NCBI RefSeq assembly: GCF_001659685.2
Contig: NZ_LXYE02000020.1
Coordinates: 1-64,000 of the forward strand
Length of the DNA stretch: 64,000 nt
Direction: 5' to 3'
Source of the DNA: Labilibacter marinus
GTDB lineage: Bacteria > Bacteroidota > Bacteroidia > Bacteroidales > Marinilabiliaceae
Shown here piece after piece: positions 1 to 64,000 of this stretch. Within the stretch, counting starts at the first letter, position 1. Every line of letters starts with the position of its first letter. A program made the translations under genes and the position numbers. The notes under the pieces were generated by a model. It saw only the letters and a program-made list of their open reading frames with translations, was not told the DNA's origin and did no database searches.

Positions 1-1373
1 TCTACACCTAACCTATACCCATCAGGTAATATTTTTGTTTCATGTTCTTTAACAGGCTCTACTTTAACTCCCAGACTAACACCTTGTAAGGAGGTTAAAA
101 AAGTTCGTAACCTAAAAGAAGTTGGTCCTTTAGGCATACCTAAAATACAATCTCCACCTAAAGAAACTACTTTAAGAGAATTTTTAGTTGCTTCATTTTC
201 AATTTCATGTAATCTTGGCGCTAATAGCTGACAATGTTCGTGAGAAATGATAATCATTCCTTTACTGCCCAACGATTTAGCTTCCTTCATGAAACTATCC
301 GATTTAGCGATAATATCGCCACCACGCATAGGAACATTAATTAAGTTTTGTGCCAAGTTTTCAAATAGATCATCCACAGTTAAAGCACTATAGTTTTCAA
401 GATCAGGCATTACGTAGTCCCCTAAATAATTAACACCTTCAAAAGCAACATAAGCATTTACTTCATTTAAAATACTCCAAACCTCGGTTCTACCATATGG
501 TATTAAACCATACATAGCCACAGGAATTCCTTCTTTTTCTTCCTCTGGCATATTTTCGGCATAAGCAATATACTCATCTTTTAAGCGCTTACACATATCA
601 TATGCTTTATCATCTCCCCACATAGGTAAAAATTGCATATGCCAATGCAATGGCTCCAATCCAAGATTAATTGCCCCATTTTTCTTTCTATAATTCCAAA
701 GTTCTAAGAATTCTTTTCTAGCTATAGATGATTTATACATTACATCTTTAAACTTGGCTAGAGCTATATCATGATCTAGATGAAGAGAATCAGCAATTTC
801 AAGAAAAGTACTCTTGAGTTGTTGAGCCAGGTGCTTGAAAGAACCATCCGCAGAATAAACAGGTAATTCAATATGGTGATGATCAATACCAAACTCTTGC
901 TTCACATCCTCAAATGATAAACCAATACTCTCACAATAAGCACTTGAGCTAACCAACACATCTGGAATAGGAATAAGATTATCAATTAATGCCCCTTTCA
1001 TTGAATTGATAAAACTACACCTTGGCGCTGTTAAACTCCCTTTATTGTTTAGGTCGATTATTTTAGAATGCGATGCAAGTAAGCTACTAAACATCTCAAG
1101 ATTTAGCGGTACACAATCTAATGCCCATGCAAACTCAGAAGGCACTAAAAGTGAAGTAGCCATTACTTTAGTATCAGGTTTAAAGGAATCGCGAAGTAAG
1201 GTCGTACGACGAGTGATTAAACTTTTAGTAGCTCTCAACTTAATTGGAGAAGCGCTACTTAAAGTATCACCACTTTGAGCAGAGTCTTTATAAAATCCTC
1301 GAAAGGCCTCATAAGAGCCATTTCGTTTTTCTGCTTTTAATAAACCATTAGTTAAATTGTGTGTTTTGTTCAT
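1..1373 (-). CDS. 2-hydroxyacyl-CoA dehydratase family protein (partial)
   Basis: The reading frame opens at an ATG at 1373 and runs off the left edge of the window, so 457 codons are visible and the C-terminus is missing. Three cysteines in family-typical settings are seen: LDCVPLNL, SSAYCESIG and GGDCILGMP. They fit the ligands of the [4Fe-4S] cluster in HgdB/HgdC, FldB/FldC and BcrB/BcrC-type subunits. Family members remove water from 2-hydroxyacyl-CoA, or reduce aryl-CoA, after one-electron activation by an ASKHA-type activase. No activase gene lies in the window, so the substrate cannot be named. Such oxygen-sensitive enzymes suggest anaerobic or microaerobic metabolism. The family call is firm and the reaction is inferred. 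Confidence 0.8.
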   Translation of the reverse strand, partial: MNKTHNLTNGLLKAEKRNGSYEAFRGFYKDSAQSGDTLSSASPIKLRATKSLITRRTTLLRDSFKPDTKVMATSLLVPSEFAWALDCVPLNLEMFSSLLASHSKIIDLNNKGSLTAPRCSFINSMKGALIDNLIPIPDVLVSSSAYCESIGLSFEDVKQEFGIDHHHIELPVYSADGSFKHLAQQLKSTFLEIADSLHLDHDIALAKFKDVMYKSSIARKEFLELWNYRKKNGAINLGLEPLHWHMQFLPMWGDDKAYDMCKRLKDEYIAYAENMPEEEKEGIPVAMYGLIPYGRTEVWSILNEVNAYVAFEGVNYLGDYVMPDLENYSALTVDDLFENLAQNLINVPMRGGDIIAKSDSFMKEAKSLGSKGMIIISHEHCQLLAPRLHEIENEATKNSLKVVSLGGDCILGMPKGPTSFRLRTFLTSLQGVSLGVKVEPVKEHETKILPDGYRLGV

Positions 1374-1674
1374 TTGGTTTTTGTTAAGAATCGATTATTG
1401 AAAATGTGTTGATTGATTCTTATTACAAGTTACTGCCCAAATGAAAAAAATGTTATAAAAATAGCGTGACAAAAGCGTGACAAACATATTCAGCTATATA
1501 TCTGCACATTACAACCCCATCAGTATGTAAATATTAATGTACGAACTTACCATATCACAAAAAATACCCCCGTATAATTAAGTATTCTTTACCCTTAAAT
1601 AGGTTCAAAAAAGCATTTCTTATAACAGAAGATATATTTTGAAGGAAAATTTATCAAGGAATGAAGACAATAAT
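1374..1674. other. Intergenic region with tandem GCGTGACAAA
   Basis: No gene is seen. The 10-mer GCGTGACAAA occurs twice, at 1464-1473 and 1475-1484, an 11-bp period that is about one helix turn. It lies about 90 bp upstream of the dehydratase start on the minus strand, where a regulator could bind. A clear TAnnTTTG box was not found. Confidence 0.4.
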
Positions 1675-3027
1675 TTAAAGCTTTTCTACGAATTCATTAA
1701 AGTCGATTCCAGAGAAATTACCAGAGCTCATAAATAGTAAATTGGTATTTTTCCAGTCTTGTTTTAGCAACTCAGCCTGTAATAATTTAGTGTCTGAAAA
1801 CACCTTTACATTGGAAGTTCCAAAAGCACTAAAAACCATATCTTCAGAAATAGGTTCCAATTTTTTATGCTCAACTACACTCGGGTTAAAATAAACGTAT
1901 GCAACATCCGCATCTTTCATAGAATTTTTATACTGAGGTAGAAAATCTTTATTTAAACTACTAAAAGTATGCAACTCCATACAAGCCACTAATTTCCTTT
2001 CGGGATATTGCTTATTTACAGCACTTACTGTTGCACTTAACTTTGATGGAGAGTGGGCAAAATCTAGAAACGAAGCAAATGTTTCGACTTCTTTAAGGGT
2101 TTGCAACCTTTTAGCCGCTCCCTTAAAATTAGAAATACATCTTAAAAATTCATCATCGCTTATACCCAACTCAGCACAAACAATACGAGCACCATTTAAA
2201 TTTTGCAGATTGTGCGCTCCAAAAATAGACAGTTTAAATTTTTCACCATTAAATGAAACTTCAGACTTACCATCTTTCACTACTGATGGCATTTCATCGT
2301 AGGCTAAACTTGTTATATCTGCTCTTAACTCTTTATTAATGTTTTGAAGTTCTTCATCCAATAAATACCAAATTAGCGTACCATTAGTATTCATTGAGTC
2401 AGCAAATATTTTAAACTGCTCAACATAATTTTCCCATGTAGGAAATACATTAATATGATCCCAAGCAACTCCTGTCAACAATGCTACATCTGGTTTATAC
2501 CAATGAAATTTTGGTCGCAAATCAATTGGCGATGACAAATATTCATCTCCCTCGAAAATAGCAATAGGTGCATCGTGAGACAATTTGACCATAGTTTCAA
2601 AGCCCTCTATTTGAGCCCCAACCATATAATCGAAATTATAATCCATTTCTTTTAACACGTGCATAACCATAGAGGTGATAGTCGTTTTACCATGACTACC
2701 TCCAATAACTACTCTTTTTTTATCCTTACATTGTTCATATAAATATTCAGGATAAGAGAACACTTTTAATCCTAACTCTTGTGCTTTTAATAACTCAGGA
2801 TTATCCTTACGGGCGTGCATACCAAGAATAATTACATCAATGCTATCATTAATTTTCTCAGGATACCATCCAAACTCATTAGGTAATAAACCATGTTTTA
2901 AAAGTCTAGATCGAGAAGGATCAAAAATCTCATCATCCGAACCGGTAACTTTATATCCTTTTTGATGCAACGCAATGGCTAAATTATGCATTGCTGCTCC
3001 TCCTATCGCAATAAAATGAATGTGCAT
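1675..3027 (-). CDS. mpl: UDP-N-acetylmuramate:L-alanyl-gamma-D-glutamyl-meso-diaminopimelate ligase
   Basis: Mpl joins the recycled murein tripeptide to UDP-MurNAc in the cytoplasm, bypassing MurC, MurD and MurE. The 450-residue length is normal for the family. The N-terminus is a Rossmann-like UDP-binding domain (FIAIGGAAMHNLA, residues 5-17). The ATP P-loop of Mur ligases is GGSHGKTT at 109-116, followed by the central domain with EGDEY and the C-terminal ligase domain. MurC is the closest alternative, but the HxHFIAIGG start and the length favour Mpl. The start codon lies close to a divergently transcribed DUF3810 gene, so the two share a short promoter region. Confidence 0.92.
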   Translation of the reverse strand: MHIHFIAIGGAAMHNLAIALHQKGYKVTGSDDEIFDPSRSRLLKHGLLPNEFGWYPEKINDSIDVIILGMHARKDNPELLKAQELGLKVFSYPEYLYEQCKDKKRVVIGGSHGKTTITSMVMHVLKEMDYNFDYMVGAQIEGFETMVKLSHDAPIAIFEGDEYLSSPIDLRPKFHWYKPDVALLTGVAWDHINVFPTWENYVEQFKIFADSMNTNGTLIWYLLDEELQNINKELRADITSLAYDEMPSVVKDGKSEVSFNGEKFKLSIFGAHNLQNLNGARIVCAELGISDDEFLRCISNFKGAAKRLQTLKEVETFASFLDFAHSPSKLSATVSAVNKQYPERKLVACMELHTFSSLNKDFLPQYKNSMKDADVAYVYFNPSVVEHKKLEPISEDMVFSAFGTSNVKVFSDTKLLQAELLKQDWKNTNLLFMSSGNFSGIDFNEFVEKL

Positions 3028-3039
3028 GGTAATATTATC

Positions 3040-3047
3040 TATCTTTG
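3040..3047 (+). promoter_or_regulatory. Bacteroidota -7 box TATCTTTG
   Basis: The sequence matches the TAnnTTTG -7 element of Bacteroidota sigma factor ABfA promoters. It lies 31 bp upstream of the ATG at 3078. It covers the TTG at 3045, which argues against that codon as the start of the downstream gene. Confidence 0.6.
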
Positions 3048-3077
3048 TTTAACAACGAAATTAACAATTATAATAAC

Positions 3078-4127
3078 ATGCAAATAAAGGCAAAGCATAT
3101 AAAATCTATATCTCCGTTTATTCTGTTGGCCGTTACCATTCTGTTACAATATATATTTAACGCAAACAACAACTTAACGGAACGATATTATTCCACTGGT
3201 ATATATCCCATTATAGCTTCAACACTATCCTTTTTATCATCTAAAGTTGGGTTCTCAATAGGCGACTTATTTTATCTTTTCTTAATCGTATTTTTTTTAG
3301 TTGGTATTATCTTACTTTTTATTAAAAAGATACGAATACTCACTTTCTTACTTAGATTCTTTCAGACAATTTGTATTGTATATGCTAGCTTTTACTTTTT
3401 TTGGGGGTTTAATTACTACCGAGAATCTGCACATGCAAGGTTAAGTGTAAACAAAACTGAGGCTAACGATTCAACATTTATAAAAACTTTTGAATATATT
3501 ATTAATAAAACCAATGAGAGTTATTCTCCAACAGCGCATTTTAACTTTGATACCCTAGATTCAACTCTTGAAGCATCTTACCAAAACAATGCCGAATTTC
3601 TTCAACTAAAGTATCCATCAGGAACACGACGAATTAAAAACATCAGCTTTAGTGATTTTTTTGCAAAAGCTACTATACTTGGGTATTACGGCCCTTTCTT
3701 TAACGAAACTCACATCAATAAACATTTAACTAAGTGGGATATTCCGGTGGTTAGCGCTCATGAAAAGTCTCACCAGTTTGGTATTACAAGCGAAGCCGAA
3801 GCTGGGTTTTATGGGTGGTTTGTATGTGTACATAGCAATGATCAGTTTATTGAATATAGTGGTTGGTTATATGCCTTGGATTATTTTATATATCAATCGA
3901 AAGATTTAAGCAATAGAAAAAAATGGATTCAGAAAATTCGTCCGGAGATAATAGCAGACATTAAAGCCCAAAATAAACATTGGCGGCAATGGAGAAATGC
4001 TAGCATTGACAAAGCTGCTAGCAAAGTCAACGATGCGTATCTAAAAACGAATAATGTTGAGAAAGGAATTCAGGATTACAATGGCGTGGTTCAATTAATT
4101 GTTGATTATTTATCCATGACCTCATAG
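3078..4127 (+). CDS. DUF3810 family membrane protein, zinc-metalloprotease-like
   Basis: The product has 349 residues with about three N-terminal membrane segments, then a soluble domain. It carries HEKSH (residues 228-232), an HExxH zinc motif, followed by EAEAGFYGW, which could supply the third glutamate ligand. DUF3810 proteins are common in Bacteroidota and resemble gluzincin peptidases; no substrate is known. The ATG at 3078 is chosen because an upstream TTG lies inside the -7 promoter box. The gene is divergent from mpl, and a role in the cell envelope is inference. Confidence 0.78.
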   Translation: MQIKAKHIKSISPFILLAVTILLQYIFNANNNLTERYYSTGIYPIIASTLSFLSSKVGFSIGDLFYLFLIVFFLVGIILLFIKKIRILTFLLRFFQTICIVYASFYFFWGFNYYRESAHARLSVNKTEANDSTFIKTFEYIINKTNESYSPTAHFNFDTLDSTLEASYQNNAEFLQLKYPSGTRRIKNISFSDFFAKATILGYYGPFFNETHINKHLTKWDIPVVSAHEKSHQFGITSEAEAGFYGWFVCVHSNDQFIEYSGWLYALDYFIYQSKDLSNRKKWIQKIRPEIIADIKAQNKHWRQWRNASIDKAASKVNDAYLKTNNVEKGIQDYNGVVQLIVDYLSMTS

Positions 4128-4484
4128 TTTACAGGAACTACTAGATCTGAGATATTTTCTAATCAAGACTTTAATTCCTTCAAAAAACACCTGCCGAAGT
4201 AATAGTATTAATAATCTTTTAAACGTTTAAAAGAAATAAAAAAATACTCTACGAGACCTTGTTATAAAACAAACTCGGTTGATACTTTGGGGTATTTTAG
4301 GGCAATCTCTATTATATTAATTCATTATTTATCACTGAATAGTTACTTAACCTTAATATAGAGCGTTTTAAAATTTCTCAATTGCAAAAAAGAATTACCT
4401 TTGCAGCGATTTTCAATTAATTCGGATCATAGGGGTAATAAACCAATTAATAGAAAGTTTAACACCCGTAATTTTTTTTAAAAG
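4128..4484. other. Intergenic region upstream of transketolase
   Basis: No gene is seen. It contains a perfect 18-bp palindrome, CTTTTAAACGTTTAAAAG, at 4216-4233, and the transketolase promoter near its right end. No convincing terminator for the upstream gene was found. Confidence 0.5.
4396..4403 (+). promoter_or_regulatory. Bacteroidota -7 box TACCTTTG for transketolase
   Basis: This is an exact TAnnTTTG match 82 bp upstream of the transketolase ATG. The implied transcript would have a leader of about 75 nt. Confidence 0.65.
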
Positions 4485-6509
4485 ATGAGTAACGTAACTG
4501 TGAACAGAGCAGCCGATAACATTAGGTTATTGTCAGCTGCCATGGTAGAACAAGCAAAATCAGGTCACCCAGGAGGTGCAATGGGCGGTGCCGATTTTAT
4601 TAACATTCTTTATTCTGAATACCTAAACTATGATCCAAAGGATAGAAATTGGGTAAATAGAGACCGTTTCTTTTTAGATCCAGGTCACATGTCGCCAATG
4701 TTGTATGCGCAGTTAGCATTAACTGGAGCGTATACGATGGAAGAGGTTGCTAACTTCCGCCAATGGGGAAGTCCAACACCTGGTCACCCTGAGGTTGACT
4801 TTGAAAGAGGTGTGGAAAATACGTCTGGTCCATTAGGACAAGGCCATACAATGGCTGTTGGTGCTGCTATTGCAGAAAAATTCTTAACCGAGCGTTTCGG
4901 AAACTGGATGACTCACAACATCTATACTTTTATTTCAGATGGTGGTGTTCAGGAAGAGATTTCTCAAGGGGCTGGTCGTATTGCAGGATACTTAGGTTTA
5001 AATAACCTAGTAATGTTCTACGATTCAAACGACATTCAATTATCTACAAAAACAGATGCTGTAACTACAGAAGATACAGCTAAAAAATATGAGGCTTGGG
5101 GATGGTCAGTAATGACTATTGATGGTAACAATGCTGACGAAATTCGTAAAGCAATGGATGCTGCACAAGCTGAAACTGAAAAACCATTCCTTATTATTGG
5201 TAAAACAATTATGGGTAAGGGAGCTGTTAAGGCAGATGGTTCTTCATTCGAAAAAATGGTTTCAACGCATGGTCAGCCTTTATCTGCTGCCGGAGCTTGT
5301 TTCGATAGCACAATCAAAAACTTAGGTGGAGATGCTAAAAATCCATTTGTAGTATTTGATGATGTGGCTGAACTTTATGCTACAGCTCAAGCTAAGAAAG
5401 CGGAGTATGTGGCGGCCAAAAGAGCTGAACAAGCTGAATGGGAAAAAGCCAATCCTGAATTAGCAGCTAAGTTTGTTAAATTCTTTTCTGGAGATGCTCC
5501 AGAACTAGACTATAGCGCTATTGAGCAAAAAGCTGGTGCTGCAACGCGTGCTGCTTCTGCAACTGTATTGGGTGTATTTGCTGAGCAAGTGGAAAACATG
5601 ATTGTTTCTTCTGCCGATTTAGCTAACTCTGATAAAACAGATGGTTTCTTAAAGAAAACCAAAGCGTTTGAAAAAGGTGATTTCTCTGGTCAATTCTTAC
5701 AATCGGGAGTGGCTGAGTTGACCATGGCTTCAATTGCTAACGGTATGGCATTACATGGTGGTGTTATTGCAGTAGTAGGTACTTTCTTTGTATTCTCTGA
5801 TTACATGAAACCTGCTGCTCGTATTGCTGCTTTGCAACAATTACCTGTTAAATATGTATGGACACATGATGCTTTCCGAGTAGGAGAGGATGGCCCTACG
5901 CACCAGCCAATTGAGCAAGAAGCACAAATTCGTTTGATGGAGAAGTTGAAAAACCATGATGGAGATAACTCTATGTTGGTACTTCGTCCTGCTGATGTTG
6001 AAGAAACAACTGTAGCTTGGGAAATGGCATTGAAAAATACCAAAACTCCTTCTGCATTAATCTTATCTCGTCAGAATATTAAGAACTTACCAGGAAGTAA
6101 CTACACACAAGCTTTACAAGCTAAAAAAGGTGCTTACATTGTTGAAAAGGATGAGAATCCTGATGTAGTTCTTTTAGCCAGTGGTTCTGAAGTAGCTACT
6201 TTAGTTGATGGTGCTGCTAAATTAAGAGCTGAAAAAGGATTAAAGATTCAGATTGTTTCAGTAATTTCTGAAGGTGTATTCCGTAATCAGGATGAAGCTT
6301 ACCAAACTGAAGTTTTGCCAACAGACCTTCCTCGTTTTGGTATGACTGCTGGTTTACCTGTAACCCTTGAAGGTTTAGTAGGTGCTAACGGTTCTGTTTG
6401 GGGATTAGATCACTTTGGTTATTCTGGACACTACTCTGTGTTAGATGAAAAATTCGGTTTTACAGGCGAAAACGTATTCAATCAAGTTGTTGAAATGCTT
6501 AAGCTATAG
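4485..6509 (+). CDS. tkt: Transketolase
   Basis: Transketolase moves two-carbon ketol units between sugar phosphates in the non-oxidative pentose phosphate pathway, using thiamine diphosphate and a divalent metal. The 674 residues cover a full-length enzyme: the N-terminal TPP domain opens with RLLSAAMVEQAKSGHPGGAMG, the TPP/metal motif is SDGGVQEEISQGAG with FYDSND, the pyrimidine-binding domain carries GTFFVFSDYMKPA, and the donor-site region is THDAFRVGEDGPTHQP. The ATG has no Shine-Dalgarno sequence, as usual in this phylum. The gene is monocistronic, with its own promoter and a strong terminator. Confidence 0.95.
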   Translation: MSNVTVNRAADNIRLLSAAMVEQAKSGHPGGAMGGADFINILYSEYLNYDPKDRNWVNRDRFFLDPGHMSPMLYAQLALTGAYTMEEVANFRQWGSPTPGHPEVDFERGVENTSGPLGQGHTMAVGAAIAEKFLTERFGNWMTHNIYTFISDGGVQEEISQGAGRIAGYLGLNNLVMFYDSNDIQLSTKTDAVTTEDTAKKYEAWGWSVMTIDGNNADEIRKAMDAAQAETEKPFLIIGKTIMGKGAVKADGSSFEKMVSTHGQPLSAAGACFDSTIKNLGGDAKNPFVVFDDVAELYATAQAKKAEYVAAKRAEQAEWEKANPELAAKFVKFFSGDAPELDYSAIEQKAGAATRAASATVLGVFAEQVENMIVSSADLANSDKTDGFLKKTKAFEKGDFSGQFLQSGVAELTMASIANGMALHGGVIAVVGTFFVFSDYMKPAARIAALQQLPVKYVWTHDAFRVGEDGPTHQPIEQEAQIRLMEKLKNHDGDNSMLVLRPADVEETTVAWEMALKNTKTPSALILSRQNIKNLPGSNYTQALQAKKGAYIVEKDENPDVVLLASGSEVATLVDGAAKLRAEKGLKIQIVSVISEGVFRNQDEAYQTEVLPTDLPRFGMTAGLPVTLEGLVGANGSVWGLDHFGYSGHYSVLDEKFGFTGENVFNQVVEMLKL

Positions 6510-6559
6510 CAAATAGTTACATATTGAAAGTTCCTTAGGTGCTTTCATTATCATATAAG

Positions 6560-6591
6560 AAAAGCAAGCTCAAAAATGGGCTTGCTTTTTT
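6560..6591 (+). terminator. Rho-independent terminator of transketolase
   Basis: AAGCAAGC (6562-6569) pairs with GCTTGCTT (6580-6587), and a T run follows. It lies about 50 bp after the transketolase stop codon. Confidence 0.85.
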
Positions 6592-6862
6592 GTTTGTATT
6601 AAACGGACGGAAATAATAAATATTTGCTCACTTGCCGCACGTATCGTTAAATATGGTAATTACCTAAATAATGGAACGCGTTAGGTGAGTGACAAGAAGT
6701 AATATTTTTGCTAAATATTTATATGATAGGTAGGATATAATGCTATTTTAGTAGGCGTTAAATGGTGGTAGTACTAGCTATAACCGCAATGCGAAATTTA
6801 GTATATAGAATAGTTGCCAACAATTAAACACAATAGCTAAAACAAGTTAATATCTAAGAAAA
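6592..6862. other. Non-coding stretch with a repeat-family copy and one cassette arm
   Basis: No gene is seen. The region 6631-6690 resembles the structured repeat at 8695-8788: CACGT followed by GGTAATT and then GGAACGCGT. It includes the palindrome GGTAATTACC (6655-6664). GTTGCCAACA at 6813-6822 is the left arm of an inverted pair around the next gene. Confidence 0.45.
6813..6822. repeat. Left arm of inverted repeat GTTGCCAACA
   Basis: The exact reverse complement, TGTTGGCAAC, occurs at 7669-7678. The two arms bracket a single orphan gene tightly, as in a one-gene cassette. Confidence 0.5.
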
Positions 6863-7663
6863 TTGAAAACAATAACCAATCCTAAACAAACAGCTACCCT
6901 GATGTTGCTTTTTATTACTTCGAATTTAATTGGTCAGGTGATTCGGATTGATACTATACATAACTCAGAAAACTTCAAATTATTAGACATTGTAAAATAT
7001 AAAGGAAGTTGTAGAATGCAAATATCTGATTCTGATACAACATTTATGTATGGTAATTGGCTGTATTATGATTTCAAAATTGATAGTTTAAAGAAATCAG
7101 AAACGTATATATGTCGCGATATGGTTTCCTACAAGCCTGAATTTATTTTAATTGAAATCAATTATTTTTTCAGAAACAGTTGGAGTGGAAGAGCTTATAA
7201 TATGTTTTTCTATTTTGATAAAAAACTAAAAGGAAAACAAAAGGGAATTATTCTTTTAAATGATTTTGATCAAAAACGGAAGATTTGTTCATATTTAGAC
7301 AAAGAAGACATATTTCATTTAATAAATATATTAAACGACAATATGGTATTAAATCATGAAAACGATTACCCTTATTTTAATGAGGATTATATATGCACTA
7401 TGTCTACATATAATAGAAAAATTAAAGTTATAGTTGACGATAATAATGCAAGGTATGCAAACTCATATATGGTTTATGATTATCAATATGGATTAGGTAG
7501 AAATGCATATGAAGAATTTAATAAAATTGGATTTAGCCTGACTGAAAAAACTAAAATGGACAATTATGAATTATTTATGACTAAAAATGAGAAGTTTGTA
7601 AAGAAAAACAAGTTATTATCTGAAATAATAGAGAGATATTTAAATGAGGATGATTATAGATAA
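6863..7663 (+). CDS. Orphan secreted protein, function unknown
   Basis: I do not recognise the family. The frame opens at a TTG and encodes 266 residues. The N-terminus has a positively charged start, a hydrophobic stretch (TLMLLFITSNLIG) and a likely cleavage site after GQ, so export across the inner membrane is likely. The rest is rich in Tyr, Asn, Asp and Lys, with no membrane segment or known motif. An internal ATG at codon 14 would shorten the signal peptide but keep its core, so the start is uncertain. The gene stands alone between inverted 10-bp repeats and is more AT-rich than the transketolase gene next door, which suggests acquisition. Confidence 0.65.
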   Translation: MKTITNPKQTATLMLLFITSNLIGQVIRIDTIHNSENFKLLDIVKYKGSCRMQISDSDTTFMYGNWLYYDFKIDSLKKSETYICRDMVSYKPEFILIEINYFFRNSWSGRAYNMFFYFDKKLKGKQKGIILLNDFDQKRKICSYLDKEDIFHLINILNDNMVLNHENDYPYFNEDYICTMSTYNRKIKVIVDDNNARYANSYMVYDYQYGLGRNAYEEFNKIGFSLTEKTKMDNYELFMTKNEKFVKKNKLLSEIIERYLNEDDYR

Positions 7664-8093
7664 ATAACTGTTGGCAACAAATTGGAATAAACAATGTGGG
7701 GCGGCGGTGATTTGGGAGTGAATTATGGCGAAACAAGTTCCGCCAATGCTTTTCATTCCATTTGGACCGCAAATCTACAAATACAATAACAAGCTTTGGC
7801 TCGGTAGGATTTCGGAAGTGGATTTAGATTTTATCTCCACACTGTTCATCCAAGCGGCCGTTAGACAAAATACAGTAAGACATATTAATGTCGGGTAAAT
7901 GTCAGGTAATTGTAGTTGGATTATACTGGACTAAATTAAGATATTTGTGAAAAAATAATTACATGACAATAAGGCATTTTATAAAAGACACAAGGTTACA
8001 AAAAAGGCATGACTCAAGTAGAGCTCGCTGGATTTGAAATGATAGGTTCAGTTAAGGGCCTAACACCCCATACTCTTTACAAGCAGCGTCCGA
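7664..8093. other. Non-coding accessory remnant
   Basis: TGTTGGCAAC at 7669-7678 is the right arm of the inverted repeat around the preceding gene. The stretch 7690-7870 is richer in G and C than its surroundings (GGGGCGGCGG near 7696 and AAGCGGCCGTTAG near 7852) and carries no open frame. It looks like a decayed mobile or cassette segment. The GNAT gene begins right after it. Confidence 0.4.
7669..7678. repeat. Right arm of inverted repeat TGTTGGCAAC
   Basis: It is the exact reverse complement of 6813-6822 and lies 5 bp after the stop codon of the orphan gene. Confidence 0.5.
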
Positions 8094-8621
8094 ATGAAAG
8101 TTATAAGACTAAAGCAAATTTCAGATAATTATTTTCAGAAAGCCTGGGAGCTTTATGAAGATGCTTTTCCTTTTGAAGAGCGAAGACTATTAGATGATCA
8201 ATCGGATGTCTTACAAAATGAGAACTATCATTTTGATGTATTTATTGATAATAACCAATTTGCTGGATTTATATTATGGTGGGAATTTGATACACATAGA
8301 TATATAGATCACTTGGCTACTACTGTAGAACAAAGAAATAAAGGAATCGGAAGGTTAATTCTGAATAATTTTATTGATAGTGATGATAAGTCGATTATAC
8401 TGGAGGTTGAACTACCTACATCCAATATTAATGAACGTAGAATAAGTTTTTATGAAAGAGTAGGGTTTAAACTGAATCAACATCATTATGAAATACCTCC
8501 TGTAAAGGAAGACCAATCTCCGTTACAATTATTATTAATGTCCTATCCTAATTTTATATCCGAAAAAGAGGTTGATTTGTTTGTTGAAAAATATCACCCA
8601 GTTATTTTTAGGAAAAAATAA
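8094..8621 (+). CDS. GNAT family N-acetyltransferase
   Basis: The product has 175 residues with the acetyl-CoA-binding core of GNAT enzymes: the strand ending HLATTVEQRNKGIGRLIL contains the Q/RxxGxG/A-type pyrophosphate loop (RNKGIG), followed by an EVELP strand and RRISFYERVGF near the C-terminal half. The acceptor substrate cannot be told from the sequence. The start ATG fits the usual N-terminus of the family (MKVIRLKQIS). It stands alone in an accessory region after a decayed segment. Confidence 0.85.
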   Translation: MKVIRLKQISDNYFQKAWELYEDAFPFEERRLLDDQSDVLQNENYHFDVFIDNNQFAGFILWWEFDTHRYIDHLATTVEQRNKGIGRLILNNFIDSDDKSIILEVELPTSNINERRISFYERVGFKLNQHHYEIPPVKEDQSPLQLLLMSYPNFISEKEVDLFVEKYHPVIFRKK

Positions 8622-8694
8622 AATAACAAATAAAGCCTAGCAGCAATAAAATAAAGTTCATATAATGTCAGTATAAATTGCAGACTTTCTTTTT

Positions 8695-8788
8695 AAATAC
8701 CCCCAGCTACCACACGTGTCCCCTCCGTGTGGTAATTGATTTAAAAGAAGGAACGCGTGCGTACACGCGCACCAGCCTGAGGGTATTT
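8695..8788. repeat. Structured repeat with nested hairpins
   Basis: The outer arms AAATACCC (8695-8702) and GGGTATTT (8781-8788) are complementary. Inside are TACCACAC (8708-8715) pairing with GTGTGGTA (8727-8734), and the palindrome CGCGTGCGTACACGCG (8754-8769). Parts recur at 6631-6690 and 10949-10975, which indicates a dispersed repeat family, not a plain terminator. Confidence 0.6.
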
Positions 8789-8833
8789 ATAATCATCCGA
8801 TAAATGATATAAACCAGAAGTTAAAATCAGCCA

Positions 8834-10117
8834 TTACTGAACCAGAAGCTTTCCTTTAATATGGGTTTGCCCCTGGCTAAGTTGGTATATGTATATGCCT
8901 CGCTGTAGTTGGCTTATATCTATCTTTTCGCCAGTCAAATACTGATTGCTTAATACTAGTTTTCCGGTGCAGTCATACAAACTTAGTTGTATAGTTTCAG
9001 CTTTATTGGGCCAATTTATACTAAGATAATTACTTGCCGGATTTGGCGAAACATTAATTATCTCCTCACCAGTAGAAGGCACGTTTGTTGGAGTTCCTAT
9101 AGCTGAATAATAATAGTTTTCTTCTTTATATTGAACCACTTTATCAAAACTCCGGTCGTAGCGAGAAAGCTTATTCTTTGTTAATTGGTGATGAAATACA
9201 TTGGGAGAAGTGTTTCTGTTTTTATACGGTAACAACAATTTATTGGCAGAAACGCCGAAGTTGTGCGTGTATCTTTTCTCCTCTACTTCCTTGTAACCTT
9301 TTCCGTCATGGTCATCATATTCTACATTTATTGCTTCAAGTTCCTTACTTATATTGTAATTGTAAAGTACAGCGCTAATCTTTACCCAATCGTCATTGGA
9401 TTTTGTAAAGCGTATGATTTGTTCAAGGGTATGATCTGTTCTGTTATATAAATAATTGTACAAAAAAAGAGGTGCCCAACTGTGGGTTTGCTCGTTCCAA
9501 AATGAAATGCCCAAGCTCTCCTTTTTACCATCTTTATAAAGGTAAAACTTCTTTCGGGTAGGTTCCCAGGGTATTTCGGGAGCAGCACGTACCAGGCGGA
9601 TTTCTTCTTTAATATGGCCCGATTCGTAATAATCAATACGAACTCTTTGTCGTGCCTCCCAAGTGTTTGAGCTTGCTTCCCAAATCAATATTTCTTTTAA
9701 TAACAGTTTGCTGTTATATGAATATGTGTATTTGCGATCGTTGTTCCATTCTCCAAGCTCATCCCATTTATAGTGCGTGTCCGTCATTAAAATACCCGAG
9801 GTTGTGTGGCTTGACTCCTTCTTGTCTACATTTTTCCATTTTTCGGTGTTTTCATCCCATAAATAATTGATGGTTTCGGTTTCGTTGCCCTTCGTGTCGT
9901 ATGAGTAGGCTTGTTTGGTGTTTTTTTTATCCCAATTTTGAGATGATTCGTTAAATACAAATTGAACCACACTATCAAGTTTAAATCCATTGCTGATAAA
10001 ACTTTGTGTATTAATAGCACTTATTGGCTCTTCAATTTCTGAAAATAGCTGTTCTTGTCCGCATAATGGGTTTAGTATCCATATATTAATGGCAAGAAAT
10101 AGTACATGTTTAAGCAT
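8834..10117 (-). CDS. Secreted protein with type IX secretion sorting domain
   Basis: The product has 427 residues. It starts with a signal peptide (MLKHVLFLAINIWILNPLCGQ). The central part has irregular Trp/Tyr-rich repeats of the type YSYDTKGN and WDENTEKWKN, similar to YD-like repeats in secreted Bacteroidota proteins. The last 75 residues are a type A C-terminal sorting domain: VSPNPASNYLSI, then LYDCTGKLV and ISQLQRGIYIYQL, ending KLLVQ. This predicts export by Sec and then by the type IX system to the surface or medium. No catalytic motif is visible. No type IX machinery genes lie in the window. Confidence 0.85.
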   Translation of the reverse strand: MLKHVLFLAINIWILNPLCGQEQLFSEIEEPISAINTQSFISNGFKLDSVVQFVFNESSQNWDKKNTKQAYSYDTKGNETETINYLWDENTEKWKNVDKKESSHTTSGILMTDTHYKWDELGEWNNDRKYTYSYNSKLLLKEILIWEASSNTWEARQRVRIDYYESGHIKEEIRLVRAAPEIPWEPTRKKFYLYKDGKKESLGISFWNEQTHSWAPLFLYNYLYNRTDHTLEQIIRFTKSNDDWVKISAVLYNYNISKELEAINVEYDDHDGKGYKEVEEKRYTHNFGVSANKLLLPYKNRNTSPNVFHHQLTKNKLSRYDRSFDKVVQYKEENYYYSAIGTPTNVPSTGEEIINVSPNPASNYLSINWPNKAETIQLSLYDCTGKLVLSNQYLTGEKIDISQLQRGIYIYQLSQGQTHIKGKLLVQ

Positions 10118-10208
10118 AATAAATCGTTTTGAGTTTGCGGTTCAAAACAACAATTTGCCTGTTACAAAAAAGTTATCTGTAGATAATAAATAACACTAGT
10201 TACAACTT

Positions 10209-10823
10209 TTAACATTGCTTTTTTATGTGTTTACTTTTTTCTTTACTGTATTGCTGAGGAGTCATGTTTAAATAACTAGCAATGTATTTATCTGGAGTAT
10301 GCTTTAATATAAATTCCGAGCGCTTAATAATATCATGAAACAGTTGAAATCTTTTTTCAGCACTACGATACTGAAGCATCAACATTCTGTTTTCTCTATC
10401 CAGTAGAATAAACTCATATATCTTATAAAGCAAGTAACATAAATCAATGTTTTTTTTAGAAAGTTCATCTATATCCTGCTTTTTGATAGATAGAATTTCA
10501 ACATCCGTAAGTGCTTCGTGTACTTCTATCGAGGGGCTTGATTTAATAAAGCTTTTCAGACTGTTAAAACCTAAACCTTCGGGGGTAATATTTATGGTTA
10601 TCACAGCATCTTCATCGTAAATAAACTGATGTACCACACCTTTGGTAACAATGTTGGCATAATTGTCAATATCACCTTCCTTGAGTATTACCTGGCCTTT
10701 TTTAAAAGTACGCTTACTAAATAATTCGCTTAAGGCATAAATATGCTCATCACTAACAGTTGCGGCGCTCAAAAAAAAGTCTTTTAAAATATGATGATCG
10801 CTAGCAGAAACAGACTTAGTCAT
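10209..10823 (-). CDS. Crp/Fnr family transcriptional regulator
   Basis: The product has 204 residues. The N-terminal cyclic-nucleotide-binding fold is seen in FKKGQVILKEGDIDNYANIVTKGVVHQFIYDE (about 39-70). A C-terminal helix-turn-helix follows, ending YIASYLNMTPQQYSKEKS, which is shorter than in Crp but usual for Bacteroidota members. The key Arg and Ser for cAMP binding are not evident, so the effector may differ or be absent. The ATG at 10823 is preferred over an in-frame TTG three codons upstream. It stands alone, transcribed toward the type IX cargo gene about 90 bp away, so it could regulate it; that is inference. Confidence 0.82.
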   Translation of the reverse strand: MTKSVSASDHHILKDFFLSAATVSDEHIYALSELFSKRTFKKGQVILKEGDIDNYANIVTKGVVHQFIYDEDAVITINITPEGLGFNSLKSFIKSSPSIEVHEALTDVEILSIKKQDIDELSKKNIDLCYLLYKIYEFILLDRENRMLMLQYRSAEKRFQLFHDIIKRSEFILKHTPDKYIASYLNMTPQQYSKEKSKHIKKQC

Positions 10824-11218
10824 TTTATGCAATGTTGATGTTGGCGGCTAAATTAATACAATAATTGAATCCTTGCTGCTATCATTATATTAATATTAGG
10901 ATGAATCAGTAATTTGGAAAAGTTATCTAGGTATAGTTACAAATAGGTACGCGTGAAGACGCGCACCAGCGAGAGTAATAATTTACAACCAACATCCCCG
11001 TTGGGATAAGACCAAAACAGCCTTTGTAGGCCTCATACCGATGGGGATATTAGTGTAGAATAATTATATAACCCCATCCCCACGGGTATGAGGCTAAAGA
11101 ACGTTGAAATATCAATATCCCTATGGGGATGGAGCTATTCAGGTATAAAACAGGTATATCCCAATCGGGATGTGGATGAATTGGAGCTCAACATCAGGCT
11201 AAATATGAAGAGAATAGA
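10824..11218. other. Intergenic region dense in palindromes
   Basis: No gene is seen. It holds a partial copy of the structured repeat family (10949-10975, GCGTGAAGACGC) and the ATCCC/GGGAT palindrome cluster (10994-11171). Confidence 0.6.
10994..11171. repeat. REP-like cluster of ATCCC-N-GGGAT palindromes
   Basis: Short palindromes are found at 10994-11007 (ATCCCCGTTGGGAT), 11115-11130 (ATATCCCTATGGGGAT) and 11158-11171 (ATCCCAATCGGGAT). A longer imperfect inverted repeat pairs 11030-11048 (GCCTCATACCGATGGGGAT) with 11076-11094. The arrangement resembles bacterial REP/BIME elements. No transposase is nearby. Confidence 0.65.
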
Positions 11219-12589
11219 CTAACACTCTTCCTCCTTTTGAAACAACATGGTAAACCTAGATCCTTTGCCCAGCTCAGAGTTTACTTTTAGCCAACCACCG
11301 TGCAAGCGCATTATTTGTCGCGATAAGCTTAAACCTATACCACTTCCTGAATCCTTGGTGGTGAAAAATGGGATAAATATCTCTTCTAATAAATCAGACT
11401 CAATACCTTCTCCATTGTCAGTTACTGTAATTTCAACCTGACCTTTACTGTTGCGACCGAACCATAAAATTATCTCTGGTTTATCTTTACCTTCAATGGC
11501 ATAATTGGCATTTTTTAATAAATTAATTAGCACTTGCGACAATTGATCCTTATCTCCACAAATATTCAAACACTTGTCCTTATTATCGTAATTTAGTTGA
11601 ATACCCACTCCATTCACCTGATTGATAATGACGTTTTTTTCAAGGAAGTCACATAACTCAATCTTTTCTTTTTTAGGCTTAGGCAATCGCATCAACGATC
11701 GATAAGAATCTACAAAACTAATTAAACCTTTACCTTGATCTTGAATTACATCCAGCGCTCTAATGGTTGTTTCAATGGTTTTATCATTGATATCTTCCTT
11801 GGCCACAGGTACGCCATCTTTACTATAAAACGAAGCCACAGTTTCAGAAAGCGAAGTTATAGGAGCAATGGAATTCATGATTTCGTGCGTAAGAACACGT
11901 ATTAATTTCATCCACGAGTCCAACTCATTTTCATCTAACTCCTTATTAATATCCTGAGCAGAAATAAGCATCACATGCTCCTTGCCAGTAGTAAATTCAA
12001 CCGCTTTAAGAAGTATTTTAATAGGCGTATTATTAAGTCCAATGCTAAAGCTAACCATTCGTTGCTCCTTGTGCTTAATGTCCTTAACCGCTTTAAGCAA
12101 TGCCCCATCCACTTTTTGAAGTTGCTTAGTGTGGGTCAGTTGTTCGAGCCCTAGCATTTGTTTGATACTGGCATTGGCATGAATAACAAAGCCCTCGGAA
12201 TTACAAGTTAATACACCTGTTCCTATATGCTCAATTAAAGCTTTAAAGTACTGCTCTTGTTGTGCATTGGCCATTAAGGCATCCTGCATTTTCTGGTTAA
12301 CCTTCTCTAAATTTTCATTGAGTTGATTAAGCACTTTGCTCTTGCGTTTTAAAGCATAAACCGAATTAAAATCTTCATTTAAAATAGATTCGAAAAAGAA
12401 ACTAATTTGCTCATGTACGCCATTTAAGTATTTGAACAGATTAAGGATAACCCAAATAAGTAGTAGCAAGAAAGCAAAACCAAAAGCAGTATGAACATCT
12501 TCTTTAAGAAAACAGTAGGTAGCTGAAACAGAAAACAATAATACAAATACTATTCTACGGGCTAATTGTAAATAAAACAATTTTCTCAT
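11219..12589 (-). CDS. Sensor histidine kinase, NtrY-like, intramembrane-sensing type
   Basis: The product has 456 residues. Two membrane helices (about 11-28 and 36-52) are separated by only about seven residues, so there is no periplasmic sensor domain. A linker coiled coil and a PAS domain (about 112-215) follow. The HisKA H-box is LTHEIMNSIAP with His235, and the HATPase domain shows N360 in LINLLKNANYAI, G1 DNGEGI at 391-396, FTTKDSGSGIGL at 409-420. It overlaps the upstream sigma-54 activator gene by 4 bp (ATGA type), so the pair forms a two-component system. The short loop resembles kinases that read the state of a partner transporter or the membrane, which fits the adjacent exporter; that is inference. 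Confidence 0.9.
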   Translation of the reverse strand: MRKLFYLQLARRIVFVLLFSVSATYCFLKEDVHTAFGFAFLLLLIWVILNLFKYLNGVHEQISFFFESILNEDFNSVYALKRKSKVLNQLNENLEKVNQKMQDALMANAQQEQYFKALIEHIGTGVLTCNSEGFVIHANASIKQMLGLEQLTHTKQLQKVDGALLKAVKDIKHKEQRMVSFSIGLNNTPIKILLKAVEFTTGKEHVMLISAQDINKELDENELDSWMKLIRVLTHEIMNSIAPITSLSETVASFYSKDGVPVAKEDINDKTIETTIRALDVIQDQGKGLISFVDSYRSLMRLPKPKKEKIELCDFLEKNVIINQVNGVGIQLNYDNKDKCLNICGDKDQLSQVLINLLKNANYAIEGKDKPEIILWFGRNSKGQVEITVTDNGEGIESDLLEEIFIPFFTTKDSGSGIGLSLSRQIMRLHGGWLKVNSELGKGSRFTMLFQKEEEC

Positions 12590-13953
12590 ACCAGTCCATA
12601 CTTTTTCATCTTATTATACAAAGTTTGGCGCGTAATGCCCAGCTCAGCGGCTGCTGCAGAAACATTACCGGGATGAGTATCCATTGCTTTAGCTATTAAC
12701 TGTTTCTCCATTGCTTCAATGTTTAAAGAATCAATATCCGTTTTACAATTATTGATTGGTCTCAAGCAGAAATCATCTGGTTTAAGTACATTGCTCTCGC
12801 TTAAAATAATAGCTTTTTCAATAGCATGTTCCAGTTCTCTAATATTACCAGGCCAAGGGTATTTGAGCAGTTTTTCCTGTGTGTTTTTATTCAGTTTAGG
12901 AATTGGTTTATCATACTTAAAAGCATACTTTTTAAGAAAGAAATCTGCCAATACTAAAATATCATTTCCTCTATCCCGTAAAGGAGGAATTTCTATTTGT
13001 ATGGTATTTATCCGATACAACAAATCTTCACGAAACAAACTCTCTTCAACCATTTTAGGCAGGTCTTTGTTGGTGGCACAAACCAACCTAATATCTATAG
13101 CTTTTGGAGTAGTGGAACCTAGTCTATTAATTTCTCTGTTTTGCAAGGCAGCCAGCAATTTAGCTTGAAGGTGAAAAGAAAGGTTTCCAATCTCATCCAA
13201 AAACAAAGTACCCTTGTTAGCTACCTCAAATTTTCCAGCTCTAGCTTCTTTGGCATCCGTAAAAGCGCCTTTCTCATGGCCAAATAACTCACTTTCAAAA
13301 AGCGTTTCGGTTATGGCTCCCATATCCACAGACACCAGCATCTCATGGTTTCGTTTAGAAAGTCGATGAATTTCGCGCGCTATTAATTCCTTTCCCGTAC
13401 CATTTTCACCTGTAATTAGCACATTAGTGTCTGTTTTGGCCACCTTTTGCACCATCTTTAACACCTGCATTAATTGTGGAGAAGAACCAATAATAAATTT
13501 ATCATCTTTGTTGATAACCCGTTTCAACTCCTTTTCCTTCTGCTTGAGGTCGCTGACCTCGTTACGAGAATAACTCAGCTGAATAGCGGATTGAATGGTG
13601 GCCAACAACTTTGAATTATCCCAAGGCTTTAATATAAAATCGGTAGCGCCTGTTTTTAAAGCTTTAACGGCAAGTTCAACATCGCCATAGGCCGTCATTA
13701 ATACAACCGAGGTTTCTGGTGATTTTTCTTTAATCTCACTTAACCAAAATATGCCTTCATTACCAGTATTAGCACCCGATTTAAAATTCATATCTAACAA
13801 AACCAACTGATAATTGGTTTGCCTTATCTCAGATACTATTTGATTGGGTGTAGATAAACACTTTACATGCTCGTATTGTACGGATAGTAGTATATCTAAT
13901 GCGCTTAGAATACTCTTGTTATCGTCTACTATTAAAATATTTCCTTTCATCAT
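12586..13953 (-). CDS. NtrC-type sigma-54-dependent response regulator
   Basis: The product has 455 residues in the classical three-domain order. The receiver has DDN at 10-12, phospho-acceptor Asp54 (VLLDMNF) and Lys109. The AAA+ domain has Walker A GENGTGKE (182-189), the sigma-54 contact loop GAFTDA (229-234, a frequent variant of GAFTGA) and Walker B FLDEIG (251-256). A Fis-type helix-turn-helix ends the protein (NVSAAAAELGITRQTLYNKM). It drives open-complex formation by RNA polymerase-sigma-54 when phosphorylated by the kinase encoded next to it. Likely targets are the two exporter operons with matching palindromes and -24/-12 elements. Confidence 0.93.
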   Translation of the reverse strand: MMKGNILIVDDNKSILSALDILLSVQYEHVKCLSTPNQIVSEIRQTNYQLVLLDMNFKSGANTGNEGIFWLSEIKEKSPETSVVLMTAYGDVELAVKALKTGATDFILKPWDNSKLLATIQSAIQLSYSRNEVSDLKQKEKELKRVINKDDKFIIGSSPQLMQVLKMVQKVAKTDTNVLITGENGTGKELIAREIHRLSKRNHEMLVSVDMGAITETLFESELFGHEKGAFTDAKEARAGKFEVANKGTLFLDEIGNLSFHLQAKLLAALQNREINRLGSTTPKAIDIRLVCATNKDLPKMVEESLFREDLLYRINTIQIEIPPLRDRGNDILVLADFFLKKYAFKYDKPIPKLNKNTQEKLLKYPWPGNIRELEHAIEKAIILSESNVLKPDDFCLRPINNCKTDIDSLNIEAMEKQLIAKAMDTHPGNVSAAAAELGITRQTLYNKMKKYGLV

Positions 13954-13960
13954 AAAAAAA

Positions 13961-13980
13961 TTGGAGACCGGAGACCGAGA
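13961..13980. repeat. Purine-rich tract, left of S23-type gene
   Basis: GGAGACC-type purine-rich repeats lie between the sigma-54 activator gene and the S23-type gene. A pyrimidine-rich counterpart (purine-rich on the other strand) lies on the far side at 14396-14425. Confidence 0.45.
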
Positions 13981-13994
13981 ATAAAAATTTGAAA

Positions 13995-14354
13995 CTAGAA
14001 CTTTTCTTTTCTTACTGTGATTAATTTTGCCAACTGGGCAGATATTTTTCGAGTTTGTTCTATCAATATATCACATTCCTGTTTAGGAATATAGTTTAAT
14101 CTACTAGCTAATATTAATTGAGTTCGAACTTCTCCTATAGAACCCTTTGCGATAAAAAGATACTGCACAAACTCTTTATTATATTGTCTCTCGAATCCTT
14201 CTGCAATATTTGAAGGAACCGAAACAGAGGCTCTACATACCTGGTCCTTAAAACCGTAATCTTTGCAATCTTTTAAAACTTGGTATATGGTAGCGCTTAG
14301 TTCAATAGAGCTCTGCCAAACATGCAAATCTTCAAACTTTTCAATTTTTCCCAT
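13995..14354 (-). CDS. Four-helix-bundle protein, S23/IVP-like family
   Basis: The product has 119 residues, predicted all-helical. The family signature is clear: DLHVWQSSIEL at the start, VSVPSNIAEGFERQ in the middle and FIAKGSIGEVRTQL toward the end. Homologues were first seen in intervening sequences of 23S rRNA genes, and related folds include the Avd accessory protein of diversity-generating retroelements. No reverse transcriptase or rRNA gene is in the window. The gene lies 41 bp upstream of the activator gene on the same strand, so they may be cotranscribed. It is bracketed by purine-rich tracts in opposite orientation, like its paralogue in the exporter operon, so it may be a passenger. 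Function unknown. Confidence 0.82.
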   Translation of the reverse strand: MGKIEKFEDLHVWQSSIELSATIYQVLKDCKDYGFKDQVCRASVSVPSNIAEGFERQYNKEFVQYLFIAKGSIGEVRTQLILASRLNYIPKQECDILIEQTRKISAQLAKLITVRKEKF

Positions 14355-14395
14355 AATAACAGTAATTGTGGTTTATGTGTAAAGATCTTTTTTAA

Positions 14396-14425
14396 CGGTT
14401 TCCTGTCCACCTGTTTCCTGTTCCG
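14396..14425. repeat. Pyrimidine-rich tract, right of S23-type gene
   Basis: TTTCCTG is repeated (positions 14399-14420), which reads as purine-rich CAGGAAA on the minus strand. Together with 13961-13980 it brackets the S23-type gene. Confidence 0.4.
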
Positions 14426-14471
14426 ATTTTTCATTATAAAACTAGGTTAAGATAAGGCCATTTCCAAAATA

Positions 14472-14490
14472 GTGTAAAATATATTTACAC
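14472..14490. promoter_or_regulatory. Candidate activator-binding palindrome, site 1
   Basis: GTGTAAAATATATTTACAC is a near-perfect inverted repeat 75-95 bp upstream of the sigma-54-like element. The same motif in reverse orientation occurs upstream of the second exporter module at 42229-42246. The position suits an enhancer bound by the NtrC-type regulator encoded next door. Confidence 0.6.
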
Positions 14491-14493
14491 TAG

Positions 14494-14516
14494 GATGTAA
14501 AATTTATTAACACATC
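14494..14516. promoter_or_regulatory. Candidate activator-binding palindrome, site 2
   Basis: This is a second inverted repeat with arms GATGT and ACATC around an AT-rich core, 3 bp after site 1. Paired sites are usual for hexameric sigma-54 activators. Confidence 0.5.
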
Positions 14517-14565
14517 ATCCGCAAGACAAAACACTTACTCACACATATTCAATACCTTATGCTTT

Positions 14566-14581
14566 TGGCACTGCTTTAGTA
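14566..14581 (+). promoter_or_regulatory. Sigma-54-like promoter for TolC operon
   Basis: TGGCAC at 14566-14571 matches the -24 element. With correct 12-bp spacing from the GG, the -12 position reads GT where the consensus is GC, so the match is good but not perfect. The GTG start codon lies 30 bp after it. Confidence 0.5.
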
Positions 14582-14611
14582 TTATAAAAGTCAAAACACA
14601 AAAACTATATC

Positions 14612-15946
14612 GTGAAAAAAATAATATTACATAGCTTTATATTCTTATTAACACTGTCTGCAGCGCAAGGGCAAGAAATGTGGACGGTTAATAAGTGTGT
14701 TCAGTATGCCATTGAAAACAACCTTAATTATAAGAGTTATGATTTAAGTGTAAAAAGTGAGCGCATGTCTGCTGCACAATCTAAGTACGATTTATTACCT
14801 TCTGTTTCTGCATCAACATCAGGAGGGATGAGTTATGGTAGAAGTTTAGATAACAGCACAAATAGATATACAGATACAGAGCACTTTAGCGCTAACGGTA
14901 GCATTGGAGCTAACTTAAATATATTTCGTGGTTTTAGTAAGCTGAACAGAATGGCTTACACTAAATTTAGATTACAAGCAGCGGAATGGAACAAATTGAA
15001 TTATCAAGACGACTTGGCTTTTGATGTTTTATCTACTTATTATGATGTGGTGTTTTACGCCGGATTGGTTAGCATTGCGAAAGACCAACTTGAGATTTCG
15101 GAATATAATCTTAAAAAGACAAATGCTCAGGTTGAGATAGGTTTACAGGCTAAATCAGATCTTCTACAAATGCAAGCCGCTCTAGAAAGAGAAAAGCTAA
15201 ATATCATCATGGCCCAGAATAAATTAGATGAAATTAAATACAGACTTTGGGAGCAAATGAATTTTAGCCTTGGACAAACGAATGACTTTGATATTGATTA
15301 TAGTATCCATCCAAAGTTAATACTTGCAAATCCACAGTCTGATTCGGTGTTTCATGTGTTTAGCGAGTTTTCGCCATTGTTAAAAAAAGGACAGGCTGAT
15401 TTATTGGCAGCTGAAAAAAATGTGGCTATTACCAAAGGTTTTTATTACCCTTCGGTTAATTTAAATGCTTCTGTTGGTTCGCGCTTTAATGATACCGATA
15501 TAGATGATAACGGCAATGTAGTTGGCTTTCCTACTCAGTTCGACAACAACTTAAACAAGTATGTAGGTGCTTCTATTTCTATTCCTATTTTTAATAGAAA
15601 TCAACAACGAACACGTGTTAAGCAAGCCAAAATTAGTCATGAGCAAGTTTTAAATGATTATGAAGAGCAAAAATTGTCTTTGTATTATCAAATTGCCAAT
15701 GACACCCGCGAGTTGCAGGCTTTACAAACCAAATATGTGCAAACAGAAAAGAAGTTAAAGGCAGATAATTTGGCTTACGAGGTAGCCTTGAAAAAATATA
15801 ACGAAGGGCTAATTAATGTAATTGAATTACTGACTGTAAAGGATAGGTTGGTGAATTCCGAGAGTCAATTATTACTAGCCCAAATTCAGTATCAGATAAA
15901 AAGCAAAACCTTAGAATTTTACCTAGGAAATCGCTTTTGGCAATAA
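14612..15946 (+). CDS. TolC family outer membrane efflux channel
   Basis: The product has 444 residues. A GTG start is chosen because it gives a complete signal peptide (MKKIILHSFIFLLTLSAAQGQ). The mature protein shows the duplicated TolC layout of long helices and short strands: WTVNKCVQYAIENNL near the N-terminus, YGRSLDNSTN and a FRGF strand, then a second half with ISIPIFNRNQQR and a C-terminal YNEGLINVIELLTVKDRL. It would form the trimeric outer membrane duct for the HlyD-like adaptor and MacB-type transporters encoded downstream. It is the first gene behind the candidate sigma-54 promoter. Confidence 0.92.
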   Translation: MKKIILHSFIFLLTLSAAQGQEMWTVNKCVQYAIENNLNYKSYDLSVKSERMSAAQSKYDLLPSVSASTSGGMSYGRSLDNSTNRYTDTEHFSANGSIGANLNIFRGFSKLNRMAYTKFRLQAAEWNKLNYQDDLAFDVLSTYYDVVFYAGLVSIAKDQLEISEYNLKKTNAQVEIGLQAKSDLLQMQAALEREKLNIIMAQNKLDEIKYRLWEQMNFSLGQTNDFDIDYSIHPKLILANPQSDSVFHVFSEFSPLLKKGQADLLAAEKNVAITKGFYYPSVNLNASVGSRFNDTDIDDNGNVVGFPTQFDNNLNKYVGASISIPIFNRNQQRTRVKQAKISHEQVLNDYEEQKLSLYYQIANDTRELQALQTKYVQTEKKLKADNLAYEVALKKYNEGLINVIELLTVKDRLVNSESQLLLAQIQYQIKSKTLEFYLGNRFWQ

Positions 15947-16055
15947 GCTAGAAGGAAAAGGGAAATAGGAACAAGGAGAAGGGAACCGGAAGAAAGAAAA
16001 AACAAAAATATTAAGCGCTATTACCAATAGCTCAAAACTGAAAAAATACTCGATT
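15947..16055. repeat. Purine-rich spacer
   Basis: The stretch 15950-16002 is almost entirely purine, built of AAGGGAA- and GGAAC-like words, between channel and adaptor genes. Similar tracts occur at 17313-17363 and 18614-18665. Confidence 0.4.
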
Positions 16056-17312
16056 ATGTCGATGGATAAAGTTATAGAACAGAAAAAGGGATTAAAGAAA
16101 AAGCATATTATTTGGGGTGCTGGTGCACTACTATTTATTGCTTTGATTGTACAGATTTCCTTGAGCAGTCATCAATCGGTTTACCGCACCGAAAAAGACA
16201 AGCTTACCATAAGTGCAATTATCGATGGGCAGTTTAATGATTATATCACCATCCCTGGAAGGGTAGAACCTATTTCTACCATTTATTTAGATGTGGAAGA
16301 AGGTGGAAAAGTAGAGGAAATTTATATTGAGGAAGGCGAAATGGTTCGCAAAGGTGATGTTATTCTTAAACTAAAAAATACAGATCTAAATACTTCTATC
16401 ATGAATAGTGAATCGCAGTTAGCGTACCACGCCAACGAAATGCGAAACACGCAGATACAGATGGAACAACAGCAAATTTCGAATAAACGCTCGAAATTAC
16501 AAATGGACTTGCAAGTGGTTAGAGCCAAAAGAAAACATAGTCAATATGAGCGTTTATTTAAGGAAGAGTTAATTGCCAAAGAAGATTACATTCAAGCCAA
16601 AGAGGAATACGATTTATCTATTCGTGAACAAGAGCTAACCTACCAAAAAATGGTTCAGGACTCTATCTTCAGATCGGTGCAAAAAAAACAAATGGATGAG
16701 AGTTTGGAGAATACTCGTCTAAGTCTTGCAATGGCACGCCAACGTTTAGATAACCTACATGTAAAAGCACCATACGACGGGCAGCTAGGTTTATTAAATG
16801 CAGAAATTGGTCAGTCGATAAACCGAGGACAACGATTAGGTTTGGTGAATGTACTCACCGACTTTAAAATCAGCGCACAGATAGACGAGCATTATATTGA
16901 TAGAGTTAAACGTAAACTTCAGGCCTCTTTCGAAAGAAATGATACGGACTTTGGCCTAAACATTAAAAAGGTTTATCCTGAGGTTAGGAATGGTCAGTTT
17001 GAAGTTGACATGGTGTTTACAGGTGAACGTCCAAATAATATCAGAACAGGACAAACCTACCATATTAAGTTAGAGCTCGGTCAGCCAGAACAAAGCGTAT
17101 TGATTCCACGCGGTGGTTTTTTCCAAAGCACAGGTGGCCAATGGGTGTATGTACTCAACCAAAACGGTACCGAAGCCATTAAACGCAATATTAAAATCGG
17201 AAAACAAAACCCTAAATACTATGAAGTAATAGAAGGCCTACAAGCTGGTGAAAAAGTAATTATATCGAGCTATGATTTGTTTGGGGAGAATGACCGAATA
17301 ATATTGAAATAG
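16056..17312 (+). CDS. HlyD/MacA-like periplasmic adaptor
   Basis: The product has 418 residues with one N-terminal membrane anchor (about 19-38). The lipoyl half-motif is GKVEEIYIEEGEMVRKGDVILKL, the other half is VKAPYDGQLGLLNAEIGQ, and a long coiled-coil hairpin lies between them (about 105-225). A beta-barrel domain and membrane-proximal domain close the protein (GQTYHIKLELGQPEQSVLIPR). It would bridge inner-membrane permeases to the TolC-like channel. An ATG two codons downstream is equally possible as the start. The gene follows the channel gene by 109 bp of purine-rich sequence. Confidence 0.92.
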   Translation: MSMDKVIEQKKGLKKKHIIWGAGALLFIALIVQISLSSHQSVYRTEKDKLTISAIIDGQFNDYITIPGRVEPISTIYLDVEEGGKVEEIYIEEGEMVRKGDVILKLKNTDLNTSIMNSESQLAYHANEMRNTQIQMEQQQISNKRSKLQMDLQVVRAKRKHSQYERLFKEELIAKEDYIQAKEEYDLSIREQELTYQKMVQDSIFRSVQKKQMDESLENTRLSLAMARQRLDNLHVKAPYDGQLGLLNAEIGQSINRGQRLGLVNVLTDFKISAQIDEHYIDRVKRKLQASFERNDTDFGLNIKKVYPEVRNGQFEVDMVFTGERPNNIRTGQTYHIKLELGQPEQSVLIPRGGFFQSTGGQWVYVLNQNGTEAIKRNIKIGKQNPKYYEVIEGLQAGEKVIISSYDLFGENDRIILK

Positions 17313-17363
17313 CGAAGGGCAAGGGGCAGAGGGCGTGGTGAGGAGAGCAAAGGGCAAGGGGCC
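17313..17363. repeat. Purine-rich tract, left of second S23-type gene
   Basis: Words such as AAGGGGC and GAGGGCG are repeated. AGAGCAAAGGGC at 17344-17355 is exactly complementary to 17882-17893 on the other side of the S23-type gene. Confidence 0.55.
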
Positions 17364-17431
17364 AACTATTTATAATAATAGAAATTCATTATTTTGGTTT
17401 TAAATATATTAACCAATAAAACTGATAAAAC

Positions 17432-17794
17432 ATGGCAACATTTAGATTTATGAATTTGGATATATGGAAGGAGGCCATTGCTTTAAATGACACCTTCTTT
17501 GAATTGGCAGATATCCTATCTGAGTCAAGAAGCTATAGAGTCGCTGAACAATTAAGAGCTGCATCCTTAAGTATATCAAATAATATAGCAGAAGGTTCGG
17601 GTTCGTATTCTGACAAAGACTTTGCAAATTTTCTAAATTATGCCCGACGTTCTGCTTTTGAATGTGCAAACATTATGTGTGTCCTTTTTAATAGAAAGAT
17701 AATAAGCAAGGAACAGTTAGATGAGAACTTAAATAAACTAGACATACTGAGTCGTAAGATTTCGAATTTTAGAAAAACGCTATTGAAGACATAG
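17432..17794 (+). CDS. Four-helix-bundle protein, S23/IVP-like family (second copy)
   Basis: The product has 120 residues, all-helical, with MNLDIWKEAIALND, LSISNNIAEGSGSYSDKDFANFL and ARRSAFECANIM, the signature blocks of the S23/IVP family. It differs clearly in sequence from the copy at 13995-14354, so the two are not a recent duplication. It interrupts an otherwise functional series (channel, adaptor, ATPase) and is flanked on both sides by purine-rich tracts whose 12-bp cores are inverted copies. A passenger insertion is more likely than a role in export, though neither is shown. Confidence 0.82.
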   Translation: MATFRFMNLDIWKEAIALNDTFFELADILSESRSYRVAEQLRAASLSISNNIAEGSGSYSDKDFANFLNYARRSAFECANIMCVLFNRKIISKEQLDENLNKLDILSRKISNFRKTLLKT

Positions 17795-17865
17795 AAATAG
17801 ATGCGTAGGCAAGATGCTATTTCATCTTACACAATGCTTCAAACTAACAATATAAACTAAGCACC

Positions 17866-17901
17866 TTGCAAATAGCCATAAGCCCTTTGCTCTGTGCCCC
17901 A
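17866..17901. repeat. Inverted tract, right of second S23-type gene
   Basis: GCCCTTTGCTCT at 17882-17893 is the reverse complement of the core of the left tract (17344-17355). The ATPase gene starts just after it. Confidence 0.55.
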
Positions 17902-17911
17902 AGCTGAAAAA

Positions 17912-18613
17912 ATGATAAAAACAGAGAATTTAAAAAAAGTATTTCGCACCGAAGACATAGAAACCAGTGCGCTAAATAGTGTAAATATCCATATTGAAAA
18001 AGGCGAATTTGTGGCCATAATGGGACCTTCGGGTTGTGGTAAATCAACCTTGATGAATGTGGTGGGATTACTAGATAATCCAAGTGAAGGAAACTACTAT
18101 TTCGATGGTACTGAGGTGGGTAACATGAAAGAGAAAAACAGAACTCAACTGCGCAAAGGAAATATCGGTTTTGTATTTCAGAGCTTTAACCTGATTGACG
18201 AGCTGAATGTATTTGAAAATGTTGAGCTGCCATTGATCTACCTAAAGTACAAAGCCAAAGAACGTAAGGCAATGGTTGAAAAAGTACTGGACAGAATGAA
18301 GATTGGTCATCGTCGCAAACACTTTCCACAACAATTATCCGGTGGACAGCAGCAGCGTGTAGCTATTGCACGTGCAGTGGTAGCTAACCCAAAACTGATA
18401 TTGGCCGATGAGCCTACGGGTAACTTAGATTCTAAAAACGGACAAGAGGTAATGAACCTGCTAACCGAGCTTAACCGCGAAGGAACCACCATAGTAATGG
18501 TAACGCACTCGCATCGCGATTCGGATTATGCACACCGTGTAATCAACCTTTTCGATGGTCAGGTGATTACCGAAGAAATGAAAAAGGAGATTGGCGAATT
18601 GTCGATGATGTAG
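17912..18613 (+). CDS. MacB/LolD-type ABC transporter ATPase
   Basis: The product has 233 residues, the usual length for the MacB/LolD/FtsE class. Walker A is GPSGCGKST (38-46), the Q-loop Gln is 90, the signature is LSGGQQQR (142-149), Walker B is LILADE (162-167), the D-loop is NLD, and the switch His is His199. All catalytic residues are present. The ATG at 17912 is preferred over a GTG 18 bp upstream that lies in the repeat tract. It is the only ATPase in front of eight permeases, so it probably energises several of them, in turn or in alternative pairings. Confidence 0.93.
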
Positions 18614-18962
18614 AGGAGCGGAGAGCGGAGAGCAGAGGGCGAAGGGCAGGGAGCGAAGAGCAAAACAATTGACCTGAAATGATTCCTATATGACCTTGAG
18701 CCATTCCAAAGCGACCTTGGATGATTCCTGTATGACCTTGAGTCATTTCTGAGTGACCTGAAATGGTTCCTGCATGACCTTGAGTCATTTCGAGTGAACT
18801 GGAATAATTACTATGTGACCTTGAGCAATTCCTCATTGACATAGAATGATTCCTGAACGACTTAGTGACGTTTCAGCAGATGCGGAGGTTCTTTCAGTAG
18901 ACTTGGAGGAATTAATAAAACACTTAATCAAAACCTAACTATTCAGAAATAATAAGAAAATC
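18614..18962. other. Intergenic region made of two repeat types
   Basis: First comes a purine-rich tract (18614-18665, words such as GCGGAGAG and AGGGCGAAGG), then a 21-bp tandem array (18671-18858). No promoter was recognised. An antisense frame through the array is judged not to be a gene. Confidence 0.6.
18671..18858. repeat. Degenerate 21-bp tandem repeat, nine units
   Basis: Units begin at 18671, 18692, 18713, 18734, 18755, 18776 (20 bp), 18796, 18817 and 18838. Each starts GACCTTGAG or a variant, continues with TCATT or TGATT and ends in a variable 5-6 bp. A degenerate tenth unit follows. Since 21 is a multiple of three, the minus strand reads as a seven-residue repeat around MTQGH. 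Confidence 0.85.
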
Positions 18963-21275
18963 ATGATACTACGTAACCTAAAAACCTTTATCAAACATCT
19001 ATTAAAAAACAAGTTATATACACTTATCACGGTACTTGGTTTCGCTATCTCTTTAATGTTTGTAACGCTTTTAACGGTGTATATTCAAAAAGAGTATTCA
19101 AACGATAAGTTTCACGTAAACAAAGACAGGGTATATCGATTGGTTCATGATGAGTATTCAGGTTTTGCCCCTCCTAGTGGACCGGCTTTAATGGATAAGT
19201 TTTCCGAAATAGAGTGCTTTACACGCACATACGATAGGGAAGGATATATTTCCATCAACAGCACAGAGAAGTTTAAAATCAACTACTTAATGGTGGATTC
19301 TGTCTTCCTTAAGATGTTCTCATTTCCATTAATTAAAGGAAATATAGAAACAGCACTACAGCATAAATCTATTGTACTTACAGAATCATACGCGCTAAAG
19401 TTATATGGTAAAATACCTGAAATAGGTCAATTACTGCAAGTGAACGATAATGTAAAGTTTAAAATTGGTGGTATTATGAAGGACTTTCCTGAAAATACAC
19501 ACTTCAAACAAGTTGATGCACTCATCGATTTTCCTTCTTTAGCAATACAATGGAATTCCCCAAACCTGATGACTACCTATGACAATAACTCATTTGGCTT
19601 ATATGTTATGGAAAAACTCCATACAAATTTTGCCTCCAGAGCACCCGATATTCTTGAATTATATACCAAAGTAAACTGGATGTATGAAAAAGAACAAGCT
19701 AAGGAGGTTGTATTTGAACCCTTAACTGATGTATATTTTGGAGATTCTTATTCTCCTGGTATAAAACAAGGTAGCCAAAGATTACTTCGCGTTCTTTCAA
19801 GCATTGTTATACTAATATTACTACTATCTATCTTAAACTACATTAACTTAACGGTAGCTCAATCAGGCAACAGAAGCAAAGAGATTGCCGTTAAAAAATT
19901 AATGGGAAGTAAGCGCCACAGCCTATTAATACAGTACACCTTTGAGTCAGCACTAATTACATTTATTTCTTATCTCATAGGCTTAGCTTTATGTTTTGAG
20001 GCTGAACCAATATTCAATTATTTATTAAATACAAACTTAGAATTAAGCAGTTTTATAAGTCTTCATTTTCTTGTAACAACTGCTTTAGGAGCCATCTTAA
20101 TAGGAGTAATTTCAGGAATAATACCTGCCATTACGGTTTCTAATTTTAATCCTGTTGATGTGGTTAAAGGCGTATTCCGCTTAAAAAGTAAAGCCTACTA
20201 CTCAAAAGGACTTATCACTTTCCAGTATCTCATTATAGTGATACTTATTATAGGGGCTTTATTCATCGATAAACAAACCTCGTTTATGCGTGATTATGAT
20301 TTAGGTTATAACAAGGACAATGTACTGGTTATTAACAATACCATTGGTGCTCATCAGCGCAATGCCTTTAAGTCTCAATTGGAAGCTATAGCGGGCGTAC
20401 AACATGTTTGCTATGTAAAAGGAAATCCCATTGATGGAGGAAATAATTACACCATGGAATACAAAGAGAAGATGATTAGCTTCCAAGCTTTTAATGTCGA
20501 TTCTTCTTTTTTTAAGATGATGAATATGGAAGTAAAGCTAACAGGCGTAGCATACTCTAACAATGCCATTCTGCTAAACAAAACAGCTGTAAAAATGATG
20601 GAGCTTCCTAACAATCCTACATCCGCTGAAATTTTTGGAAAAGCCCGACCTGTATACGGTGTTGTTAAGGATTTTCATTTTAGAGCACTGAAAGAAAAAG
20701 TTGGACCTATATTTTTTAGTCTCCAGCCTAAGCAAGATGTTTGGAGCATTATGGTAAAGGTATCTAACAAAAATACCTTTAATACAGTTCAGCAAGTTAA
20801 AAGTACCTATACCGAGTTTACACATGGCCTACCCATAACCATGAGCTTTATGGATGAAAGTATTAACCAATGGTACGAAAGTGAAAATAGAATTGGACAA
20901 CTAATAAAGTACTTCACCTTACTTACAGTTATTATCTCCATTATGGGCTTGTTTGCTATGTCGATGTATTACGTGCAACAAAAAACCAAAGAAATTGGCG
21001 TAAGAAAAGTAAATGGAGCAAAGGTTATTGAGATACTTACCATGCTTAATAAAAACTTTATGACATGGGTAGCTGTGGCTTATATATTGGCTTGCCCTAT
21101 TGCCTATTATGCCATGAATAAGTGGCTCGAAAACTTTGCCTATAAAACAGAAATTAGCTGGTGGATATTTGCCTTGGCAGGGTTCATTGCTTTGATGGTA
21201 GCACTTATAACAGTAAGCTGGCAGAGCTGGAAAGCAGCCACTCGTAATCCCGTGGAAGCCTTGAGGTATGAGTAA
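18963..21275 (+). CDS. FtsX/MacB-type ABC permease 1
   Basis: The product has 770 residues in the doubled Bacteroidota layout: a membrane helix near 15-37, a periplasmic MacB_PCD-like domain, three helices, a second helix and periplasmic domain, then three more helices. The coupling motifs that touch the ATPase are KEIAVKKLMGS in the first half and KEIGVRKVNGA in the second, both well kept. One chain therefore equals a full permease pair. The last 19 residues (SWQSWKAATRNPVEALRYE in most copies) are shared with its neighbours. It is the first of eight, after the ATPase gene and a repeat-filled gap. Confidence 0.9.
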   Translation: MILRNLKTFIKHLLKNKLYTLITVLGFAISLMFVTLLTVYIQKEYSNDKFHVNKDRVYRLVHDEYSGFAPPSGPALMDKFSEIECFTRTYDREGYISINSTEKFKINYLMVDSVFLKMFSFPLIKGNIETALQHKSIVLTESYALKLYGKIPEIGQLLQVNDNVKFKIGGIMKDFPENTHFKQVDALIDFPSLAIQWNSPNLMTTYDNNSFGLYVMEKLHTNFASRAPDILELYTKVNWMYEKEQAKEVVFEPLTDVYFGDSYSPGIKQGSQRLLRVLSSIVILILLLSILNYINLTVAQSGNRSKEIAVKKLMGSKRHSLLIQYTFESALITFISYLIGLALCFEAEPIFNYLLNTNLELSSFISLHFLVTTALGAILIGVISGIIPAITVSNFNPVDVVKGVFRLKSKAYYSKGLITFQYLIIVILIIGALFIDKQTSFMRDYDLGYNKDNVLVINNTIGAHQRNAFKSQLEAIAGVQHVCYVKGNPIDGGNNYTMEYKEKMISFQAFNVDSSFFKMMNMEVKLTGVAYSNNAILLNKTAVKMMELPNNPTSAEIFGKARPVYGVVKDFHFRALKEKVGPIFFSLQPKQDVWSIMVKVSNKNTFNTVQQVKSTYTEFTHGLPITMSFMDESINQWYESENRIGQLIKYFTLLTVIISIMGLFAMSMYYVQQKTKEIGVRKVNGAKVIEILTMLNKNFMTWVAVAYILACPIAYYAMNKWLENFAYKTEISWWIFALAGFIALMVALITVSWQSWKAATRNPVEALRYE

Positions 21276-21307
21276 ACATTTTAAAGTAAATACTTTTTCT
21301 TAATCTG

Positions 21308-23674
21308 ATGAATAAAACAAACATAAAGCTACTCTGGCGCAATATTAAAAGAAAACCCGTTTATTCTTTTATTTCCATATCCGGATTTTCTATTGCTATT
21401 ACCGCATCCTTGTTAATTTGTTTATGGGTTCTGGATGAAACTAGATTTGAAGAATTTCATCCTTCTCATGAAGATATTTATAGGGTTCTTACCTTATCAA
21501 GAAAGGGAGGAGAACTAAAGAAAACTGCTAATAGTGCAAGAGCTTTAGCTGCAACATTAAAGGAAGACTATCCGCAAATAGAAGAAGCAGCCCTAATTAG
21601 TTTTAGCTCGGAAGATTCTCCTTTAATTGTAAAAGAAACTGGCAAAAAGATTGAAGCTAGAAGAGCATGGGTAAACGATGGCTTTTTCGTTGTATTTGAT
21701 GGCTTTAAGTTTATCGAAGGATCACAAACAACAGCTTTAAAGGATAAAAATAACATCATTCTTTCTAAAAGAACGGCCAATAAGTTGTTTGGAAATGAAT
21801 CTGCCTTAGGTAAAACAATACTTAGTAATAAGTATAACGAAATACTTTATAAAGTAGGTGGAGTTATTGATATCCCAGATCAAAGCCATATTCAGATTGA
21901 CTATTTGTTGCCTGCTAAAAATATACGAAGCAATTGGCGCTTGACTGTATTTGACCATACCTATATTAAACTATCTAAAAACGCTGTAATAACTAGAGAC
22001 TTTAAAAAGAACATTAGAAATCATTTATCAAAATATACCAAAACTAATGATAGGCTATTGTTTCAAGCACTTACCGATATTCATTTATATACAGATTATG
22101 AGGTATATTTAAATGATAAGCACATTGGTCATTTCAAATATGTTTGGATATTTTCAGGTTTAGCTGTACTAATAATGATTATGGCTGCCATGAATTTTGC
22201 TTCATTAACCATTGCCAGATCGTCGGATCGAGCCACGGAAGTTGGAATTAGAAAAATATCCGGATCTAAAAAAAGTGCATTATCCATTCAGTTTATTAGC
22301 GAATCAGTTATACAAACCAGTTTAGCTCTTGTTATTGCAGTAGGCTTAACTGCTTTATTACTTCCATGGTTTTCTTCCTTAACTAATAAGGGATATCACA
22401 TTAGCGACTTACCTATACCAATTTTGGTTGTATTCCTATTTTCAATTATTGTTGGAGCCTTATCTGGTTTTATTCCTTCTTCGTACCTAAGTTCTTTTAA
22501 TCCAGTCTTAATCTTTAAAGGAGGAAATCCGGAAGGATCAAAGGCTTTATTTATTAAAGCTTTGGTTGTTATTCAGTTTACAATTGCCATTATTTTTATT
22601 GTAGCAACTACAACCGTTTTTAAGCAATTGCAATACATCAATAACAAAGAATTAGGAATTAATAAAAGTGATATTGTAGTTATTCATACTGGCCTTTGGT
22701 ATAGGAATAAACCTTTTAAGCAAGCATTATTAGATAATCCTAATATATTAGGAGTTACTTCTTCTGCACGTGCGCCTGTCGATTTTATGTGGCAAACTAC
22801 CTTTGGGTACAATAGTAAAGCGGGGCCTGATAGTATCGAAGGATCTCTATTTTGGGTTGATGAAGGTTTTGCATCAACCTATGGACTTGCTCTTGAGAGA
22901 GGAAGATTTATTTCTCAAAGTTTTGAAGAATACAAACAAGAGTCAAAAAAAGCCTTTAAGAGTAGGAAGTTTCCTGTTGTGGTAAACGAGTCATTCGTAA
23001 AGAAACTAAATGTGAGTGATCCTATCTTAACAAGGTTAAATAGTCAATATGAAATTATAGGTGTGGTAAAAGATTTTCATTACCGCCCTCTTCATCACAA
23101 AATTGCACCATTAGTAATGGTTTATGATCCACAGTGTATTAATACACTAAATGTGCGAATAAATAGTAAAAACAAAGAGGCTACTCTTGAATTTATTACT
23201 GATGTGTATAAAAAATATCGTAACGGAAGATCTATGTCATATAGCTTTTTTGAGGATGAAGTGGATACAGTATATCATGCAGAAAAACAAATGGGTAACC
23301 TGATACTGTATTTCTGTTTATTGGCCATTTTTATAGCCATTATAGGAATGTTTGGTTTATCCATTTTTGCCATTGATCGTCGAGGTAAAGAAATTGGAAT
23401 TAGAAAGGTAAATGGAGCTAAAATTATAGAGGTATTAACCTTGTTAAATATGGACTTTGTTAAATGGATAACGGTGTCTTTTCTTTTTGCATGTCCTGTT
23501 TCATATTTAGTTATGAATAATTGGCTAGAATCATTTGCCTATAAAACAGAACTCAGCTGGTGGATATTTGCCTTAGCAGGATTTTCAGCCTTAGGCATTG
23601 CATTAATGACCGTCAGCTGGCAAAGCTGGAAAGCAGCCACTCGTAATCCCGTGGAAGCCTTGAGGTATGAGTAA
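21308..23674 (+). CDS. FtsX/MacB-type ABC permease 2
   Basis: The product has 788 residues with the same eight-helix layout. The first coupling motif is TEVGIRKISGS and the second KEIGIRKVNGA. The periplasmic domains differ strongly from permease 1, which suggests different partners or cargo. The gene follows by 32 bp, so cotranscription is likely. Its 3' end holds an 85-nt tract (23534-23618) identical to the 3' end of permease 4, against low identity elsewhere, a mark of gene conversion. Directly after the stop codon begins the first of two near-identical spacers. Confidence 0.9.
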   Translation: MNKTNIKLLWRNIKRKPVYSFISISGFSIAITASLLICLWVLDETRFEEFHPSHEDIYRVLTLSRKGGELKKTANSARALAATLKEDYPQIEEAALISFSSEDSPLIVKETGKKIEARRAWVNDGFFVVFDGFKFIEGSQTTALKDKNNIILSKRTANKLFGNESALGKTILSNKYNEILYKVGGVIDIPDQSHIQIDYLLPAKNIRSNWRLTVFDHTYIKLSKNAVITRDFKKNIRNHLSKYTKTNDRLLFQALTDIHLYTDYEVYLNDKHIGHFKYVWIFSGLAVLIMIMAAMNFASLTIARSSDRATEVGIRKISGSKKSALSIQFISESVIQTSLALVIAVGLTALLLPWFSSLTNKGYHISDLPIPILVVFLFSIIVGALSGFIPSSYLSSFNPVLIFKGGNPEGSKALFIKALVVIQFTIAIIFIVATTTVFKQLQYINNKELGINKSDIVVIHTGLWYRNKPFKQALLDNPNILGVTSSARAPVDFMWQTTFGYNSKAGPDSIEGSLFWVDEGFASTYGLALERGRFISQSFEEYKQESKKAFKSRKFPVVVNESFVKKLNVSDPILTRLNSQYEIIGVVKDFHYRPLHHKIAPLVMVYDPQCINTLNVRINSKNKEATLEFITDVYKKYRNGRSMSYSFFEDEVDTVYHAEKQMGNLILYFCLLAIFIAIIGMFGLSIFAIDRRGKEIGIRKVNGAKIIEVLTLLNMDFVKWITVSFLFACPVSYLVMNNWLESFAYKTELSWWIFALAGFSALGIALMTVSWQSWKAATRNPVEALRYE

Positions 23675-23850
23675 TAACGACCGTCTTTGCACCCTCTAAC
23701 TCCCTAAAGGGAGAACCGGCAAAAACTACAGTGTATAGAGAATAAATGAAAAAATATGAGTCAGGTCATAACTGAAATAATAAATGAATGCAAGGCCAAA
23801 TTGGAGCTGCCAGAAAGTCCCCTTTAGGGGATTTAGGGGTAATCACAAAC
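23675..23850. repeat. 176-bp spacer repeat, copy A
   Basis: It is near-identical to 26334-26509; I saw one clear substitution (AAAAAATATG versus AAAAGATATG). It includes two short hairpin-forming pieces, CTCCCTAAAGGGAG and CCCCTTTAGGGG, the latter of a kind often repeated in Bacteroidota genomes. Confidence 0.9.
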
Positions 23851-23907
23851 TGGCAAAGCTGGAAAGCAGCTACACGTAATCCTGTTGAGGCCTTGAGGTA
23901 TGAGTAA
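23851..23907 (+). pseudogene. Orphan 19-codon permease tail, copy A
   Basis: The codons read WQSWKAATRNPVEALRYE and stop, the exact C-terminus of the neighbouring permeases, with no gene in front. It is the leftover of a permease 3' end, either from deletion of a gene or from duplication of a tail-plus-spacer unit. Confidence 0.88.
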
Positions 23908-23954
23908 TTAGCTATGGCAAGCACTAAGTATGAATAAGTATAAACACGACAACT

Positions 23955-26333
23955 ATGAATTTGCTAAGAAATATAAACCTAAGAATCATTATTAGAAACT
24001 TGTTACGTAACAAGCTGCACTCATCTATTAATATCATTGGGTTTGCTATTGGTATTGCTGTATTTATATTAATTGTACGTTATACAGATCATCAATTTAG
24101 CTATGATGGATTTCATCAACAGCATAACAATATCTACAAAATTCATTTAGGAGAATCTAGGTCTATCCCATCAGCAACGGCACAGTTCTTAAAAGATAAT
24201 ATTGCCGGTATAGAAGATGTAGTACGTTTAGATGAATGGTATGGAGGAGGAAGTGAAGGCTATTTAAAAAAGGGAACAGAAACTTTCAAAACGACTGATT
24301 TTATTTTTACAGACCCAAGCTTCTTTAACTTTTTTGACTTTAAGCTTTTATATGGAGATGTAAATAATGCCCTTGGCACTCCAAATTCAATCATTCTTTC
24401 TGAGCATTTAGCAAAAAAAATATTTGGAGACCAAAACCCAACAGGAAAACAAATTGAATATCTCAGTAATTATCCAAGTGCAAGCTATCGTTTCACCATT
24501 AAGGGTGTAATTAAAGATGCACCCTCTAATTCGTCCATACAATACAATGGTTTAGTTTCCATGTCAACTATCCCCTACCATAATATACGCAACGGGAATA
24601 TTAGTGAAGATTGGAGCAACTGGGGTTTTGGTACTTATGTCAAAATATCAAATGCTAAGTTGGCTAAGCAATTAAATACTGAATCACCTGAGTTTTGGAA
24701 CAAACGTGTTTTGGAGCGCTGGCAGGCAGACAAAGGCAGTCCGAGAGCAAAGGAATATAAGCTAACATTTGTTCCTTTTAAAGAGGTTCACTTTGCAAGT
24801 GGCACTAAGCGTTCATCGGTATATTTAATTTTACTAATAGGTATAATCATACTTGTTATTGCCATTATTAACTATATTAATCTATCACTTGCAATTTCTA
24901 CCACCCGAATCAAAGAAATTGGTATAAGAAAGGTGATCGGCTCTCGAAAAAGCACCTTGTTTTATCAGTTTATATTTGAGTCTATTCTGCTTACCACAAC
25001 TGCTGCAATTTTAGCACTTTCCATAAGCTATCTGCTCCATCCATTTTTATATGATTTCACTGGTTTCGAAACCATTATGGAATCTGGAAAAATATTTATA
25101 GCTGTACTTACATTGATGGCAGGCGTAATTACTATAGGTATACTAGCAGGTATTTACCCTGCATGGATACTAACAAATATGGCACCTGTACAAAGTCTGA
25201 AAAAGGAATTTCATAAAGGAAAAAGAGGAAATACATTAAAGCATGTATTAATAGTTTCTCAATTCGTAGTATCTATTTTCCTTGTAATATCTGTAATTGT
25301 TGTTACAAAACAAGTGGATTTTATGAAATCCAAAGAGCTTGGCTTCAACAAAGAACATATTATAAATCTGTCTGGAGGCTCGAGTATTAATAACGAGTAT
25401 AAAGCATTTAGAGAATCTCTACTGAAAAATCCTACTATTAAAAATGTTGCCCGCTCAAATGGCATATTTGTTAGAAACCTAAATATCACCTCAAAACACA
25501 AAGTAAATGATGAATTCAGAACTTATCGTGCTACAACTATTGATCCTGATTTTATAGAAACTTATGGATTTGAGCTTATTGAAGGTCGCAACTTTTCGTG
25601 GAAGATTAAAAGTGATTTAAATAACACTGCGCTGGTAAATGAATGCTTTGTTAAAAAAATGGAACTTGAAAATCCAGTAGGATCGGTTGTGAAATTTTTA
25701 GATAACGATATCACCATAATTGGTGTAGTAAAAGACTTTCATATCAACTCACTACATAGTAAAATAGAACCATCCATGCTAGCCTATCTTCCTTGGAATT
25801 CTTGCATTAATATTAAAATTTCAGGAACAGATATAAACAATACAATAACAACTATAGAAAGCACTTGGAAAGACTTTTCACCAAATGTACCATTCGAGTA
25901 TCAATTTTTAGATAAAGAATTTGAAGCACTCTATTCCTCAGAAGTTGAATTTAGTTCACTTATAAGAATATTCACGCTTATTGCAGTTTTCATAGCCTGT
26001 TTAGGCCTGTTTGGTTTGATCTCTTTTTCTGCGATACAGCGACGCAAGGAGATAGGTATTCGCAAAGTAAATGGAGCCAAAATTCATGAGGTATTAGCTA
26101 CACTTAATATAGATGTCATCAAATGGGTCGGAATTGCCTTCTTAATCAGTTGCCCCATATCCTATTATGCCATGAATAAATGGCTAGAATCATTTGCCTA
26201 TAAAACAGAACTCAGCTGGTGGATATTTGCATTGGCAGGCGTATTAGCAGTAGGAATAGCCTTACTAACTGTAAGCTGGCAAAGCTGGCGAGCAGCCACC
26301 CGTAATCCTGTTGAGGCCTTGAGGCATGAGTAA
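23955..26333 (+). CDS. FtsX/MacB-type ABC permease 3
   Basis: The product has 792 residues. Coupling motifs are KEIGIRKVIGS and KEIGIRKVNGA, both close to consensus, so both halves should bind an ATPase. The first periplasmic domain is distinctive (DHQFSYDGFHQQ after helix 1). The C-terminus ends ALRHE, not ALRYE. The gene lies between two copies of a 176-bp spacer plus orphan permease tail, in direct orientation. Homologous recombination between these copies would delete exactly this gene, or amplify it. Confidence 0.9.
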   Translation: MNLLRNINLRIIIRNLLRNKLHSSINIIGFAIGIAVFILIVRYTDHQFSYDGFHQQHNNIYKIHLGESRSIPSATAQFLKDNIAGIEDVVRLDEWYGGGSEGYLKKGTETFKTTDFIFTDPSFFNFFDFKLLYGDVNNALGTPNSIILSEHLAKKIFGDQNPTGKQIEYLSNYPSASYRFTIKGVIKDAPSNSSIQYNGLVSMSTIPYHNIRNGNISEDWSNWGFGTYVKISNAKLAKQLNTESPEFWNKRVLERWQADKGSPRAKEYKLTFVPFKEVHFASGTKRSSVYLILLIGIIILVIAIINYINLSLAISTTRIKEIGIRKVIGSRKSTLFYQFIFESILLTTTAAILALSISYLLHPFLYDFTGFETIMESGKIFIAVLTLMAGVITIGILAGIYPAWILTNMAPVQSLKKEFHKGKRGNTLKHVLIVSQFVVSIFLVISVIVVTKQVDFMKSKELGFNKEHIINLSGGSSINNEYKAFRESLLKNPTIKNVARSNGIFVRNLNITSKHKVNDEFRTYRATTIDPDFIETYGFELIEGRNFSWKIKSDLNNTALVNECFVKKMELENPVGSVVKFLDNDITIIGVVKDFHINSLHSKIEPSMLAYLPWNSCINIKISGTDINNTITTIESTWKDFSPNVPFEYQFLDKEFEALYSSEVEFSSLIRIFTLIAVFIACLGLFGLISFSAIQRRKEIGIRKVNGAKIHEVLATLNIDVIKWVGIAFLISCPISYYAMNKWLESFAYKTELSWWIFALAGVLAVGIALLTVSWQSWRAATRNPVEALRHE

Positions 26334-26509
26334 TAACGACCGTCTTTGCACCCTCTAACTCCCTAAAGGGAGAACCGGCAAAAACTACAGTGTATAGAGA
26401 ATAAATGAAAAGATATGAGTCAGGTCATAACTGAAATAATAAATGAATGCAAGGCCAAATTGGAGCTGCCAGAAAGTCCCCTTTAGGGGATTTAGGGGTA
26501 ATCACAAAC
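26334..26509. repeat. 176-bp spacer repeat, copy B
   Basis: It directly follows the stop codon of permease 3, just as copy A follows permease 2. Length is the same and sequence nearly the same. Confidence 0.9.
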
Positions 26510-26566
26510 GGGCAAAGCTGGAAAGCAGCCACCCGTAATCCCGTGGAAGCATTGCGGTATGAGTAA
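26510..26566 (+). pseudogene. Orphan 19-codon permease tail, copy B
   Basis: It reads GQSWKAATRNPVEALRYE and stop; the first Trp codon has become Gly. The third-position differences from copy A show that the tail diverged or was exchanged separately from the spacer. Confidence 0.88.
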
Positions 26567-26595
26567 TAGAAATTAATTGATAAATCAGTATTCTT

Positions 26596-28956
26596 ATGAA
26601 AAGGACAATTAAAGATATCATACGTATTATAAAACAATATCCATTGTATTCTTCCATCAATACAATGGGTTTAGTATTCGGATTTTTATGCATCATATTA
26701 ATCAGTTTTTGGATAAAAAATGAGCTAAGCTATGATCGGTTTCATAAGAATAGTGATAACATATATCGATTCCATAGATATTGGTATGATGCCAACGGAA
26801 CGGAAAACCTACATCTCCCTTTTGTTGCTCCGCCAGTAGCTCCATTGGTAAAAAATGATTTCCCCGAAATAGAAAATATAGCAAGGGTAAGTCACTCCAG
26901 TTTGCTTTTTACATTGGGCCAAAAAACCATTGAGGAAAGAGATGTTTGTTTTGCCGAACCGGATATTCTTAAAATATTCACCTTTGAAGGGGTAGACGCC
27001 AATAGTAACTTGTTAGTTGAACCGCTAACCGTTATCATCTCTGAATCTATGGCTATTAAGTACTTTGAGAGTGAGCATGCCATTGACAACACGCTAGAAT
27101 TCAATGATCAATCTGGCGCAAAATATAAATTACGCGTAACGGGTGTTTTTAAAGACTGGAGTACAAACAGTCACTTTCGTCCTGAATTTTTTGTTTCCTT
27201 TTCTACCTATAAAGCTTATGTTGGAGAGGAGGAATTAAAAGACTGGGGAAGTAATAATTACGAAACCTATGCATTAATTCCACATTTGCCTGCTGATATA
27301 AATTCAAAACTTGATTTATTTATTGACAAGTATTTAAACAACGGTACTGATTGGACAAAATTACGTATCGAGAAGCTCAGTGACATACACTTTAATTGGT
27401 TCGGAAATCGATCTTACATTTATATATTGTTTTCAGCTTCTTTATTGATATTATTTCTGGCAAGCATCAATTTCATGAACCTTCATTCTGCCATTTATTT
27501 AAAAAGGATGAAGGAAATACAAATAAAAAAAGTATTGGGGGCATCACGTACTTCAATTACTTTAAAACTCATGCTTGAATCTATTTTATTCTGCGTATTG
27601 GCACTTTGCTTAGCATTTATGATAGCACCAATGGGCTTATCTCAATTAGATAATATTTTTCAAAATACCACTTCTTTAAGTTTTAATGAACACAAAGAAA
27701 TGATTAGCGGATTAATTATTCTTTCAATCATTGTAGGTCTTTTATCTGCGACTTATCCAGCATTTATAGTATTATCCTATAAATCAAATAAGGATGGTGT
27801 ATTAAGCCAGGCTAAAATTGGAAATCTGCCATTTAGAAAAGTATTGATCGTTTTTCAGTTTTTTGTTTCAATAGCCTTAATCATGGCTTTTATTACGGTA
27901 AACAAACAATTAAACTATGTCCAGGATAAAAGTTTAGGGTTTAGTAAAGAAAATGTACTAACAATAAGTGCAACCCCGCATCTTATCGAAAAGCTAGAAA
28001 CGTTCAGACAGCAACTGAAGCGAAATCCAAATATTTTATCTGTAACAGGCTCCAAAAGGATTCCTTCGCAAATGCTTGCAGATTCAAATGGTGCTAATAT
28101 TAAAAATAACGACAAACTAGAGTCTGTAGATTTTAGATTAGCTAATATTAGAATTGATGAACACTTTTTATCCACTTATCAGATGAAGCTGATAGCAGGA
28201 AAAAATATTAGTGATGAAAAGCCACTTGGCGCAGAATATTTACTAAACCAAACAGCCATAAATAAATTTGGTTGGCAAACCGCAGAAAGTGCCTTAGGTA
28301 AATTTATGCAGTACGGTGGCAGACAAGGTAAGATAGTTGGTGTAGTGGAAGACTTTCATTACGAATCGTTACATAATTCAGTATCTCCAGTAATATTGTA
28401 CAAAGATCCATCAAGCTACAATAGGGTTTCAATAAGATTATTGCCGAATGATTTAAGTAATACTTTAGCTTACATTGAAAAAGTTTGGCAACCATATAAC
28501 TTGATGGATTCTCCTTTCAACTATCAGTTTATTGATGATCGTTTTGATAGGCTTTATAGAGCTGAAGAAAATACACGCACTTTGTTCAGCTACTTTATGA
28601 TGTTAGCCTTATCAATAGCAATATTAGGCTTATTTGCTATTTCAGCTTTTGTCATCCAACAGCGAATTAAGGAAATCGGAATACGGAAAGTGAATGGAGC
28701 AACAGTAGCTGAAATTCTATCCATGTTAAATGTAAATTTTGTAAAGTGGGTAGCCATAGCCTTTGTTATCGCATGCCCTATTGCCTACTACGCCATGAAT
28801 AAATGGCTACAAAACTTTGCCTATAAAACAGAACTCAGCTGGTGGATATTTGCCTTAGCAGGATTTTCAGCCTTAGGCATTGCATTAATGACCGTCAGCT
28901 ATCAAAGCTGGAAAGCAGCAACAAGAAATCCTGTGGAGGCATTGAGGTATGAATAG
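26596..28956 (+). CDS. FtsX/MacB-type ABC permease 4
   Basis: The product has 786 residues with the doubled permease layout. The first coupling motif is altered (KEIQIKKVLGA), while the second is consensus (KEIGIRKVNGA). The N-terminal membrane helix is IKQYPLYSSINTMGLVFGF and on. The nucleotides 28816-28900 are identical to the 3' end of permease 2, although the bodies of the two proteins have little in common. The gene is separated from permease 3 by spacer copy B and the orphan tail, and from permease 5 by only 14 bp. Confidence 0.9.
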   Translation: MKRTIKDIIRIIKQYPLYSSINTMGLVFGFLCIILISFWIKNELSYDRFHKNSDNIYRFHRYWYDANGTENLHLPFVAPPVAPLVKNDFPEIENIARVSHSSLLFTLGQKTIEERDVCFAEPDILKIFTFEGVDANSNLLVEPLTVIISESMAIKYFESEHAIDNTLEFNDQSGAKYKLRVTGVFKDWSTNSHFRPEFFVSFSTYKAYVGEEELKDWGSNNYETYALIPHLPADINSKLDLFIDKYLNNGTDWTKLRIEKLSDIHFNWFGNRSYIYILFSASLLILFLASINFMNLHSAIYLKRMKEIQIKKVLGASRTSITLKLMLESILFCVLALCLAFMIAPMGLSQLDNIFQNTTSLSFNEHKEMISGLIILSIIVGLLSATYPAFIVLSYKSNKDGVLSQAKIGNLPFRKVLIVFQFFVSIALIMAFITVNKQLNYVQDKSLGFSKENVLTISATPHLIEKLETFRQQLKRNPNILSVTGSKRIPSQMLADSNGANIKNNDKLESVDFRLANIRIDEHFLSTYQMKLIAGKNISDEKPLGAEYLLNQTAINKFGWQTAESALGKFMQYGGRQGKIVGVVEDFHYESLHNSVSPVILYKDPSSYNRVSIRLLPNDLSNTLAYIEKVWQPYNLMDSPFNYQFIDDRFDRLYRAEENTRTLFSYFMMLALSIAILGLFAISAFVIQQRIKEIGIRKVNGATVAEILSMLNVNFVKWVAIAFVIACPIAYYAMNKWLQNFAYKTELSWWIFALAGFSALGIALMTVSYQSWKAATRNPVEALRYE

Positions 28957-28970
28957 TAAATAATGAATTT

Positions 28971-31361
28971 ATGATAGTTAAAGTAGTTCTTAGAAATTTA
29001 AAGAAAAGGCCATTCTTAAACCTGATAAAAATTATTGGGTTAAGTCTGGCTTTGACTTGTATCGTTTCTATTTCGTTGTTTTTAAAAAATGAGTTAACCT
29101 ATGATAGGCACCATTCCAATGCGGCTCAAGTATATCGTTTAACTACTACTAATCCAAAAGTTTTAGGAGGAAAACACTTTGCCAGAACATTCAATAGCTC
29201 CATTGTTAAAGAACTAAAAGATCAGGTACCAGCGGTTGAGGAATACTTGCGTTTAGAACCTGTAAAAGGAGGTATAGTTAAATACGATAAAATGAATTAT
29301 AACCTTTTGCAGGGTTTCATTTGCGATAGCACCTTTTTTAAAGTATTTGATGCTTCTCTAATATTTGGTAATAAAGAATCGGTTTTAGAGCATCAGGCAT
29401 CTATGTTGATGTCAGAAAGCTTTGCAGAAAAACTCTTTGGGGATGAAAGCCCAATAGGTAAAATAGTATCCATTCCTTCAGGACAATACTACGAGAAAGA
29501 GTTGACTTTTACGGTAAACGGTGTGATGAAGGATTTTCCACCCAATAGCCATTTTCATCCAGATTTTATTGCAACACCACCATCTGGATGGCAAATTGCT
29601 TGGGCATGGACATATTTAAAGATGGCTGACAAAAGCAATATGGCTGCATCTTTGGAGAAGATTAATCATCTTGTAAAAGAAACCGGAGATATTGAGTTTA
29701 ATAAAAATATAGAAGCATACCTTCAACCCTTGCTAAACATACATCTGTATTCCAATAAATATAGAGAAATAGAACCCAATGGTAATATTACAAATGTATA
29801 TGTATTAGCTATTGCGGCAATAATCTTGCTATTCATCGCTATCAGTAATTACGCAAACCTGAGTATAGGTATGGCAGGGTTTAGTAATAAGTTGCTATTT
29901 GTGAATCAGATATTAGGATCCTCCACAAAAGGAGTTCTTAAATACTTTGCTTCAGAAGGAATTATTATTGTTTCTGCTTCCATAGTGCTCTCGATACTCA
30001 TTTTATTTCCTGTTAGCAAAGTACTTGAAGATACTTTTGGATTACACTTGTTTGATAACAGTGCATGGTTTTTGCTTATTATAGTGACGGGATTTATGTT
30101 TTTATCGGTCCTTTCAGGTACTCTTCCTGTTTTAACTTCGGTACATTCTTTTTTTAAAAAATCACACTTAAGCAATATTAACTACAAAGGGAAAGCTGTT
30201 AGCAGAAGCCTAGTGATTTTTCAATACGCTGTATCTATTACCTTAATAGTGGCCGTAATTGTTATTACCCGTCAAACCAATTTTGCGTTAAGTAAGGGCT
30301 TAGGAATGGCCGATGATAATATATTTTGTTTTGAATCAGTTCATGCTAACGTACAAGATAAGTTTGAGGTGTTTAAAGAGGAGTTAATAAAGCATCATAG
30401 CATTGAAAAGGTTTCGGCCATGTTAGAACCTCCTGGAGGAGAGGCCAACGACATGTTCCCATTTGAAATGGAAGGCTATAACTCACAAGTACAGGATAAG
30501 AATACTGATAAGATTGGCGTATTTCCTTGCGATCACTCTTTTGCTAGCTTGTTTGATCTAAATTTTATTGGCGGGAAAAACTTCTCCTCAAATAATAAAG
30601 ACAATGAAGGTTCAGGCGAATATATAATTAACCGTTCTGCTATGCATCGTTTAAATTACACAAATGCAGACGAGCTTATTGGCAAAGAGTTTAAGCTTAA
30701 TTTTATGTATCCAGGAATTGAGATTCCCAAAGGCAAAATTATTGGTGTGGTTGAAGATTTTAATTTATCAAGTATAAAATCTAAGATTGAACCGCTCGTG
30801 CTTTTTAAACGTAAAAATATGTGGCTGCTTAATTTTGTAGTAGCATATAAACCCGAAATGAAAAAGCAAGCCATGCAAGATATTCAAACTGTATGGAATT
30901 CTTTATACCCCAATTACCCATTACAGTATGAGCATATAACAGCCATGTATAATAAGGTGTACAAAACCGAAGTGCTTCAATCTAAATTACTATCTATTTT
31001 TACCATTGTTGCATTAATAATATGTTCGATGGGATTACTTGGTATATCACTATTAATCACTCAATATCGAGTAAAAGAAATCGGTATTAGAAAAGTAAAC
31101 GGAGCCAAAGTTTCTGAGGTACTTACTATGTTGAATATTGGATTTGTAAAATGGATTGCCATTGCCTTTGGATTGGCGTGCCCAATTGCTTATTACACCA
31201 TGGGCAAGTGGCTAGAAAGCTTTGCCTATAAAACAGAACTCAGCTGGTGGATATTTGCTTTGGCAGGAGTTATTGCTTTAGGTATAGCCTTAATAACGGT
31301 CAGCTGGCAAAGTTGGAAAGCAGCAACAAGAAATCCTGTGGAGGCATTGAGGTATGAGTAA
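28971..31361 (+). CDS. FtsX/MacB-type ABC permease 5
   Basis: The product has 796 residues. The first-half coupling motif is essentially lost (NKLLFVNQILGSSTKG where neighbours have KEIGIRK), whereas the second half keeps KEIGIRKVNGA. This suggests that ATPase contact in this protein relies on the C-terminal half. The C-terminal region (SFAYKTELSWWIFALAG) again matches its neighbours. The gene begins 14 bp after permease 4, so the two are almost certainly on one transcript. Confidence 0.9.
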   Translation: MIVKVVLRNLKKRPFLNLIKIIGLSLALTCIVSISLFLKNELTYDRHHSNAAQVYRLTTTNPKVLGGKHFARTFNSSIVKELKDQVPAVEEYLRLEPVKGGIVKYDKMNYNLLQGFICDSTFFKVFDASLIFGNKESVLEHQASMLMSESFAEKLFGDESPIGKIVSIPSGQYYEKELTFTVNGVMKDFPPNSHFHPDFIATPPSGWQIAWAWTYLKMADKSNMAASLEKINHLVKETGDIEFNKNIEAYLQPLLNIHLYSNKYREIEPNGNITNVYVLAIAAIILLFIAISNYANLSIGMAGFSNKLLFVNQILGSSTKGVLKYFASEGIIIVSASIVLSILILFPVSKVLEDTFGLHLFDNSAWFLLIIVTGFMFLSVLSGTLPVLTSVHSFFKKSHLSNINYKGKAVSRSLVIFQYAVSITLIVAVIVITRQTNFALSKGLGMADDNIFCFESVHANVQDKFEVFKEELIKHHSIEKVSAMLEPPGGEANDMFPFEMEGYNSQVQDKNTDKIGVFPCDHSFASLFDLNFIGGKNFSSNNKDNEGSGEYIINRSAMHRLNYTNADELIGKEFKLNFMYPGIEIPKGKIIGVVEDFNLSSIKSKIEPLVLFKRKNMWLLNFVVAYKPEMKKQAMQDIQTVWNSLYPNYPLQYEHITAMYNKVYKTEVLQSKLLSIFTIVALIICSMGLLGISLLITQYRVKEIGIRKVNGAKVSEVLTMLNIGFVKWIAIAFGLACPIAYYTMGKWLESFAYKTELSWWIFALAGVIALGIALITVSWQSWKAATRNPVEALRYE

Positions 31362-31494
31362 TAAAAAGACCATCACATATAAACATAAACAAACATGAAA
31401 CGACCATGCAAGTTCAATCAATTAATTTGCACACAGGGCAATGATTGAACTTATTTGGGAGTTCCATCTGACAAATAAAAATAAATTTAAACAG

Positions 31495-33900
31495 ATGAAA
31501 TTTTTAAAATATTTTATACGTCGAAAACTTATTGGAAATAAGCGAACATGGGGAAATATACTGGGCTTAGTGCTTGGCATGTTTACATTCTTGTTCATTG
31601 TATTCTATGTGTACACAGAAAGAAATTACGATAGCTTTTTATCTAACTCGGATAACATTTACCATATTGAATACGAGGTGAATAAAAATGATGTGAGCAC
31701 TACTTATTCAAACACTCCACTACCTATAGCTAAAGTTATTAATGAAGAGGTAAGTGGTGTGAAGTCCTATGTAACCTACTGCTCCATTTTTGAAACCAAT
31801 ATCTTAAAAATAGGTACGAATGACTTCTTGAATCCTGATATTTTATTTGCCAATAAGGAGATGCCTTCCTTCTTTAACTATCAAGCCATTACAGGAAACA
31901 TTGAAAATTCTTTGCAAGTAGGTAAAGGCATTATAACTCAATCGGCAGCCTTAAGGTATTTTGGTAAGGTTGATGTTGTTGGTGAAAGTTTTGAACTGCT
32001 TTATGATAAAAAGACTCCTTTTTTAGTTGAGGTAGCAGCTGTAATAGAAGATATGCCTTTTAACAGTAACATTCAGTTTGAGATACTCTGTAACTTAGAT
32101 GATTATGTTCAAATTATAGGCCAATGGATTGATAGCTGGGTATATAAAGCGAGTCAGTCATATATTACTCTGGAAGATGGGGTAGAACTTGCCCAAGTAG
32201 AGAATCAGATCACTCAAGTACTTGATAAGTATTGGAATAGTAAAGGCTCCAATGCTAAAGGTTTTGCTCAAGCATATCTTGAACCAATATCTGAGAAACA
32301 TTTTTACAAAAAGTATGATCTGCAACACCCTACAGAAACCTTTGTTAGCAAAACCACATTAAATATTTTATTGCTAGTTGGTATCATCACATTACTTATT
32401 TCGTGGCTCAACTATGTAAATTTCTTAGTTTACGAAAACACAAAATACTTTACCGAAATAGGCATTCGTAAAATTAATGGTGCCTCAAGGCGATCTTTAA
32501 TCCTTACCTTAGTTAAGGAGTCTATGTTATTAGTGCTTATTCCTATTTTAATAACTATAGTACTCTTTTTTGTGCTGGGTCCACAACTATACGGATTACT
32601 TCATCTTGAGGGAATGAGTACGGTAGACATCAATCACTTATCCTTTTGGAGTTTAGTTTTTTTAATGTTTGTTGGTGGAGCTTTGGTATCCTCTATATTT
32701 CCCATTCTAAAATTAAGCAGATATCAGCCTATTCAACTAGTACGAAAAGGCAGTAATATAACAACAGTCAAAAGAATGAAAGGAGCCAGTATGTTGACTG
32801 TCCAATTTATTCTTTCGTTGATTTTAATTATCGGAGTTTTGGGAATAATTCAGCAATTAAAATTTATGGATAATCAACATCTAGGATTCAATGAAGAGGA
32901 TATTATTGTTCTTTCTGCGCCCGTAACTGAAGATGCTAATACTTACCAAAACAAGATGGAATTGTTCAAAAATCAGGCTAACCAAGTAAATGGTGTTGTT
33001 GGTTTATCTGCATCGAGTTCTATACCTGGCAAAAAGATGACTACACAGAATTTTGGATTAATGAACAAGCCAGAATCTATCAATAAATATTTAATACTCA
33101 TGGGTGATGGAGACTATTTTAATGTGATTGATTGCGAACTTTTAGCAGGAAGAAACTTTAGCGACAATAAAGAACTCATCAAGAACGAAGTAATTATTAA
33201 TAAGCAACTGGCGCGCAAACTTGGCTTTACTGACCCTATGGATGCCATTGGTCAAATGACTAATATGCCAAACAAAAGAATAGTTGGAGTGGTAGATAAC
33301 TATCATCATTATTCCTTACATAAAGAAATAAAACCAATGCTTTTTATTTATGGTCTTAACAACCTAGTTTATTTCACTATTAAGTTTTCAGGAAAAGTAC
33401 AAGAGCAACAGTTAAGCGTGTTACAAAGCAATTGGGAAGATATTTTTGTACATAGTCCTTTTGAGTCTACAGCATTAAAAACAGAATACCGAATGCAATA
33501 TGCTGAAGACAAAAAGCTTTCTAATGTTGTCATGATTTTCTCTTTCATATCTGTATTAATCACCATACTCGGATTAGTAAGCACCTGCTTAAATATTATT
33601 CAGCAACGCATTAAAGAAATTGGTATTAGAAAGGTAAACGGAGCAAAAGTTCATGAAGTATTAACAATGCTTAACCTAAGCTTTGTAAAATGGGTAGCAC
33701 TTGCATTTATCATAGCCTGTCCTTTGGCCTATTATGCAATGAACTTATGGCTCGAAAACTTCGCCTACAAAGCCCAACTTGATTTGTGTATTTTTGCCAT
33801 TAGCGGACTGATAGCCGTAGGTATTACACTAATCACCGTCAGCTGGCAAAGCTGGAAAGCAGCTACACGTAATCCGGTGGAATCTTTAAGATATGAGTAA
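31495..33900 (+). CDS. FtsX/MacB-type ABC permease 6
   Basis: The product has 801 residues when started at the ATG at 31495, where the sequence MKFLKYFIRRKLIG matches the basic N-termini of the paralogues; an upstream ATG 54 bp earlier would add an atypical extension. Coupling motifs are TEIGIRKINGA and KEIGIRKVNGA. The tail is partly changed (FAYKAQLDLCIFAISG for FAYKTELSWWIFALAG), so this copy has escaped recent homogenisation there, but it returns to the common form in the last 19 residues with SLRYE. Confidence 0.9.
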   Translation: MKFLKYFIRRKLIGNKRTWGNILGLVLGMFTFLFIVFYVYTERNYDSFLSNSDNIYHIEYEVNKNDVSTTYSNTPLPIAKVINEEVSGVKSYVTYCSIFETNILKIGTNDFLNPDILFANKEMPSFFNYQAITGNIENSLQVGKGIITQSAALRYFGKVDVVGESFELLYDKKTPFLVEVAAVIEDMPFNSNIQFEILCNLDDYVQIIGQWIDSWVYKASQSYITLEDGVELAQVENQITQVLDKYWNSKGSNAKGFAQAYLEPISEKHFYKKYDLQHPTETFVSKTTLNILLLVGIITLLISWLNYVNFLVYENTKYFTEIGIRKINGASRRSLILTLVKESMLLVLIPILITIVLFFVLGPQLYGLLHLEGMSTVDINHLSFWSLVFLMFVGGALVSSIFPILKLSRYQPIQLVRKGSNITTVKRMKGASMLTVQFILSLILIIGVLGIIQQLKFMDNQHLGFNEEDIIVLSAPVTEDANTYQNKMELFKNQANQVNGVVGLSASSSIPGKKMTTQNFGLMNKPESINKYLILMGDGDYFNVIDCELLAGRNFSDNKELIKNEVIINKQLARKLGFTDPMDAIGQMTNMPNKRIVGVVDNYHHYSLHKEIKPMLFIYGLNNLVYFTIKFSGKVQEQQLSVLQSNWEDIFVHSPFESTALKTEYRMQYAEDKKLSNVVMIFSFISVLITILGLVSTCLNIIQQRIKEIGIRKVNGAKVHEVLTMLNLSFVKWVALAFIIACPLAYYAMNLWLENFAYKAQLDLCIFAISGLIAVGITLITVSWQSWKAATRNPVESLRYE

Positions 33901-33931
33901 TAATGCAAATTGACAGAACTAAATCAATATC

Positions 33932-36259
33932 ATGATACAAACTACAAGTATAAAGCTAATTATAAGAAATTGGAGACGGAATAAACTGTTTACGTTTACA
34001 GCTATTTTAAGTTTAGTTATTGGTTTTGCTTGTTGCAACCTGTTAACTGCTTTCGTAATTAATGAATGGAAAATATCAAATAGTAGTATTGATAATGATA
34101 GGATTTTTGCGCTAAAAACAGATAACCCAATGACCTTGGAGACCACGAAAGAAAAGAGTTCGTGGATTATGAAAAAAGTACCGCCATTATTTAAAAAACG
34201 CTATCCCGAAATAAACTCCTACTGCAGATTTAATACCGTTTATAGTGAAGCTATTTTTAAATCGAACGGTTTTAAAACAAACGACATCCATTTTCTACAA
34301 GCAGATAAAACCATTCGTGATTTTTTTAAAGTCCCTATAGTTGTTGGTAATTTAAGTAAAACGCTTTCTTCTCCCGATGAAGTTGCTATAACTAAAAGTT
34401 GGGCTCAAAAAGTCTTTGGTACTGCTGATATAATAGGGGAGGTTTTAGAAATGGAGGAGGATAAATCGTTAAAGAAAATTACAACGGTAATTGACGATTC
34501 TTATACGGCATCATTTATTAGTTACGATGTTCTTTTACCATTTAATAATGAGGAATTTTGGGGAGGAGTAACATTTTTAAAGCTCAATGAAGCTAATGCA
34601 TTGGCAAACCTGCAACAAAAAATAGATAATGATATTAAAGAGCTTCCAAAGTTTACCAATGATTGTAATTATTATTTACAGCCATTAACCGATTTTTATT
34701 TCGATAAAAGTGAGTCGCAAACAAATTGGACTTTTTTACTTAAGCGTGATAGCCTTTTTGTTAAGGTAGGCATATTCGCCGCTTTGGCTATACTTTTTGT
34801 AGCCTGTTTCAACTTCATCAATTTATACATGGTTCGCCTGTTTAAATCCAACACCAATAATTCAATTCAAAGGTTGCTTGGAGCAAGTTATTGGCAATTA
34901 CAGAAACATATATTGCTCGAATCCTTCATCACCACTTTTGTTGGCTTTTGCGCTTCATTGGTTGTAGTAATACTCTCATTACCCATCTTTAATAATTTGT
35001 TTAGTGCACATCTTTCTCTCTCATTTTTATTAGATAAAACCGTTATTCTTATCTATTTATTATTAATTACCATCTTAACCATTATTCCCACTATTTATCT
35101 TGGAATTAAATTTAAGGAGAAAGGTTTTGGTAAATTACTCAATACTAATTCATCTAACGTAAAAACAGTATTTAGTAATACCTTAATAACAATACAATTT
35201 GGCTTTTCTATTTTATTAATAATAGCTGCGGTTTTATATATGCGACAACTTAATTTTATTTCTGAAACTGCCAATGTAAACCCAAATGTGATTGAGATAC
35301 AAGGAGAAGATATCCCAGACATAGAATTTAAGACCTTTAAAGAACAGGTTAATAATTTGGCTCATGTGGAGGCTTCTTCAACAGCCAATAATTCATACTT
35401 AAATGCCTGGTTGGTTTTAGGTGATGATAATGTAGCAACCTTAGGTTATAATATGGATTGTGATTTTATGAAGGTTCATAATATCCATCTAATAAAAGGA
35501 GAAGGTTATTCCATTAATTCTGAAGCCAATCAAAATCAAGGAATTGTAAATGAAACATTTTTAAAAAAATATCAGCTTGACTCACCTATTGGGAAAAATA
35601 TAGAAATTGGAGGTAATCATATTCAAATAGTTGGAGTGGTTAAAGATTTTCATACTGAACCTTTTAGTAAGAAAGTACAACCAACGATTATTATGCCGTA
35701 CAAACCAGCTGATGATATTTTTAAAACCATCAATATAAAATTTCATAAAGGTATACATAAACAGGAAGCATTAAGTAGTTTAGAAGTTTTATGGAATACT
35801 AACTTCCCCAACAAAAACTTTACCTATAGTTTTCCTGCTGACGATTTTAAAGCTTTACATAAGGATTACGACAACCTTGCTGAAATGATAGGCTTTTTTA
35901 CCGTCATTAGCTTCTTACTAACAGCTTTTGGCCTGTTCGGAATTGCTTGTTATACGGTAGAATATCGAACCAAAGAAATAGGCATTCGAAAAGTAAATGG
36001 TGCCAAAACATCAGAAATACTCTCTTTATTGAATAAAGGCTTTATCAAATGGGTTGTTTTAGCCTTTATAATAACATGTCCAATCGCTTTTTATATCATG
36101 AGAAATTGGCTTGAGAATTTTGCTTACAAAACCGAATTCAGCTGGTGGATATTTGCCATAGCAGGGATTTCGGCCTTAGGTATTACTATAATCACCGTCA
36201 GCTGGCAAAGCTGGAAAGCAGCTACACGGAATCCGGTGGAATCCTTACGTTACGAATAA
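33932..36259 (+). CDS. FtsX/MacB-type ABC permease 7
   Basis: The product has 775 residues. The first coupling motif has decayed (NNSIQRLLGASYWQLQ), the second is KEIGIRKVNGA. The first periplasmic domain is shorter than in permeases 2-6. The tail reads FSWWIFAIAGISALGITIITVSWQSWKAATRNPVESLRYE in pieces shared with permease 6. The spacing to neighbours (31 and 25 bp) supports cotranscription. Confidence 0.9.
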   Translation: MIQTTSIKLIIRNWRRNKLFTFTAILSLVIGFACCNLLTAFVINEWKISNSSIDNDRIFALKTDNPMTLETTKEKSSWIMKKVPPLFKKRYPEINSYCRFNTVYSEAIFKSNGFKTNDIHFLQADKTIRDFFKVPIVVGNLSKTLSSPDEVAITKSWAQKVFGTADIIGEVLEMEEDKSLKKITTVIDDSYTASFISYDVLLPFNNEEFWGGVTFLKLNEANALANLQQKIDNDIKELPKFTNDCNYYLQPLTDFYFDKSESQTNWTFLLKRDSLFVKVGIFAALAILFVACFNFINLYMVRLFKSNTNNSIQRLLGASYWQLQKHILLESFITTFVGFCASLVVVILSLPIFNNLFSAHLSLSFLLDKTVILIYLLLITILTIIPTIYLGIKFKEKGFGKLLNTNSSNVKTVFSNTLITIQFGFSILLIIAAVLYMRQLNFISETANVNPNVIEIQGEDIPDIEFKTFKEQVNNLAHVEASSTANNSYLNAWLVLGDDNVATLGYNMDCDFMKVHNIHLIKGEGYSINSEANQNQGIVNETFLKKYQLDSPIGKNIEIGGNHIQIVGVVKDFHTEPFSKKVQPTIIMPYKPADDIFKTINIKFHKGIHKQEALSSLEVLWNTNFPNKNFTYSFPADDFKALHKDYDNLAEMIGFFTVISFLLTAFGLFGIACYTVEYRTKEIGIRKVNGAKTSEILSLLNKGFIKWVVLAFIITCPIAFYIMRNWLENFAYKTEFSWWIFAIAGISALGITIITVSWQSWKAATRNPVESLRYE

Positions 36260-36284
36260 ATACTAACCCTTAACAATCTGAATC

Positions 36285-38603
36285 ATGTTAATTCAATACT
36301 TAAAAAGTGCGTGGAGAAATATTTGGAGAAACAAGCTTTCTTCATCTATAAATATTATCGGACTTGCTGTTGGGCTAGCCACCGGTATTTTAGCTATGCT
36401 TTTCTCATATCATGAAATAAGCTATGAAAAATGCCATGATAAAGCCGATCAAATAGCGAAAGTCATTACGTATGGCAATTTTGGAGCTTTCCGACAGTTA
36501 CCCACTACTTTCCCGCAAACTGCATTTGATTTACCCGGTAAATTTCCTGCCATAACAAAGGCTGTGCGTACACGAAGTATTGAGAATGCCACTGTTTTTA
36601 AAGATAAAACACCTATTCTGGAAGAGTCCATGATGATAGCGGAACCGGACTTGCTGAATATGTTTAGTTTTGATATTACGCAAGGTATATATTCGGGACA
36701 AGGCAATACCATCATTTTATCCGATGTAATGGCTCGTAAATATTTTAGTAATGAAGATGCGATAGGAAAAGTATTAAAGATTGAAATTTATGGAAATATA
36801 TTTCATTTAACGGTAGAAGGTATTTATAAAGACTTACCCGATAATACGCATTTAAAGTCTTCCGCTATCTTAAGTTGGAACGTGGCTAAGGTGTTGTATA
36901 AAGAAAGGCAAGGGTTTCATTCTACAGATTTTGATGTCTATTGCTTATTGCAACCTTCAGCTAATATTCAAAGCTTAAACCAGCAAATTGTAGCCAACTA
37001 TGAGTTGCCAGTTAATATTGAAAATTGCACTGTTGCTTTAATGCCTATCAAAGATTTTCATTTAAGAAGTGCTTTTGAGAACAACTCGGCTAACTTATAT
37101 CTTCTATTTATTGGAGGCTGTGTTGCCCTGCTCATTGCCATTTTCAACTATGTATCGCAGTCTACCATCCAATATTCTATGCGAACGCAAGAGGTAGGTA
37201 TCCGTTTATCTAACGGAGGAAAATCCAGGGATATTTTCATACAGTTTATGGTTGATACCCTCCTAATAACCTTATTGGCCTTTGGTATTTGCCTGTTGAT
37301 GTTATCTTCTGCTTTACCTTATTTCAATGATTTAGTAGATACAAATATCAGCTTAAACCTAGATTTAGAATATTACCTCATCATCCTATCCTTATTTGTT
37401 CTGACTGTAGTTCTGGCAGGATTCTATCCCTCCATGGTAATGGCAAAAGTAAAGCCTGGATTGCTATTAAAATCCGCGGTGAGTCCAACCGTAAGTAAAA
37501 GTAAGATGCGCAGTGTATTAACAACCGTACAATTTGTTTTTGCAATACTGTTGATTCAAATTATGATTGTATCGCAAAGGCAAGGTCATTATATCGAAAA
37601 TGCTAGCATAACTGGCTTTGATGCCGAAAATGTAATAGCCATAAACGGATATAAGTGGGGAAAGTTAGATAAAATAAAAAACGAGTTACTTCGGAATAGC
37701 TCTATTGAGGCTGTGTCTTGGGGGCAAAGTATGCCAGGCATGCAAACTAGTATGACGGTGGAATGGAAAGGTACGGATAACAAACTAATGGCCAATAAAT
37801 TTCATTGCGAATCTGGTTATCTCGATCTATTTAAAATTAAAATGGAAAGTGGTCGTAATTTTTCTAGCGACAATAAATCTGATTTAAAAAATGGAGTACT
37901 TGTTAATCATTTATTAGTAGAAACCATGGCTTGGAAAGAGCCTATTGGAAAAACGCTAAAAGTGAATAATAAAGACCACATTGTATTGGGAATTGTGAGT
38001 AACTACATGGCTGCACCTCCCATTTTTGATGATACGCCTTTAATTATTTTACCCGCAGGCAAACAAGCCTATAATTTAATGATAAGAGTAAATCCTAATA
38101 AGAGGCAAGAAGCGCACCAGCATATCACAGCGGTGCTAAGACAAGCCAATCCTAATTACCCTATCAATTTACGATATTACAAAGAGATTACCTATGAATT
38201 AGCTAAGTCCTTTATTTCAATGGCTACCTTGGTAAATGCTTTTGTCATCATCATTATACTAAATGCCTTTTTATCACTATTTGGTCTGTCGCATTTTATT
38301 ACCGAACGCGCCAAAAAACAAATTGGCGTAAAAAAAGTATTTGGGGCTTCCATCATGAATGTGTATTGGGAATTATCAAAAAGCTTTGTCATACGATTTC
38401 TAATTGCCTTTGTAATCATAACCCCGATATCCTATCTGTTTAGTACGCAGTACGTGGCCACCTTTTCACGCCAGCTTCCTTTAACAGCAGATATATTTAT
38501 TCATAGTGGATTAATGGTTTTGGCTATGCTATTGCTAGCCACCAGTTATAAAATCATCAAGTCGGCCCTCGATAATCCTGTAGAGGCATTGCGATATGAG
38601 TAA
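36285..38603 (+). CDS. FtsX/MacB-type ABC permease 8
   Basis: The product has 772 residues and is the most divergent of the array. Coupling motifs are QEVGIRLSNGG and KQIGVKKVFGA. The C-terminal membrane region (LTADIFIHSGLMVLAMLLLATSY) lacks the FAYKTELSWWIF block, and only the last residues NPVEALRYE match the others. It is the last gene of the series; its stop codon directly abuts the stop codon of the convergent symporter gene. Confidence 0.9.
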   Translation: MLIQYLKSAWRNIWRNKLSSSINIIGLAVGLATGILAMLFSYHEISYEKCHDKADQIAKVITYGNFGAFRQLPTTFPQTAFDLPGKFPAITKAVRTRSIENATVFKDKTPILEESMMIAEPDLLNMFSFDITQGIYSGQGNTIILSDVMARKYFSNEDAIGKVLKIEIYGNIFHLTVEGIYKDLPDNTHLKSSAILSWNVAKVLYKERQGFHSTDFDVYCLLQPSANIQSLNQQIVANYELPVNIENCTVALMPIKDFHLRSAFENNSANLYLLFIGGCVALLIAIFNYVSQSTIQYSMRTQEVGIRLSNGGKSRDIFIQFMVDTLLITLLAFGICLLMLSSALPYFNDLVDTNISLNLDLEYYLIILSLFVLTVVLAGFYPSMVMAKVKPGLLLKSAVSPTVSKSKMRSVLTTVQFVFAILLIQIMIVSQRQGHYIENASITGFDAENVIAINGYKWGKLDKIKNELLRNSSIEAVSWGQSMPGMQTSMTVEWKGTDNKLMANKFHCESGYLDLFKIKMESGRNFSSDNKSDLKNGVLVNHLLVETMAWKEPIGKTLKVNNKDHIVLGIVSNYMAAPPIFDDTPLIILPAGKQAYNLMIRVNPNKRQEAHQHITAVLRQANPNYPINLRYYKEITYELAKSFISMATLVNAFVIIIILNAFLSLFGLSHFITERAKKQIGVKKVFGASIMNVYWELSKSFVIRFLIAFVIITPISYLFSTQYVATFSRQLPLTADIFIHSGLMVLAMLLLATSYKIIKSALDNPVEALRYE

Positions 38604-39887
38604 TTATTCATCACCTTCAACCTTCTCTGGCTCCCGGTTTCTCCACCACGAAGCCAGAGAAGAACCCGTGATATTCATTAATGGGCCAAAGATGGCAGGA
38701 GCAAGACCAACGGTTGCAATCTTCCCCATTTGTAAGGCTAAACCAGAGGCCATTCCTCCGTTTTGCATTCCTACTTCTAAGGCTACAGTTCTGCAATCTT
38801 TTTCCTTCATCTTTAATAATTTACTTAAAGAATAACCTAAACTATATCCTAACAGATTGTGAATGCAACATGCTAAAATCAGTAGTAAACCCACTTCTAA
38901 AAGGCTATCCCTTCCTGCCGCTGTGATGATGGTGATGATAATCCCAATACCAAGCATTGAGACAAAGGAAAGCGCTTGATTTAATGATTCTTTTCCTCCT
39001 TTTATAAAGAACTTAAAGATATATACGCCAACTATTGGAAGTAAAATAAAAATTAGCACATCTATAGAAAAACCTGTGGCAAAACTATTAAAGTCCAGCC
39101 CATTTGTATTGTAGTCTATTAAGTTTTTGAGCAAAATGATAAGCAAATACGATGCTATTTGAATAATGGTATTTTTCTTGTTTTTATAGGCAAATGCAAA
39201 AAGGTTAAACACCAATCCAGCACAAATTGGAAGAATAACCATATTAAAGATTCCATACATCATTTCCCAAAAATGAATTTCAACCAATTCGCCAGCCAAT
39301 AATTGCATTAGCAAAGGGGTCATTATAGGAGAAAGTAATGTAGCAAAGGCGGTTAATGTTACCGACAAAGCGAGGTTAGCCTTAGCGATAAACGACATTA
39401 CATTGGATGCCATTCCGCTAGGAGAAGAGCCAACCAATACAATGCCAGCTGCTACTTCTGGTGGAAATTTGAACAATGTAGCTATGCTTATCCCTAATAT
39501 TGGCATTAAGGTAAACTGACAGATAACACCAACAATAACGCCCTTGGGCATTTTCATCACACCTTTAAAATCGTTTAAACTCATTTGCGAACCCATTCCA
39601 AACATGATGATTTGAAGCAATGGAACAATTAAGCTTTGGTATTCAAATTCGCCATAATTCAAAAAATACTGCGGGTAGTACATGGAAGCGGTAACCGCGG
39701 TAAGAATCAATAACGAATATGAAAATCCTTTTAGCTTTTCGCTTCCTCTAACCGCAATTGCCAATGATACGAATGTAAATATTAAAAAAGGACCAGATAA
39801 TTGACTCTTTCCTGAAAAGTAGAAATACGAGAATAATATGATCGAGAATAAAGAAATAATGCCAGATAGCTTATATACAAATTTCAT
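38604..39887 (-). CDS. BASS-family (bile acid:sodium symporter) transporter
   Basis: The product has 427 residues with about ten membrane helices and a short charged C-terminus. Family features include MFGMGSQMSLNDFKGVM near helix 3, VGSSPSGMASNVMSFIAKANLALSVTLTAFATLLSP across the sodium-binding crossover region, and EVGMQNGGMASGLAL in the second crossover. Despite the family name, bacterial members often carry pantoate, 2-keto acids or other organic anions with sodium. The substrate cannot be told here. It is transcribed toward the permease array, on its own. Confidence 0.88.
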   Translation of the reverse strand: MKFVYKLSGIISLFSIILFSYFYFSGKSQLSGPFLIFTFVSLAIAVRGSEKLKGFSYSLLILTAVTASMYYPQYFLNYGEFEYQSLIVPLLQIIMFGMGSQMSLNDFKGVMKMPKGVIVGVICQFTLMPILGISIATLFKFPPEVAAGIVLVGSSPSGMASNVMSFIAKANLALSVTLTAFATLLSPIMTPLLMQLLAGELVEIHFWEMMYGIFNMVILPICAGLVFNLFAFAYKNKKNTIIQIASYLLIILLKNLIDYNTNGLDFNSFATGFSIDVLIFILLPIVGVYIFKFFIKGGKESLNQALSFVSMLGIGIIITIITAAGRDSLLEVGLLLILACCIHNLLGYSLGYSLSKLLKMKEKDCRTVALEVGMQNGGMASGLALQMGKIATVGLAPAIFGPLMNITGSSLASWWRNREPEKVEGDE

Positions 39888-40071
39888 TTTTAAAGATGCT
39901 AATGTTTGATTTGTAAAATAATGAAATATTCTGATTATCTAATTGTCTTTTTTGAACAGATGAGGCAATGCTTTAAAGCGAATAGATATCTGGTACGATT
40001 TAAATTAAAATATTTAGAGCTATTAATGTGAAAATTGAATAAGATAAATTTTTATCATACTAAATGCATTT

Positions 40072-40809
40072 TTACTTTAATAAGTACATGATAAAAACAG
40101 GCATTTGCCCCAGTATATTTGCCCAAATATGAATAATCATGGGTGGATAAATACTTTTTGTTTTCTCACGATAGTAGCCCATAAAAAGACCAAGGCTTGT
40201 GGCAAAGAAAACAACAGCACAAACAGCCCATATATCCATAAATGTGATACAAGTAAAGTGCATAGCTCCAAAAAATAATCCTGACACCCATACAGGAGTA
40301 CTCAATTTTAAAAATCTTGACTGCTTATGTTGGTTTATAAATCCCTGAACAAAACCTCTAACAAATATTTCTTCTGCAATACTTGACCAAAGTACAGCAG
40401 TTAAAACTACTTCCAATATAGATGTTGGTGGAGGAAACGATTTAATGGGTGTATCTGGAGAAAATAAATTCCGCAGCAAAATATTAAAGATACCAGCTCC
40501 TAAAATGGTGGATACCACTATTAATAATGTAGATATCCAAAACAGTTTAAAATATTTTAAACTTTCAGGCTTTTTAAATCCATAACCATTCAACGAGCCT
40601 TGGTTTACAAGTAAAATGCTCAGCATCGAAAAAATAATCATTAATGATTTAACGCTTACATTTTTTGTGTAAAAATTCAGATGAACATGGGTTCCTAAAA
40701 AGTTATTAATTGGTTTGGCAATCATTGAAGAAGCAAAGAAAATTAAAACGCCTACACCAATTACAAATAACAGGCTTAAGTGTTTATTCCTTTTAATTTT
40801 ATCTAACAT
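40072..40809 (-). CDS. CPBP family intramembrane metalloprotease-like protein
   Basis: The product has 245 residues with about seven or eight membrane helices. The Abi/CAAX-protease motifs are present: SIAEEIFVRGF (EExxxR), FGAMHF with the second-motif His, and a C-terminal IIHIWANILG with another His. In bacteria such proteins often accompany peptide or bacteriocin systems as immunity or processing factors. The ATG at 40809 is chosen because the longer frame would overlap the regulator gene by 50 bp. Its place beside a TrmB-like regulator and between two exporter modules is suggestive only. Confidence 0.87.
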   Translation of the reverse strand: MLDKIKRNKHLSLLFVIGVGVLIFFASSMIAKPINNFLGTHVHLNFYTKNVSVKSLMIIFSMLSILLVNQGSLNGYGFKKPESLKYFKLFWISTLLIVVSTILGAGIFNILLRNLFSPDTPIKSFPPPTSILEVVLTAVLWSSIAEEIFVRGFVQGFINQHKQSRFLKLSTPVWVSGLFFGAMHFTCITFMDIWAVCAVVFFATSLGLFMGYYREKTKSIYPPMIIHIWANILGQMPVFIMYLLK

Positions 40810-40819
40810 ATCGTTTCGT

Positions 40820-41674
40820 TTATTTTCTTGAATACAGTTCAAATAATTTTTTAACACCTGGGATTTCACTATTAAAAAAGAACTTTTCGTTGTTTAATAT
40901 TTCTTTGGCCTTTGCACAGAAATCATTATCATTTATATGACTTAACAACTTTATAACCACCTGCTCGCGCGAAAACCCTGCTAATAACATATTTGATTCA
41001 TACAGGTTATTACTCCATTTTGCTTGGAGAATTTCTGTGGTTGCATTATTCATTAAGGATAATAAATGTTGCTCTCCATCAATTATCACATTCATTTGTT
41101 GACTTTGCCAATATTCAAGCACATTACTAGCCATAGATGTATATGCTATTTCTGCACCTGGTAATTCAACTGGATCGTATACTTGTATATGAACTTTTAC
41201 TCCTCGTTTAATGGCGTCTATAATTGATGATTTCACCCTTTTAAATGGCTCTGGAAAAATATCAATAATTGCTATTTGCTTGCATTGATCCATCATGGAG
41301 CAAAATTTTTCAAAAGCTAAGTCTGTTGAATTTATTGAATAACTTCTTTCATCAAAATGTGTTTTTCCAAGATTTCTTAATTGACTTTTTACCTTGGTCA
41401 TTTTTCTAATTAAAGATTTTTCATAATGACCAATGAACTCATCCGGCAATACTGCTTTGCAAATTCTTTTCGTATTATCCTCTATAATTACGGCCCCTTT
41501 TTGAGCCAAAGTATCCATGGCTTTATAAACGTTAGCAGCTGGTTTATTCAAATGCTTTGCAATACCATATGCTGTCATTGGCTCAGTTGTCAGCAAGCCA
41601 ATATATACTTCAGCTTCTAACAAATTAAATCCTATATCTAAAAGATCCTGATATAGTGTGTTATTTGATTTCAT
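40820..41674 (-). CDS. TrmB-like transcriptional regulator
   Basis: The product has 284 residues. The N-terminal winged helix is seen in LLDIGFNLLEAEVYIGLLTTEPMTAYGIAKHLNKPAANVYKAMDTLAQKGAV (about 10-60). After a linker comes a C-terminal domain with a phospholipase-D-like fold as in TrmB effector domains (AIIDIFPEPFKRVKSSIIDAIKRGVKVHIQVYDP). TrmB proteins usually bind sugars, but members in bacteria vary. It ends 10 bp before the CPBP gene on the same strand, so the two form an operon and the regulator may control it. Confidence 0.85.
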   Translation of the reverse strand: MKSNNTLYQDLLDIGFNLLEAEVYIGLLTTEPMTAYGIAKHLNKPAANVYKAMDTLAQKGAVIIEDNTKRICKAVLPDEFIGHYEKSLIRKMTKVKSQLRNLGKTHFDERSYSINSTDLAFEKFCSMMDQCKQIAIIDIFPEPFKRVKSSIIDAIKRGVKVHIQVYDPVELPGAEIAYTSMASNVLEYWQSQQMNVIIDGEQHLLSLMNNATTEILQAKWSNNLYESNMLLAGFSREQVVIKLLSHINDNDFCAKAKEILNNEKFFFNSEIPGVKKLFELYSRK

Positions 41675-41911
41675 TTATATACCGTTTATACAAAATCACT
41701 TATTATACAGACTTGACGACAAAAACTGTAAATAAATAATTACGTGTGTGAATAGATTTGTGCTTGCAAATGTATAGGATAAAACCATATTTATTATTAT
41801 ATATTTATACTACGTCGTAGGAGCATTGACAATCATAGTATTAAAGTCAAATATTGTAGTAGTTAACAATTAATTATATTGTGGAAATCCAATATATGTC
41901 TTAAAAAAAAG

Positions 41912-42131
41912 GTAACTATTCAGTAGTAAGACAAAAGTATAAAGACAAAAGACAAGAGTTTATTCATTGATACTTATAATTATTAAGTTCTGAATGATTC
42001 TTATTATTAAACTAATTTAAAGAACATAGCACCTTTTTTTATCATTGTTTAGCATGAACTAGAATGTATGAAAATTGTAAAATGCTCACATCTTTATACT
42101 TGTGTCTTTATTCTTTATACTGAATAGTAAC
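41912..42131. mobile_element. MITE-like inverted repeat
   Basis: GTAACTATTCAGTA (41912-41925) pairs with TACTGAATAGTAAC (42118-42131), 13 of 14 positions, and the similarity continues inward through AAAGAC-type words. AAAAAAG lies outside both arms and could be a target duplication. There is no open frame inside. The call is tentative. Confidence 0.35.
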
Positions 42132-42228
42132 AAAAAAGTATCATCCACAACTTATATTTTGCTCTATTGACATTATTTAATCTAAAGCAAATACTCATTT
42201 CGAACTGTAAAAAAATCATCCAGTAAAC

Positions 42229-42246
42229 TGTAAATATATTTTACAC
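42229..42246. promoter_or_regulatory. Candidate activator-binding palindrome, second module
   Basis: TGTAAATATATTTTACAC is the reverse-complement form of the site at 14472-14490, and the following ATC also matches. It lies about 55-70 bp upstream of the sigma-54-like element. Confidence 0.6.
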
Positions 42247-42298
42247 ATCAGATACAGCACTTATAAATAAATAACACTTAATCTGCACTTTATGAATA

Positions 42299-42315
42299 TT
42301 GGTATATTGTATGCA
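42299..42315 (+). promoter_or_regulatory. Sigma-54-like promoter of second exporter module
   Basis: TTGGTATATTGTATGCA has GG and GC in exact -24/-12 spacing with flanking TTGG and TGCA. The middle of the -24 box departs from TGGCAC. The ATPase start codon is 35 bp downstream. Confidence 0.5.
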
Positions 42316-42349
42316 ATTAGAGTCACATCTAAAACTTAAAGTCTTTTTT

Positions 42350-43045
42350 ATGATTGAATTAAAAGGAATATTTAAATACTTCAACCACAAAACACAACGT
42401 ACTTTTGTATTAAAAGATATTAATACCAAAATAGGAGAAGGCGAATTTGTGAGTATTATGGGGCCTTCGGGCGCTGGCAAATCAACCCTGCTAAATATTA
42501 TTGGCTTGTTGGATGAATCATCGGAAGGTGAATACTTGTTCTTTGATGAATCTATGACTAAGGTTAAGGACAAGAAAAAAGTAGAATATCATCGCAATTA
42601 TATTGGTTTCATTTTTCAGGCTTACCATTTAATTGAAGAGATGACCGTTTATGAGAACATAGAAACACCACTTATTTATAAAGGCATCAAAAAGAAAGAA
42701 CGTCAGGCTATTATAGCTGATATTTTGGATAGGTTCAATATAGTTGCCAAAAAAGATTTATTCCCTCAACAGCTTTCAGGTGGGCAACAGCAAATGGTTG
42801 GAATTGCTCGTGCTATAGCCGGAAAACCTAAATTGCTTTTAGCGGATGAACCAACAGGAAATTTACATACCGAGCAGGGCAAAATGATTATGGAGGTGCT
42901 TAAAGAATTAAACGAAGAAGGAACTACCATCATACAAGTTACCCATAACGAGGCTTTTGCTCAATACGGAACAAGAACTATTCGTTTGTTGGATGGCAGA
43001 ATTGAGGAAGATGTAAAAAGTAAGGTAACGTCATTGGCAGAATAA
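42350..43045 (+). CDS. MacB/LolD-type ABC transporter ATPase, second module
   Basis: The product has 231 residues with Walker A GPSGAGKST (38-46), Q-loop Gln90, signature LSGGQQQM (142-149) and Walker B LLLADE (162-167). Two usually conserved positions differ from the first ATPase: the Arg after LSGGQQQ is Met, and the D-loop is NLH, not NLD. The switch His (VTHN) is kept. Catalysis is probably retained, possibly slower. A TTG 51 bp upstream is in frame but overlaps the sigma-54-like element, so the ATG is preferred. It is paired with one permease 32 bp downstream. Confidence 0.92.
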   Translation: MIELKGIFKYFNHKTQRTFVLKDINTKIGEGEFVSIMGPSGAGKSTLLNIIGLLDESSEGEYLFFDESMTKVKDKKKVEYHRNYIGFIFQAYHLIEEMTVYENIETPLIYKGIKKKERQAIIADILDRFNIVAKKDLFPQQLSGGQQQMVGIARAIAGKPKLLLADEPTGNLHTEQGKMIMEVLKELNEEGTTIIQVTHNEAFAQYGTRTIRLLDGRIEEDVKSKVTSLAE

Positions 43046-43077
43046 GCACATGTAATCTTTTATCACGATCATAAATT

Positions 43078-45396
43078 ATGAGAACCATTTTACGACGTTT
43101 ACAAAAGCAAAAATTCGTCACCTCTTTTAAAATTATAAGTCTCGGAATTGGCATTTCGTGCGCTGTAATATTGTTTTATATAGCGTTTAATCTTTATAGT
43201 ACAGATAGGTTTTACCCCGACAAAGAGTTGGTTTATCAGGTATTTGAAAAATATACTACACCCAACGACAATTCTACTTCTCGTATTATTCGTCATCCTG
43301 TGGCTGGAGCTATGATGACGGATTTTTCGCAGGTGGAATATGGCACTACAGTAAGAAAGGATTGGGATTCGCCTTACGAATACAAACAAGAGATATTAAA
43401 TTTGGAGACTTATTATGCCGACTCATTGCTATTTAAAGTCTTTCAGCGAAAATGTATTTTGGGTGACGCTGAGCATGCCCTTAAATCTTTAAATACAGCA
43501 GTAATTACTAAATCGGTTGCCCATAAGTTATTTGGCAAGGAGAATCCTATTAATCAGACATTAACGCTAAGAGGCTCCAGATTAATTGAGGTGAAGGCCG
43601 TAATAGAAGATTGGCCATCGAACGCCAGTTTTGATGCCGAAGTTATTTTATCATTTGAAACACTTAAAAATGAGGACAGGCTAACGATGAGTTGGCATGG
43701 AGGAGATAGTTTTACAGGCTACGTAAAGCTGCTTCCTGAAACAGACGTATCTATGCTACGGAGTAAGTTTAACGCTTTTGTGGGCAAATACACCGACCTT
43801 AAAAAATTAAACGCTAGCGGTTATAACCTAGAATATTTCATAGTTCCCTTAATTAAGGCTCGTTTTTTAAACAATAATAATTTAATTACTCAAATACTTA
43901 TTCTGGTTTTACTGGGAACTTTATTATTGGCATTAGTTTGCTTCAATGCCTACCTGCTATCCGTATCACAACAAAACCGAATGAAAAAGGAGTTGGTAGT
44001 TCGTAGAATCAATGGTTCATCGTATAGCCAAGTATTAATGCTCATCTTTAAAGATGCCTTGTTTCAGTTTTCCCTTGCCTTAGGTATTGCTATACTAGTA
44101 ACATGGAACATCGCTCCCATAGCAAGTACATTCTTTAATTTCAGCATCTTAAAAATCATTACTAGTGTTTCGTTTGTAAGCATATTTTTATCTGTTACAG
44201 CCATCATATTTTTGGCTATTTTTATTCTTCCCTCCATCAGAACAATGCGTGGAATGCATAAAACAAAGACAGCTAACAAGCCAATTTTTGCCGACTTCCC
44301 ATTGGCCTTACAAATTGGCATATCATTTACTTTACTCACATTTTTTTGGTTTGTATTTCAACAACTCAATTATATACAAAGCTTTGACAAAGGCTATTCT
44401 TCAGAGGGAATTACCTATGTAGAATTACATAATAAGCAATTGTACGATAACCATGCCTTCTTAAAACGAGAGATATCAAAAATACCAGGAGTAATCAGTG
44501 TTGGAACCTCCGATGATGTGCCATTATATGGTTTATCAGGCAATATTTTTGGCACCGAGCCTAGTGGCGATAATTATAGAATATTTAGACACCTACAAGC
44601 CGATAATGATTTCTTTGAAACGCTTAATATGACCGTGGAAGGTAAAGGCTTTAGTAATACTTCGAACAATAAAAATGAAGTAATTATTACCGAGGCGGTA
44701 GCAGATGAACTCGGGTTTGAAAATCCACTATACAAAACTATTTACCAAACCAGAGGTAGACAATTCACCATAGTTGGGGTAGCTAAAGATATTGTATCTG
44801 GCACAATACATTCAAAAATTGATGGAATAGTATTTCAGAAGTTTTATGCGCCAGATACCTATACCCTATTAAGCATTAAAATGGATGAAAAAAATATGCT
44901 AGCTACTTCTGAGTATGTTACAAGAACTTTCGAAAAATTAATGCCGAATACAAATATCCAACTCAAATATTATAATCAGGATATTGAGGCGGCATATAAA
45001 ACGGATTTTGCTTTAAAAAAGGCTGTTACATTTTTTGCCATTATTGCCACACTACTTACTATTGCTGGTTTAGTTGGCTTTGCTATCAGCTCAATTCAAA
45101 AACGCATGAAGGAGCTTGGCGTACGAAAAGTAAATGGTGCTACAGAATGGAATTTGCTCACTTTACTAAATAAAAACTTGGTGCTTAAAGCAGGTATCAC
45201 TTTAGTGCTATTTATACCTATTTCCTGGTATTTAGTGAACTCCTGGATTCAATTCTATGCCTACCATGTACCCATTACTCCAATAGTTTTTACCGTGGCA
45301 TTAATGCTGGTGTTATTTGTCGTTTTTGTAACGGTTTCTATCACGGTATGGAATGCAGTTAGAAAAAATCCTATTGAATCTTTACGCTATGAATAA
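43078..45396 (+). CDS. FtsX/MacB-type ABC permease 9, second module
   Basis: The product has 772 residues, same doubled layout, with coupling motifs KELVVRRINGS and KELGVRKVNGA. Its C-terminus (VFTVALMLVLFVVFVTVSITVWNAVRKNPIESLRYE in overlapping pieces) lacks the aromatic block of the main array but keeps the ending pattern NPIESLRYE. It has its own ATPase and no channel or adaptor gene nearby, so it presumably works with the channel and adaptor encoded about 25 kb upstream, or independently. Confidence 0.9.
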   Translation: MRTILRRLQKQKFVTSFKIISLGIGISCAVILFYIAFNLYSTDRFYPDKELVYQVFEKYTTPNDNSTSRIIRHPVAGAMMTDFSQVEYGTTVRKDWDSPYEYKQEILNLETYYADSLLFKVFQRKCILGDAEHALKSLNTAVITKSVAHKLFGKENPINQTLTLRGSRLIEVKAVIEDWPSNASFDAEVILSFETLKNEDRLTMSWHGGDSFTGYVKLLPETDVSMLRSKFNAFVGKYTDLKKLNASGYNLEYFIVPLIKARFLNNNNLITQILILVLLGTLLLALVCFNAYLLSVSQQNRMKKELVVRRINGSSYSQVLMLIFKDALFQFSLALGIAILVTWNIAPIASTFFNFSILKIITSVSFVSIFLSVTAIIFLAIFILPSIRTMRGMHKTKTANKPIFADFPLALQIGISFTLLTFFWFVFQQLNYIQSFDKGYSSEGITYVELHNKQLYDNHAFLKREISKIPGVISVGTSDDVPLYGLSGNIFGTEPSGDNYRIFRHLQADNDFFETLNMTVEGKGFSNTSNNKNEVIITEAVADELGFENPLYKTIYQTRGRQFTIVGVAKDIVSGTIHSKIDGIVFQKFYAPDTYTLLSIKMDEKNMLATSEYVTRTFEKLMPNTNIQLKYYNQDIEAAYKTDFALKKAVTFFAIIATLLTIAGLVGFAISSIQKRMKELGVRKVNGATEWNLLTLLNKNLVLKAGITLVLFIPISWYLVNSWIQFYAYHVPITPIVFTVALMLVLFVVFVTVSITVWNAVRKNPIESLRYE

Positions 45397-45420
45397 AAAT
45401 ATGGAAGTGCGATTTTGCTA

Positions 45421-45864
45421 TTAATTCCAAATATATAAGGTGCCGCTTCTAACTTCTGCTTGATATTTATAAAGCGAATGTTTAGATGGCCCTTTTAAAA
45501 GCCCTCCATATTCATTGGCAATGGCAAAGGTAGAACCACAAGTTGGACAAATACAGTTGATACCATCCTTTTCAAGTTCTACCAAACTACTCATTTTTTT
45601 TTCGTGCGGGCACATCAAATCAAACACATAGTATTCCTCAGGAGTCAACATAAAAATAGCTACCCCTGAATTTCCGATAGTTTGAAAATGCGAGTCGCGA
45701 TAAACCGTAAAAGGATTTTTTTGATTGTATAAAGGGTCTGTAGCAATATTATTAATTTGTGCTGTAAATCTATGCGTAGGAATTATTTCCTCATAATCTT
45801 TACTACATGAAATAGATATTAATAAAATGCTAAAGATATTGATTAATAGTAATTTGTACTTCAT
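45421..45864 (-). CDS. Rieske-like lipoprotein with CxH...CxxC ligand pattern
   Basis: The product has 147 residues from the ATG at 45864. A lipoprotein signal peptide ends in the lipobox ISISC (Cys20). The Rieske-like domain has Cys85-Pro-His87 and Cys106-Pro-Thr-Cys109-Gly-Ser; the fourth position is Cys where classical Rieske proteins have His. A further Cys104 lies next to it. The fold call comes from CPH and the CPTCGS/G-P-S-loop (GLLKGPSKHSLYKY). It would be anchored in the periplasm or outer membrane, possibly with a [2Fe-2S] cluster of three Cys and one His; the electron partner is unknown. It stands alone. Confidence 0.72.
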   Translation of the reverse strand: MKYKLLLINIFSILLISISCSKDYEEIIPTHRFTAQINNIATDPLYNQKNPFTVYRDSHFQTIGNSGVAIFMLTPEEYYVFDLMCPHEKKMSSLVELEKDGINCICPTCGSTFAIANEYGGLLKGPSKHSLYKYQAEVRSGTLYIWN

Positions 45865-45995
45865 CATTAATATTGATTTTGGTTGCAAAAATATTAAAAT
45901 AATTACAGCATTTACTTGTTCTAAAAAAAAAGGACAAGCCTTGTAAATATATGAACAGATATTTTTATAACTTTATTGTTGCAAAAATAAGTTAT

Positions 45996-46418
45996 ATGGA
46001 AGATTTCGGAGATTTATTATACATTGTATTTGCCATTATTGGTGTGGTGTATAGCATCATAAAAAAGAACAATAAAAAAGCGAAGGAATCAACGCCTCCT
46101 ATTGCTCCTATTGAGGATGAAGAGGAAGATTATTCTGGTGACGGTATTCCTAGTTTTGACCAAATATTTGGTAGAACTGAGGCACCCAAGCCTGCTGTTG
46201 TGCCAGAGCAAAAGGTGGTGCAACCAGCGGATAATTCGGTGCAAGCTAAAAAGAAACAGCTAGAAGATAATATTCATCGATTTAAAAGCGCTAAAGCTAA
46301 AAGTAAGCTTAAAACTGAAGAATCAGAGGAAGAAATCATTGAGCATGAGACAGGTTACAACTTTAACTTGAGGCAAGCCGTTATCTACTCCGAAGTACTT
46401 AAGCGTCCTGAATTTTAA
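45996..46418 (+). CDS. Small membrane-anchored protein, function unknown
   Basis: The product has 140 residues. One N-terminal membrane helix (DLLYIVFAIIGVVYSIIKK) is followed by a charged, low-complexity cytoplasmic part with EDEEEDYSGDG, a QAKKKQLEDNIHRFKSAKAK helix and a C-terminal NFNLRQAVIYSEVLKRPEF block that is common at the end of similar Bacteroidota proteins. The ATG at 45996 is preferred over an upstream ATG because it gives the expected short N-terminus. I do not know a function. It precedes greA but has a separate promoter downstream. Confidence 0.7.
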   Translation: MEDFGDLLYIVFAIIGVVYSIIKKNNKKAKESTPPIAPIEDEEEDYSGDGIPSFDQIFGRTEAPKPAVVPEQKVVQPADNSVQAKKKQLEDNIHRFKSAKAKSKLKTEESEEEIIEHETGYNFNLRQAVIYSEVLKRPEF

Positions 46419-46452
46419 GCAAAGGGTCATTTCAATTTTCGCACATAATTTA

Positions 46453-46460
46453 TATATTTG
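46453..46460 (+). promoter_or_regulatory. Bacteroidota -7 box TATATTTG for greA
   Basis: This is an exact TAnnTTTG match 69 bp upstream of the greA ATG. Confidence 0.65.
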
Positions 46461-46528
46461 CACTGAAGAGTTTCGGATTCCGGGATTCTTTATTTTTTTT
46501 ATATAGTATTCATAAAAGAGGAAGACAG

Positions 46529-47002
46529 ATGTCAAACGTAAGTTATCTTACCGGAGAGGGTTTGAAAAAACTAAAAGAAGAACTTCACCAATTAGAGTCG
46601 GTAGAAAGACCAAGTATATCGGCACAGATAGGAGAAGCAAGAGATAAAGGAGATTTATCGGAGAATGCAGAGTATGATGCTGCTAAAGAAGCGCAAGGAT
46701 TGTTAGAAATGAAAATTTCGCAGATTAAAACAATTTTAGCTAATTCACGAATTATAGATGAATCAAAAATAGATACTTCAAAAGTACAGTTATTGAATAA
46801 GGTTAAAATTAAAAACCTAAAGAATAATGCTGAGATGACCTATACTTTGGTTCCAGAAAGTGAAGCCAATTTAAAGGAGGGAAAACTTTCCATCTCAACA
46901 CCTATAGCCAAAGGTTTATTAGGAAAAGTAGTTGGAGATCATGCCGAGATTCAAGTGCCTTCTGGCTTAATGACTTTTGAAATTGTAGAAATATCTATCT
47001 AA
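46529..47002 (+). CDS. greA: Transcription elongation factor GreA
   Basis: GreA enters the RNA polymerase secondary channel and stimulates cleavage of backtracked transcripts. The 157 residues match the family length. The N-terminal coiled coil starts YLTGEGLKKLKEELHQLE and carries the tip DKGDLSENAEYDAAKEAQG with the acidic residues that act at the polymerase active site. The C-terminal FKBP-like domain ends SPIAKGLLGKVVGD-like (here STPIAKGLLGKVVGDHAEIQVPSG). The HIT gene follows by 12 bp and is probably cotranscribed. Confidence 0.96.
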   Translation: MSNVSYLTGEGLKKLKEELHQLESVERPSISAQIGEARDKGDLSENAEYDAAKEAQGLLEMKISQIKTILANSRIIDESKIDTSKVQLLNKVKIKNLKNNAEMTYTLVPESEANLKEGKLSISTPIAKGLLGKVVGDHAEIQVPSGLMTFEIVEISI

Positions 47003-47014
47003 AACAATTGTACG

Positions 47015-47407
47015 ATGTCAACCATCTTTTCAAAAATAATAAAAGGAGAAATACCTTGTTATAAAATTGCAGAGGACGATAATTACTTTGCATTTTTAGA
47101 TATTAATCCACTACAGGAAGGTCATACTTTAGTTATTCCTAAAGTAGAGGTTGATTATATTTTTGATTTAGAAGATAATACATTGGCAGGATTACATGTG
47201 TTCTCTAAAAAGGTAGCACAGGCTTTAGATAAAGCTTTTGATTGCAAAAGAATTGGAGTAGCTGTTTTAGGACTTGAAGTTCCGCATGCCCATGTTCACT
47301 TAGTTCCTCTTCAGGGTGAAAATGACATTAACTTCGCAAAACCAAAACTGCAGCTTTCTTCAGAAGAATTTAAAGCTATAGCTGATAAGATTAAAAAGCA
47401 TCTCTAA
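47015..47407 (+). CDS. HIT family nucleotide-binding protein
   Basis: The product has 130 residues. The histidine triad HAHVHLVP is near residue 90, and the N-terminus FSKIIKGEIPCYKIAEDDNYFAFLDINPLQEGH is typical of Hint-branch hydrolases that split adenosine phosphoramidates and related nucleotides. Physiological substrate unknown. It directly follows greA, an arrangement common in Bacteroidota, and ends before a strong terminator. Confidence 0.93.
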   Translation: MSTIFSKIIKGEIPCYKIAEDDNYFAFLDINPLQEGHTLVIPKVEVDYIFDLEDNTLAGLHVFSKKVAQALDKAFDCKRIGVAVLGLEVPHAHVHLVPLQGENDINFAKPKLQLSSEEFKAIADKIKKHL

Positions 47408-47433
47408 ATAATATAGAGAATAAGATAAGTTAG

Positions 47434-47466
47434 AGCTGGATGCAGAAATGTATCCAGCTTTTTTTA
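47434..47466 (+). terminator. Rho-independent terminator after greA-HIT
   Basis: AGCTGGAT (47434-47441) pairs with ATCCAGCT (47452-47459), followed by seven Ts. Confidence 0.85.
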
Positions 47467-48018
47467 TATAAAATCGTCTTCTTCGTCCGAAGAATCTTCA
47501 AGATATAGGTCTATTAAGCCTTCAGGCAAATTTACTTCTATCTTTTTACCCGCTTCTTCTACCGAAGTAATAAAATCAGGATTAATAGGCATCAATATTT
47601 CCTGGCCTTCATGCTTAATCACAAACAATGGATTGTTGGTTATTTCTTGCACTTCAACTATTTCACCAATATCACCCTTTGTGGCGTCAGTTACCTTAAA
47701 ACCAACAAATGCTCCGCTAGGCATATGCTCATCATCCTCTTCAAAGGTAATTTCGGCATGTGCTTGACAACCTGATAATTCTTTCGCTTTATTTTCGCTT
47801 TCTACGGTTTCTAGCTTAACCAAAATACTCTTGGAGCCTTTTACTCTATATGATTCTACAAAAAATGGTACTAGCCCATTATCAATATCTAATAGCAAAA
47901 ACTCAAGATCTAAGTCCTCAGCGTAAATACCATCAGATAATGTTAAAGCTAATTCGCCTTTCACACCATGGGGTTTCTGAATAAAACCTATTTGGGTAGT
48001 ATCTTCTTTTATAATCAT
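47464..48018 (-). CDS. rimM: 16S rRNA processing protein RimM
   Basis: RimM binds ribosomal protein S19 and helps maturation of the 30S head domain. The 184 residues show the N-terminal RimM domain (IGFIQKPHGVKGELALTL) and the C-terminal PRC barrel (AFVGFKVTDATKGDIGEIVEV, then LMPINPDFI). An acidic tail DSSDEEDD ends the protein. It follows rpsP on the same strand, the usual order, but with a hairpin terminator between them. Confidence 0.93.
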   Translation of the reverse strand: MIIKEDTTQIGFIQKPHGVKGELALTLSDGIYAEDLDLEFLLLDIDNGLVPFFVESYRVKGSKSILVKLETVESENKAKELSGCQAHAEITFEEDDEHMPSGAFVGFKVTDATKGDIGEIVEVQEITNNPLFVIKHEGQEILMPINPDFITSVEEAGKKIEVNLPEGLIDLYLEDSSDEEDDFI

Positions 48019-48060
48019 ACCTATATTTTAAATCGGTGTAAAAGTAGGTAAATGTAAGGC

Positions 48061-48090
48061 ATAAAAAAACCCTCACGTAAAATGAGGGTT
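48061..48090 (-). terminator. Intercistronic terminator or attenuator between rpsP and rimM
   Basis: On the minus strand AACCCTCA pairs with TGAGGGTT and a run of seven Ts follows. It would end or reduce transcription after rpsP, giving less rimM. Confidence 0.75.
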
Positions 48091-48122
48091 CACATTTATC
48101 AAAGATAAATAAGCTCTTATAA

Positions 48123-48671
48123 TTATTCTGCAGCTGGTTCTTCAGCAGCAGCTTCACCTTCACTAGCTTCTTCAACAGCAGGAGCATTTGCAGCTTCAGC
48201 TTCAGCAGCTAATTCAGATTTTTTCTTAGCGATAGCCTCAGCTCTTTCGCTGTTAATTTTAGCTTCACGTTCTAATTGCTCTTTAGCTTCGTCAGCAGCT
48301 TTTCCTGCTAATCCATCCACTTTAGATTGAACTTTAGCTTCTTTGTCAGTTAACCAAGCTTGGAATCTCTTCTCAGCTTCAGCCTCATCAAAAGCGCCTT
48401 TTTTAACACCGTCTAATAAGTGTTTTTTCATCATTACACCTCTGTAAGACAAAATCGCTCTTGCTGTATCTGTTGGTTGAGCTCCGTCAGTTAACCATGT
48501 TAAGGCTTTGTCGAAGTTCAAATCAATAGTAGCAGGATTTGTATTTGGATTATAAGATCCAATACGCTCAATGTACTTACCATCACGTGGTGATCTACTG
48601 TCGGCTACCACAATGTGATAGAATGCGTTTCTTTTACGACCGTGTCTTGCTAGTCTAATTTTTACTGGCAT
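48123..48671 (-). CDS. rpsP: 30S ribosomal protein S16
   Basis: S16 binds 16S rRNA early in small-subunit assembly. The N-terminal 80 residues are canonical ([41 protein letters not shown]). The full 182 residues include an extra C-terminal tail of about 95 residues, rich in Ala and Glu, seen in Bacteroidota S16. The ATG at 48671 is chosen over one 57 bp upstream because the promoter -7 box at 48726-48733 puts the transcript start after that upstream codon. Confidence 0.95.
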
Positions 48672-48725
48672 GTCTTTTAATTTTATTTGTTTTACAAATG
48701 TTGCAAAAACTCTGTTTTGCGGGTG

Positions 48726-48733
48726 CAAAGGTA
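48726..48733 (-). promoter_or_regulatory. Bacteroidota -7 box TACCTTTG for rpsP
   Basis: It reads TACCTTTG on the minus strand, 55 bp before the rpsP ATG. Confidence 0.65.
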
Positions 48734-48827
48734 AGTAATATTTTTAAAACACCATCTTTTTGATTAAATATTAACTACTTAGTGATTGAATACGAATAAC
48801 CAAATGCTAAGTACTAACAACTCACTC

Positions 48828-51800
48828 TTACCATCCCGATAGGATATTTATGCCAAAGTTACCACTATGCATTTTACTTTGATGGATAGGGAAAGCACAG
48901 TATGGCTCAATAATAATAGCTCCTAATAAATTTATGCGAAGCGCTGCACCAGTACTCATCACAGGTATTCTTTTATTAACCTGTTGTGTACTAAAACTCC
49001 AAACAGGATTTGAAGTATTGTCCCATGCTAAACCGGCGTCGTAGAATAAAGCCAACTCCGAAAACAGAAAGCTCGACTTAAACCACCCATATTTCCTTGG
49101 ACCTGAAAAAGGAATGCGCATCTCAAAGTTTGATACCATTACTTTAGAGCCTAAAAGTTGATTCGACGATATCTTCCCTTCCGCTTCGCTACCATAAAAA
49201 CTACCCGACTCGTATCCTCTAACATACCATGGGTATCCTATAAAGATATCCAATAACTTACTGCTGTCGCTGCCTTTACCGTACCTGCCAAAATGATAAA
49301 AACGGAAAGCAAAAGTATAAGGCTTCACTCTAAAATATTTACGATAATCCAAGGTAAAGGTATTCATATTAACACCATGCAAGTATCGCTCATAACCAAA
49401 CCTAATTCTTTTTCCCTCGATAGGCGATGCTAGTCCAAATTTAGAATTATCAATAACATAAGCCACATCAATAATTCCAACAGCAAAAGGCGATGGAGAA
49501 TCCACTACTTGCTTTTTTTGAGAGTTCGTACTATAAAAAGAATTTGGGTCTTCAATGCGCTCGGTTCTATAACTATAATGGGCTGCAGAAACACCCGCCT
49601 CAATGCGGTGCGCTTTATTAAAAGGGTAATATCCAAAAAAACTGAGTTTATCTACAAACGTACGTTGAAACATATAAACCAGCTCATCATCACCTGTAGA
49701 AGAATTTGTATGGTTCGAATAATATCCAGTTCGATATGGAATATGCGATAAGCTGGTTCCCAATTTAATAGGCCTTTTCTGATTCACATAGGCCACTTGC
49801 CCTCCAAAATCATAAATTTCGCCATTAATACTCAAACCCGTGTATAATACATGCTCGCTTAATATGTCGCTAAAACGAGCTTCAACACTACCTGCCATTC
49901 CGGTACCATAACGGCCAGCCATTACTCCCACAGAGGTATTTCCAATGTAATCTAACTTAAACTTCGATTTAATGGGCTCTTGATAAAAACTATCTGCCTC
50001 TACTTTATGATTCATCTTATTCACCAATAAGTTAGCATCTACACCTGAAGGAAATTTAGAATAAGGCATTAAACGCGAAGCATAAAAATTAGCTTGCCTA
50101 GTATTAACCTGAATAGCTGTTTTTTCTATCTGAGCTAAATCTGTTTTAACAATGGAGAATTTTCCCTCAGATAACATATTGTAATACAGGTTTCTTCCTG
50201 AGATAGATAGAGCTGGAGAAAACTTTGTCATGCCTGTAATACCTGTAGGATATTGTGTTAACTGCTGAAGGTTTTCCGATTTTTCATGGAGCAGGTATAA
50301 ATTACGCATTCCATCTCTATCCGAAAGAAAATATATTTTGCCATCGTCTTGAGCAACTACAGGATTTAAGTTTTGCGCTCCATCAAATGTGGTATATACT
50401 TTCTTCTTCCCTGTTTTAACCTTAACAGAAGCAATGTTGTATTGCGTTCTGTTCTCGGCCTTTTGCGATGGCGAAGACTCATCTGTGACATAAAACACTT
50501 GGGTGCTCTGCGCATTCCAGCTAGGCTGAATATTACATCTTATATCCTGGGTAATATTTTCAATTTTCTGAGTACTGAAATAATATAAATACAAATCAGA
50601 TATTCCACTATTTAGGCCTGTAAAAACAATCTTTTCTCCATCGGGAGACCATGCTGGATATCCAATGCCCTCCACCTCATCAAAAGTAATAGCATCCGAA
50701 ATATCTCCACTCTCCGTATCAAAAATTACTAACGAGCTTTTTCCTTTTACATAGGCTACATACGCAAAATGTCGATTATCTGGCGACCATGTTCCAGCAG
50801 TTTCTAAAAAGCTAATGGCATCTATTTCATCACTAAAAGTAGAAGAATATAATGTATTGATGACATCGCCTGTGTTAGCATCGGCCAAATAAAGATCTAG
50901 ACTAAACAAATCTCTTTCGGATAAGAAAACAAGCTTTTCTCCATCCGGACTAACCGAAGGTGCTAAGTTGTAATTTCCACTATTTTTAGGCGATATTACT
51001 GTTTCTCCATACACCGAAAAAGTAGAGTCATTAATGTTTTCCATTAAATGAGATTCGAGCTTATCCTTCCATAAAACCGATAAAGAATCCATCGACATCA
51101 TAAAAACATCGCTTATGGCTTGCTCCACCCCTTTATTAGCTGTTTCGAGCATTAAATGCTGAATATAATGCTCCCCATGTTCGTGAGCTATATAACTCCA
51201 AAAAGCATGTCCATATCTGTAAGGAGAGTAACCATAATTAACGGTCATTTCTTTTAAAGTTGGGAAGGCGTCATTTATCAAAGCATCACGCATCCAAAGT
51301 GCTGTATGACTATCTGTATTTCCTATAGAGAGATATTCGGCCATTCCTTCAATCATCCAAAGCGGTATATTTTGAATGGCAGATAAACCATAGGCCGATT
51401 TATTTTGAATAATATGATATTGAAAAGCATGCACCATTTCGTGCCCTAGCACATGGTCCGTTTGATGAGAAGAAAAGTTAACGGGCATCACAACCCTTCT
51501 TTTTATTCCCTCAGTAACACCACCAGTACCTACACTAATTTTGCCACTAATAACAGATGTTTGTTGAAAATCGGCATGGTTACTATAAATAAGTAATGGA
51601 TTCTTGAGTTTAAAGGTATCTAAAAAAACTCCCTGATGATATTTGTACCATTTTTCGCTTTGATTAGCCAAAGCCTTCACCAAGCTATCCGACTTAAAAT
51701 AGTGATACAGTTCGAAATGGGGTGTTTTATACAGCTGAAATTCAAACTGTTTATATTGCGGTTTGTTTTGGCCAAAATACTGAGCAGAAGCAATGGATGG

Positions 51801-51854
51801 TGCAAAAAACTGCATCCATACAAAAAGTATCTTTATTACATTTCTCCAGCCCAT
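48828..51854 (-). CDS. Gluzincin / TolB-like propeller / outer-membrane barrel fusion protein
   Basis: The product has 1008 residues. A signal peptide (MGWRNVIKILFVWMQFFAPSIASA) is followed by a zinc-peptidase-like domain with HEMVH (138-142) and a downstream EGMAEYLS supplying a possible third ligand. The middle has TolB-type WD40-like strands (APSVSPDGEKLVFLSERD, PAWSPDGEKIVFTG, YFLSDRDGMRNLYLL). The C-terminal 330 residues resemble a BamA/Omp85-type surface-antigen barrel (RGYESGSFYGSEAEG, and a last strand with NFGINILSGW). The ATG at 51854 starts the signal peptide. It is likely an outer membrane protein with a periplasmic or surface peptidase-like domain; substrate unknown. Confidence 0.78.
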   Translation of the reverse strand: MGWRNVIKILFVWMQFFAPSIASAQYFGQNKPQYKQFEFQLYKTPHFELYHYFKSDSLVKALANQSEKWYKYHQGVFLDTFKLKNPLLIYSNHADFQQTSVISGKISVGTGGVTEGIKRRVVMPVNFSSHQTDHVLGHEMVHAFQYHIIQNKSAYGLSAIQNIPLWMIEGMAEYLSIGNTDSHTALWMRDALINDAFPTLKEMTVNYGYSPYRYGHAFWSYIAHEHGEHYIQHLMLETANKGVEQAISDVFMMSMDSLSVLWKDKLESHLMENINDSTFSVYGETVISPKNSGNYNLAPSVSPDGEKLVFLSERDLFSLDLYLADANTGDVINTLYSSTFSDEIDAISFLETAGTWSPDNRHFAYVAYVKGKSSLVIFDTESGDISDAITFDEVEGIGYPAWSPDGEKIVFTGLNSGISDLYLYYFSTQKIENITQDIRCNIQPSWNAQSTQVFYVTDESSPSQKAENRTQYNIASVKVKTGKKKVYTTFDGAQNLNPVVAQDDGKIYFLSDRDGMRNLYLLHEKSENLQQLTQYPTGITGMTKFSPALSISGRNLYYNMLSEGKFSIVKTDLAQIEKTAIQVNTRQANFYASRLMPYSKFPSGVDANLLVNKMNHKVEADSFYQEPIKSKFKLDYIGNTSVGVMAGRYGTGMAGSVEARFSDILSEHVLYTGLSINGEIYDFGGQVAYVNQKRPIKLGTSLSHIPYRTGYYSNHTNSSTGDDELVYMFQRTFVDKLSFFGYYPFNKAHRIEAGVSAAHYSYRTERIEDPNSFYSTNSQKKQVVDSPSPFAVGIIDVAYVIDNSKFGLASPIEGKRIRFGYERYLHGVNMNTFTLDYRKYFRVKPYTFAFRFYHFGRYGKGSDSSKLLDIFIGYPWYVRGYESGSFYGSEAEGKISSNQLLGSKVMVSNFEMRIPFSGPRKYGWFKSSFLFSELALFYDAGLAWDNTSNPVWSFSTQQVNKRIPVMSTGAALRINLLGAIIIEPYCAFPIHQSKMHSGNFGINILSGW

Positions 51855-52063
51855 TCCCGTTCCAATAATTAGCCTTTTGTAAGTTACAACCAGAATGGCG
51901 TATACGCAAGAAATTAACATTGGTTTGTTCGTGTTTAAAATAATAATTCTATTGAATTCAGGACATCAATTCCCTAATTAAAGCCATATCAATACAATAA
52001 GATTTAATAAGGTCTTCTTTGATGAAAAACACCACTAATCTCATTCAAAAAATTAACTTTGTA

Positions 52064-52071
52064 AGTCGCCA
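52064..52071 (+). promoter_or_regulatory. Bacteroidota -7 box TAACTTTG for dnaE
   Basis: This is an exact TAnnTTTG match 39 bp upstream of the dnaE ATG. Confidence 0.6.
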
Positions 52072-52109
52072 AAAAGGCTGAACAATAGACGATAAAGAAC
52101 TGATATAGA

Positions 52110-55100
52110 ATGTTTTTAATATTTGATACTGAAACCACTGGGTTACCAAAAAAATGGAACGCTCCTTTAACCGACACAGATAACTGGCCAAGAATGGTTC
52201 AGTTGGCCTGGCAATGTCACGACATTGAGGGTAATTTCCTTTTTGCAAAAAACCATGTTATTACACCCGATGGATATACTATACCTGACGATGTTGTAGC
52301 AGTGCACGGTATCACCACAGAAATTGCCCACGAAAAAGGTATTCCCTTAAAAGATGCTTTGGATGATTTTATGGCTGATGTGGCCAAGAGTAAGTTTATC
52401 ATTGGGCACAATGTTAATTTCGATATCAATATTGTAGGTTGCGAATTATATCGCTCCGAAATGGATGAACAAGCACTGGTAAATGCACCCATGCTTGATA
52501 CCATGACGGGAAGTAAGGAGTTTTGTGCCCTCACTAGAGGAGGGAAACTTAAAAACCCTACCCTTACCGAACTTCATATCAAACTCTTTACAGTTCCGTT
52601 TGAAGAAGCCCATAATGCAGCGGCCGATGTTGAAGCAACTTCGCGTTGTTTTCTCGAATTAGTTCGTGTTGGAGCGCTGTCGTTGCAGATGCTTCAAATG
52701 ACAGAAGCTGAACTGGAAGCTTTTAAGAAAGCGAACCCCAGTGAGATTCAACTGGTAGGAATCGAATATGAATCTTTTAAGGTAAATGTTTTTGAAGATA
52801 TTTCTTTAGAAGAAGAAGAACGTATCATTCAAGAAGCAGCTAAAAATGCGGAGATATTACCCTTTGTTCATTTACACGTACACACCCAATATTCTATTCT
52901 TGATGGAGCCAATAAAACAGGCGCTATTGCTGCCAAGGCAAAGGAAGACGGACAGCCCGCTGTGGCTATTACCGACCATGGTGGTATGTTTGGGGTTAAA
53001 GAGTTTCATGTTTCGTGTAAAAAGAACGATGTTAAACCCATTATTGGTGTTGAGGCTTATGTGGCTCCACGTGGGCATTTGAGTAAAGAAGGCAAAACCG
53101 ATTCATCGGGACACCATATTATATTATTGGCTAAAAACTATACGGGTTATCAAACGCTATTAAAGCTAACCTCTATAGCGCATACCGATGGTTTTTATTA
53201 CAAGCCACGCATTGACAAGGAGTTACTTGAAAAATATAACGAAGGATTAATTGTTACCAGTGCATGTTTGGGAGGTGAAGTGGCCCAACATATTATGCAA
53301 GGTAATTTAGATAAAGCGAAAGAAGCTATACTTTGGTTTAAAGATGTGTTTGGTGAAGATTATTATCTGGAGCTGATGCGCCATATTAATGACGACCCAA
53401 TTTTAAGACGCGACACTTGGCAAAACCAGGCCAAGGTAAATCGTATTTTAGTTCGTTTGGGAAAAGAGTTAGGCGTAAAAGTGGTCGCAACCAACGATTC
53501 GCATTTTACCAATGAGGAGGATGCGGAGGCACATGATATGTTGGTTTGCTTAAGTACAGGTAGAGATTATACCGACCCAACACGAATGCGTTATTCTAAA
53601 CAGGAATGGTTTAAAACCTGTGAGGAGATGAGTATGCTCTTTGCAGATATTCCAGAAGCTTTACACAGCACCATGGAAATCTGTGATAAGGTTGAGTTCT
53701 TTGAATTAGATAGTGACCCTATTATGCCTCCTTTCGATATTCCTGAGGACTTTGGAACTTTTGAAAGCTATTGCGAAAAATATGATGAAGCTGCACTAAT
53801 AGAAGAATTTACAGAGGCTTCTTTTAAACGCTTGGGCGGATATGAAAAAGTCGTTCAAATTAAGTTGGAAGCCGATTACCTAGAGCATCTTACTTACGAG
53901 GGAGCAAAATTTAGGTACCCTGATGATTTTACTGATGATAAGAGAGAGCGTATAGAATTTGAGCTCAACACCATTAAAACCATGGGATTCCCTGGTTACT
54001 TCTTAATTACCCAGGATTTTATTAACTGGGCTAAGGATAATGGTGTACTTGTAGGGCCTGGAAGGGGTTCGGCTGCTGGTGCTGCCGTAGCATACTGCAT
54101 TAAAATTACCGATGTAGACCCCATTAAATACGATTTGCTTTTTGAGCGTTTCTTAAATCCCGACCGTATCTCCATGCCCGATGTGGATATCGATTTTGAT
54201 GACGATGGACGACAACGCGTTCTGGATTATGTAACCGATAAATATGGACAGGATAAAGTAGCCCACATTTGTACATTTGGTACTATGGCAACCAAAAGTT
54301 CCATTAAAGATGTTGCTCGTGTACTAAATTTAGAACTTTCGGAGGCAAACCGTTTGGCTAAAATGGTGCCAGAAGCGCCTAAGATGAGTTTTAAGAAGGC
54401 ATACAAAGAAGTGCCAGAATTGGAGCTTGAAAAAGAATCGTCTAATGCATTGATTGCAGAAACACTTAAGTTCGCAGAGCAATTGGAAGGTGCAGTGCGA
54501 CAAACCGGTGTACATGCTTGTGGTGTATTAATCGGTAAAAACCCATTAGTAGAGCACTTGCCAGTAATGCCTACCAAAGGAGAAGAATTACTGACCACGC
54601 AATATGATGGACGATTTGTAGAAGATATTGGCCTGCTAAAAATGGACTTTCTAGGATTGAAAACCCTTTCCATCTTTAAAGAAGTATTGGATAATGTAAA
54701 GCTTTCCAAAGGTATTGATATCGATTTGGCCAAGATATCATTGGAAGATGAAAAAACCTTCCAACTTTTTGGTAATGGTGAAACAACGGCTGTTTTCCAG
54801 TTTGAATCCCCAGGTATGAAAAAACACCTGAGAGGATTGCAGCCTAACCGTTTCGAAGACCTTGTGGCCATGAATGCCTTGTATCGTCCAGGTCCGATGG
54901 AATATATCCCATCATTTATCGAACGTAAGCACGGACGAGAAGAAATTATATATGACCACCCTCTGATGGAACCCTACCTGAAAGATACCTACGGAATTAC
55001 GGTATATCAGGAGCAGGTGATGCTTCAATCTAGGGCACTGGGTGGTTTTACTCGTGGAGATTCCGATTCACTGCGTAAGGCAATGGGTAAAAAAATCATT

Positions 55101-56504
55101 GCCATGATGGATAAACTTAAGGAGAAGTTTATCAAAGGGTGTAAGGATAGTGAGGAATTTGTAACGGCTTGTAAAGATGGAAAAACGACCAATGCTAACC
55201 CTGATAAGTTAATTGACAAAATTTGGGGAGACTGGGAGGCCTTTGCCAGTTATGCCTTTAATAAATCGCACTCCGTTTGTTATGCCTATGTGGCCTATCA
55301 GTCGGGTTATTTAAAAGCCCACTATCCAGCCGAATTTATGGCGGGTGTACTGAGTCGTAACCTAACCGACATTACCAAGATTACCATCTTCATGGAAGAG
55401 TGTAAGCGAATGGGAATGGACGTACTTGGGCCAGATGTGAATGAAAGTTACCGCAAGTTTACTGTAAATAAAGATGGTGCTATTCGCTTTGGAATGGCTG
55501 GAGTTAAAGGTGTTGGAGCAGGTGCGGTAGAAGAAATAATTAGAGTAAGAGAAAAAGGTGGCCCCTTTAAAGATATTTTTGATTTTGTAGAGCGCGTAAA
55601 CCTTCAAACGGTGAATAAGAAAAACCTGGAGGCCCTAGCTGCAGCTGGAGGTTTTGATGGTTTCCCTGCATTTCATAGAGCGCAATATTTTGCCAACTTA
55701 CCAGGCGAACTAACTAGCTTCGTTGAGAATATGGCTCGTTATGGTAATTTATACCAAAACGATATAGCCACAGCTGCTAATTCTTTGTTTGGAGCAGCAG
55801 GAGCATCAGCTGCAATTACAAAACCAACCGCCCCTGTTTGCGAAGAATTTTCTTTATTAGAAAGGTTGGCTCGCGAAAAAGACCTCATTGGAATCTACCT
55901 GTCAGCCCATCCACTTGACGTATATAAACTAGAGATTAACCATTTCTGCACCACCAAATTTGGTGATCTGGATGATTTGGAAAAAATGAAAGGTCGTGAT
56001 GTAACCATGGGTGGCATTGTTACTGCAGCTCGTTCTGGCATGACCAAAAAAGGAAATCCCTATGGTATAATGACGGTAGATGACTACAGTGGTTCGTATG
56101 AGTTTGCTTTTTTCGGTAAAGATTATCCCGAGTTTGCGCGATTTATGGTGGAGGGGTATTATATCATGATTAGAGGCAGAATACAAGAAAAACAATGGAC
56201 TAAGACAGGAGAGCTTGAAGTAAAAGTAACTAAGATTGAAATGCTGGATGGCATCCGTGAATCAAGGGTCTCTGGACTAAATATTCAAGTACCACTGCAA
56301 GCCCTAGATGAAGCCTTGGTAACCGATTTAGTCGAATTATCAAAAGAAACAGAAGGAAATGTTACTTTAAAATTCTCTATTTACGATAAAGAAGAACAAA
56401 CTCATCAAGCTCAGTTTTTCTCACGTTCAACTAAAATTAATTTAAGCGATGAGATAGTAGAGTACCTAGAGGCTCATCCTGATATTTCTTTTACTTTGAC
56501 TTAA
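52110..56504 (+). CDS. dnaE: DNA polymerase III alpha subunit with N-terminal DEDDh exonuclease
   Basis: This is the replicative polymerase, 1464 residues against about 1160 in E. coli. The extra N-terminus (1-185) is a complete DEDDh proofreading exonuclease: Asp6, Glu8, Asp105, His168 and Asp173. The PHP domain begins at HLHVH (254-258), the polymerase active site is PDVDIDFDDD with Asp691 and Asp693, then tandem helix-hairpin-helix (GVKGVGAGAVEEI) and an OB fold (VTMGGIVTAARSGMTKKGNPYGIMTVDD in pieces). The protein could therefore proofread in cis without a separate epsilon subunit. It is not PolC, where the exonuclease sits inside the PHP domain. Confidence 0.94.
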   Translation: MFLIFDTETTGLPKKWNAPLTDTDNWPRMVQLAWQCHDIEGNFLFAKNHVITPDGYTIPDDVVAVHGITTEIAHEKGIPLKDALDDFMADVAKSKFIIGHNVNFDINIVGCELYRSEMDEQALVNAPMLDTMTGSKEFCALTRGGKLKNPTLTELHIKLFTVPFEEAHNAAADVEATSRCFLELVRVGALSLQMLQMTEAELEAFKKANPSEIQLVGIEYESFKVNVFEDISLEEEERIIQEAAKNAEILPFVHLHVHTQYSILDGANKTGAIAAKAKEDGQPAVAITDHGGMFGVKEFHVSCKKNDVKPIIGVEAYVAPRGHLSKEGKTDSSGHHIILLAKNYTGYQTLLKLTSIAHTDGFYYKPRIDKELLEKYNEGLIVTSACLGGEVAQHIMQGNLDKAKEAILWFKDVFGEDYYLELMRHINDDPILRRDTWQNQAKVNRILVRLGKELGVKVVATNDSHFTNEEDAEAHDMLVCLSTGRDYTDPTRMRYSKQEWFKTCEEMSMLFADIPEALHSTMEICDKVEFFELDSDPIMPPFDIPEDFGTFESYCEKYDEAALIEEFTEASFKRLGGYEKVVQIKLEADYLEHLTYEGAKFRYPDDFTDDKRERIEFELNTIKTMGFPGYFLITQDFINWAKDNGVLVGPGRGSAAGAAVAYCIKITDVDPIKYDLLFERFLNPDRISMPDVDIDFDDDGRQRVLDYVTDKYGQDKVAHICTFGTMATKSSIKDVARVLNLELSEANRLAKMVPEAPKMSFKKAYKEVPELELEKESSNALIAETLKFAEQLEGAVRQTGVHACGVLIGKNPLVEHLPVMPTKGEELLTTQYDGRFVEDIGLLKMDFLGLKTLSIFKEVLDNVKLSKGIDIDLAKISLEDEKTFQLFGNGETTAVFQFESPGMKKHLRGLQPNRFEDLVAMNALYRPGPMEYIPSFIERKHGREEIIYDHPLMEPYLKDTYGITVYQEQVMLQSRALGGFTRGDSDSLRKAMGKKIIAMMDKLKEKFIKGCKDSEEFVTACKDGKTTNANPDKLIDKIWGDWEAFASYAFNKSHSVCYAYVAYQSGYLKAHYPAEFMAGVLSRNLTDITKITIFMEECKRMGMDVLGPDVNESYRKFTVNKDGAIRFGMAGVKGVGAGAVEEIIRVREKGGPFKDIFDFVERVNLQTVNKKNLEALAAAGGFDGFPAFHRAQYFANLPGELTSFVENMARYGNLYQNDIATAANSLFGAAGASAAITKPTAPVCEEFSLLERLAREKDLIGIYLSAHPLDVYKLEINHFCTTKFGDLDDLEKMKGRDVTMGGIVTAARSGMTKKGNPYGIMTVDDYSGSYEFAFFGKDYPEFARFMVEGYYIMIRGRIQEKQWTKTGELEVKVTKIEMLDGIRESRVSGLNIQVPLQALDEALVTDLVELSKETEGNVTLKFSIYDKEEQTHQAQFFSRSTKINLSDEIVEYLEAHPDISFTLT

Positions 56505-56506
56505 TA

Positions 56507-56544
56507 TTTCTCGCGGATTAGTAACTGTTTAAATCAGCGAGAAA
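56507..56544. other. Hairpin after dnaE
   Basis: TTTCTCGCGGATT pairs with AATCAGCGAGAAA with one bulge. A T run on the plus strand is lacking, so termination is uncertain. Confidence 0.4.
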
Positions 56545-56587
56545 AAATGCTCAAGACAACAACAAACTTAAAACTAAAATAATTTTC

Positions 56588-56595
56588 TAATTTTG
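56588..56595 (+). promoter_or_regulatory. Bacteroidota -7 box TAATTTTG for thyA
   Basis: This is an exact TAnnTTTG match 56 bp upstream of thyA. The leader contains a small hairpin (AAGCAC pairing with GTGCTT, 56610-56629) after an A run. Confidence 0.55.
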
Positions 56596-56650
56596 TGTCT
56601 CAAAAAAAAAAGCACTAGTTTAGGTGCTTGCTTAATTACAGTAAAAGACT

Positions 56651-57445
56651 ATGCAACAATATCTTGATTTGTGCCAACGCGTGTTGGAAGAAGGCGTATT
56701 AAAAGAAGACAGAACAGGAACAGGAACAACAAGTGTTTTTGGTCATCAAATGAGATTTAACCTACAAGAAGGATTTCCTTTGGTCACCACTAAAAAGCTC
56801 CATTTAAAGTCAATTATTCACGAACTTATCTGGTTTTTAAAAGGTAGCACCAATGTAAAATATTTAAAAGATAATGGTGTTCGCATTTGGAATGAGTGGG
56901 CCAAAGAAGATGGTGAACTAGGACCAATTTATGGATATCAGTGGCGCTCATGGCCTATGGCTAATGGTGAGTATGTAGACCAGATTAAACAAGTTATTGA
57001 ATCGATTAAAAGCAATCCAAACTCTCGACGTCATATTGTTAGTGCATGGAATGTAGGTCAGTTAGATGAGATGCAACTACCGCCTTGTCATATTCTTTTT
57101 CAGTTTTACGTAGCGGATGGCAAATTGTCTTGCCAGTTATACCAACGTAGCGCCGATTTATTTTTGGGCGTACCTTTTAATATTGCATCTTATGCCTTAT
57201 TATTAATGATGGTAGCACAAGCTACAGGATTGGAATGCGGTGATTTTGTACACACTTTAGGCGATGTACATATTTACAGTAACCATATTGACCAAGTAAA
57301 ATTGCAGGTTACGCGTGATCCTCGTCCATTACCTAAAATGACTTTAAATCCAGATATAAAGAATATTGATGACTTTACATTTGAGGATTTTACCTTAAGT
57401 GAATACGACCCCCATCCACATATAAAAGGAGCTATCTCCGTTTAA
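56651..57445 (+). CDS. thyA: Thymidylate synthase
   Basis: ThyA methylates dUMP to dTMP, using methylene-tetrahydrofolate as donor and reductant. The 264 residues equal the E. coli length. The catalytic Cys146 lies in [11 protein letters not shown], the phosphate-binding Arg is in [19 protein letters not shown], and [19 protein letters not shown] is the nucleotide-binding block. The dihydrofolate product is recycled by the DHFR encoded 10 bp downstream. Confidence 0.97.
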
Positions 57446-57455
57446 AATTTAACCC

Positions 57456-57950
57456 ATGACAAAAATTTCAATGATTGTGGCCATCGCAAAACTTAATGCA
57501 ATTGGCCAAAATAACGACTTGTTAGCTTATATCCCTAACGACCTAAAAAGGTTTAAGGCATTAACAACTAGTCACACTATTATTATGGGTCGAAAAACAT
57601 TTGACTCATTGCCTAAAGGAGCATTGCCCAATAGAAGAAACATTGTAATATCACGAAATACAGCATTAAAACTAGAAGGAGCCGAAATCGTTTCAACACC
57701 AGAGGCAGCTTTAGAATTATCCAAGGAGGATACGGAGGTTTTCATCATAGGTGGAGCAACTATTTATGAAGCTTTTTTGCCCAAAGCGAACAAACTCTAT
57801 CTAACCATGATAGACCAATACTTTAACGATGCAGACACCTTCTTCCCTGAGCTTAATCCATCGGAGTGGAGTGAGGTTTACAAAGAAGAAGTAAAAGATG
57901 ATGACCGAAACGAATTTAACTATACGTTTATCGATTTAGAAAGAAAATAA
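57456..57950 (+). CDS. folA: Dihydrofolate reductase
   Basis: The product has 164 residues. NADPH-dependent reduction of dihydrofolate is indicated by IVAIAKLNAIGQNNDLLAYIPNDLKRFKALT (substrate-site Asp replaced by the Asn-Asp pair PND), the cofactor motif IIMGRKTFDSLP and EVFIIGGATIYEAFLP with the conserved Gly-Gly. It follows thyA by 10 bp, forming a thymidylate-cycle operon. Confidence 0.95.
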   Translation: MTKISMIVAIAKLNAIGQNNDLLAYIPNDLKRFKALTTSHTIIMGRKTFDSLPKGALPNRRNIVISRNTALKLEGAEIVSTPEAALELSKEDTEVFIIGGATIYEAFLPKANKLYLTMIDQYFNDADTFFPELNPSEWSEVYKEEVKDDDRNEFNYTFIDLERK

Positions 57951-57970
57951 ATCGTTTGTAAAAGAATTTA

Positions 57971-58017
57971 AAGCATCAAGGTATGATACCAGAAATCATA
58001 TTTTGATGCTTTTTTTG
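57971..58017 (+). terminator. Rho-independent terminator after thyA-folA
   Basis: AGCATCAA pairs with TTGATGCT across an interior palindromic loop (TATGATACC/AATCATA), followed by about nine Ts. Confidence 0.8.
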
Positions 58018-58024
58018 TTTTAGC

Positions 58025-58819
58025 CTATAGCTTTTCTCCACAAAACTTACAATGCGTAGCATCCTTATCATGTCCTTCTGCTAAACAAGCCGGACAAACC
58101 TGCGTAGTTGTTTCATCATCCTGTTTTCTGGTTAATTCAGCCGTTACAATACCTGTAGGAACAGCAATAATGGCATAACCCATTATCATCACAATGCCTG
58201 CCAATGTTTGTCCAAGAGCCGTAACAGGAGCAATATCACCATACCCTACCGTTGTTAAAGTAACGACGGCCCAATATATACTAATCGGAATACTTGTAAA
58301 CCCACTGCCATCATCCGATTCTATAATGTACATTAAAGTACCCAGAATCACCACCATAATAATTACGGTAAATAAAAATACACCAATCTTGTTACGGCTG
58401 GCAATTAATGCTTTCCATAGATGTGAGGCTTCGTTGATATAACGGGTTAGCTTAAGTACTCTAAAAACTCTGAGTAATCTTAAAGCTCGCAATACAACCA
58501 ACATATGAGTCCCTATAAAAACCAAACCTAAAAAGGTAGGAATAATAGCTAGTAAGTCAATAATACCAAAAAAGCTAGTGGCATAACGCCAAGGATGTCT
58601 AACCACCCAAAGGCGAATGATGTACTCTAGCAGAAAAGCAACAGTAACAATCCATTCTAAAATATTTAAAATTGAGTAGAAAGCTTCTGACTTGCCAGGT
58701 AAACTTTCCAGCATTACAATAGTTACACTAAATATGATTAAAACAATCAAGGAAATATCAAAGACTCTGCCCGCTTTGGTATCTGCCTCAAAAATGATAT
58801 CGTATATTTTTTGTTTCAT
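58025..58819 (-). CDS. Voltage-gated-type potassium channel with C-terminal zinc ribbon
   Basis: The product has 264 residues and six membrane helices. The S4 segment has regularly spaced arginines (RALRLLRVFRVLKLTRY), and the pore carries the potassium filter TTVGYGD. After S6 comes a short tail with two Cys pairs, CPACLAEGHDKDATHCKFCGEKL in two pieces (CPAC and CKFC), a small zinc ribbon. It forms a tetrameric inner-membrane channel. A -7-like box TATTTTTG on the minus strand at 58874-58881 may be its promoter. The upstream gene gmhA is divergent. Confidence 0.9.
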   Translation of the reverse strand: MKQKIYDIIFEADTKAGRVFDISLIVLIIFSVTIVMLESLPGKSEAFYSILNILEWIVTVAFLLEYIIRLWVVRHPWRYATSFFGIIDLLAIIPTFLGLVFIGTHMLVVLRALRLLRVFRVLKLTRYINEASHLWKALIASRNKIGVFLFTVIIMVVILGTLMYIIESDDGSGFTSIPISIYWAVVTLTTVGYGDIAPVTALGQTLAGIVMIMGYAIIAVPTGIVTAELTRKQDDETTTQVCPACLAEGHDKDATHCKFCGEKL

Positions 58820-58890
58820 GATAAATCTTTAGGGTGAATAGTTTTTCAGTAAAAAAACCCATCGTATATTTACCAAAAATAGGAACAAAA

Positions 58891-59469
58891 ATGAGTATTG
58901 ATAGCATTAAGGACAATTTTAAGGAAGCGCAACGAATATTGAACGATTTTATTCAAGAAGATAGTAACTGGGATAAGTTAAAAGCGGCTGGTGATATCAT
59001 GGTAAATTGTTTAAAAAATGGAGGTAAAATTATTTCGTGTGGCAATGGTGGTTCAATGAGTGACGCTATGCATTTTGCGGAAGAATTGAGTGGTCGTTTC
59101 CGAGATGATAGAGAAGGGTTAGCAGCTATTTCTATCTCAGATCCTACTCATATTACTTGTGTAGGAAATGATTATGGTTTCGATTACATTTTTTCAAGAT
59201 ATGTGCAAGCAGTGGGTAAATCTGGAGATGTATTATTAGCAATTAGTACCAGTGGGAATTCGGCTAATGTTGTGCATGCGGCAGAAGAAGCGCGTAAAAA
59301 AGGAATGCAGGTTATTGTATTATCAGGCAAAAGCGGTGGAAAGCTAAAGGATATTTGTGATGAAGAATTAAGAATTGCTCATAACGGTTACTCAGATAGA
59401 ATTCAGGAATTACACATACAAATTATACATTCCTTAATTCAATATATAGAAATGGAATATTTTAAATAA
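58891..59469 (+). CDS. gmhA: D-sedoheptulose-7-phosphate isomerase
   Basis: GmhA converts sedoheptulose 7-phosphate to D-glycero-D-manno-heptose 7-phosphate, the first step to LPS core heptose. From the ATG at 58891 the product is 192 residues, the same as in E. coli. The SIS domain shows SCGNGGSMSDAMHFAEEL, AISTSGNSANVVHAAEEARKKG and VLSGKSGGKL for sugar-phosphate binding, and the C-terminal QELHIQIIHSLIQYIE. An upstream ATG would add 19 residues without homology to GmhA. The substrate is provided in part by transketolase, encoded elsewhere in the window. Confidence 0.93.
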   Translation: MSIDSIKDNFKEAQRILNDFIQEDSNWDKLKAAGDIMVNCLKNGGKIISCGNGGSMSDAMHFAEELSGRFRDDREGLAAISISDPTHITCVGNDYGFDYIFSRYVQAVGKSGDVLLAISTSGNSANVVHAAEEARKKGMQVIVLSGKSGGKLKDICDEELRIAHNGYSDRIQELHIQIIHSLIQYIEMEYFK

Positions 59470-59552
59470 CGTTATTTGAAACTAAACGCTTTTATGCTCT
59501 TGTAATAATATAGAATTTAAGTACAAAATCAGAATAGTCTAAATTAGAAGTC

Positions 59553-60173
59553 ATGTTAAATCGGATCTTAATCATATCAACTTTATCGGTCATCTTCTTG
59601 CTAAACCCAAGTTGTATTAAAGAAGATCTTAGTAAAATATCGACTAGTAAAGATCTAAATATAAAGACATCTTTTCCTGTTAGTTCTTTTGACATCAATG
59701 AGAATGAATATGGAGGTTCTCTTTCTTTATTAGATACCTACAACAGGTACAATAAAATTTTAATAACTGAAGAATTTGATTTTGACTTGTCTAATATATT
59801 TAGCGAAAGTGATTACATAGAGCAATTGCTTTTAAGAGTTGAGATTACTAATAACTTTCCTGCAAAACTCGAAATTGATGCATTTTATATGGATGAAGTT
59901 GGAAGAACTCTTAAAAGTATCACTCCCTCGGGGCAATTAGAACTTGATATACCTACAATAGCTGATGACGGAACAATAACAACACCTACGTATCTAATTC
60001 ATGACGAAACATTTACAAAGGCAGACATTCCTACGCTATTGAATGCAAAAAAAATACTGGTGAGAGTTTTCATTAAGGAAATGGTACTTAGCCCTGAAGT
60101 ACAAGCCAATATGGATAAGTACAATGTAAATATAAATATCGGCTTGCGGTCTGCCTTAAATGTACCGATGTAA
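59553..60173 (+). CDS. Lipoprotein, function unknown
   Basis: The product has 206 residues. A lipoprotein signal peptide ends in LLNPSC (Cys21). The mature part looks like a beta-rich domain with no motif I recognise. It lies 101 bp upstream of a DUF5723 outer-membrane protein gene on the same strand, so the two probably act together at the cell envelope. Confidence 0.75.
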   Translation: MLNRILIISTLSVIFLLNPSCIKEDLSKISTSKDLNIKTSFPVSSFDINENEYGGSLSLLDTYNRYNKILITEEFDFDLSNIFSESDYIEQLLLRVEITNNFPAKLEIDAFYMDEVGRTLKSITPSGQLELDIPTIADDGTITTPTYLIHDETFTKADIPTLLNAKKILVRVFIKEMVLSPEVQANMDKYNVNINIGLRSALNVPM

Positions 60174-60274
60174 GAAATTTTGCTGAGAAGCGATTCAATG
60201 ACTGATTATATAATGCTAAAACCAATTAATACCATTTTTAAGTTGCGTGCGACTATTAAAAACATATTTATCGC

Positions 60275-61693
60275 ATGAAACTCCTATTAGCTCTTACCCT
60301 TACTTTCTGTTTTATAATTAAAACGAATAGTCAACAGAACAACACTTTGTTTTTGATGCACGATTTACCTCAGGCAAATATAGTTAACCCTGCCGTTGGT
60401 ATTAATTGCAAGGTATTTGTTGGCATGCCCGTATTGGGTTCAACTCACATAAATGCTTATTCAACGGGGTTTGCCCTAAGTGATGTATTAACCCCAAGCA
60501 CTGGAGATTCATTGATATTTAATCCTGACGAAACCATCAGAAACTTTGGCAAAACAGAAGTGGTTGCTACGGAAGTTCATTTATCATTATTGTCTGCAGG
60601 TTATAAACATGGAGCTAACTACTTTACTTTGGGGATAAATGAAAAAATAAACAGTTTCTCAGTTTTAAACAAAAATGCCCTTTTACTACTAAACGAAGGT
60701 AACTCACAATTCGAAGGTAAAAATGCTGACATGAGTGGCACTCGTGCTAATACTATTCATTATAGAGAATATGCCTTAGGTTGGGCCAGAGAAGTAAATG
60801 AGAAACTAAGTATAGGAGTACGGCTTAAGTTTTTATACGGCAAAGCAGATGTATATAATAAACCTATCGATTTACATCTTTTTACCGATGCTACCACTTT
60901 CGAAACCTATATAAATGGTAAAGGTGATTTATATGGTTCTTTACCCGTTGATATAACCACAGATGCCGATGGGTATTTGGAAGAAATAGAATTCAAAGAA
61001 GAAATAGATACTAGAGAATACCTCATGAACAAAGCCAATAAAGGCTATGGAGTTGACCTAGGCCTTGTATATCAAATCAATAACACCACAACGCTTTCTG
61101 CAAGTTTGTTAGACATCGGCTACCTGAAATGGAAATCGGATGTATTTAGTTTACACAGCGAAGGTGAAATTGATATTACAGATGAATTAACAGATGATGG
61201 TGAGATAGGAGATTCTATTGCTGAAATATTTAACCCAAGAGTATTATACGATGGATATTCATCTCCACTTGCGCCAGCTTTGTATATAGGAGTATCTAAA
61301 ACCATGAATGAGTGGCTAAATGCTGGTGCCGTATTTCATACTGAGATGTACAAAAAGCGATGGCATCCGTCTTTTACGCTTTCTGGAAATGCCGAGATTA
61401 CAAAGAATATATATGGTAGTGCCTCATACACATTACAAAACGGACAGTTTACCAATGTTGGTTTAGGCTTTGGAGCTAAATTTGGTTTTCTTCATTTTCA
61501 TGCAATATCCGATAATGTATTTGGATGGTCTGATTTGGGCGGAACTAGAAATGCCAATCTTAGGTTTGGCTTGAGTATGTTATTTGGCTGCGATAAAGAA
61601 AAAGGTTCGAATAATGACAATGGCATTAGAGCCTTACCTTGTATTGGCGACCCATACAACGCGGTTAAAAGGAAGCATAGGAGAAGGAGATAA
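60275..61693 (+). CDS. DUF5723 family outer membrane protein
   Basis: The product has 472 residues with a signal peptide (MKLLLALTLTFCFIIKTNSQ). The early motif LFLMHDLPQANIVNPAV, with the conserved Asn-Pro-Ala, and repeated amphipathic strands (YALGWAREVNEKLSIGVRLKFLYG, SASYTLQNGQFTNVGLGFGAKFG in pieces) fit a beta barrel of the DUF5723 type related to PorP/FadL-like proteins. The C-terminus is basic (RKHRRRR), which is unusual for a barrel end. No ligand can be inferred. Confidence 0.8.
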   Translation: MKLLLALTLTFCFIIKTNSQQNNTLFLMHDLPQANIVNPAVGINCKVFVGMPVLGSTHINAYSTGFALSDVLTPSTGDSLIFNPDETIRNFGKTEVVATEVHLSLLSAGYKHGANYFTLGINEKINSFSVLNKNALLLLNEGNSQFEGKNADMSGTRANTIHYREYALGWAREVNEKLSIGVRLKFLYGKADVYNKPIDLHLFTDATTFETYINGKGDLYGSLPVDITTDADGYLEEIEFKEEIDTREYLMNKANKGYGVDLGLVYQINNTTTLSASLLDIGYLKWKSDVFSLHSEGEIDITDELTDDGEIGDSIAEIFNPRVLYDGYSSPLAPALYIGVSKTMNEWLNAGAVFHTEMYKKRWHPSFTLSGNAEITKNIYGSASYTLQNGQFTNVGLGFGAKFGFLHFHAISDNVFGWSDLGGTRNANLRFGLSMLFGCDKEKGSNNDNGIRALPCIGDPYNAVKRKHRRRR

Positions 61694-61718
61694 AAAAGCA
61701 CCAAGGTTTATGGTGCTT
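61691..61718 (-). terminator. Terminator between convergent genes
   Basis: AAGCACCA and TGGTGCTT form an 8-bp stem; on the minus strand it is followed by six Ts, so it mainly serves the GTPase gene. On the plus strand it directly follows the DUF5723 stop codon. Confidence 0.7.
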
Positions 61719-61728
61719 AAATATTTTC

Positions 61729-63054
61729 TTACGGTTTATTTATAAACTCATCTAAAATCTCTGTTAAATCAGGCTTACCGATTTCTTGCAGAGCGTATTT
61801 AACTCTAGTATATGGTTTATTAATATTCAATACTCTGGATAAATCAATAGGTGTAGCAATAACAACGCTATCGCATGGTGTATTTTCAATGGTAGCTTCT
61901 AACTCCTTTATCTGAGTATTACTATAACCCATAGCTGGTATTACTTCCTCTAAATGAGGGTTATTTTTATAAACATCTTTAATGCTACCTTCAGCGTATT
62001 CGGCAGGTTTCACTATTTCAGCAGCTCCATACTTTTTGCTGGCAATAATACCAGCACCAAAACTCATTCCTCCATGCGTTAATGTAGGACCATCTTCAAC
62101 CACCAACACTCTTTTTCCAGTAATTAAAGAAGCATCCTCTACTTCTACTGGCGAAGCTGCCTCAACAATAGTTGCCTTTGGATTTATAGCTATAATATTC
62201 GAACGTAATTGATTTACATCATCTGCATTGGCACTATCTATTTTATTGATGATAATTACGTCCGACATTCTAATATTAGTCTCACTAGGATAATAACTTC
62301 CCTCATCTCCTACCCTATGTGGATCTGCAACCGTTATCATTAAATCAGGTTTGTAAAAAGGCATATCATTATTTCCTCCATCCCAAACAATTACATCGCA
62401 GCCTTTTTCATCATCCTCAGCTTCGCGTAAAATATCATGATAATCAACACCCGAATAAATCACATTTCCCTGCTTAATATGTGGTTCATACTCTTCCATT
62501 TCCTCAATGGTACAGTTATTTTTTTGCAAATCAAGAACCGATGAATAACGTTGAACAATCTGATCTTTTAAATTGCCATAAGGCATAGGATGACGAATAA
62601 CCACCACTTTTTTTCCTTTGCTCTTCAGGTATTCAGCAACCTTTAATGAAGTTTGACTTTTCCCACAACCTGTTCGCGTAGCACAAACGGCTACCACAGG
62701 TTTTAAACTGTTGAGCATGGTATTTTTAGGACCTAACAACCTAAAGTCAGCACCTGCCGCCTGAACAACAGAAGCCAAACTCATCAATCTTTTATAGGAA
62801 ACATCGCTATACGAAAAAACACAAACATCCACGTTTAGCTTTTTAATCAAGTAAGGCAAATCCTCTTCTTTTAAAATAGAAATACCGTAAGGGTAGTGCT
62901 TACCTGTTAATTCAATAGGATAATTTCTATCTGCTATATCAGGAATTTGAGTAGCCGTAAAAGCAACTACTTTATAATCATGATTATTTTTAAAATATAC
63001 ATTGAAGTTATGAAAATCGCGTCCAGCGGCACCTAGTATTATTACATTTTTCAT
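61729..63054 (-). CDS. Cyclic 2,3-diphosphoglycerate synthetase-like P-loop protein
   Basis: The product has 441 residues from the ATG at 63054. The N-terminal domain is Rossmann-like (MKNVIILGAAGRDFHNFNVYF). A P-loop follows (CATRTGCGKSQTS, about 139-151) and an NKID guanine-type motif (IIINKIDSA). These match the COG2403 family, whose archaeal member makes cyclic 2,3-diphosphoglycerate from 2,3-diphosphoglycerate and ATP. Whether the bacterial protein does this is not known; related proteins are only called predicted GTPases. It is monocistronic here. Confidence 0.8.
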   Translation of the reverse strand: MKNVIILGAAGRDFHNFNVYFKNNHDYKVVAFTATQIPDIADRNYPIELTGKHYPYGISILKEEDLPYLIKKLNVDVCVFSYSDVSYKRLMSLASVVQAAGADFRLLGPKNTMLNSLKPVVAVCATRTGCGKSQTSLKVAEYLKSKGKKVVVIRHPMPYGNLKDQIVQRYSSVLDLQKNNCTIEEMEEYEPHIKQGNVIYSGVDYHDILREAEDDEKGCDVIVWDGGNNDMPFYKPDLMITVADPHRVGDEGSYYPSETNIRMSDVIIINKIDSANADDVNQLRSNIIAINPKATIVEAASPVEVEDASLITGKRVLVVEDGPTLTHGGMSFGAGIIASKKYGAAEIVKPAEYAEGSIKDVYKNNPHLEEVIPAMGYSNTQIKELEATIENTPCDSVVIATPIDLSRVLNINKPYTRVKYALQEIGKPDLTEILDEFINKP

Positions 63055-63113
63055 CTGCTTAAATTTTATTTCTTTTGGCCAGATGGAACTCGCCATAATG
63101 GTGATCTTCCGAT

Positions 63114-63127
63114 GCCTGATGGCAGGC
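63114..63127. repeat. Short palindrome GCCTGATGGCAGGC
   Basis: A perfect 5-bp stem with 4-nt loop, followed by AGG. GGCAGGCAGG-type words are often dispersed in Bacteroidota genomes. There is one copy here, 60 bp upstream of the GTPase start. Confidence 0.4.
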
Positions 63128-63281
63128 AGGTAAGAAAAGCTGTCTTGCGGCTCGTTTCATTGGTTGGGGCTTTTTATTTTCAACACATAAAGTAAATGAA
63201 TTTATTGTAAGCTTATCTATTTCTTTAAGCAAAAATTACATTCGCAGGTAAGAAAATCAGCTATATTGGTAACTTTACACT

Positions 63282-63878
63282 ATGAATTTTCTGGCACATA
63301 TATATTTATCTGGCAAACCCAGCCCTTTAATGATTGGCAATTTTATAGCCGATTATGTAAAAGGTAAACAGTTGGAACGTTATACTCCAGAAATTCAGCA
63401 AGGTATTCGTTTGCACCGTAAAATAGATGCTTTTACGGATAAGCACGAGATTGTAAAAAGAAGCACTGCTCGCTTTAAACCTTGCTATCAACGATATGCT
63501 TCTGTAGTGATTGATGTTGTTTACGACCATTATCTGGCTAAATTTTGGAACAATTATTCTGATGCTGAATTAAACCAATATGTTACCGAAGTACATAATT
63601 ACTTTCTGAAGCATTATTTTACTTTGCCCAATCGGGTTAAAGGCTTTTTGCCTTTTTTAATCAAAAGTAGACGATTGGAAACCTACAAACACATGTGGGG
63701 CATTGAGCGCTCTTTAGCGATCATGGCCAACCACAGCTCTCTACCGGCAAAATCAGACTGTGCTATTAAAGTCATGGAGGAGCAATACGATGAAATACAT
63801 CATGAATTTGATGCCTTTTTTGTTGATATGAGAAATATGGTTCAATCTGAAATAGCTACACTAGCCACTGACCTTTAA
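63282..63878 (+). CDS. Acyl carrier protein phosphodiesterase-like protein
   Basis: The product has 198 residues, near the E. coli AcpH length. MNFLAHIYLSG and GNFIADYVKG at the start, IQQGIRLHRKIDAFTDKH in the middle and VIDVVYDHYLAKFW carry the His/Asp residues of the DUF479 metal-dependent phosphohydrolase (HD-like) family. AcpH removes the phosphopantetheine arm from acyl carrier protein. Only family membership supports this reaction here. Its 3' end overlaps the convergent prmC end by 23 bp. Confidence 0.88.
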   Translation: MNFLAHIYLSGKPSPLMIGNFIADYVKGKQLERYTPEIQQGIRLHRKIDAFTDKHEIVKRSTARFKPCYQRYASVVIDVVYDHYLAKFWNNYSDAELNQYVTEVHNYFLKHYFTLPNRVKGFLPFLIKSRRLETYKHMWGIERSLAIMANHSSLPAKSDCAIKVMEEQYDEIHHEFDAFFVDMRNMVQSEIATLATDL

Positions 63879-64000
63879 CCATCCTATCTTTGCCAAATAA
63901 ATCTTTACGCAATTGTATATTTTTAAACCCTAACGAAATCATTAGGTCGCAAGTTTCCTGACCTAAACCCTCGTTTATCTCAAAATAAAGTAAGCCTCCA
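63856..64000 (-). CDS. prmC: Release factor glutamine methyltransferase (C-terminal part)
   Basis: Only the last 47 codons are in the window. LYFEINEGLGQETCDLM, then LGFKNIQLRKDLFGKDRMVKG match the C-terminus of PrmC/HemK, which methylates the GGQ glutamine of release factors RF1 and RF2. The gene continues beyond the right edge. Confidence 0.8.
   Translation of the reverse strand, partial: GGLLYFEINEGLGQETCDLMISLGFKNIQLRKDLFGKDRMVKGQWLV

Follow-up and report, generated by a model that had tools for sequence, protein, structure and literature searches.

A candidate sigma-54 regulon of two MacB-type exporter modules in Labilibacter marinus and related circuits in Bacteroidales

Genes and promoter-like elements of the two exporter modules

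The stretch of Labilibacter marinus DNA analysed here (64,000 nt; the window) carries two exporter modules, the first of which lies beside genes for a two-component system. A sensor histidine kinase gene (11219..12589, minus strand; PAS and HATPase_c by Pfam) overlaps the gene for an NtrC-type response regulator (12586..13953, minus strand), in which Pfam identified a receiver (PF00072), a sigma-54 AAA+ domain (PF00158) and a Fis-type HTH (PF02954) with the recognition helix GITRQTLYNK. The sigma-54 contact loop of the regulator reads GAFTDA, as in all 57 homologues (of 62) whose loop could be read, the other five giving no match. Among the 25 matches listed for the kinase no NCBIfam equivalog exceeded its cut-off, and the regulator, too, scored under the cut-offs of those NCBIfam equivalogs that were listed for it. 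A four-helix-bundle (S23-type) gene (13995..14354, minus strand; PF05635, TIGR02436) follows and is probably a passenger; this family also has matches in a comparable position in locus L199. An earlier note on this DNA had placed regulator and kinase next to the first regulatory site; the adjacency stands, with the correction that the S23-type gene separates the regulator from the site.

On the plus strand, the first module comprises genes for a TolC-type outer-membrane channel (14612..15946; PF02321), a periplasmic adaptor of RND_mfp or DarC-like type (16056..17312; TIGR01730 over cut-off, NF038010 below it), a second four-helix-bundle protein within the operon (17432..17794; PF05635) and a MacB/DarD/LolD-like ABC ATPase (17894..18613; PF00005, with NF038007 at 289 bits against a cut-off of 375). 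These are followed by eight successive MacB_PCD and FtsX permease genes (18963..38603; Pfam and open reading frames), beginning at 18963, 21308, 23955, 26596, 28971, 31441, 33932 and 36285. The second module, adjoined by a TrmB-type regulator gene (40820-41674), consists of a second ABC ATPase (42350..43045, plus strand; PF00005) and a ninth MacB_PCD and FtsX permease (43078..45396, plus strand; Pfam). All components of a tripartite MacB-type exporter are present, namely TolC, adaptor, ATPase and MacB_PCD/FtsX permease.

The earlier note had described a palindrome ahead of both modules, in reverse-complement form at the second, each followed by a -24/-12 element, and both observations were borne out. 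The palindromes, read from the sequence, are GTGTAAAATATATTTACAC at site 1 (14472-14490, plus strand) and TGTAAATATATTTTACAC at site 2 (42229-42246), and share an identical 17-bp core, TGTAAAATATATTTACA. The TGG of a sigma-54-type element follows after 75 bases at site 1 and 53 bases at site 2. The site 1 element, TGGCACTGCTTTAGT (14566..14580, plus strand), reads TGGCAC-N5-TAGT, a GG-N10-GT arrangement with GT rather than GC at -12, and ends 31 bases upstream of the GTG at 14612. The site 2 element, TGGTATATTGTATGC (42300..42314, plus strand), reads TGGTAT-N5-ATGC (GG-N10-GC) and lies 35 bases upstream of the ATG at 42350, which was chosen over the TTG at 42299 because the element overlaps that TTG. 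The genome encodes the matching sigma factor, with a full-length rpoN on G000:C11 (PF04552 match at G000:C11:115312-115785, 179.5 bits).

Beside each exact palindrome copy, at a distance of 22-23 bp, lies a second, degenerate dyad that the earlier note had overlooked. At site 1 the exact copy is the distal dyad (TGTAAAATATATTTACA; 14473..14489, plus strand; 92 bp from its start to TTGG), and the proximal dyad TGTAAAATTTATTAACA (14496..14512, plus strand; 69 bp) carries one half-site mismatch. At site 2 the exact copy is the proximal dyad (TGTAAATATATTTTACA; 42229..42245, plus strand; 70 bp), and a degenerate distal dyad TGTAAAAAAATCATCCA (42207..42223, plus strand), 22 bp upstream of it, retains 9 of 12 half-site bases; a similar half occurs at the equivalent position in the relative G003. 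The dyad pairs of both sites begin 69-70 and 92 bp upstream of the -24 box.

Frequency and conservation of the dyad–promoter arrangement

The genome (6,026,579 bp, or 6.03 Mb, in 81 contigs) was searched for these motifs. The exact 17-bp core occurs twice, once ahead of each exporter operon. At up to two mismatches the whole genome gave 12 matches against 11 for the reversed control, and at up to three mismatches the window held 4 matches against 1.89 expected, a count reached by 8 of 100 shuffles. The palindrome alone was therefore dropped as evidence, and the argument relies on the exact copies, their spacing and their conservation. The exact half-site pattern TGTAAA-N5-TTTACA was found at five genomic places against two for the reversed control; two of the five are the window sites and the other three overlap open reading frames, so that the pattern is not common here in unrelated intergenic regions. 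An ordered composite of TGTNAA-N5-TTNACA, 25-55 bp and TGGYAY-N5-WNGY occurs at two places in the genome, both inside the window. With the -12 requirement removed and gaps of 46-76 allowed, the same genome gave five matches against one in the reversed control, three of them being window dyads and the other two reading AA at the -12 G position.

In relatives, the dyad was located between regulator and exporter in all ten orthologue loci mapped (L199, L201, L202, L204-L210), and its half-sites were present with at most one mismatch in L013-L022 and L024, loci fetched by regulator similarity alone. Half-sites and spacing are kept across many genera while the spacer bases vary. A search of 295 genomes of the order returned 39 matches against 8 for the reversed control, with a gap of 52-55 in 33 of the 39; among the 30 loci listed, 21 of 24 with this gap adjoin exporter genes (the own genome included), as does one of six with other gaps. 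A relaxed search of 393 Bacteroidales-order genomes gave 176 matches (summed over the tabulated rows) against 63 control matches counted by hand, and the dyad-to-promoter gaps peaked at 51-55 and 73-75 bp (86 of the 150 gaps listed). Among the orthologues, L021 departs from the spacing, no composite being detected there, and L022 and L024 have none at the 69/92 spacing. Across 395 genomes of the phylum, the strict A-type pattern (defined below) was at background beyond Bacteroidales, with 9 matches against 8 in the control (hand-counted), the expected spacing occurring in G000 and G629 (gap 51) only; the enhancer pattern, as covered by these strict half-sites, is therefore treated as mainly a Bacteroidales feature.

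The promoter element is conserved as well. The -24 position of the site 1 element is kept in orthologues, and of 80 related promoters 67 have G at -12 (30 with GC, 29 with GT), with L018 and L020 reading GA. All 20 distinct promoters of L255-L273, loci fetched with no requirement at -12, carry this G. Of the five promoters listed for G748, three were fetched (C40, C66 and C79). Promoters of the same type also lie ahead of head-GIN/Toastrack-like and outer-membrane barrel genes in some other genomes, which suggests an envelope-defence regulon.

Recognition helices and dyads of paralogous regulators

Paralogous regulators near similar exporters have different recognition helices and different dyads. 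Among 104 regulators, the class A helix R[QP]TLY, a definition broadened after L016 and L278 had been examined, is accompanied by TGTNAA-N5-TTNACA in 22 of 27 cases, the class B helix R[TA]SLYR by TGTNCG-N4-CGNACA in 51 of 54, and the helix RSTLY[DM]K by TGTNGG-N5-CCNACA in 11 of 12. In one helix tabulation, which used loci of at least 200 bp, 54 of 110 loci yielded no helix by pattern, and L139 and L195 came without upstream DNA. In newly fetched loci alone the matching dyad accompanied the B helix in 31 of 31 cases and the A helix in 4 of 5. At least one pair of the test loci, L032 and L291 (both from G035), looks near-duplicate, and L297 resembles L117. An R-P-T-L-Y regulator was present in all 14 genomes selected for A-type promoters, and the single genome G016 contains three classes together, every one of them paired with a dyad of its own. 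The A-helix regulators L121, L126 and L129 (Bacteroides/Mediterranea) had no A-dyad at a 9-of-10 threshold.

The correlation is built on few independent evolutionary changes: on a tree built without the HTH, and with rows shorter than 380 residues left out, helix A changed once and helix B three times, and independent-pairs tests of the correlation were not significant. A first automatic dyad finder returned almost nothing for the paralogues, and the B and C forms came from reading the sequences. The C pattern GTC..GAC was rejected as a class marker, being found in 19 of 27 A and 7 of 54 B regulators. Eight D-helix regulators gave a B match in five cases and a D match in four. A composite search with the S dyad in 149 relatives yielded 35 matches against 17 in the control (hand counts), with TGGYAY often at a gap of 64-65 rather than 51-55; support is weak here because S promoters frequently have AGGCAY as their -24 box. 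In class B, distances taken from 67 loci were mostly 90-91 (19 of 31 counted) with few near 69, and the proximal dyad is therefore less regular in this class.

Proposed regulon and its relation to known systems

The earlier note had proposed that both exporter operons belong to a regulon of the adjacent NtrC-type regulator. The location of the dyad, flanked in ten loci by regulator and exporter genes, the two-peaked spacing and the change of dyad with recognition helix support this proposal, and we put at about 0.85 the probability that the adjacent two-component system controls the two operons as a small sigma-54 regulon, one instance of a wider module family. In the mechanism we infer, the membrane kinase would phosphorylate the regulator, dimers of which would occupy two dyads about two helical turns apart, with centres near -111 and -88 relative to the inferred start. 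The dyad-bound regulator would then assemble into a hexamer; by remodelling RpoN-RNA polymerase at the -24/-12 element it would turn on the TolC-adaptor-ATPase-permease genes and the second ATPase-permease pair. Such regulator-enhancer-exporter modules may form a family that Bacteroidales share with some other bacteria, and its paralogous regulators would hold their target sites apart by different recognition helices; the likely role would be to defend or maintain the cell envelope.

That role has a competitor, unlikely yet worth weighing, in which the regulon is correct but the system serves mainly to secrete a product made by the cell itself, in the manner of darobactin export. The darobactin-export families are the top or nearly the top matches of adaptor and ATPase, with every score under its cut-off, whereas head-GIN/Toastrack-like and barrel genes share the promoter type elsewhere and no biosynthetic genes were seen among the subset of window proteins scanned. 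Identity with the darobactin exporter DarBCD itself was rejected, the NCBIfam cut-offs not being reached (184.1/450, 289.1/375 and 90.7/700 bits). MacAB-TolC and DarBCD-type exporters have TolC, adaptor, ATPase and MacB_PCD/FtsX permeases in common with the system here, which differs in having eight permease genes behind one ATPase gene and in scores below the equivalog cut-offs.

It is improbable that the dyads are sites of another factor, such as the TrmB-type protein, acting as repressor or co-activator while the NtrC-type regulator binds elsewhere. The TrmB-like gene adjoins module 2 and palindromic dyads are typical of many factors, but the dyads stand at set distances from the -24 box, and neither their position beside the NtrC-type gene across genomes nor their shift with its recognition helix fits such a factor; they are most likely sites of the adjacent NtrC-type regulator. 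It is very improbable that the two exact copies arose by chance or through a recent duplication and that the -24/-12 elements only resemble promoters. The motif is AT-rich and its loose matches are at control level, but dyad and spacing persist in many genera despite varying spacers, the gap histogram is two-peaked and the -12 G is kept where no search demanded it.

The regulator resembles the NtrC, ZraR and AtoC type in its receiver-AAA+-Fis HTH architecture and in tandem dyads upstream of a -24/-12 element. The NtrC dyad has 6-bp half-sites and a 5-bp spacer, as do the dyads here. The regulator here differs from this type in its MacB/FtsX exporter targets, its half-sites and its GAFTDA rather than GAFTGA loop. 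The TyrR box, TGTAAA-N6-TTTACA, has identical half-sites, and strong and weak boxes are adjacent at some promoters, as here; in the part of PMC4374768 available, however, the promoters described are sigma-70 ones of genes for aromatic amino acids. With a spacer of 5 rather than 6 and an NF008085 score of 235 bits against a cut-off of 576, the regulator was not taken to be TyrR.

The earlier note had called such a regulon poorly described. The sigma-54 link to FtsX-type permeases is already given by a 2025 in-silico survey, whose accessible portion reports sigma-54 promoter enrichment for COG0577 in Bacteroidia and presents it as first evidence, but gives for these genes neither a regulator nor an enhancer dyad, a spacing or classes of recognition helix (PMC12316311). 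No description of the enhancer code or regulator assignment was found in the open PMC library, outside which subscription papers and preprints lie. In the same phylum, experimental sigma-54-type promoters of Flavobacterium psychrophilum (motif SM4) serve genes that include envelope stress and protein quality control; as far as the available text of PMC9723704 goes, these are not exporter operons and no enhancer code is given.

On balance we lean slightly towards the wider proposal that a whole family of sigma-54 exporter circuits, insulated from one another, operates in Bacteroidales and their relatives, with dyads read through a short helix code at half-site positions 5-6 (R[QP]TLY with AA, R[TA]SLYR with CG, RSTLY[DM]K with GG), a fixed promoter architecture and targets that would make up an envelope-defence response. 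To our knowledge, sigma-54 control is poorly understood in Bacteroidales. If the proposal is true, the recognition helix of a regulator would predict its promoters, so that many unannotated exporter and envelope genes could be linked to a sensor kinase in a single step. The paralogous enhancer-binding proteins would offer a natural series for studying how related circuits remain separate, and a route towards the signal that switches on multi-permease pumps.

Two promoters with a shared dyad

Searching the whole genome of L. marinus (6,026,579 bp) revealed only two exact copies of the 17-bp core TGTAAAATATATTTACA, at 14473-14489 on the forward strand before the TolC operon (site 1) and at 42229-42245 on the opposite strand before the second ATPase-permease pair (site 2), bearing out the earlier claim of a palindrome shared by both exporter modules. 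At two mismatches the core motif was no more frequent than its reversed control (12 vs 11 genome matches), and thus the palindrome by itself carries little weight. Its half-site form, TGTAAA-N5-TTTACA, has five exact copies, compared with two for the reversed control; apart from the two in the window, all of them overlap open reading frames, and the palindrome is therefore not common in unrelated intergenic DNA of this genome. The order-restricted composite, in which a dyad, a gap and a -24/-12 (sigma-54-type) element follow in fixed order, was found twice in the genome, both times in the window.

The correctly spaced sigma-54-like elements described in the earlier note were confirmed as GG-N10-GY at 14566-14580 (-12 GT, 31 bases before the start codon at 14612) and 42300-42314 (-12 GC, 35 bases before the start codon at 42350). 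Each exact copy is paired with a weaker dyad, 23 bp downstream of it at site 1 and, at site 2, 22 bp upstream. In both promoters, dyad starts therefore fall 69-70 and 92 bp ahead of the TTGG of the -24 box. A dyad half similar to the site 2 partner occupies the same place in the related genome G003. Among the L054-type and related promoters, GT at -12 (14579-14580 in the window) is about as frequent as GC (29/80 vs 30/80).

Upstream of site 1 are the genes for a kinase (11219-12589) and the NtrC-type regulator (12586-13953), and RpoN is encoded in the same genome. Site 1 is followed by TolC (start 14612), an adaptor (start 16056), an ATPase (start 17894) and eight MacB_PCD/FtsX permeases in a row (18963-38603), giving one ATPase gene for eight permease genes in contrast to the usual one-to-one MacB arrangement; site 2 precedes the second ATPase and permease (42350-45396). 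The sigma-54 contact loop of the regulator reads GAFTDA in place of GAFTGA, as in all 57 homologues with a readable loop (of 62). Two four-helix-bundle genes (S23-type, TIGR02436) lie within the cluster (13995-14354 and 17432-17794), with family matches at similar positions in L199, L204, L205, L207 and L211.

Conservation of dyad and spacing

Among regulator loci gathered by protein similarity and scored at no more than one half-site mismatch, the dyad was present in L013-L022 and L024 and absent from L023, L025-L035 and L037-L042, while the single match in L036 lay within the regulator gene itself. It was located between regulator and exporter in 10/10 larger orthologue regions (L199, L201, L202, L204-L210). 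The dyad-TTGG distance was 68-70 or 91-93 in seven loci (L013-L016, L018-L020); L017, L021, L022 and L024 were exceptions, lacking the composite or showing a different spacing.

Across 295 genomes of the order, a dyad followed after 25-55 bp by a -24/-12 element gave 39 matches in 30 genomes, compared with 8 for the control, and the gap was 52-55 in 33 of the 39. Of 30 loci returned, an exporter homologue was present in 21/24 with this gap (the window's own included) and 1/6 with other gaps. A looser search of 393 genomes, with the -12 requirement relaxed and gaps of 46-76 allowed, yielded 176 matches, compared with 63 for the control, counted by hand. The 150 gaps listed peaked at 51-55 (54 matches) and 73-75 (32 matches), about two helical turns apart.

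Recognition helices and their dyads

Regulators beside similar exporters were found to form helix classes, each with its own dyad: A (R[QP]TLY) with TGTNAA-N5-TTNACA, B (R[TA]SLYR) with TGTNCG-N4-CGNACA, and S. Among 104 regulators analysed, those of class A (n = 27, with a helix definition extended to allow N, S or K once L016 and L278 had been seen) carried the A-dyad in 22 cases, the S-dyad in one and the B-dyad in none. The B helix (n = 54) was accompanied by the B-dyad in 51, the A-dyad in two and the S-dyad in none, and the S helix (n = 12) by the S-dyad in 11, the A-dyad in one and the B-dyad in none. A D helix (n = 8) was found with B- (5), D- (4) and S-dyads (2), and three regulators had other helices. 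The B pattern, derived from earlier loci, was recovered in 31/31 newly fetched B-helix loci (A-dyad, 1/31) and the A-dyad in 4/5 newly fetched A-helix loci; with shuffled upstream DNA, the A pattern passed the threshold in 7.1% of cases and the B pattern in 2.1%. The S pattern, derived from L302 and L307, was present in 9/10 other S-helix regulators.

In a tree built without the HTH, class A requires one change and class B three; the regulators are therefore not independent, and independent-pairs tests of the helix-dyad pairing were not significant. Retention by each clade of its own dyad, while the rest of the intergenic DNA differs, speaks for function. Genome G016 encodes all three classes, each with its matching dyad (L022, L293, L302), and the window's genome encodes classes A (L013) and B (L196). 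An exporter homologue lay within the fetched stretch in 73/81 regulator loci, and an R-P-T-L-Y regulator was present in 14/14 genomes picked for A-type promoters from the 104 with matches.

In the third class (L302 and other S-class loci), the helix RSTLY[DM]K goes with the dyad TGTNGG-N5-CCNACA, which is often upstream of adaptor genes, and the -24 box is often AGGCAY. In L121, L126 and L129 (Bacteroides/Mediterranea), with an A-like helix SRQTLYNK, the upstream repeats instead take the form GTC..GAC.

Proposed control and regulon content

The arrangement observed in the window is real, and its sequence features look functional as a form of NtrC/sigma-54 control. In the proposed mechanism, the kinase would pass phosphate to the NtrC-type regulator, which would occupy both dyads (about -111 and -88) and drive ATP-dependent opening of RpoN polymerase, leading to expression of both exporter modules. 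The class A half-sites are the same as those given for the TyrR box (PMC4374768), with a spacer one base shorter. In silico enrichment of sigma-54 promoters before FtsX-type permeases in Bacteroidia is described in PMC12316311, in which this link is termed the first. In the open PMC literature, we found no paper that assigns these exporters a regulator, dyads with their spacing, or helix classes.

Some genomes contain several such enhancer-promoter units. Among 21 promoters in stretches fetched from four genomes (G012, G770, G807, G748), 13 had a TolC, adaptor, ATPase or permease gene directly downstream, and one had no assigned ORF. Pfam analysis of the other seven identified three DUF2807 proteins, two OMP_b-brl_3 barrels, one GNAT and one family-less protein; two of the DUF2807 (head GIN) proteins also gave a weak DUF4097 Toastrack match. 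The DUF2807 genes lie behind the same unit in L262, L272 and L259 (G807, G748 and G770). Toastrack proteins have been found in phage-shock-type envelope-stress neighbourhoods, according to PMC11237479. Together with the DUF2807/Toastrack and barrel targets, this points to the sigma-54 exporter promoters being part of a putative envelope-defence regulon.
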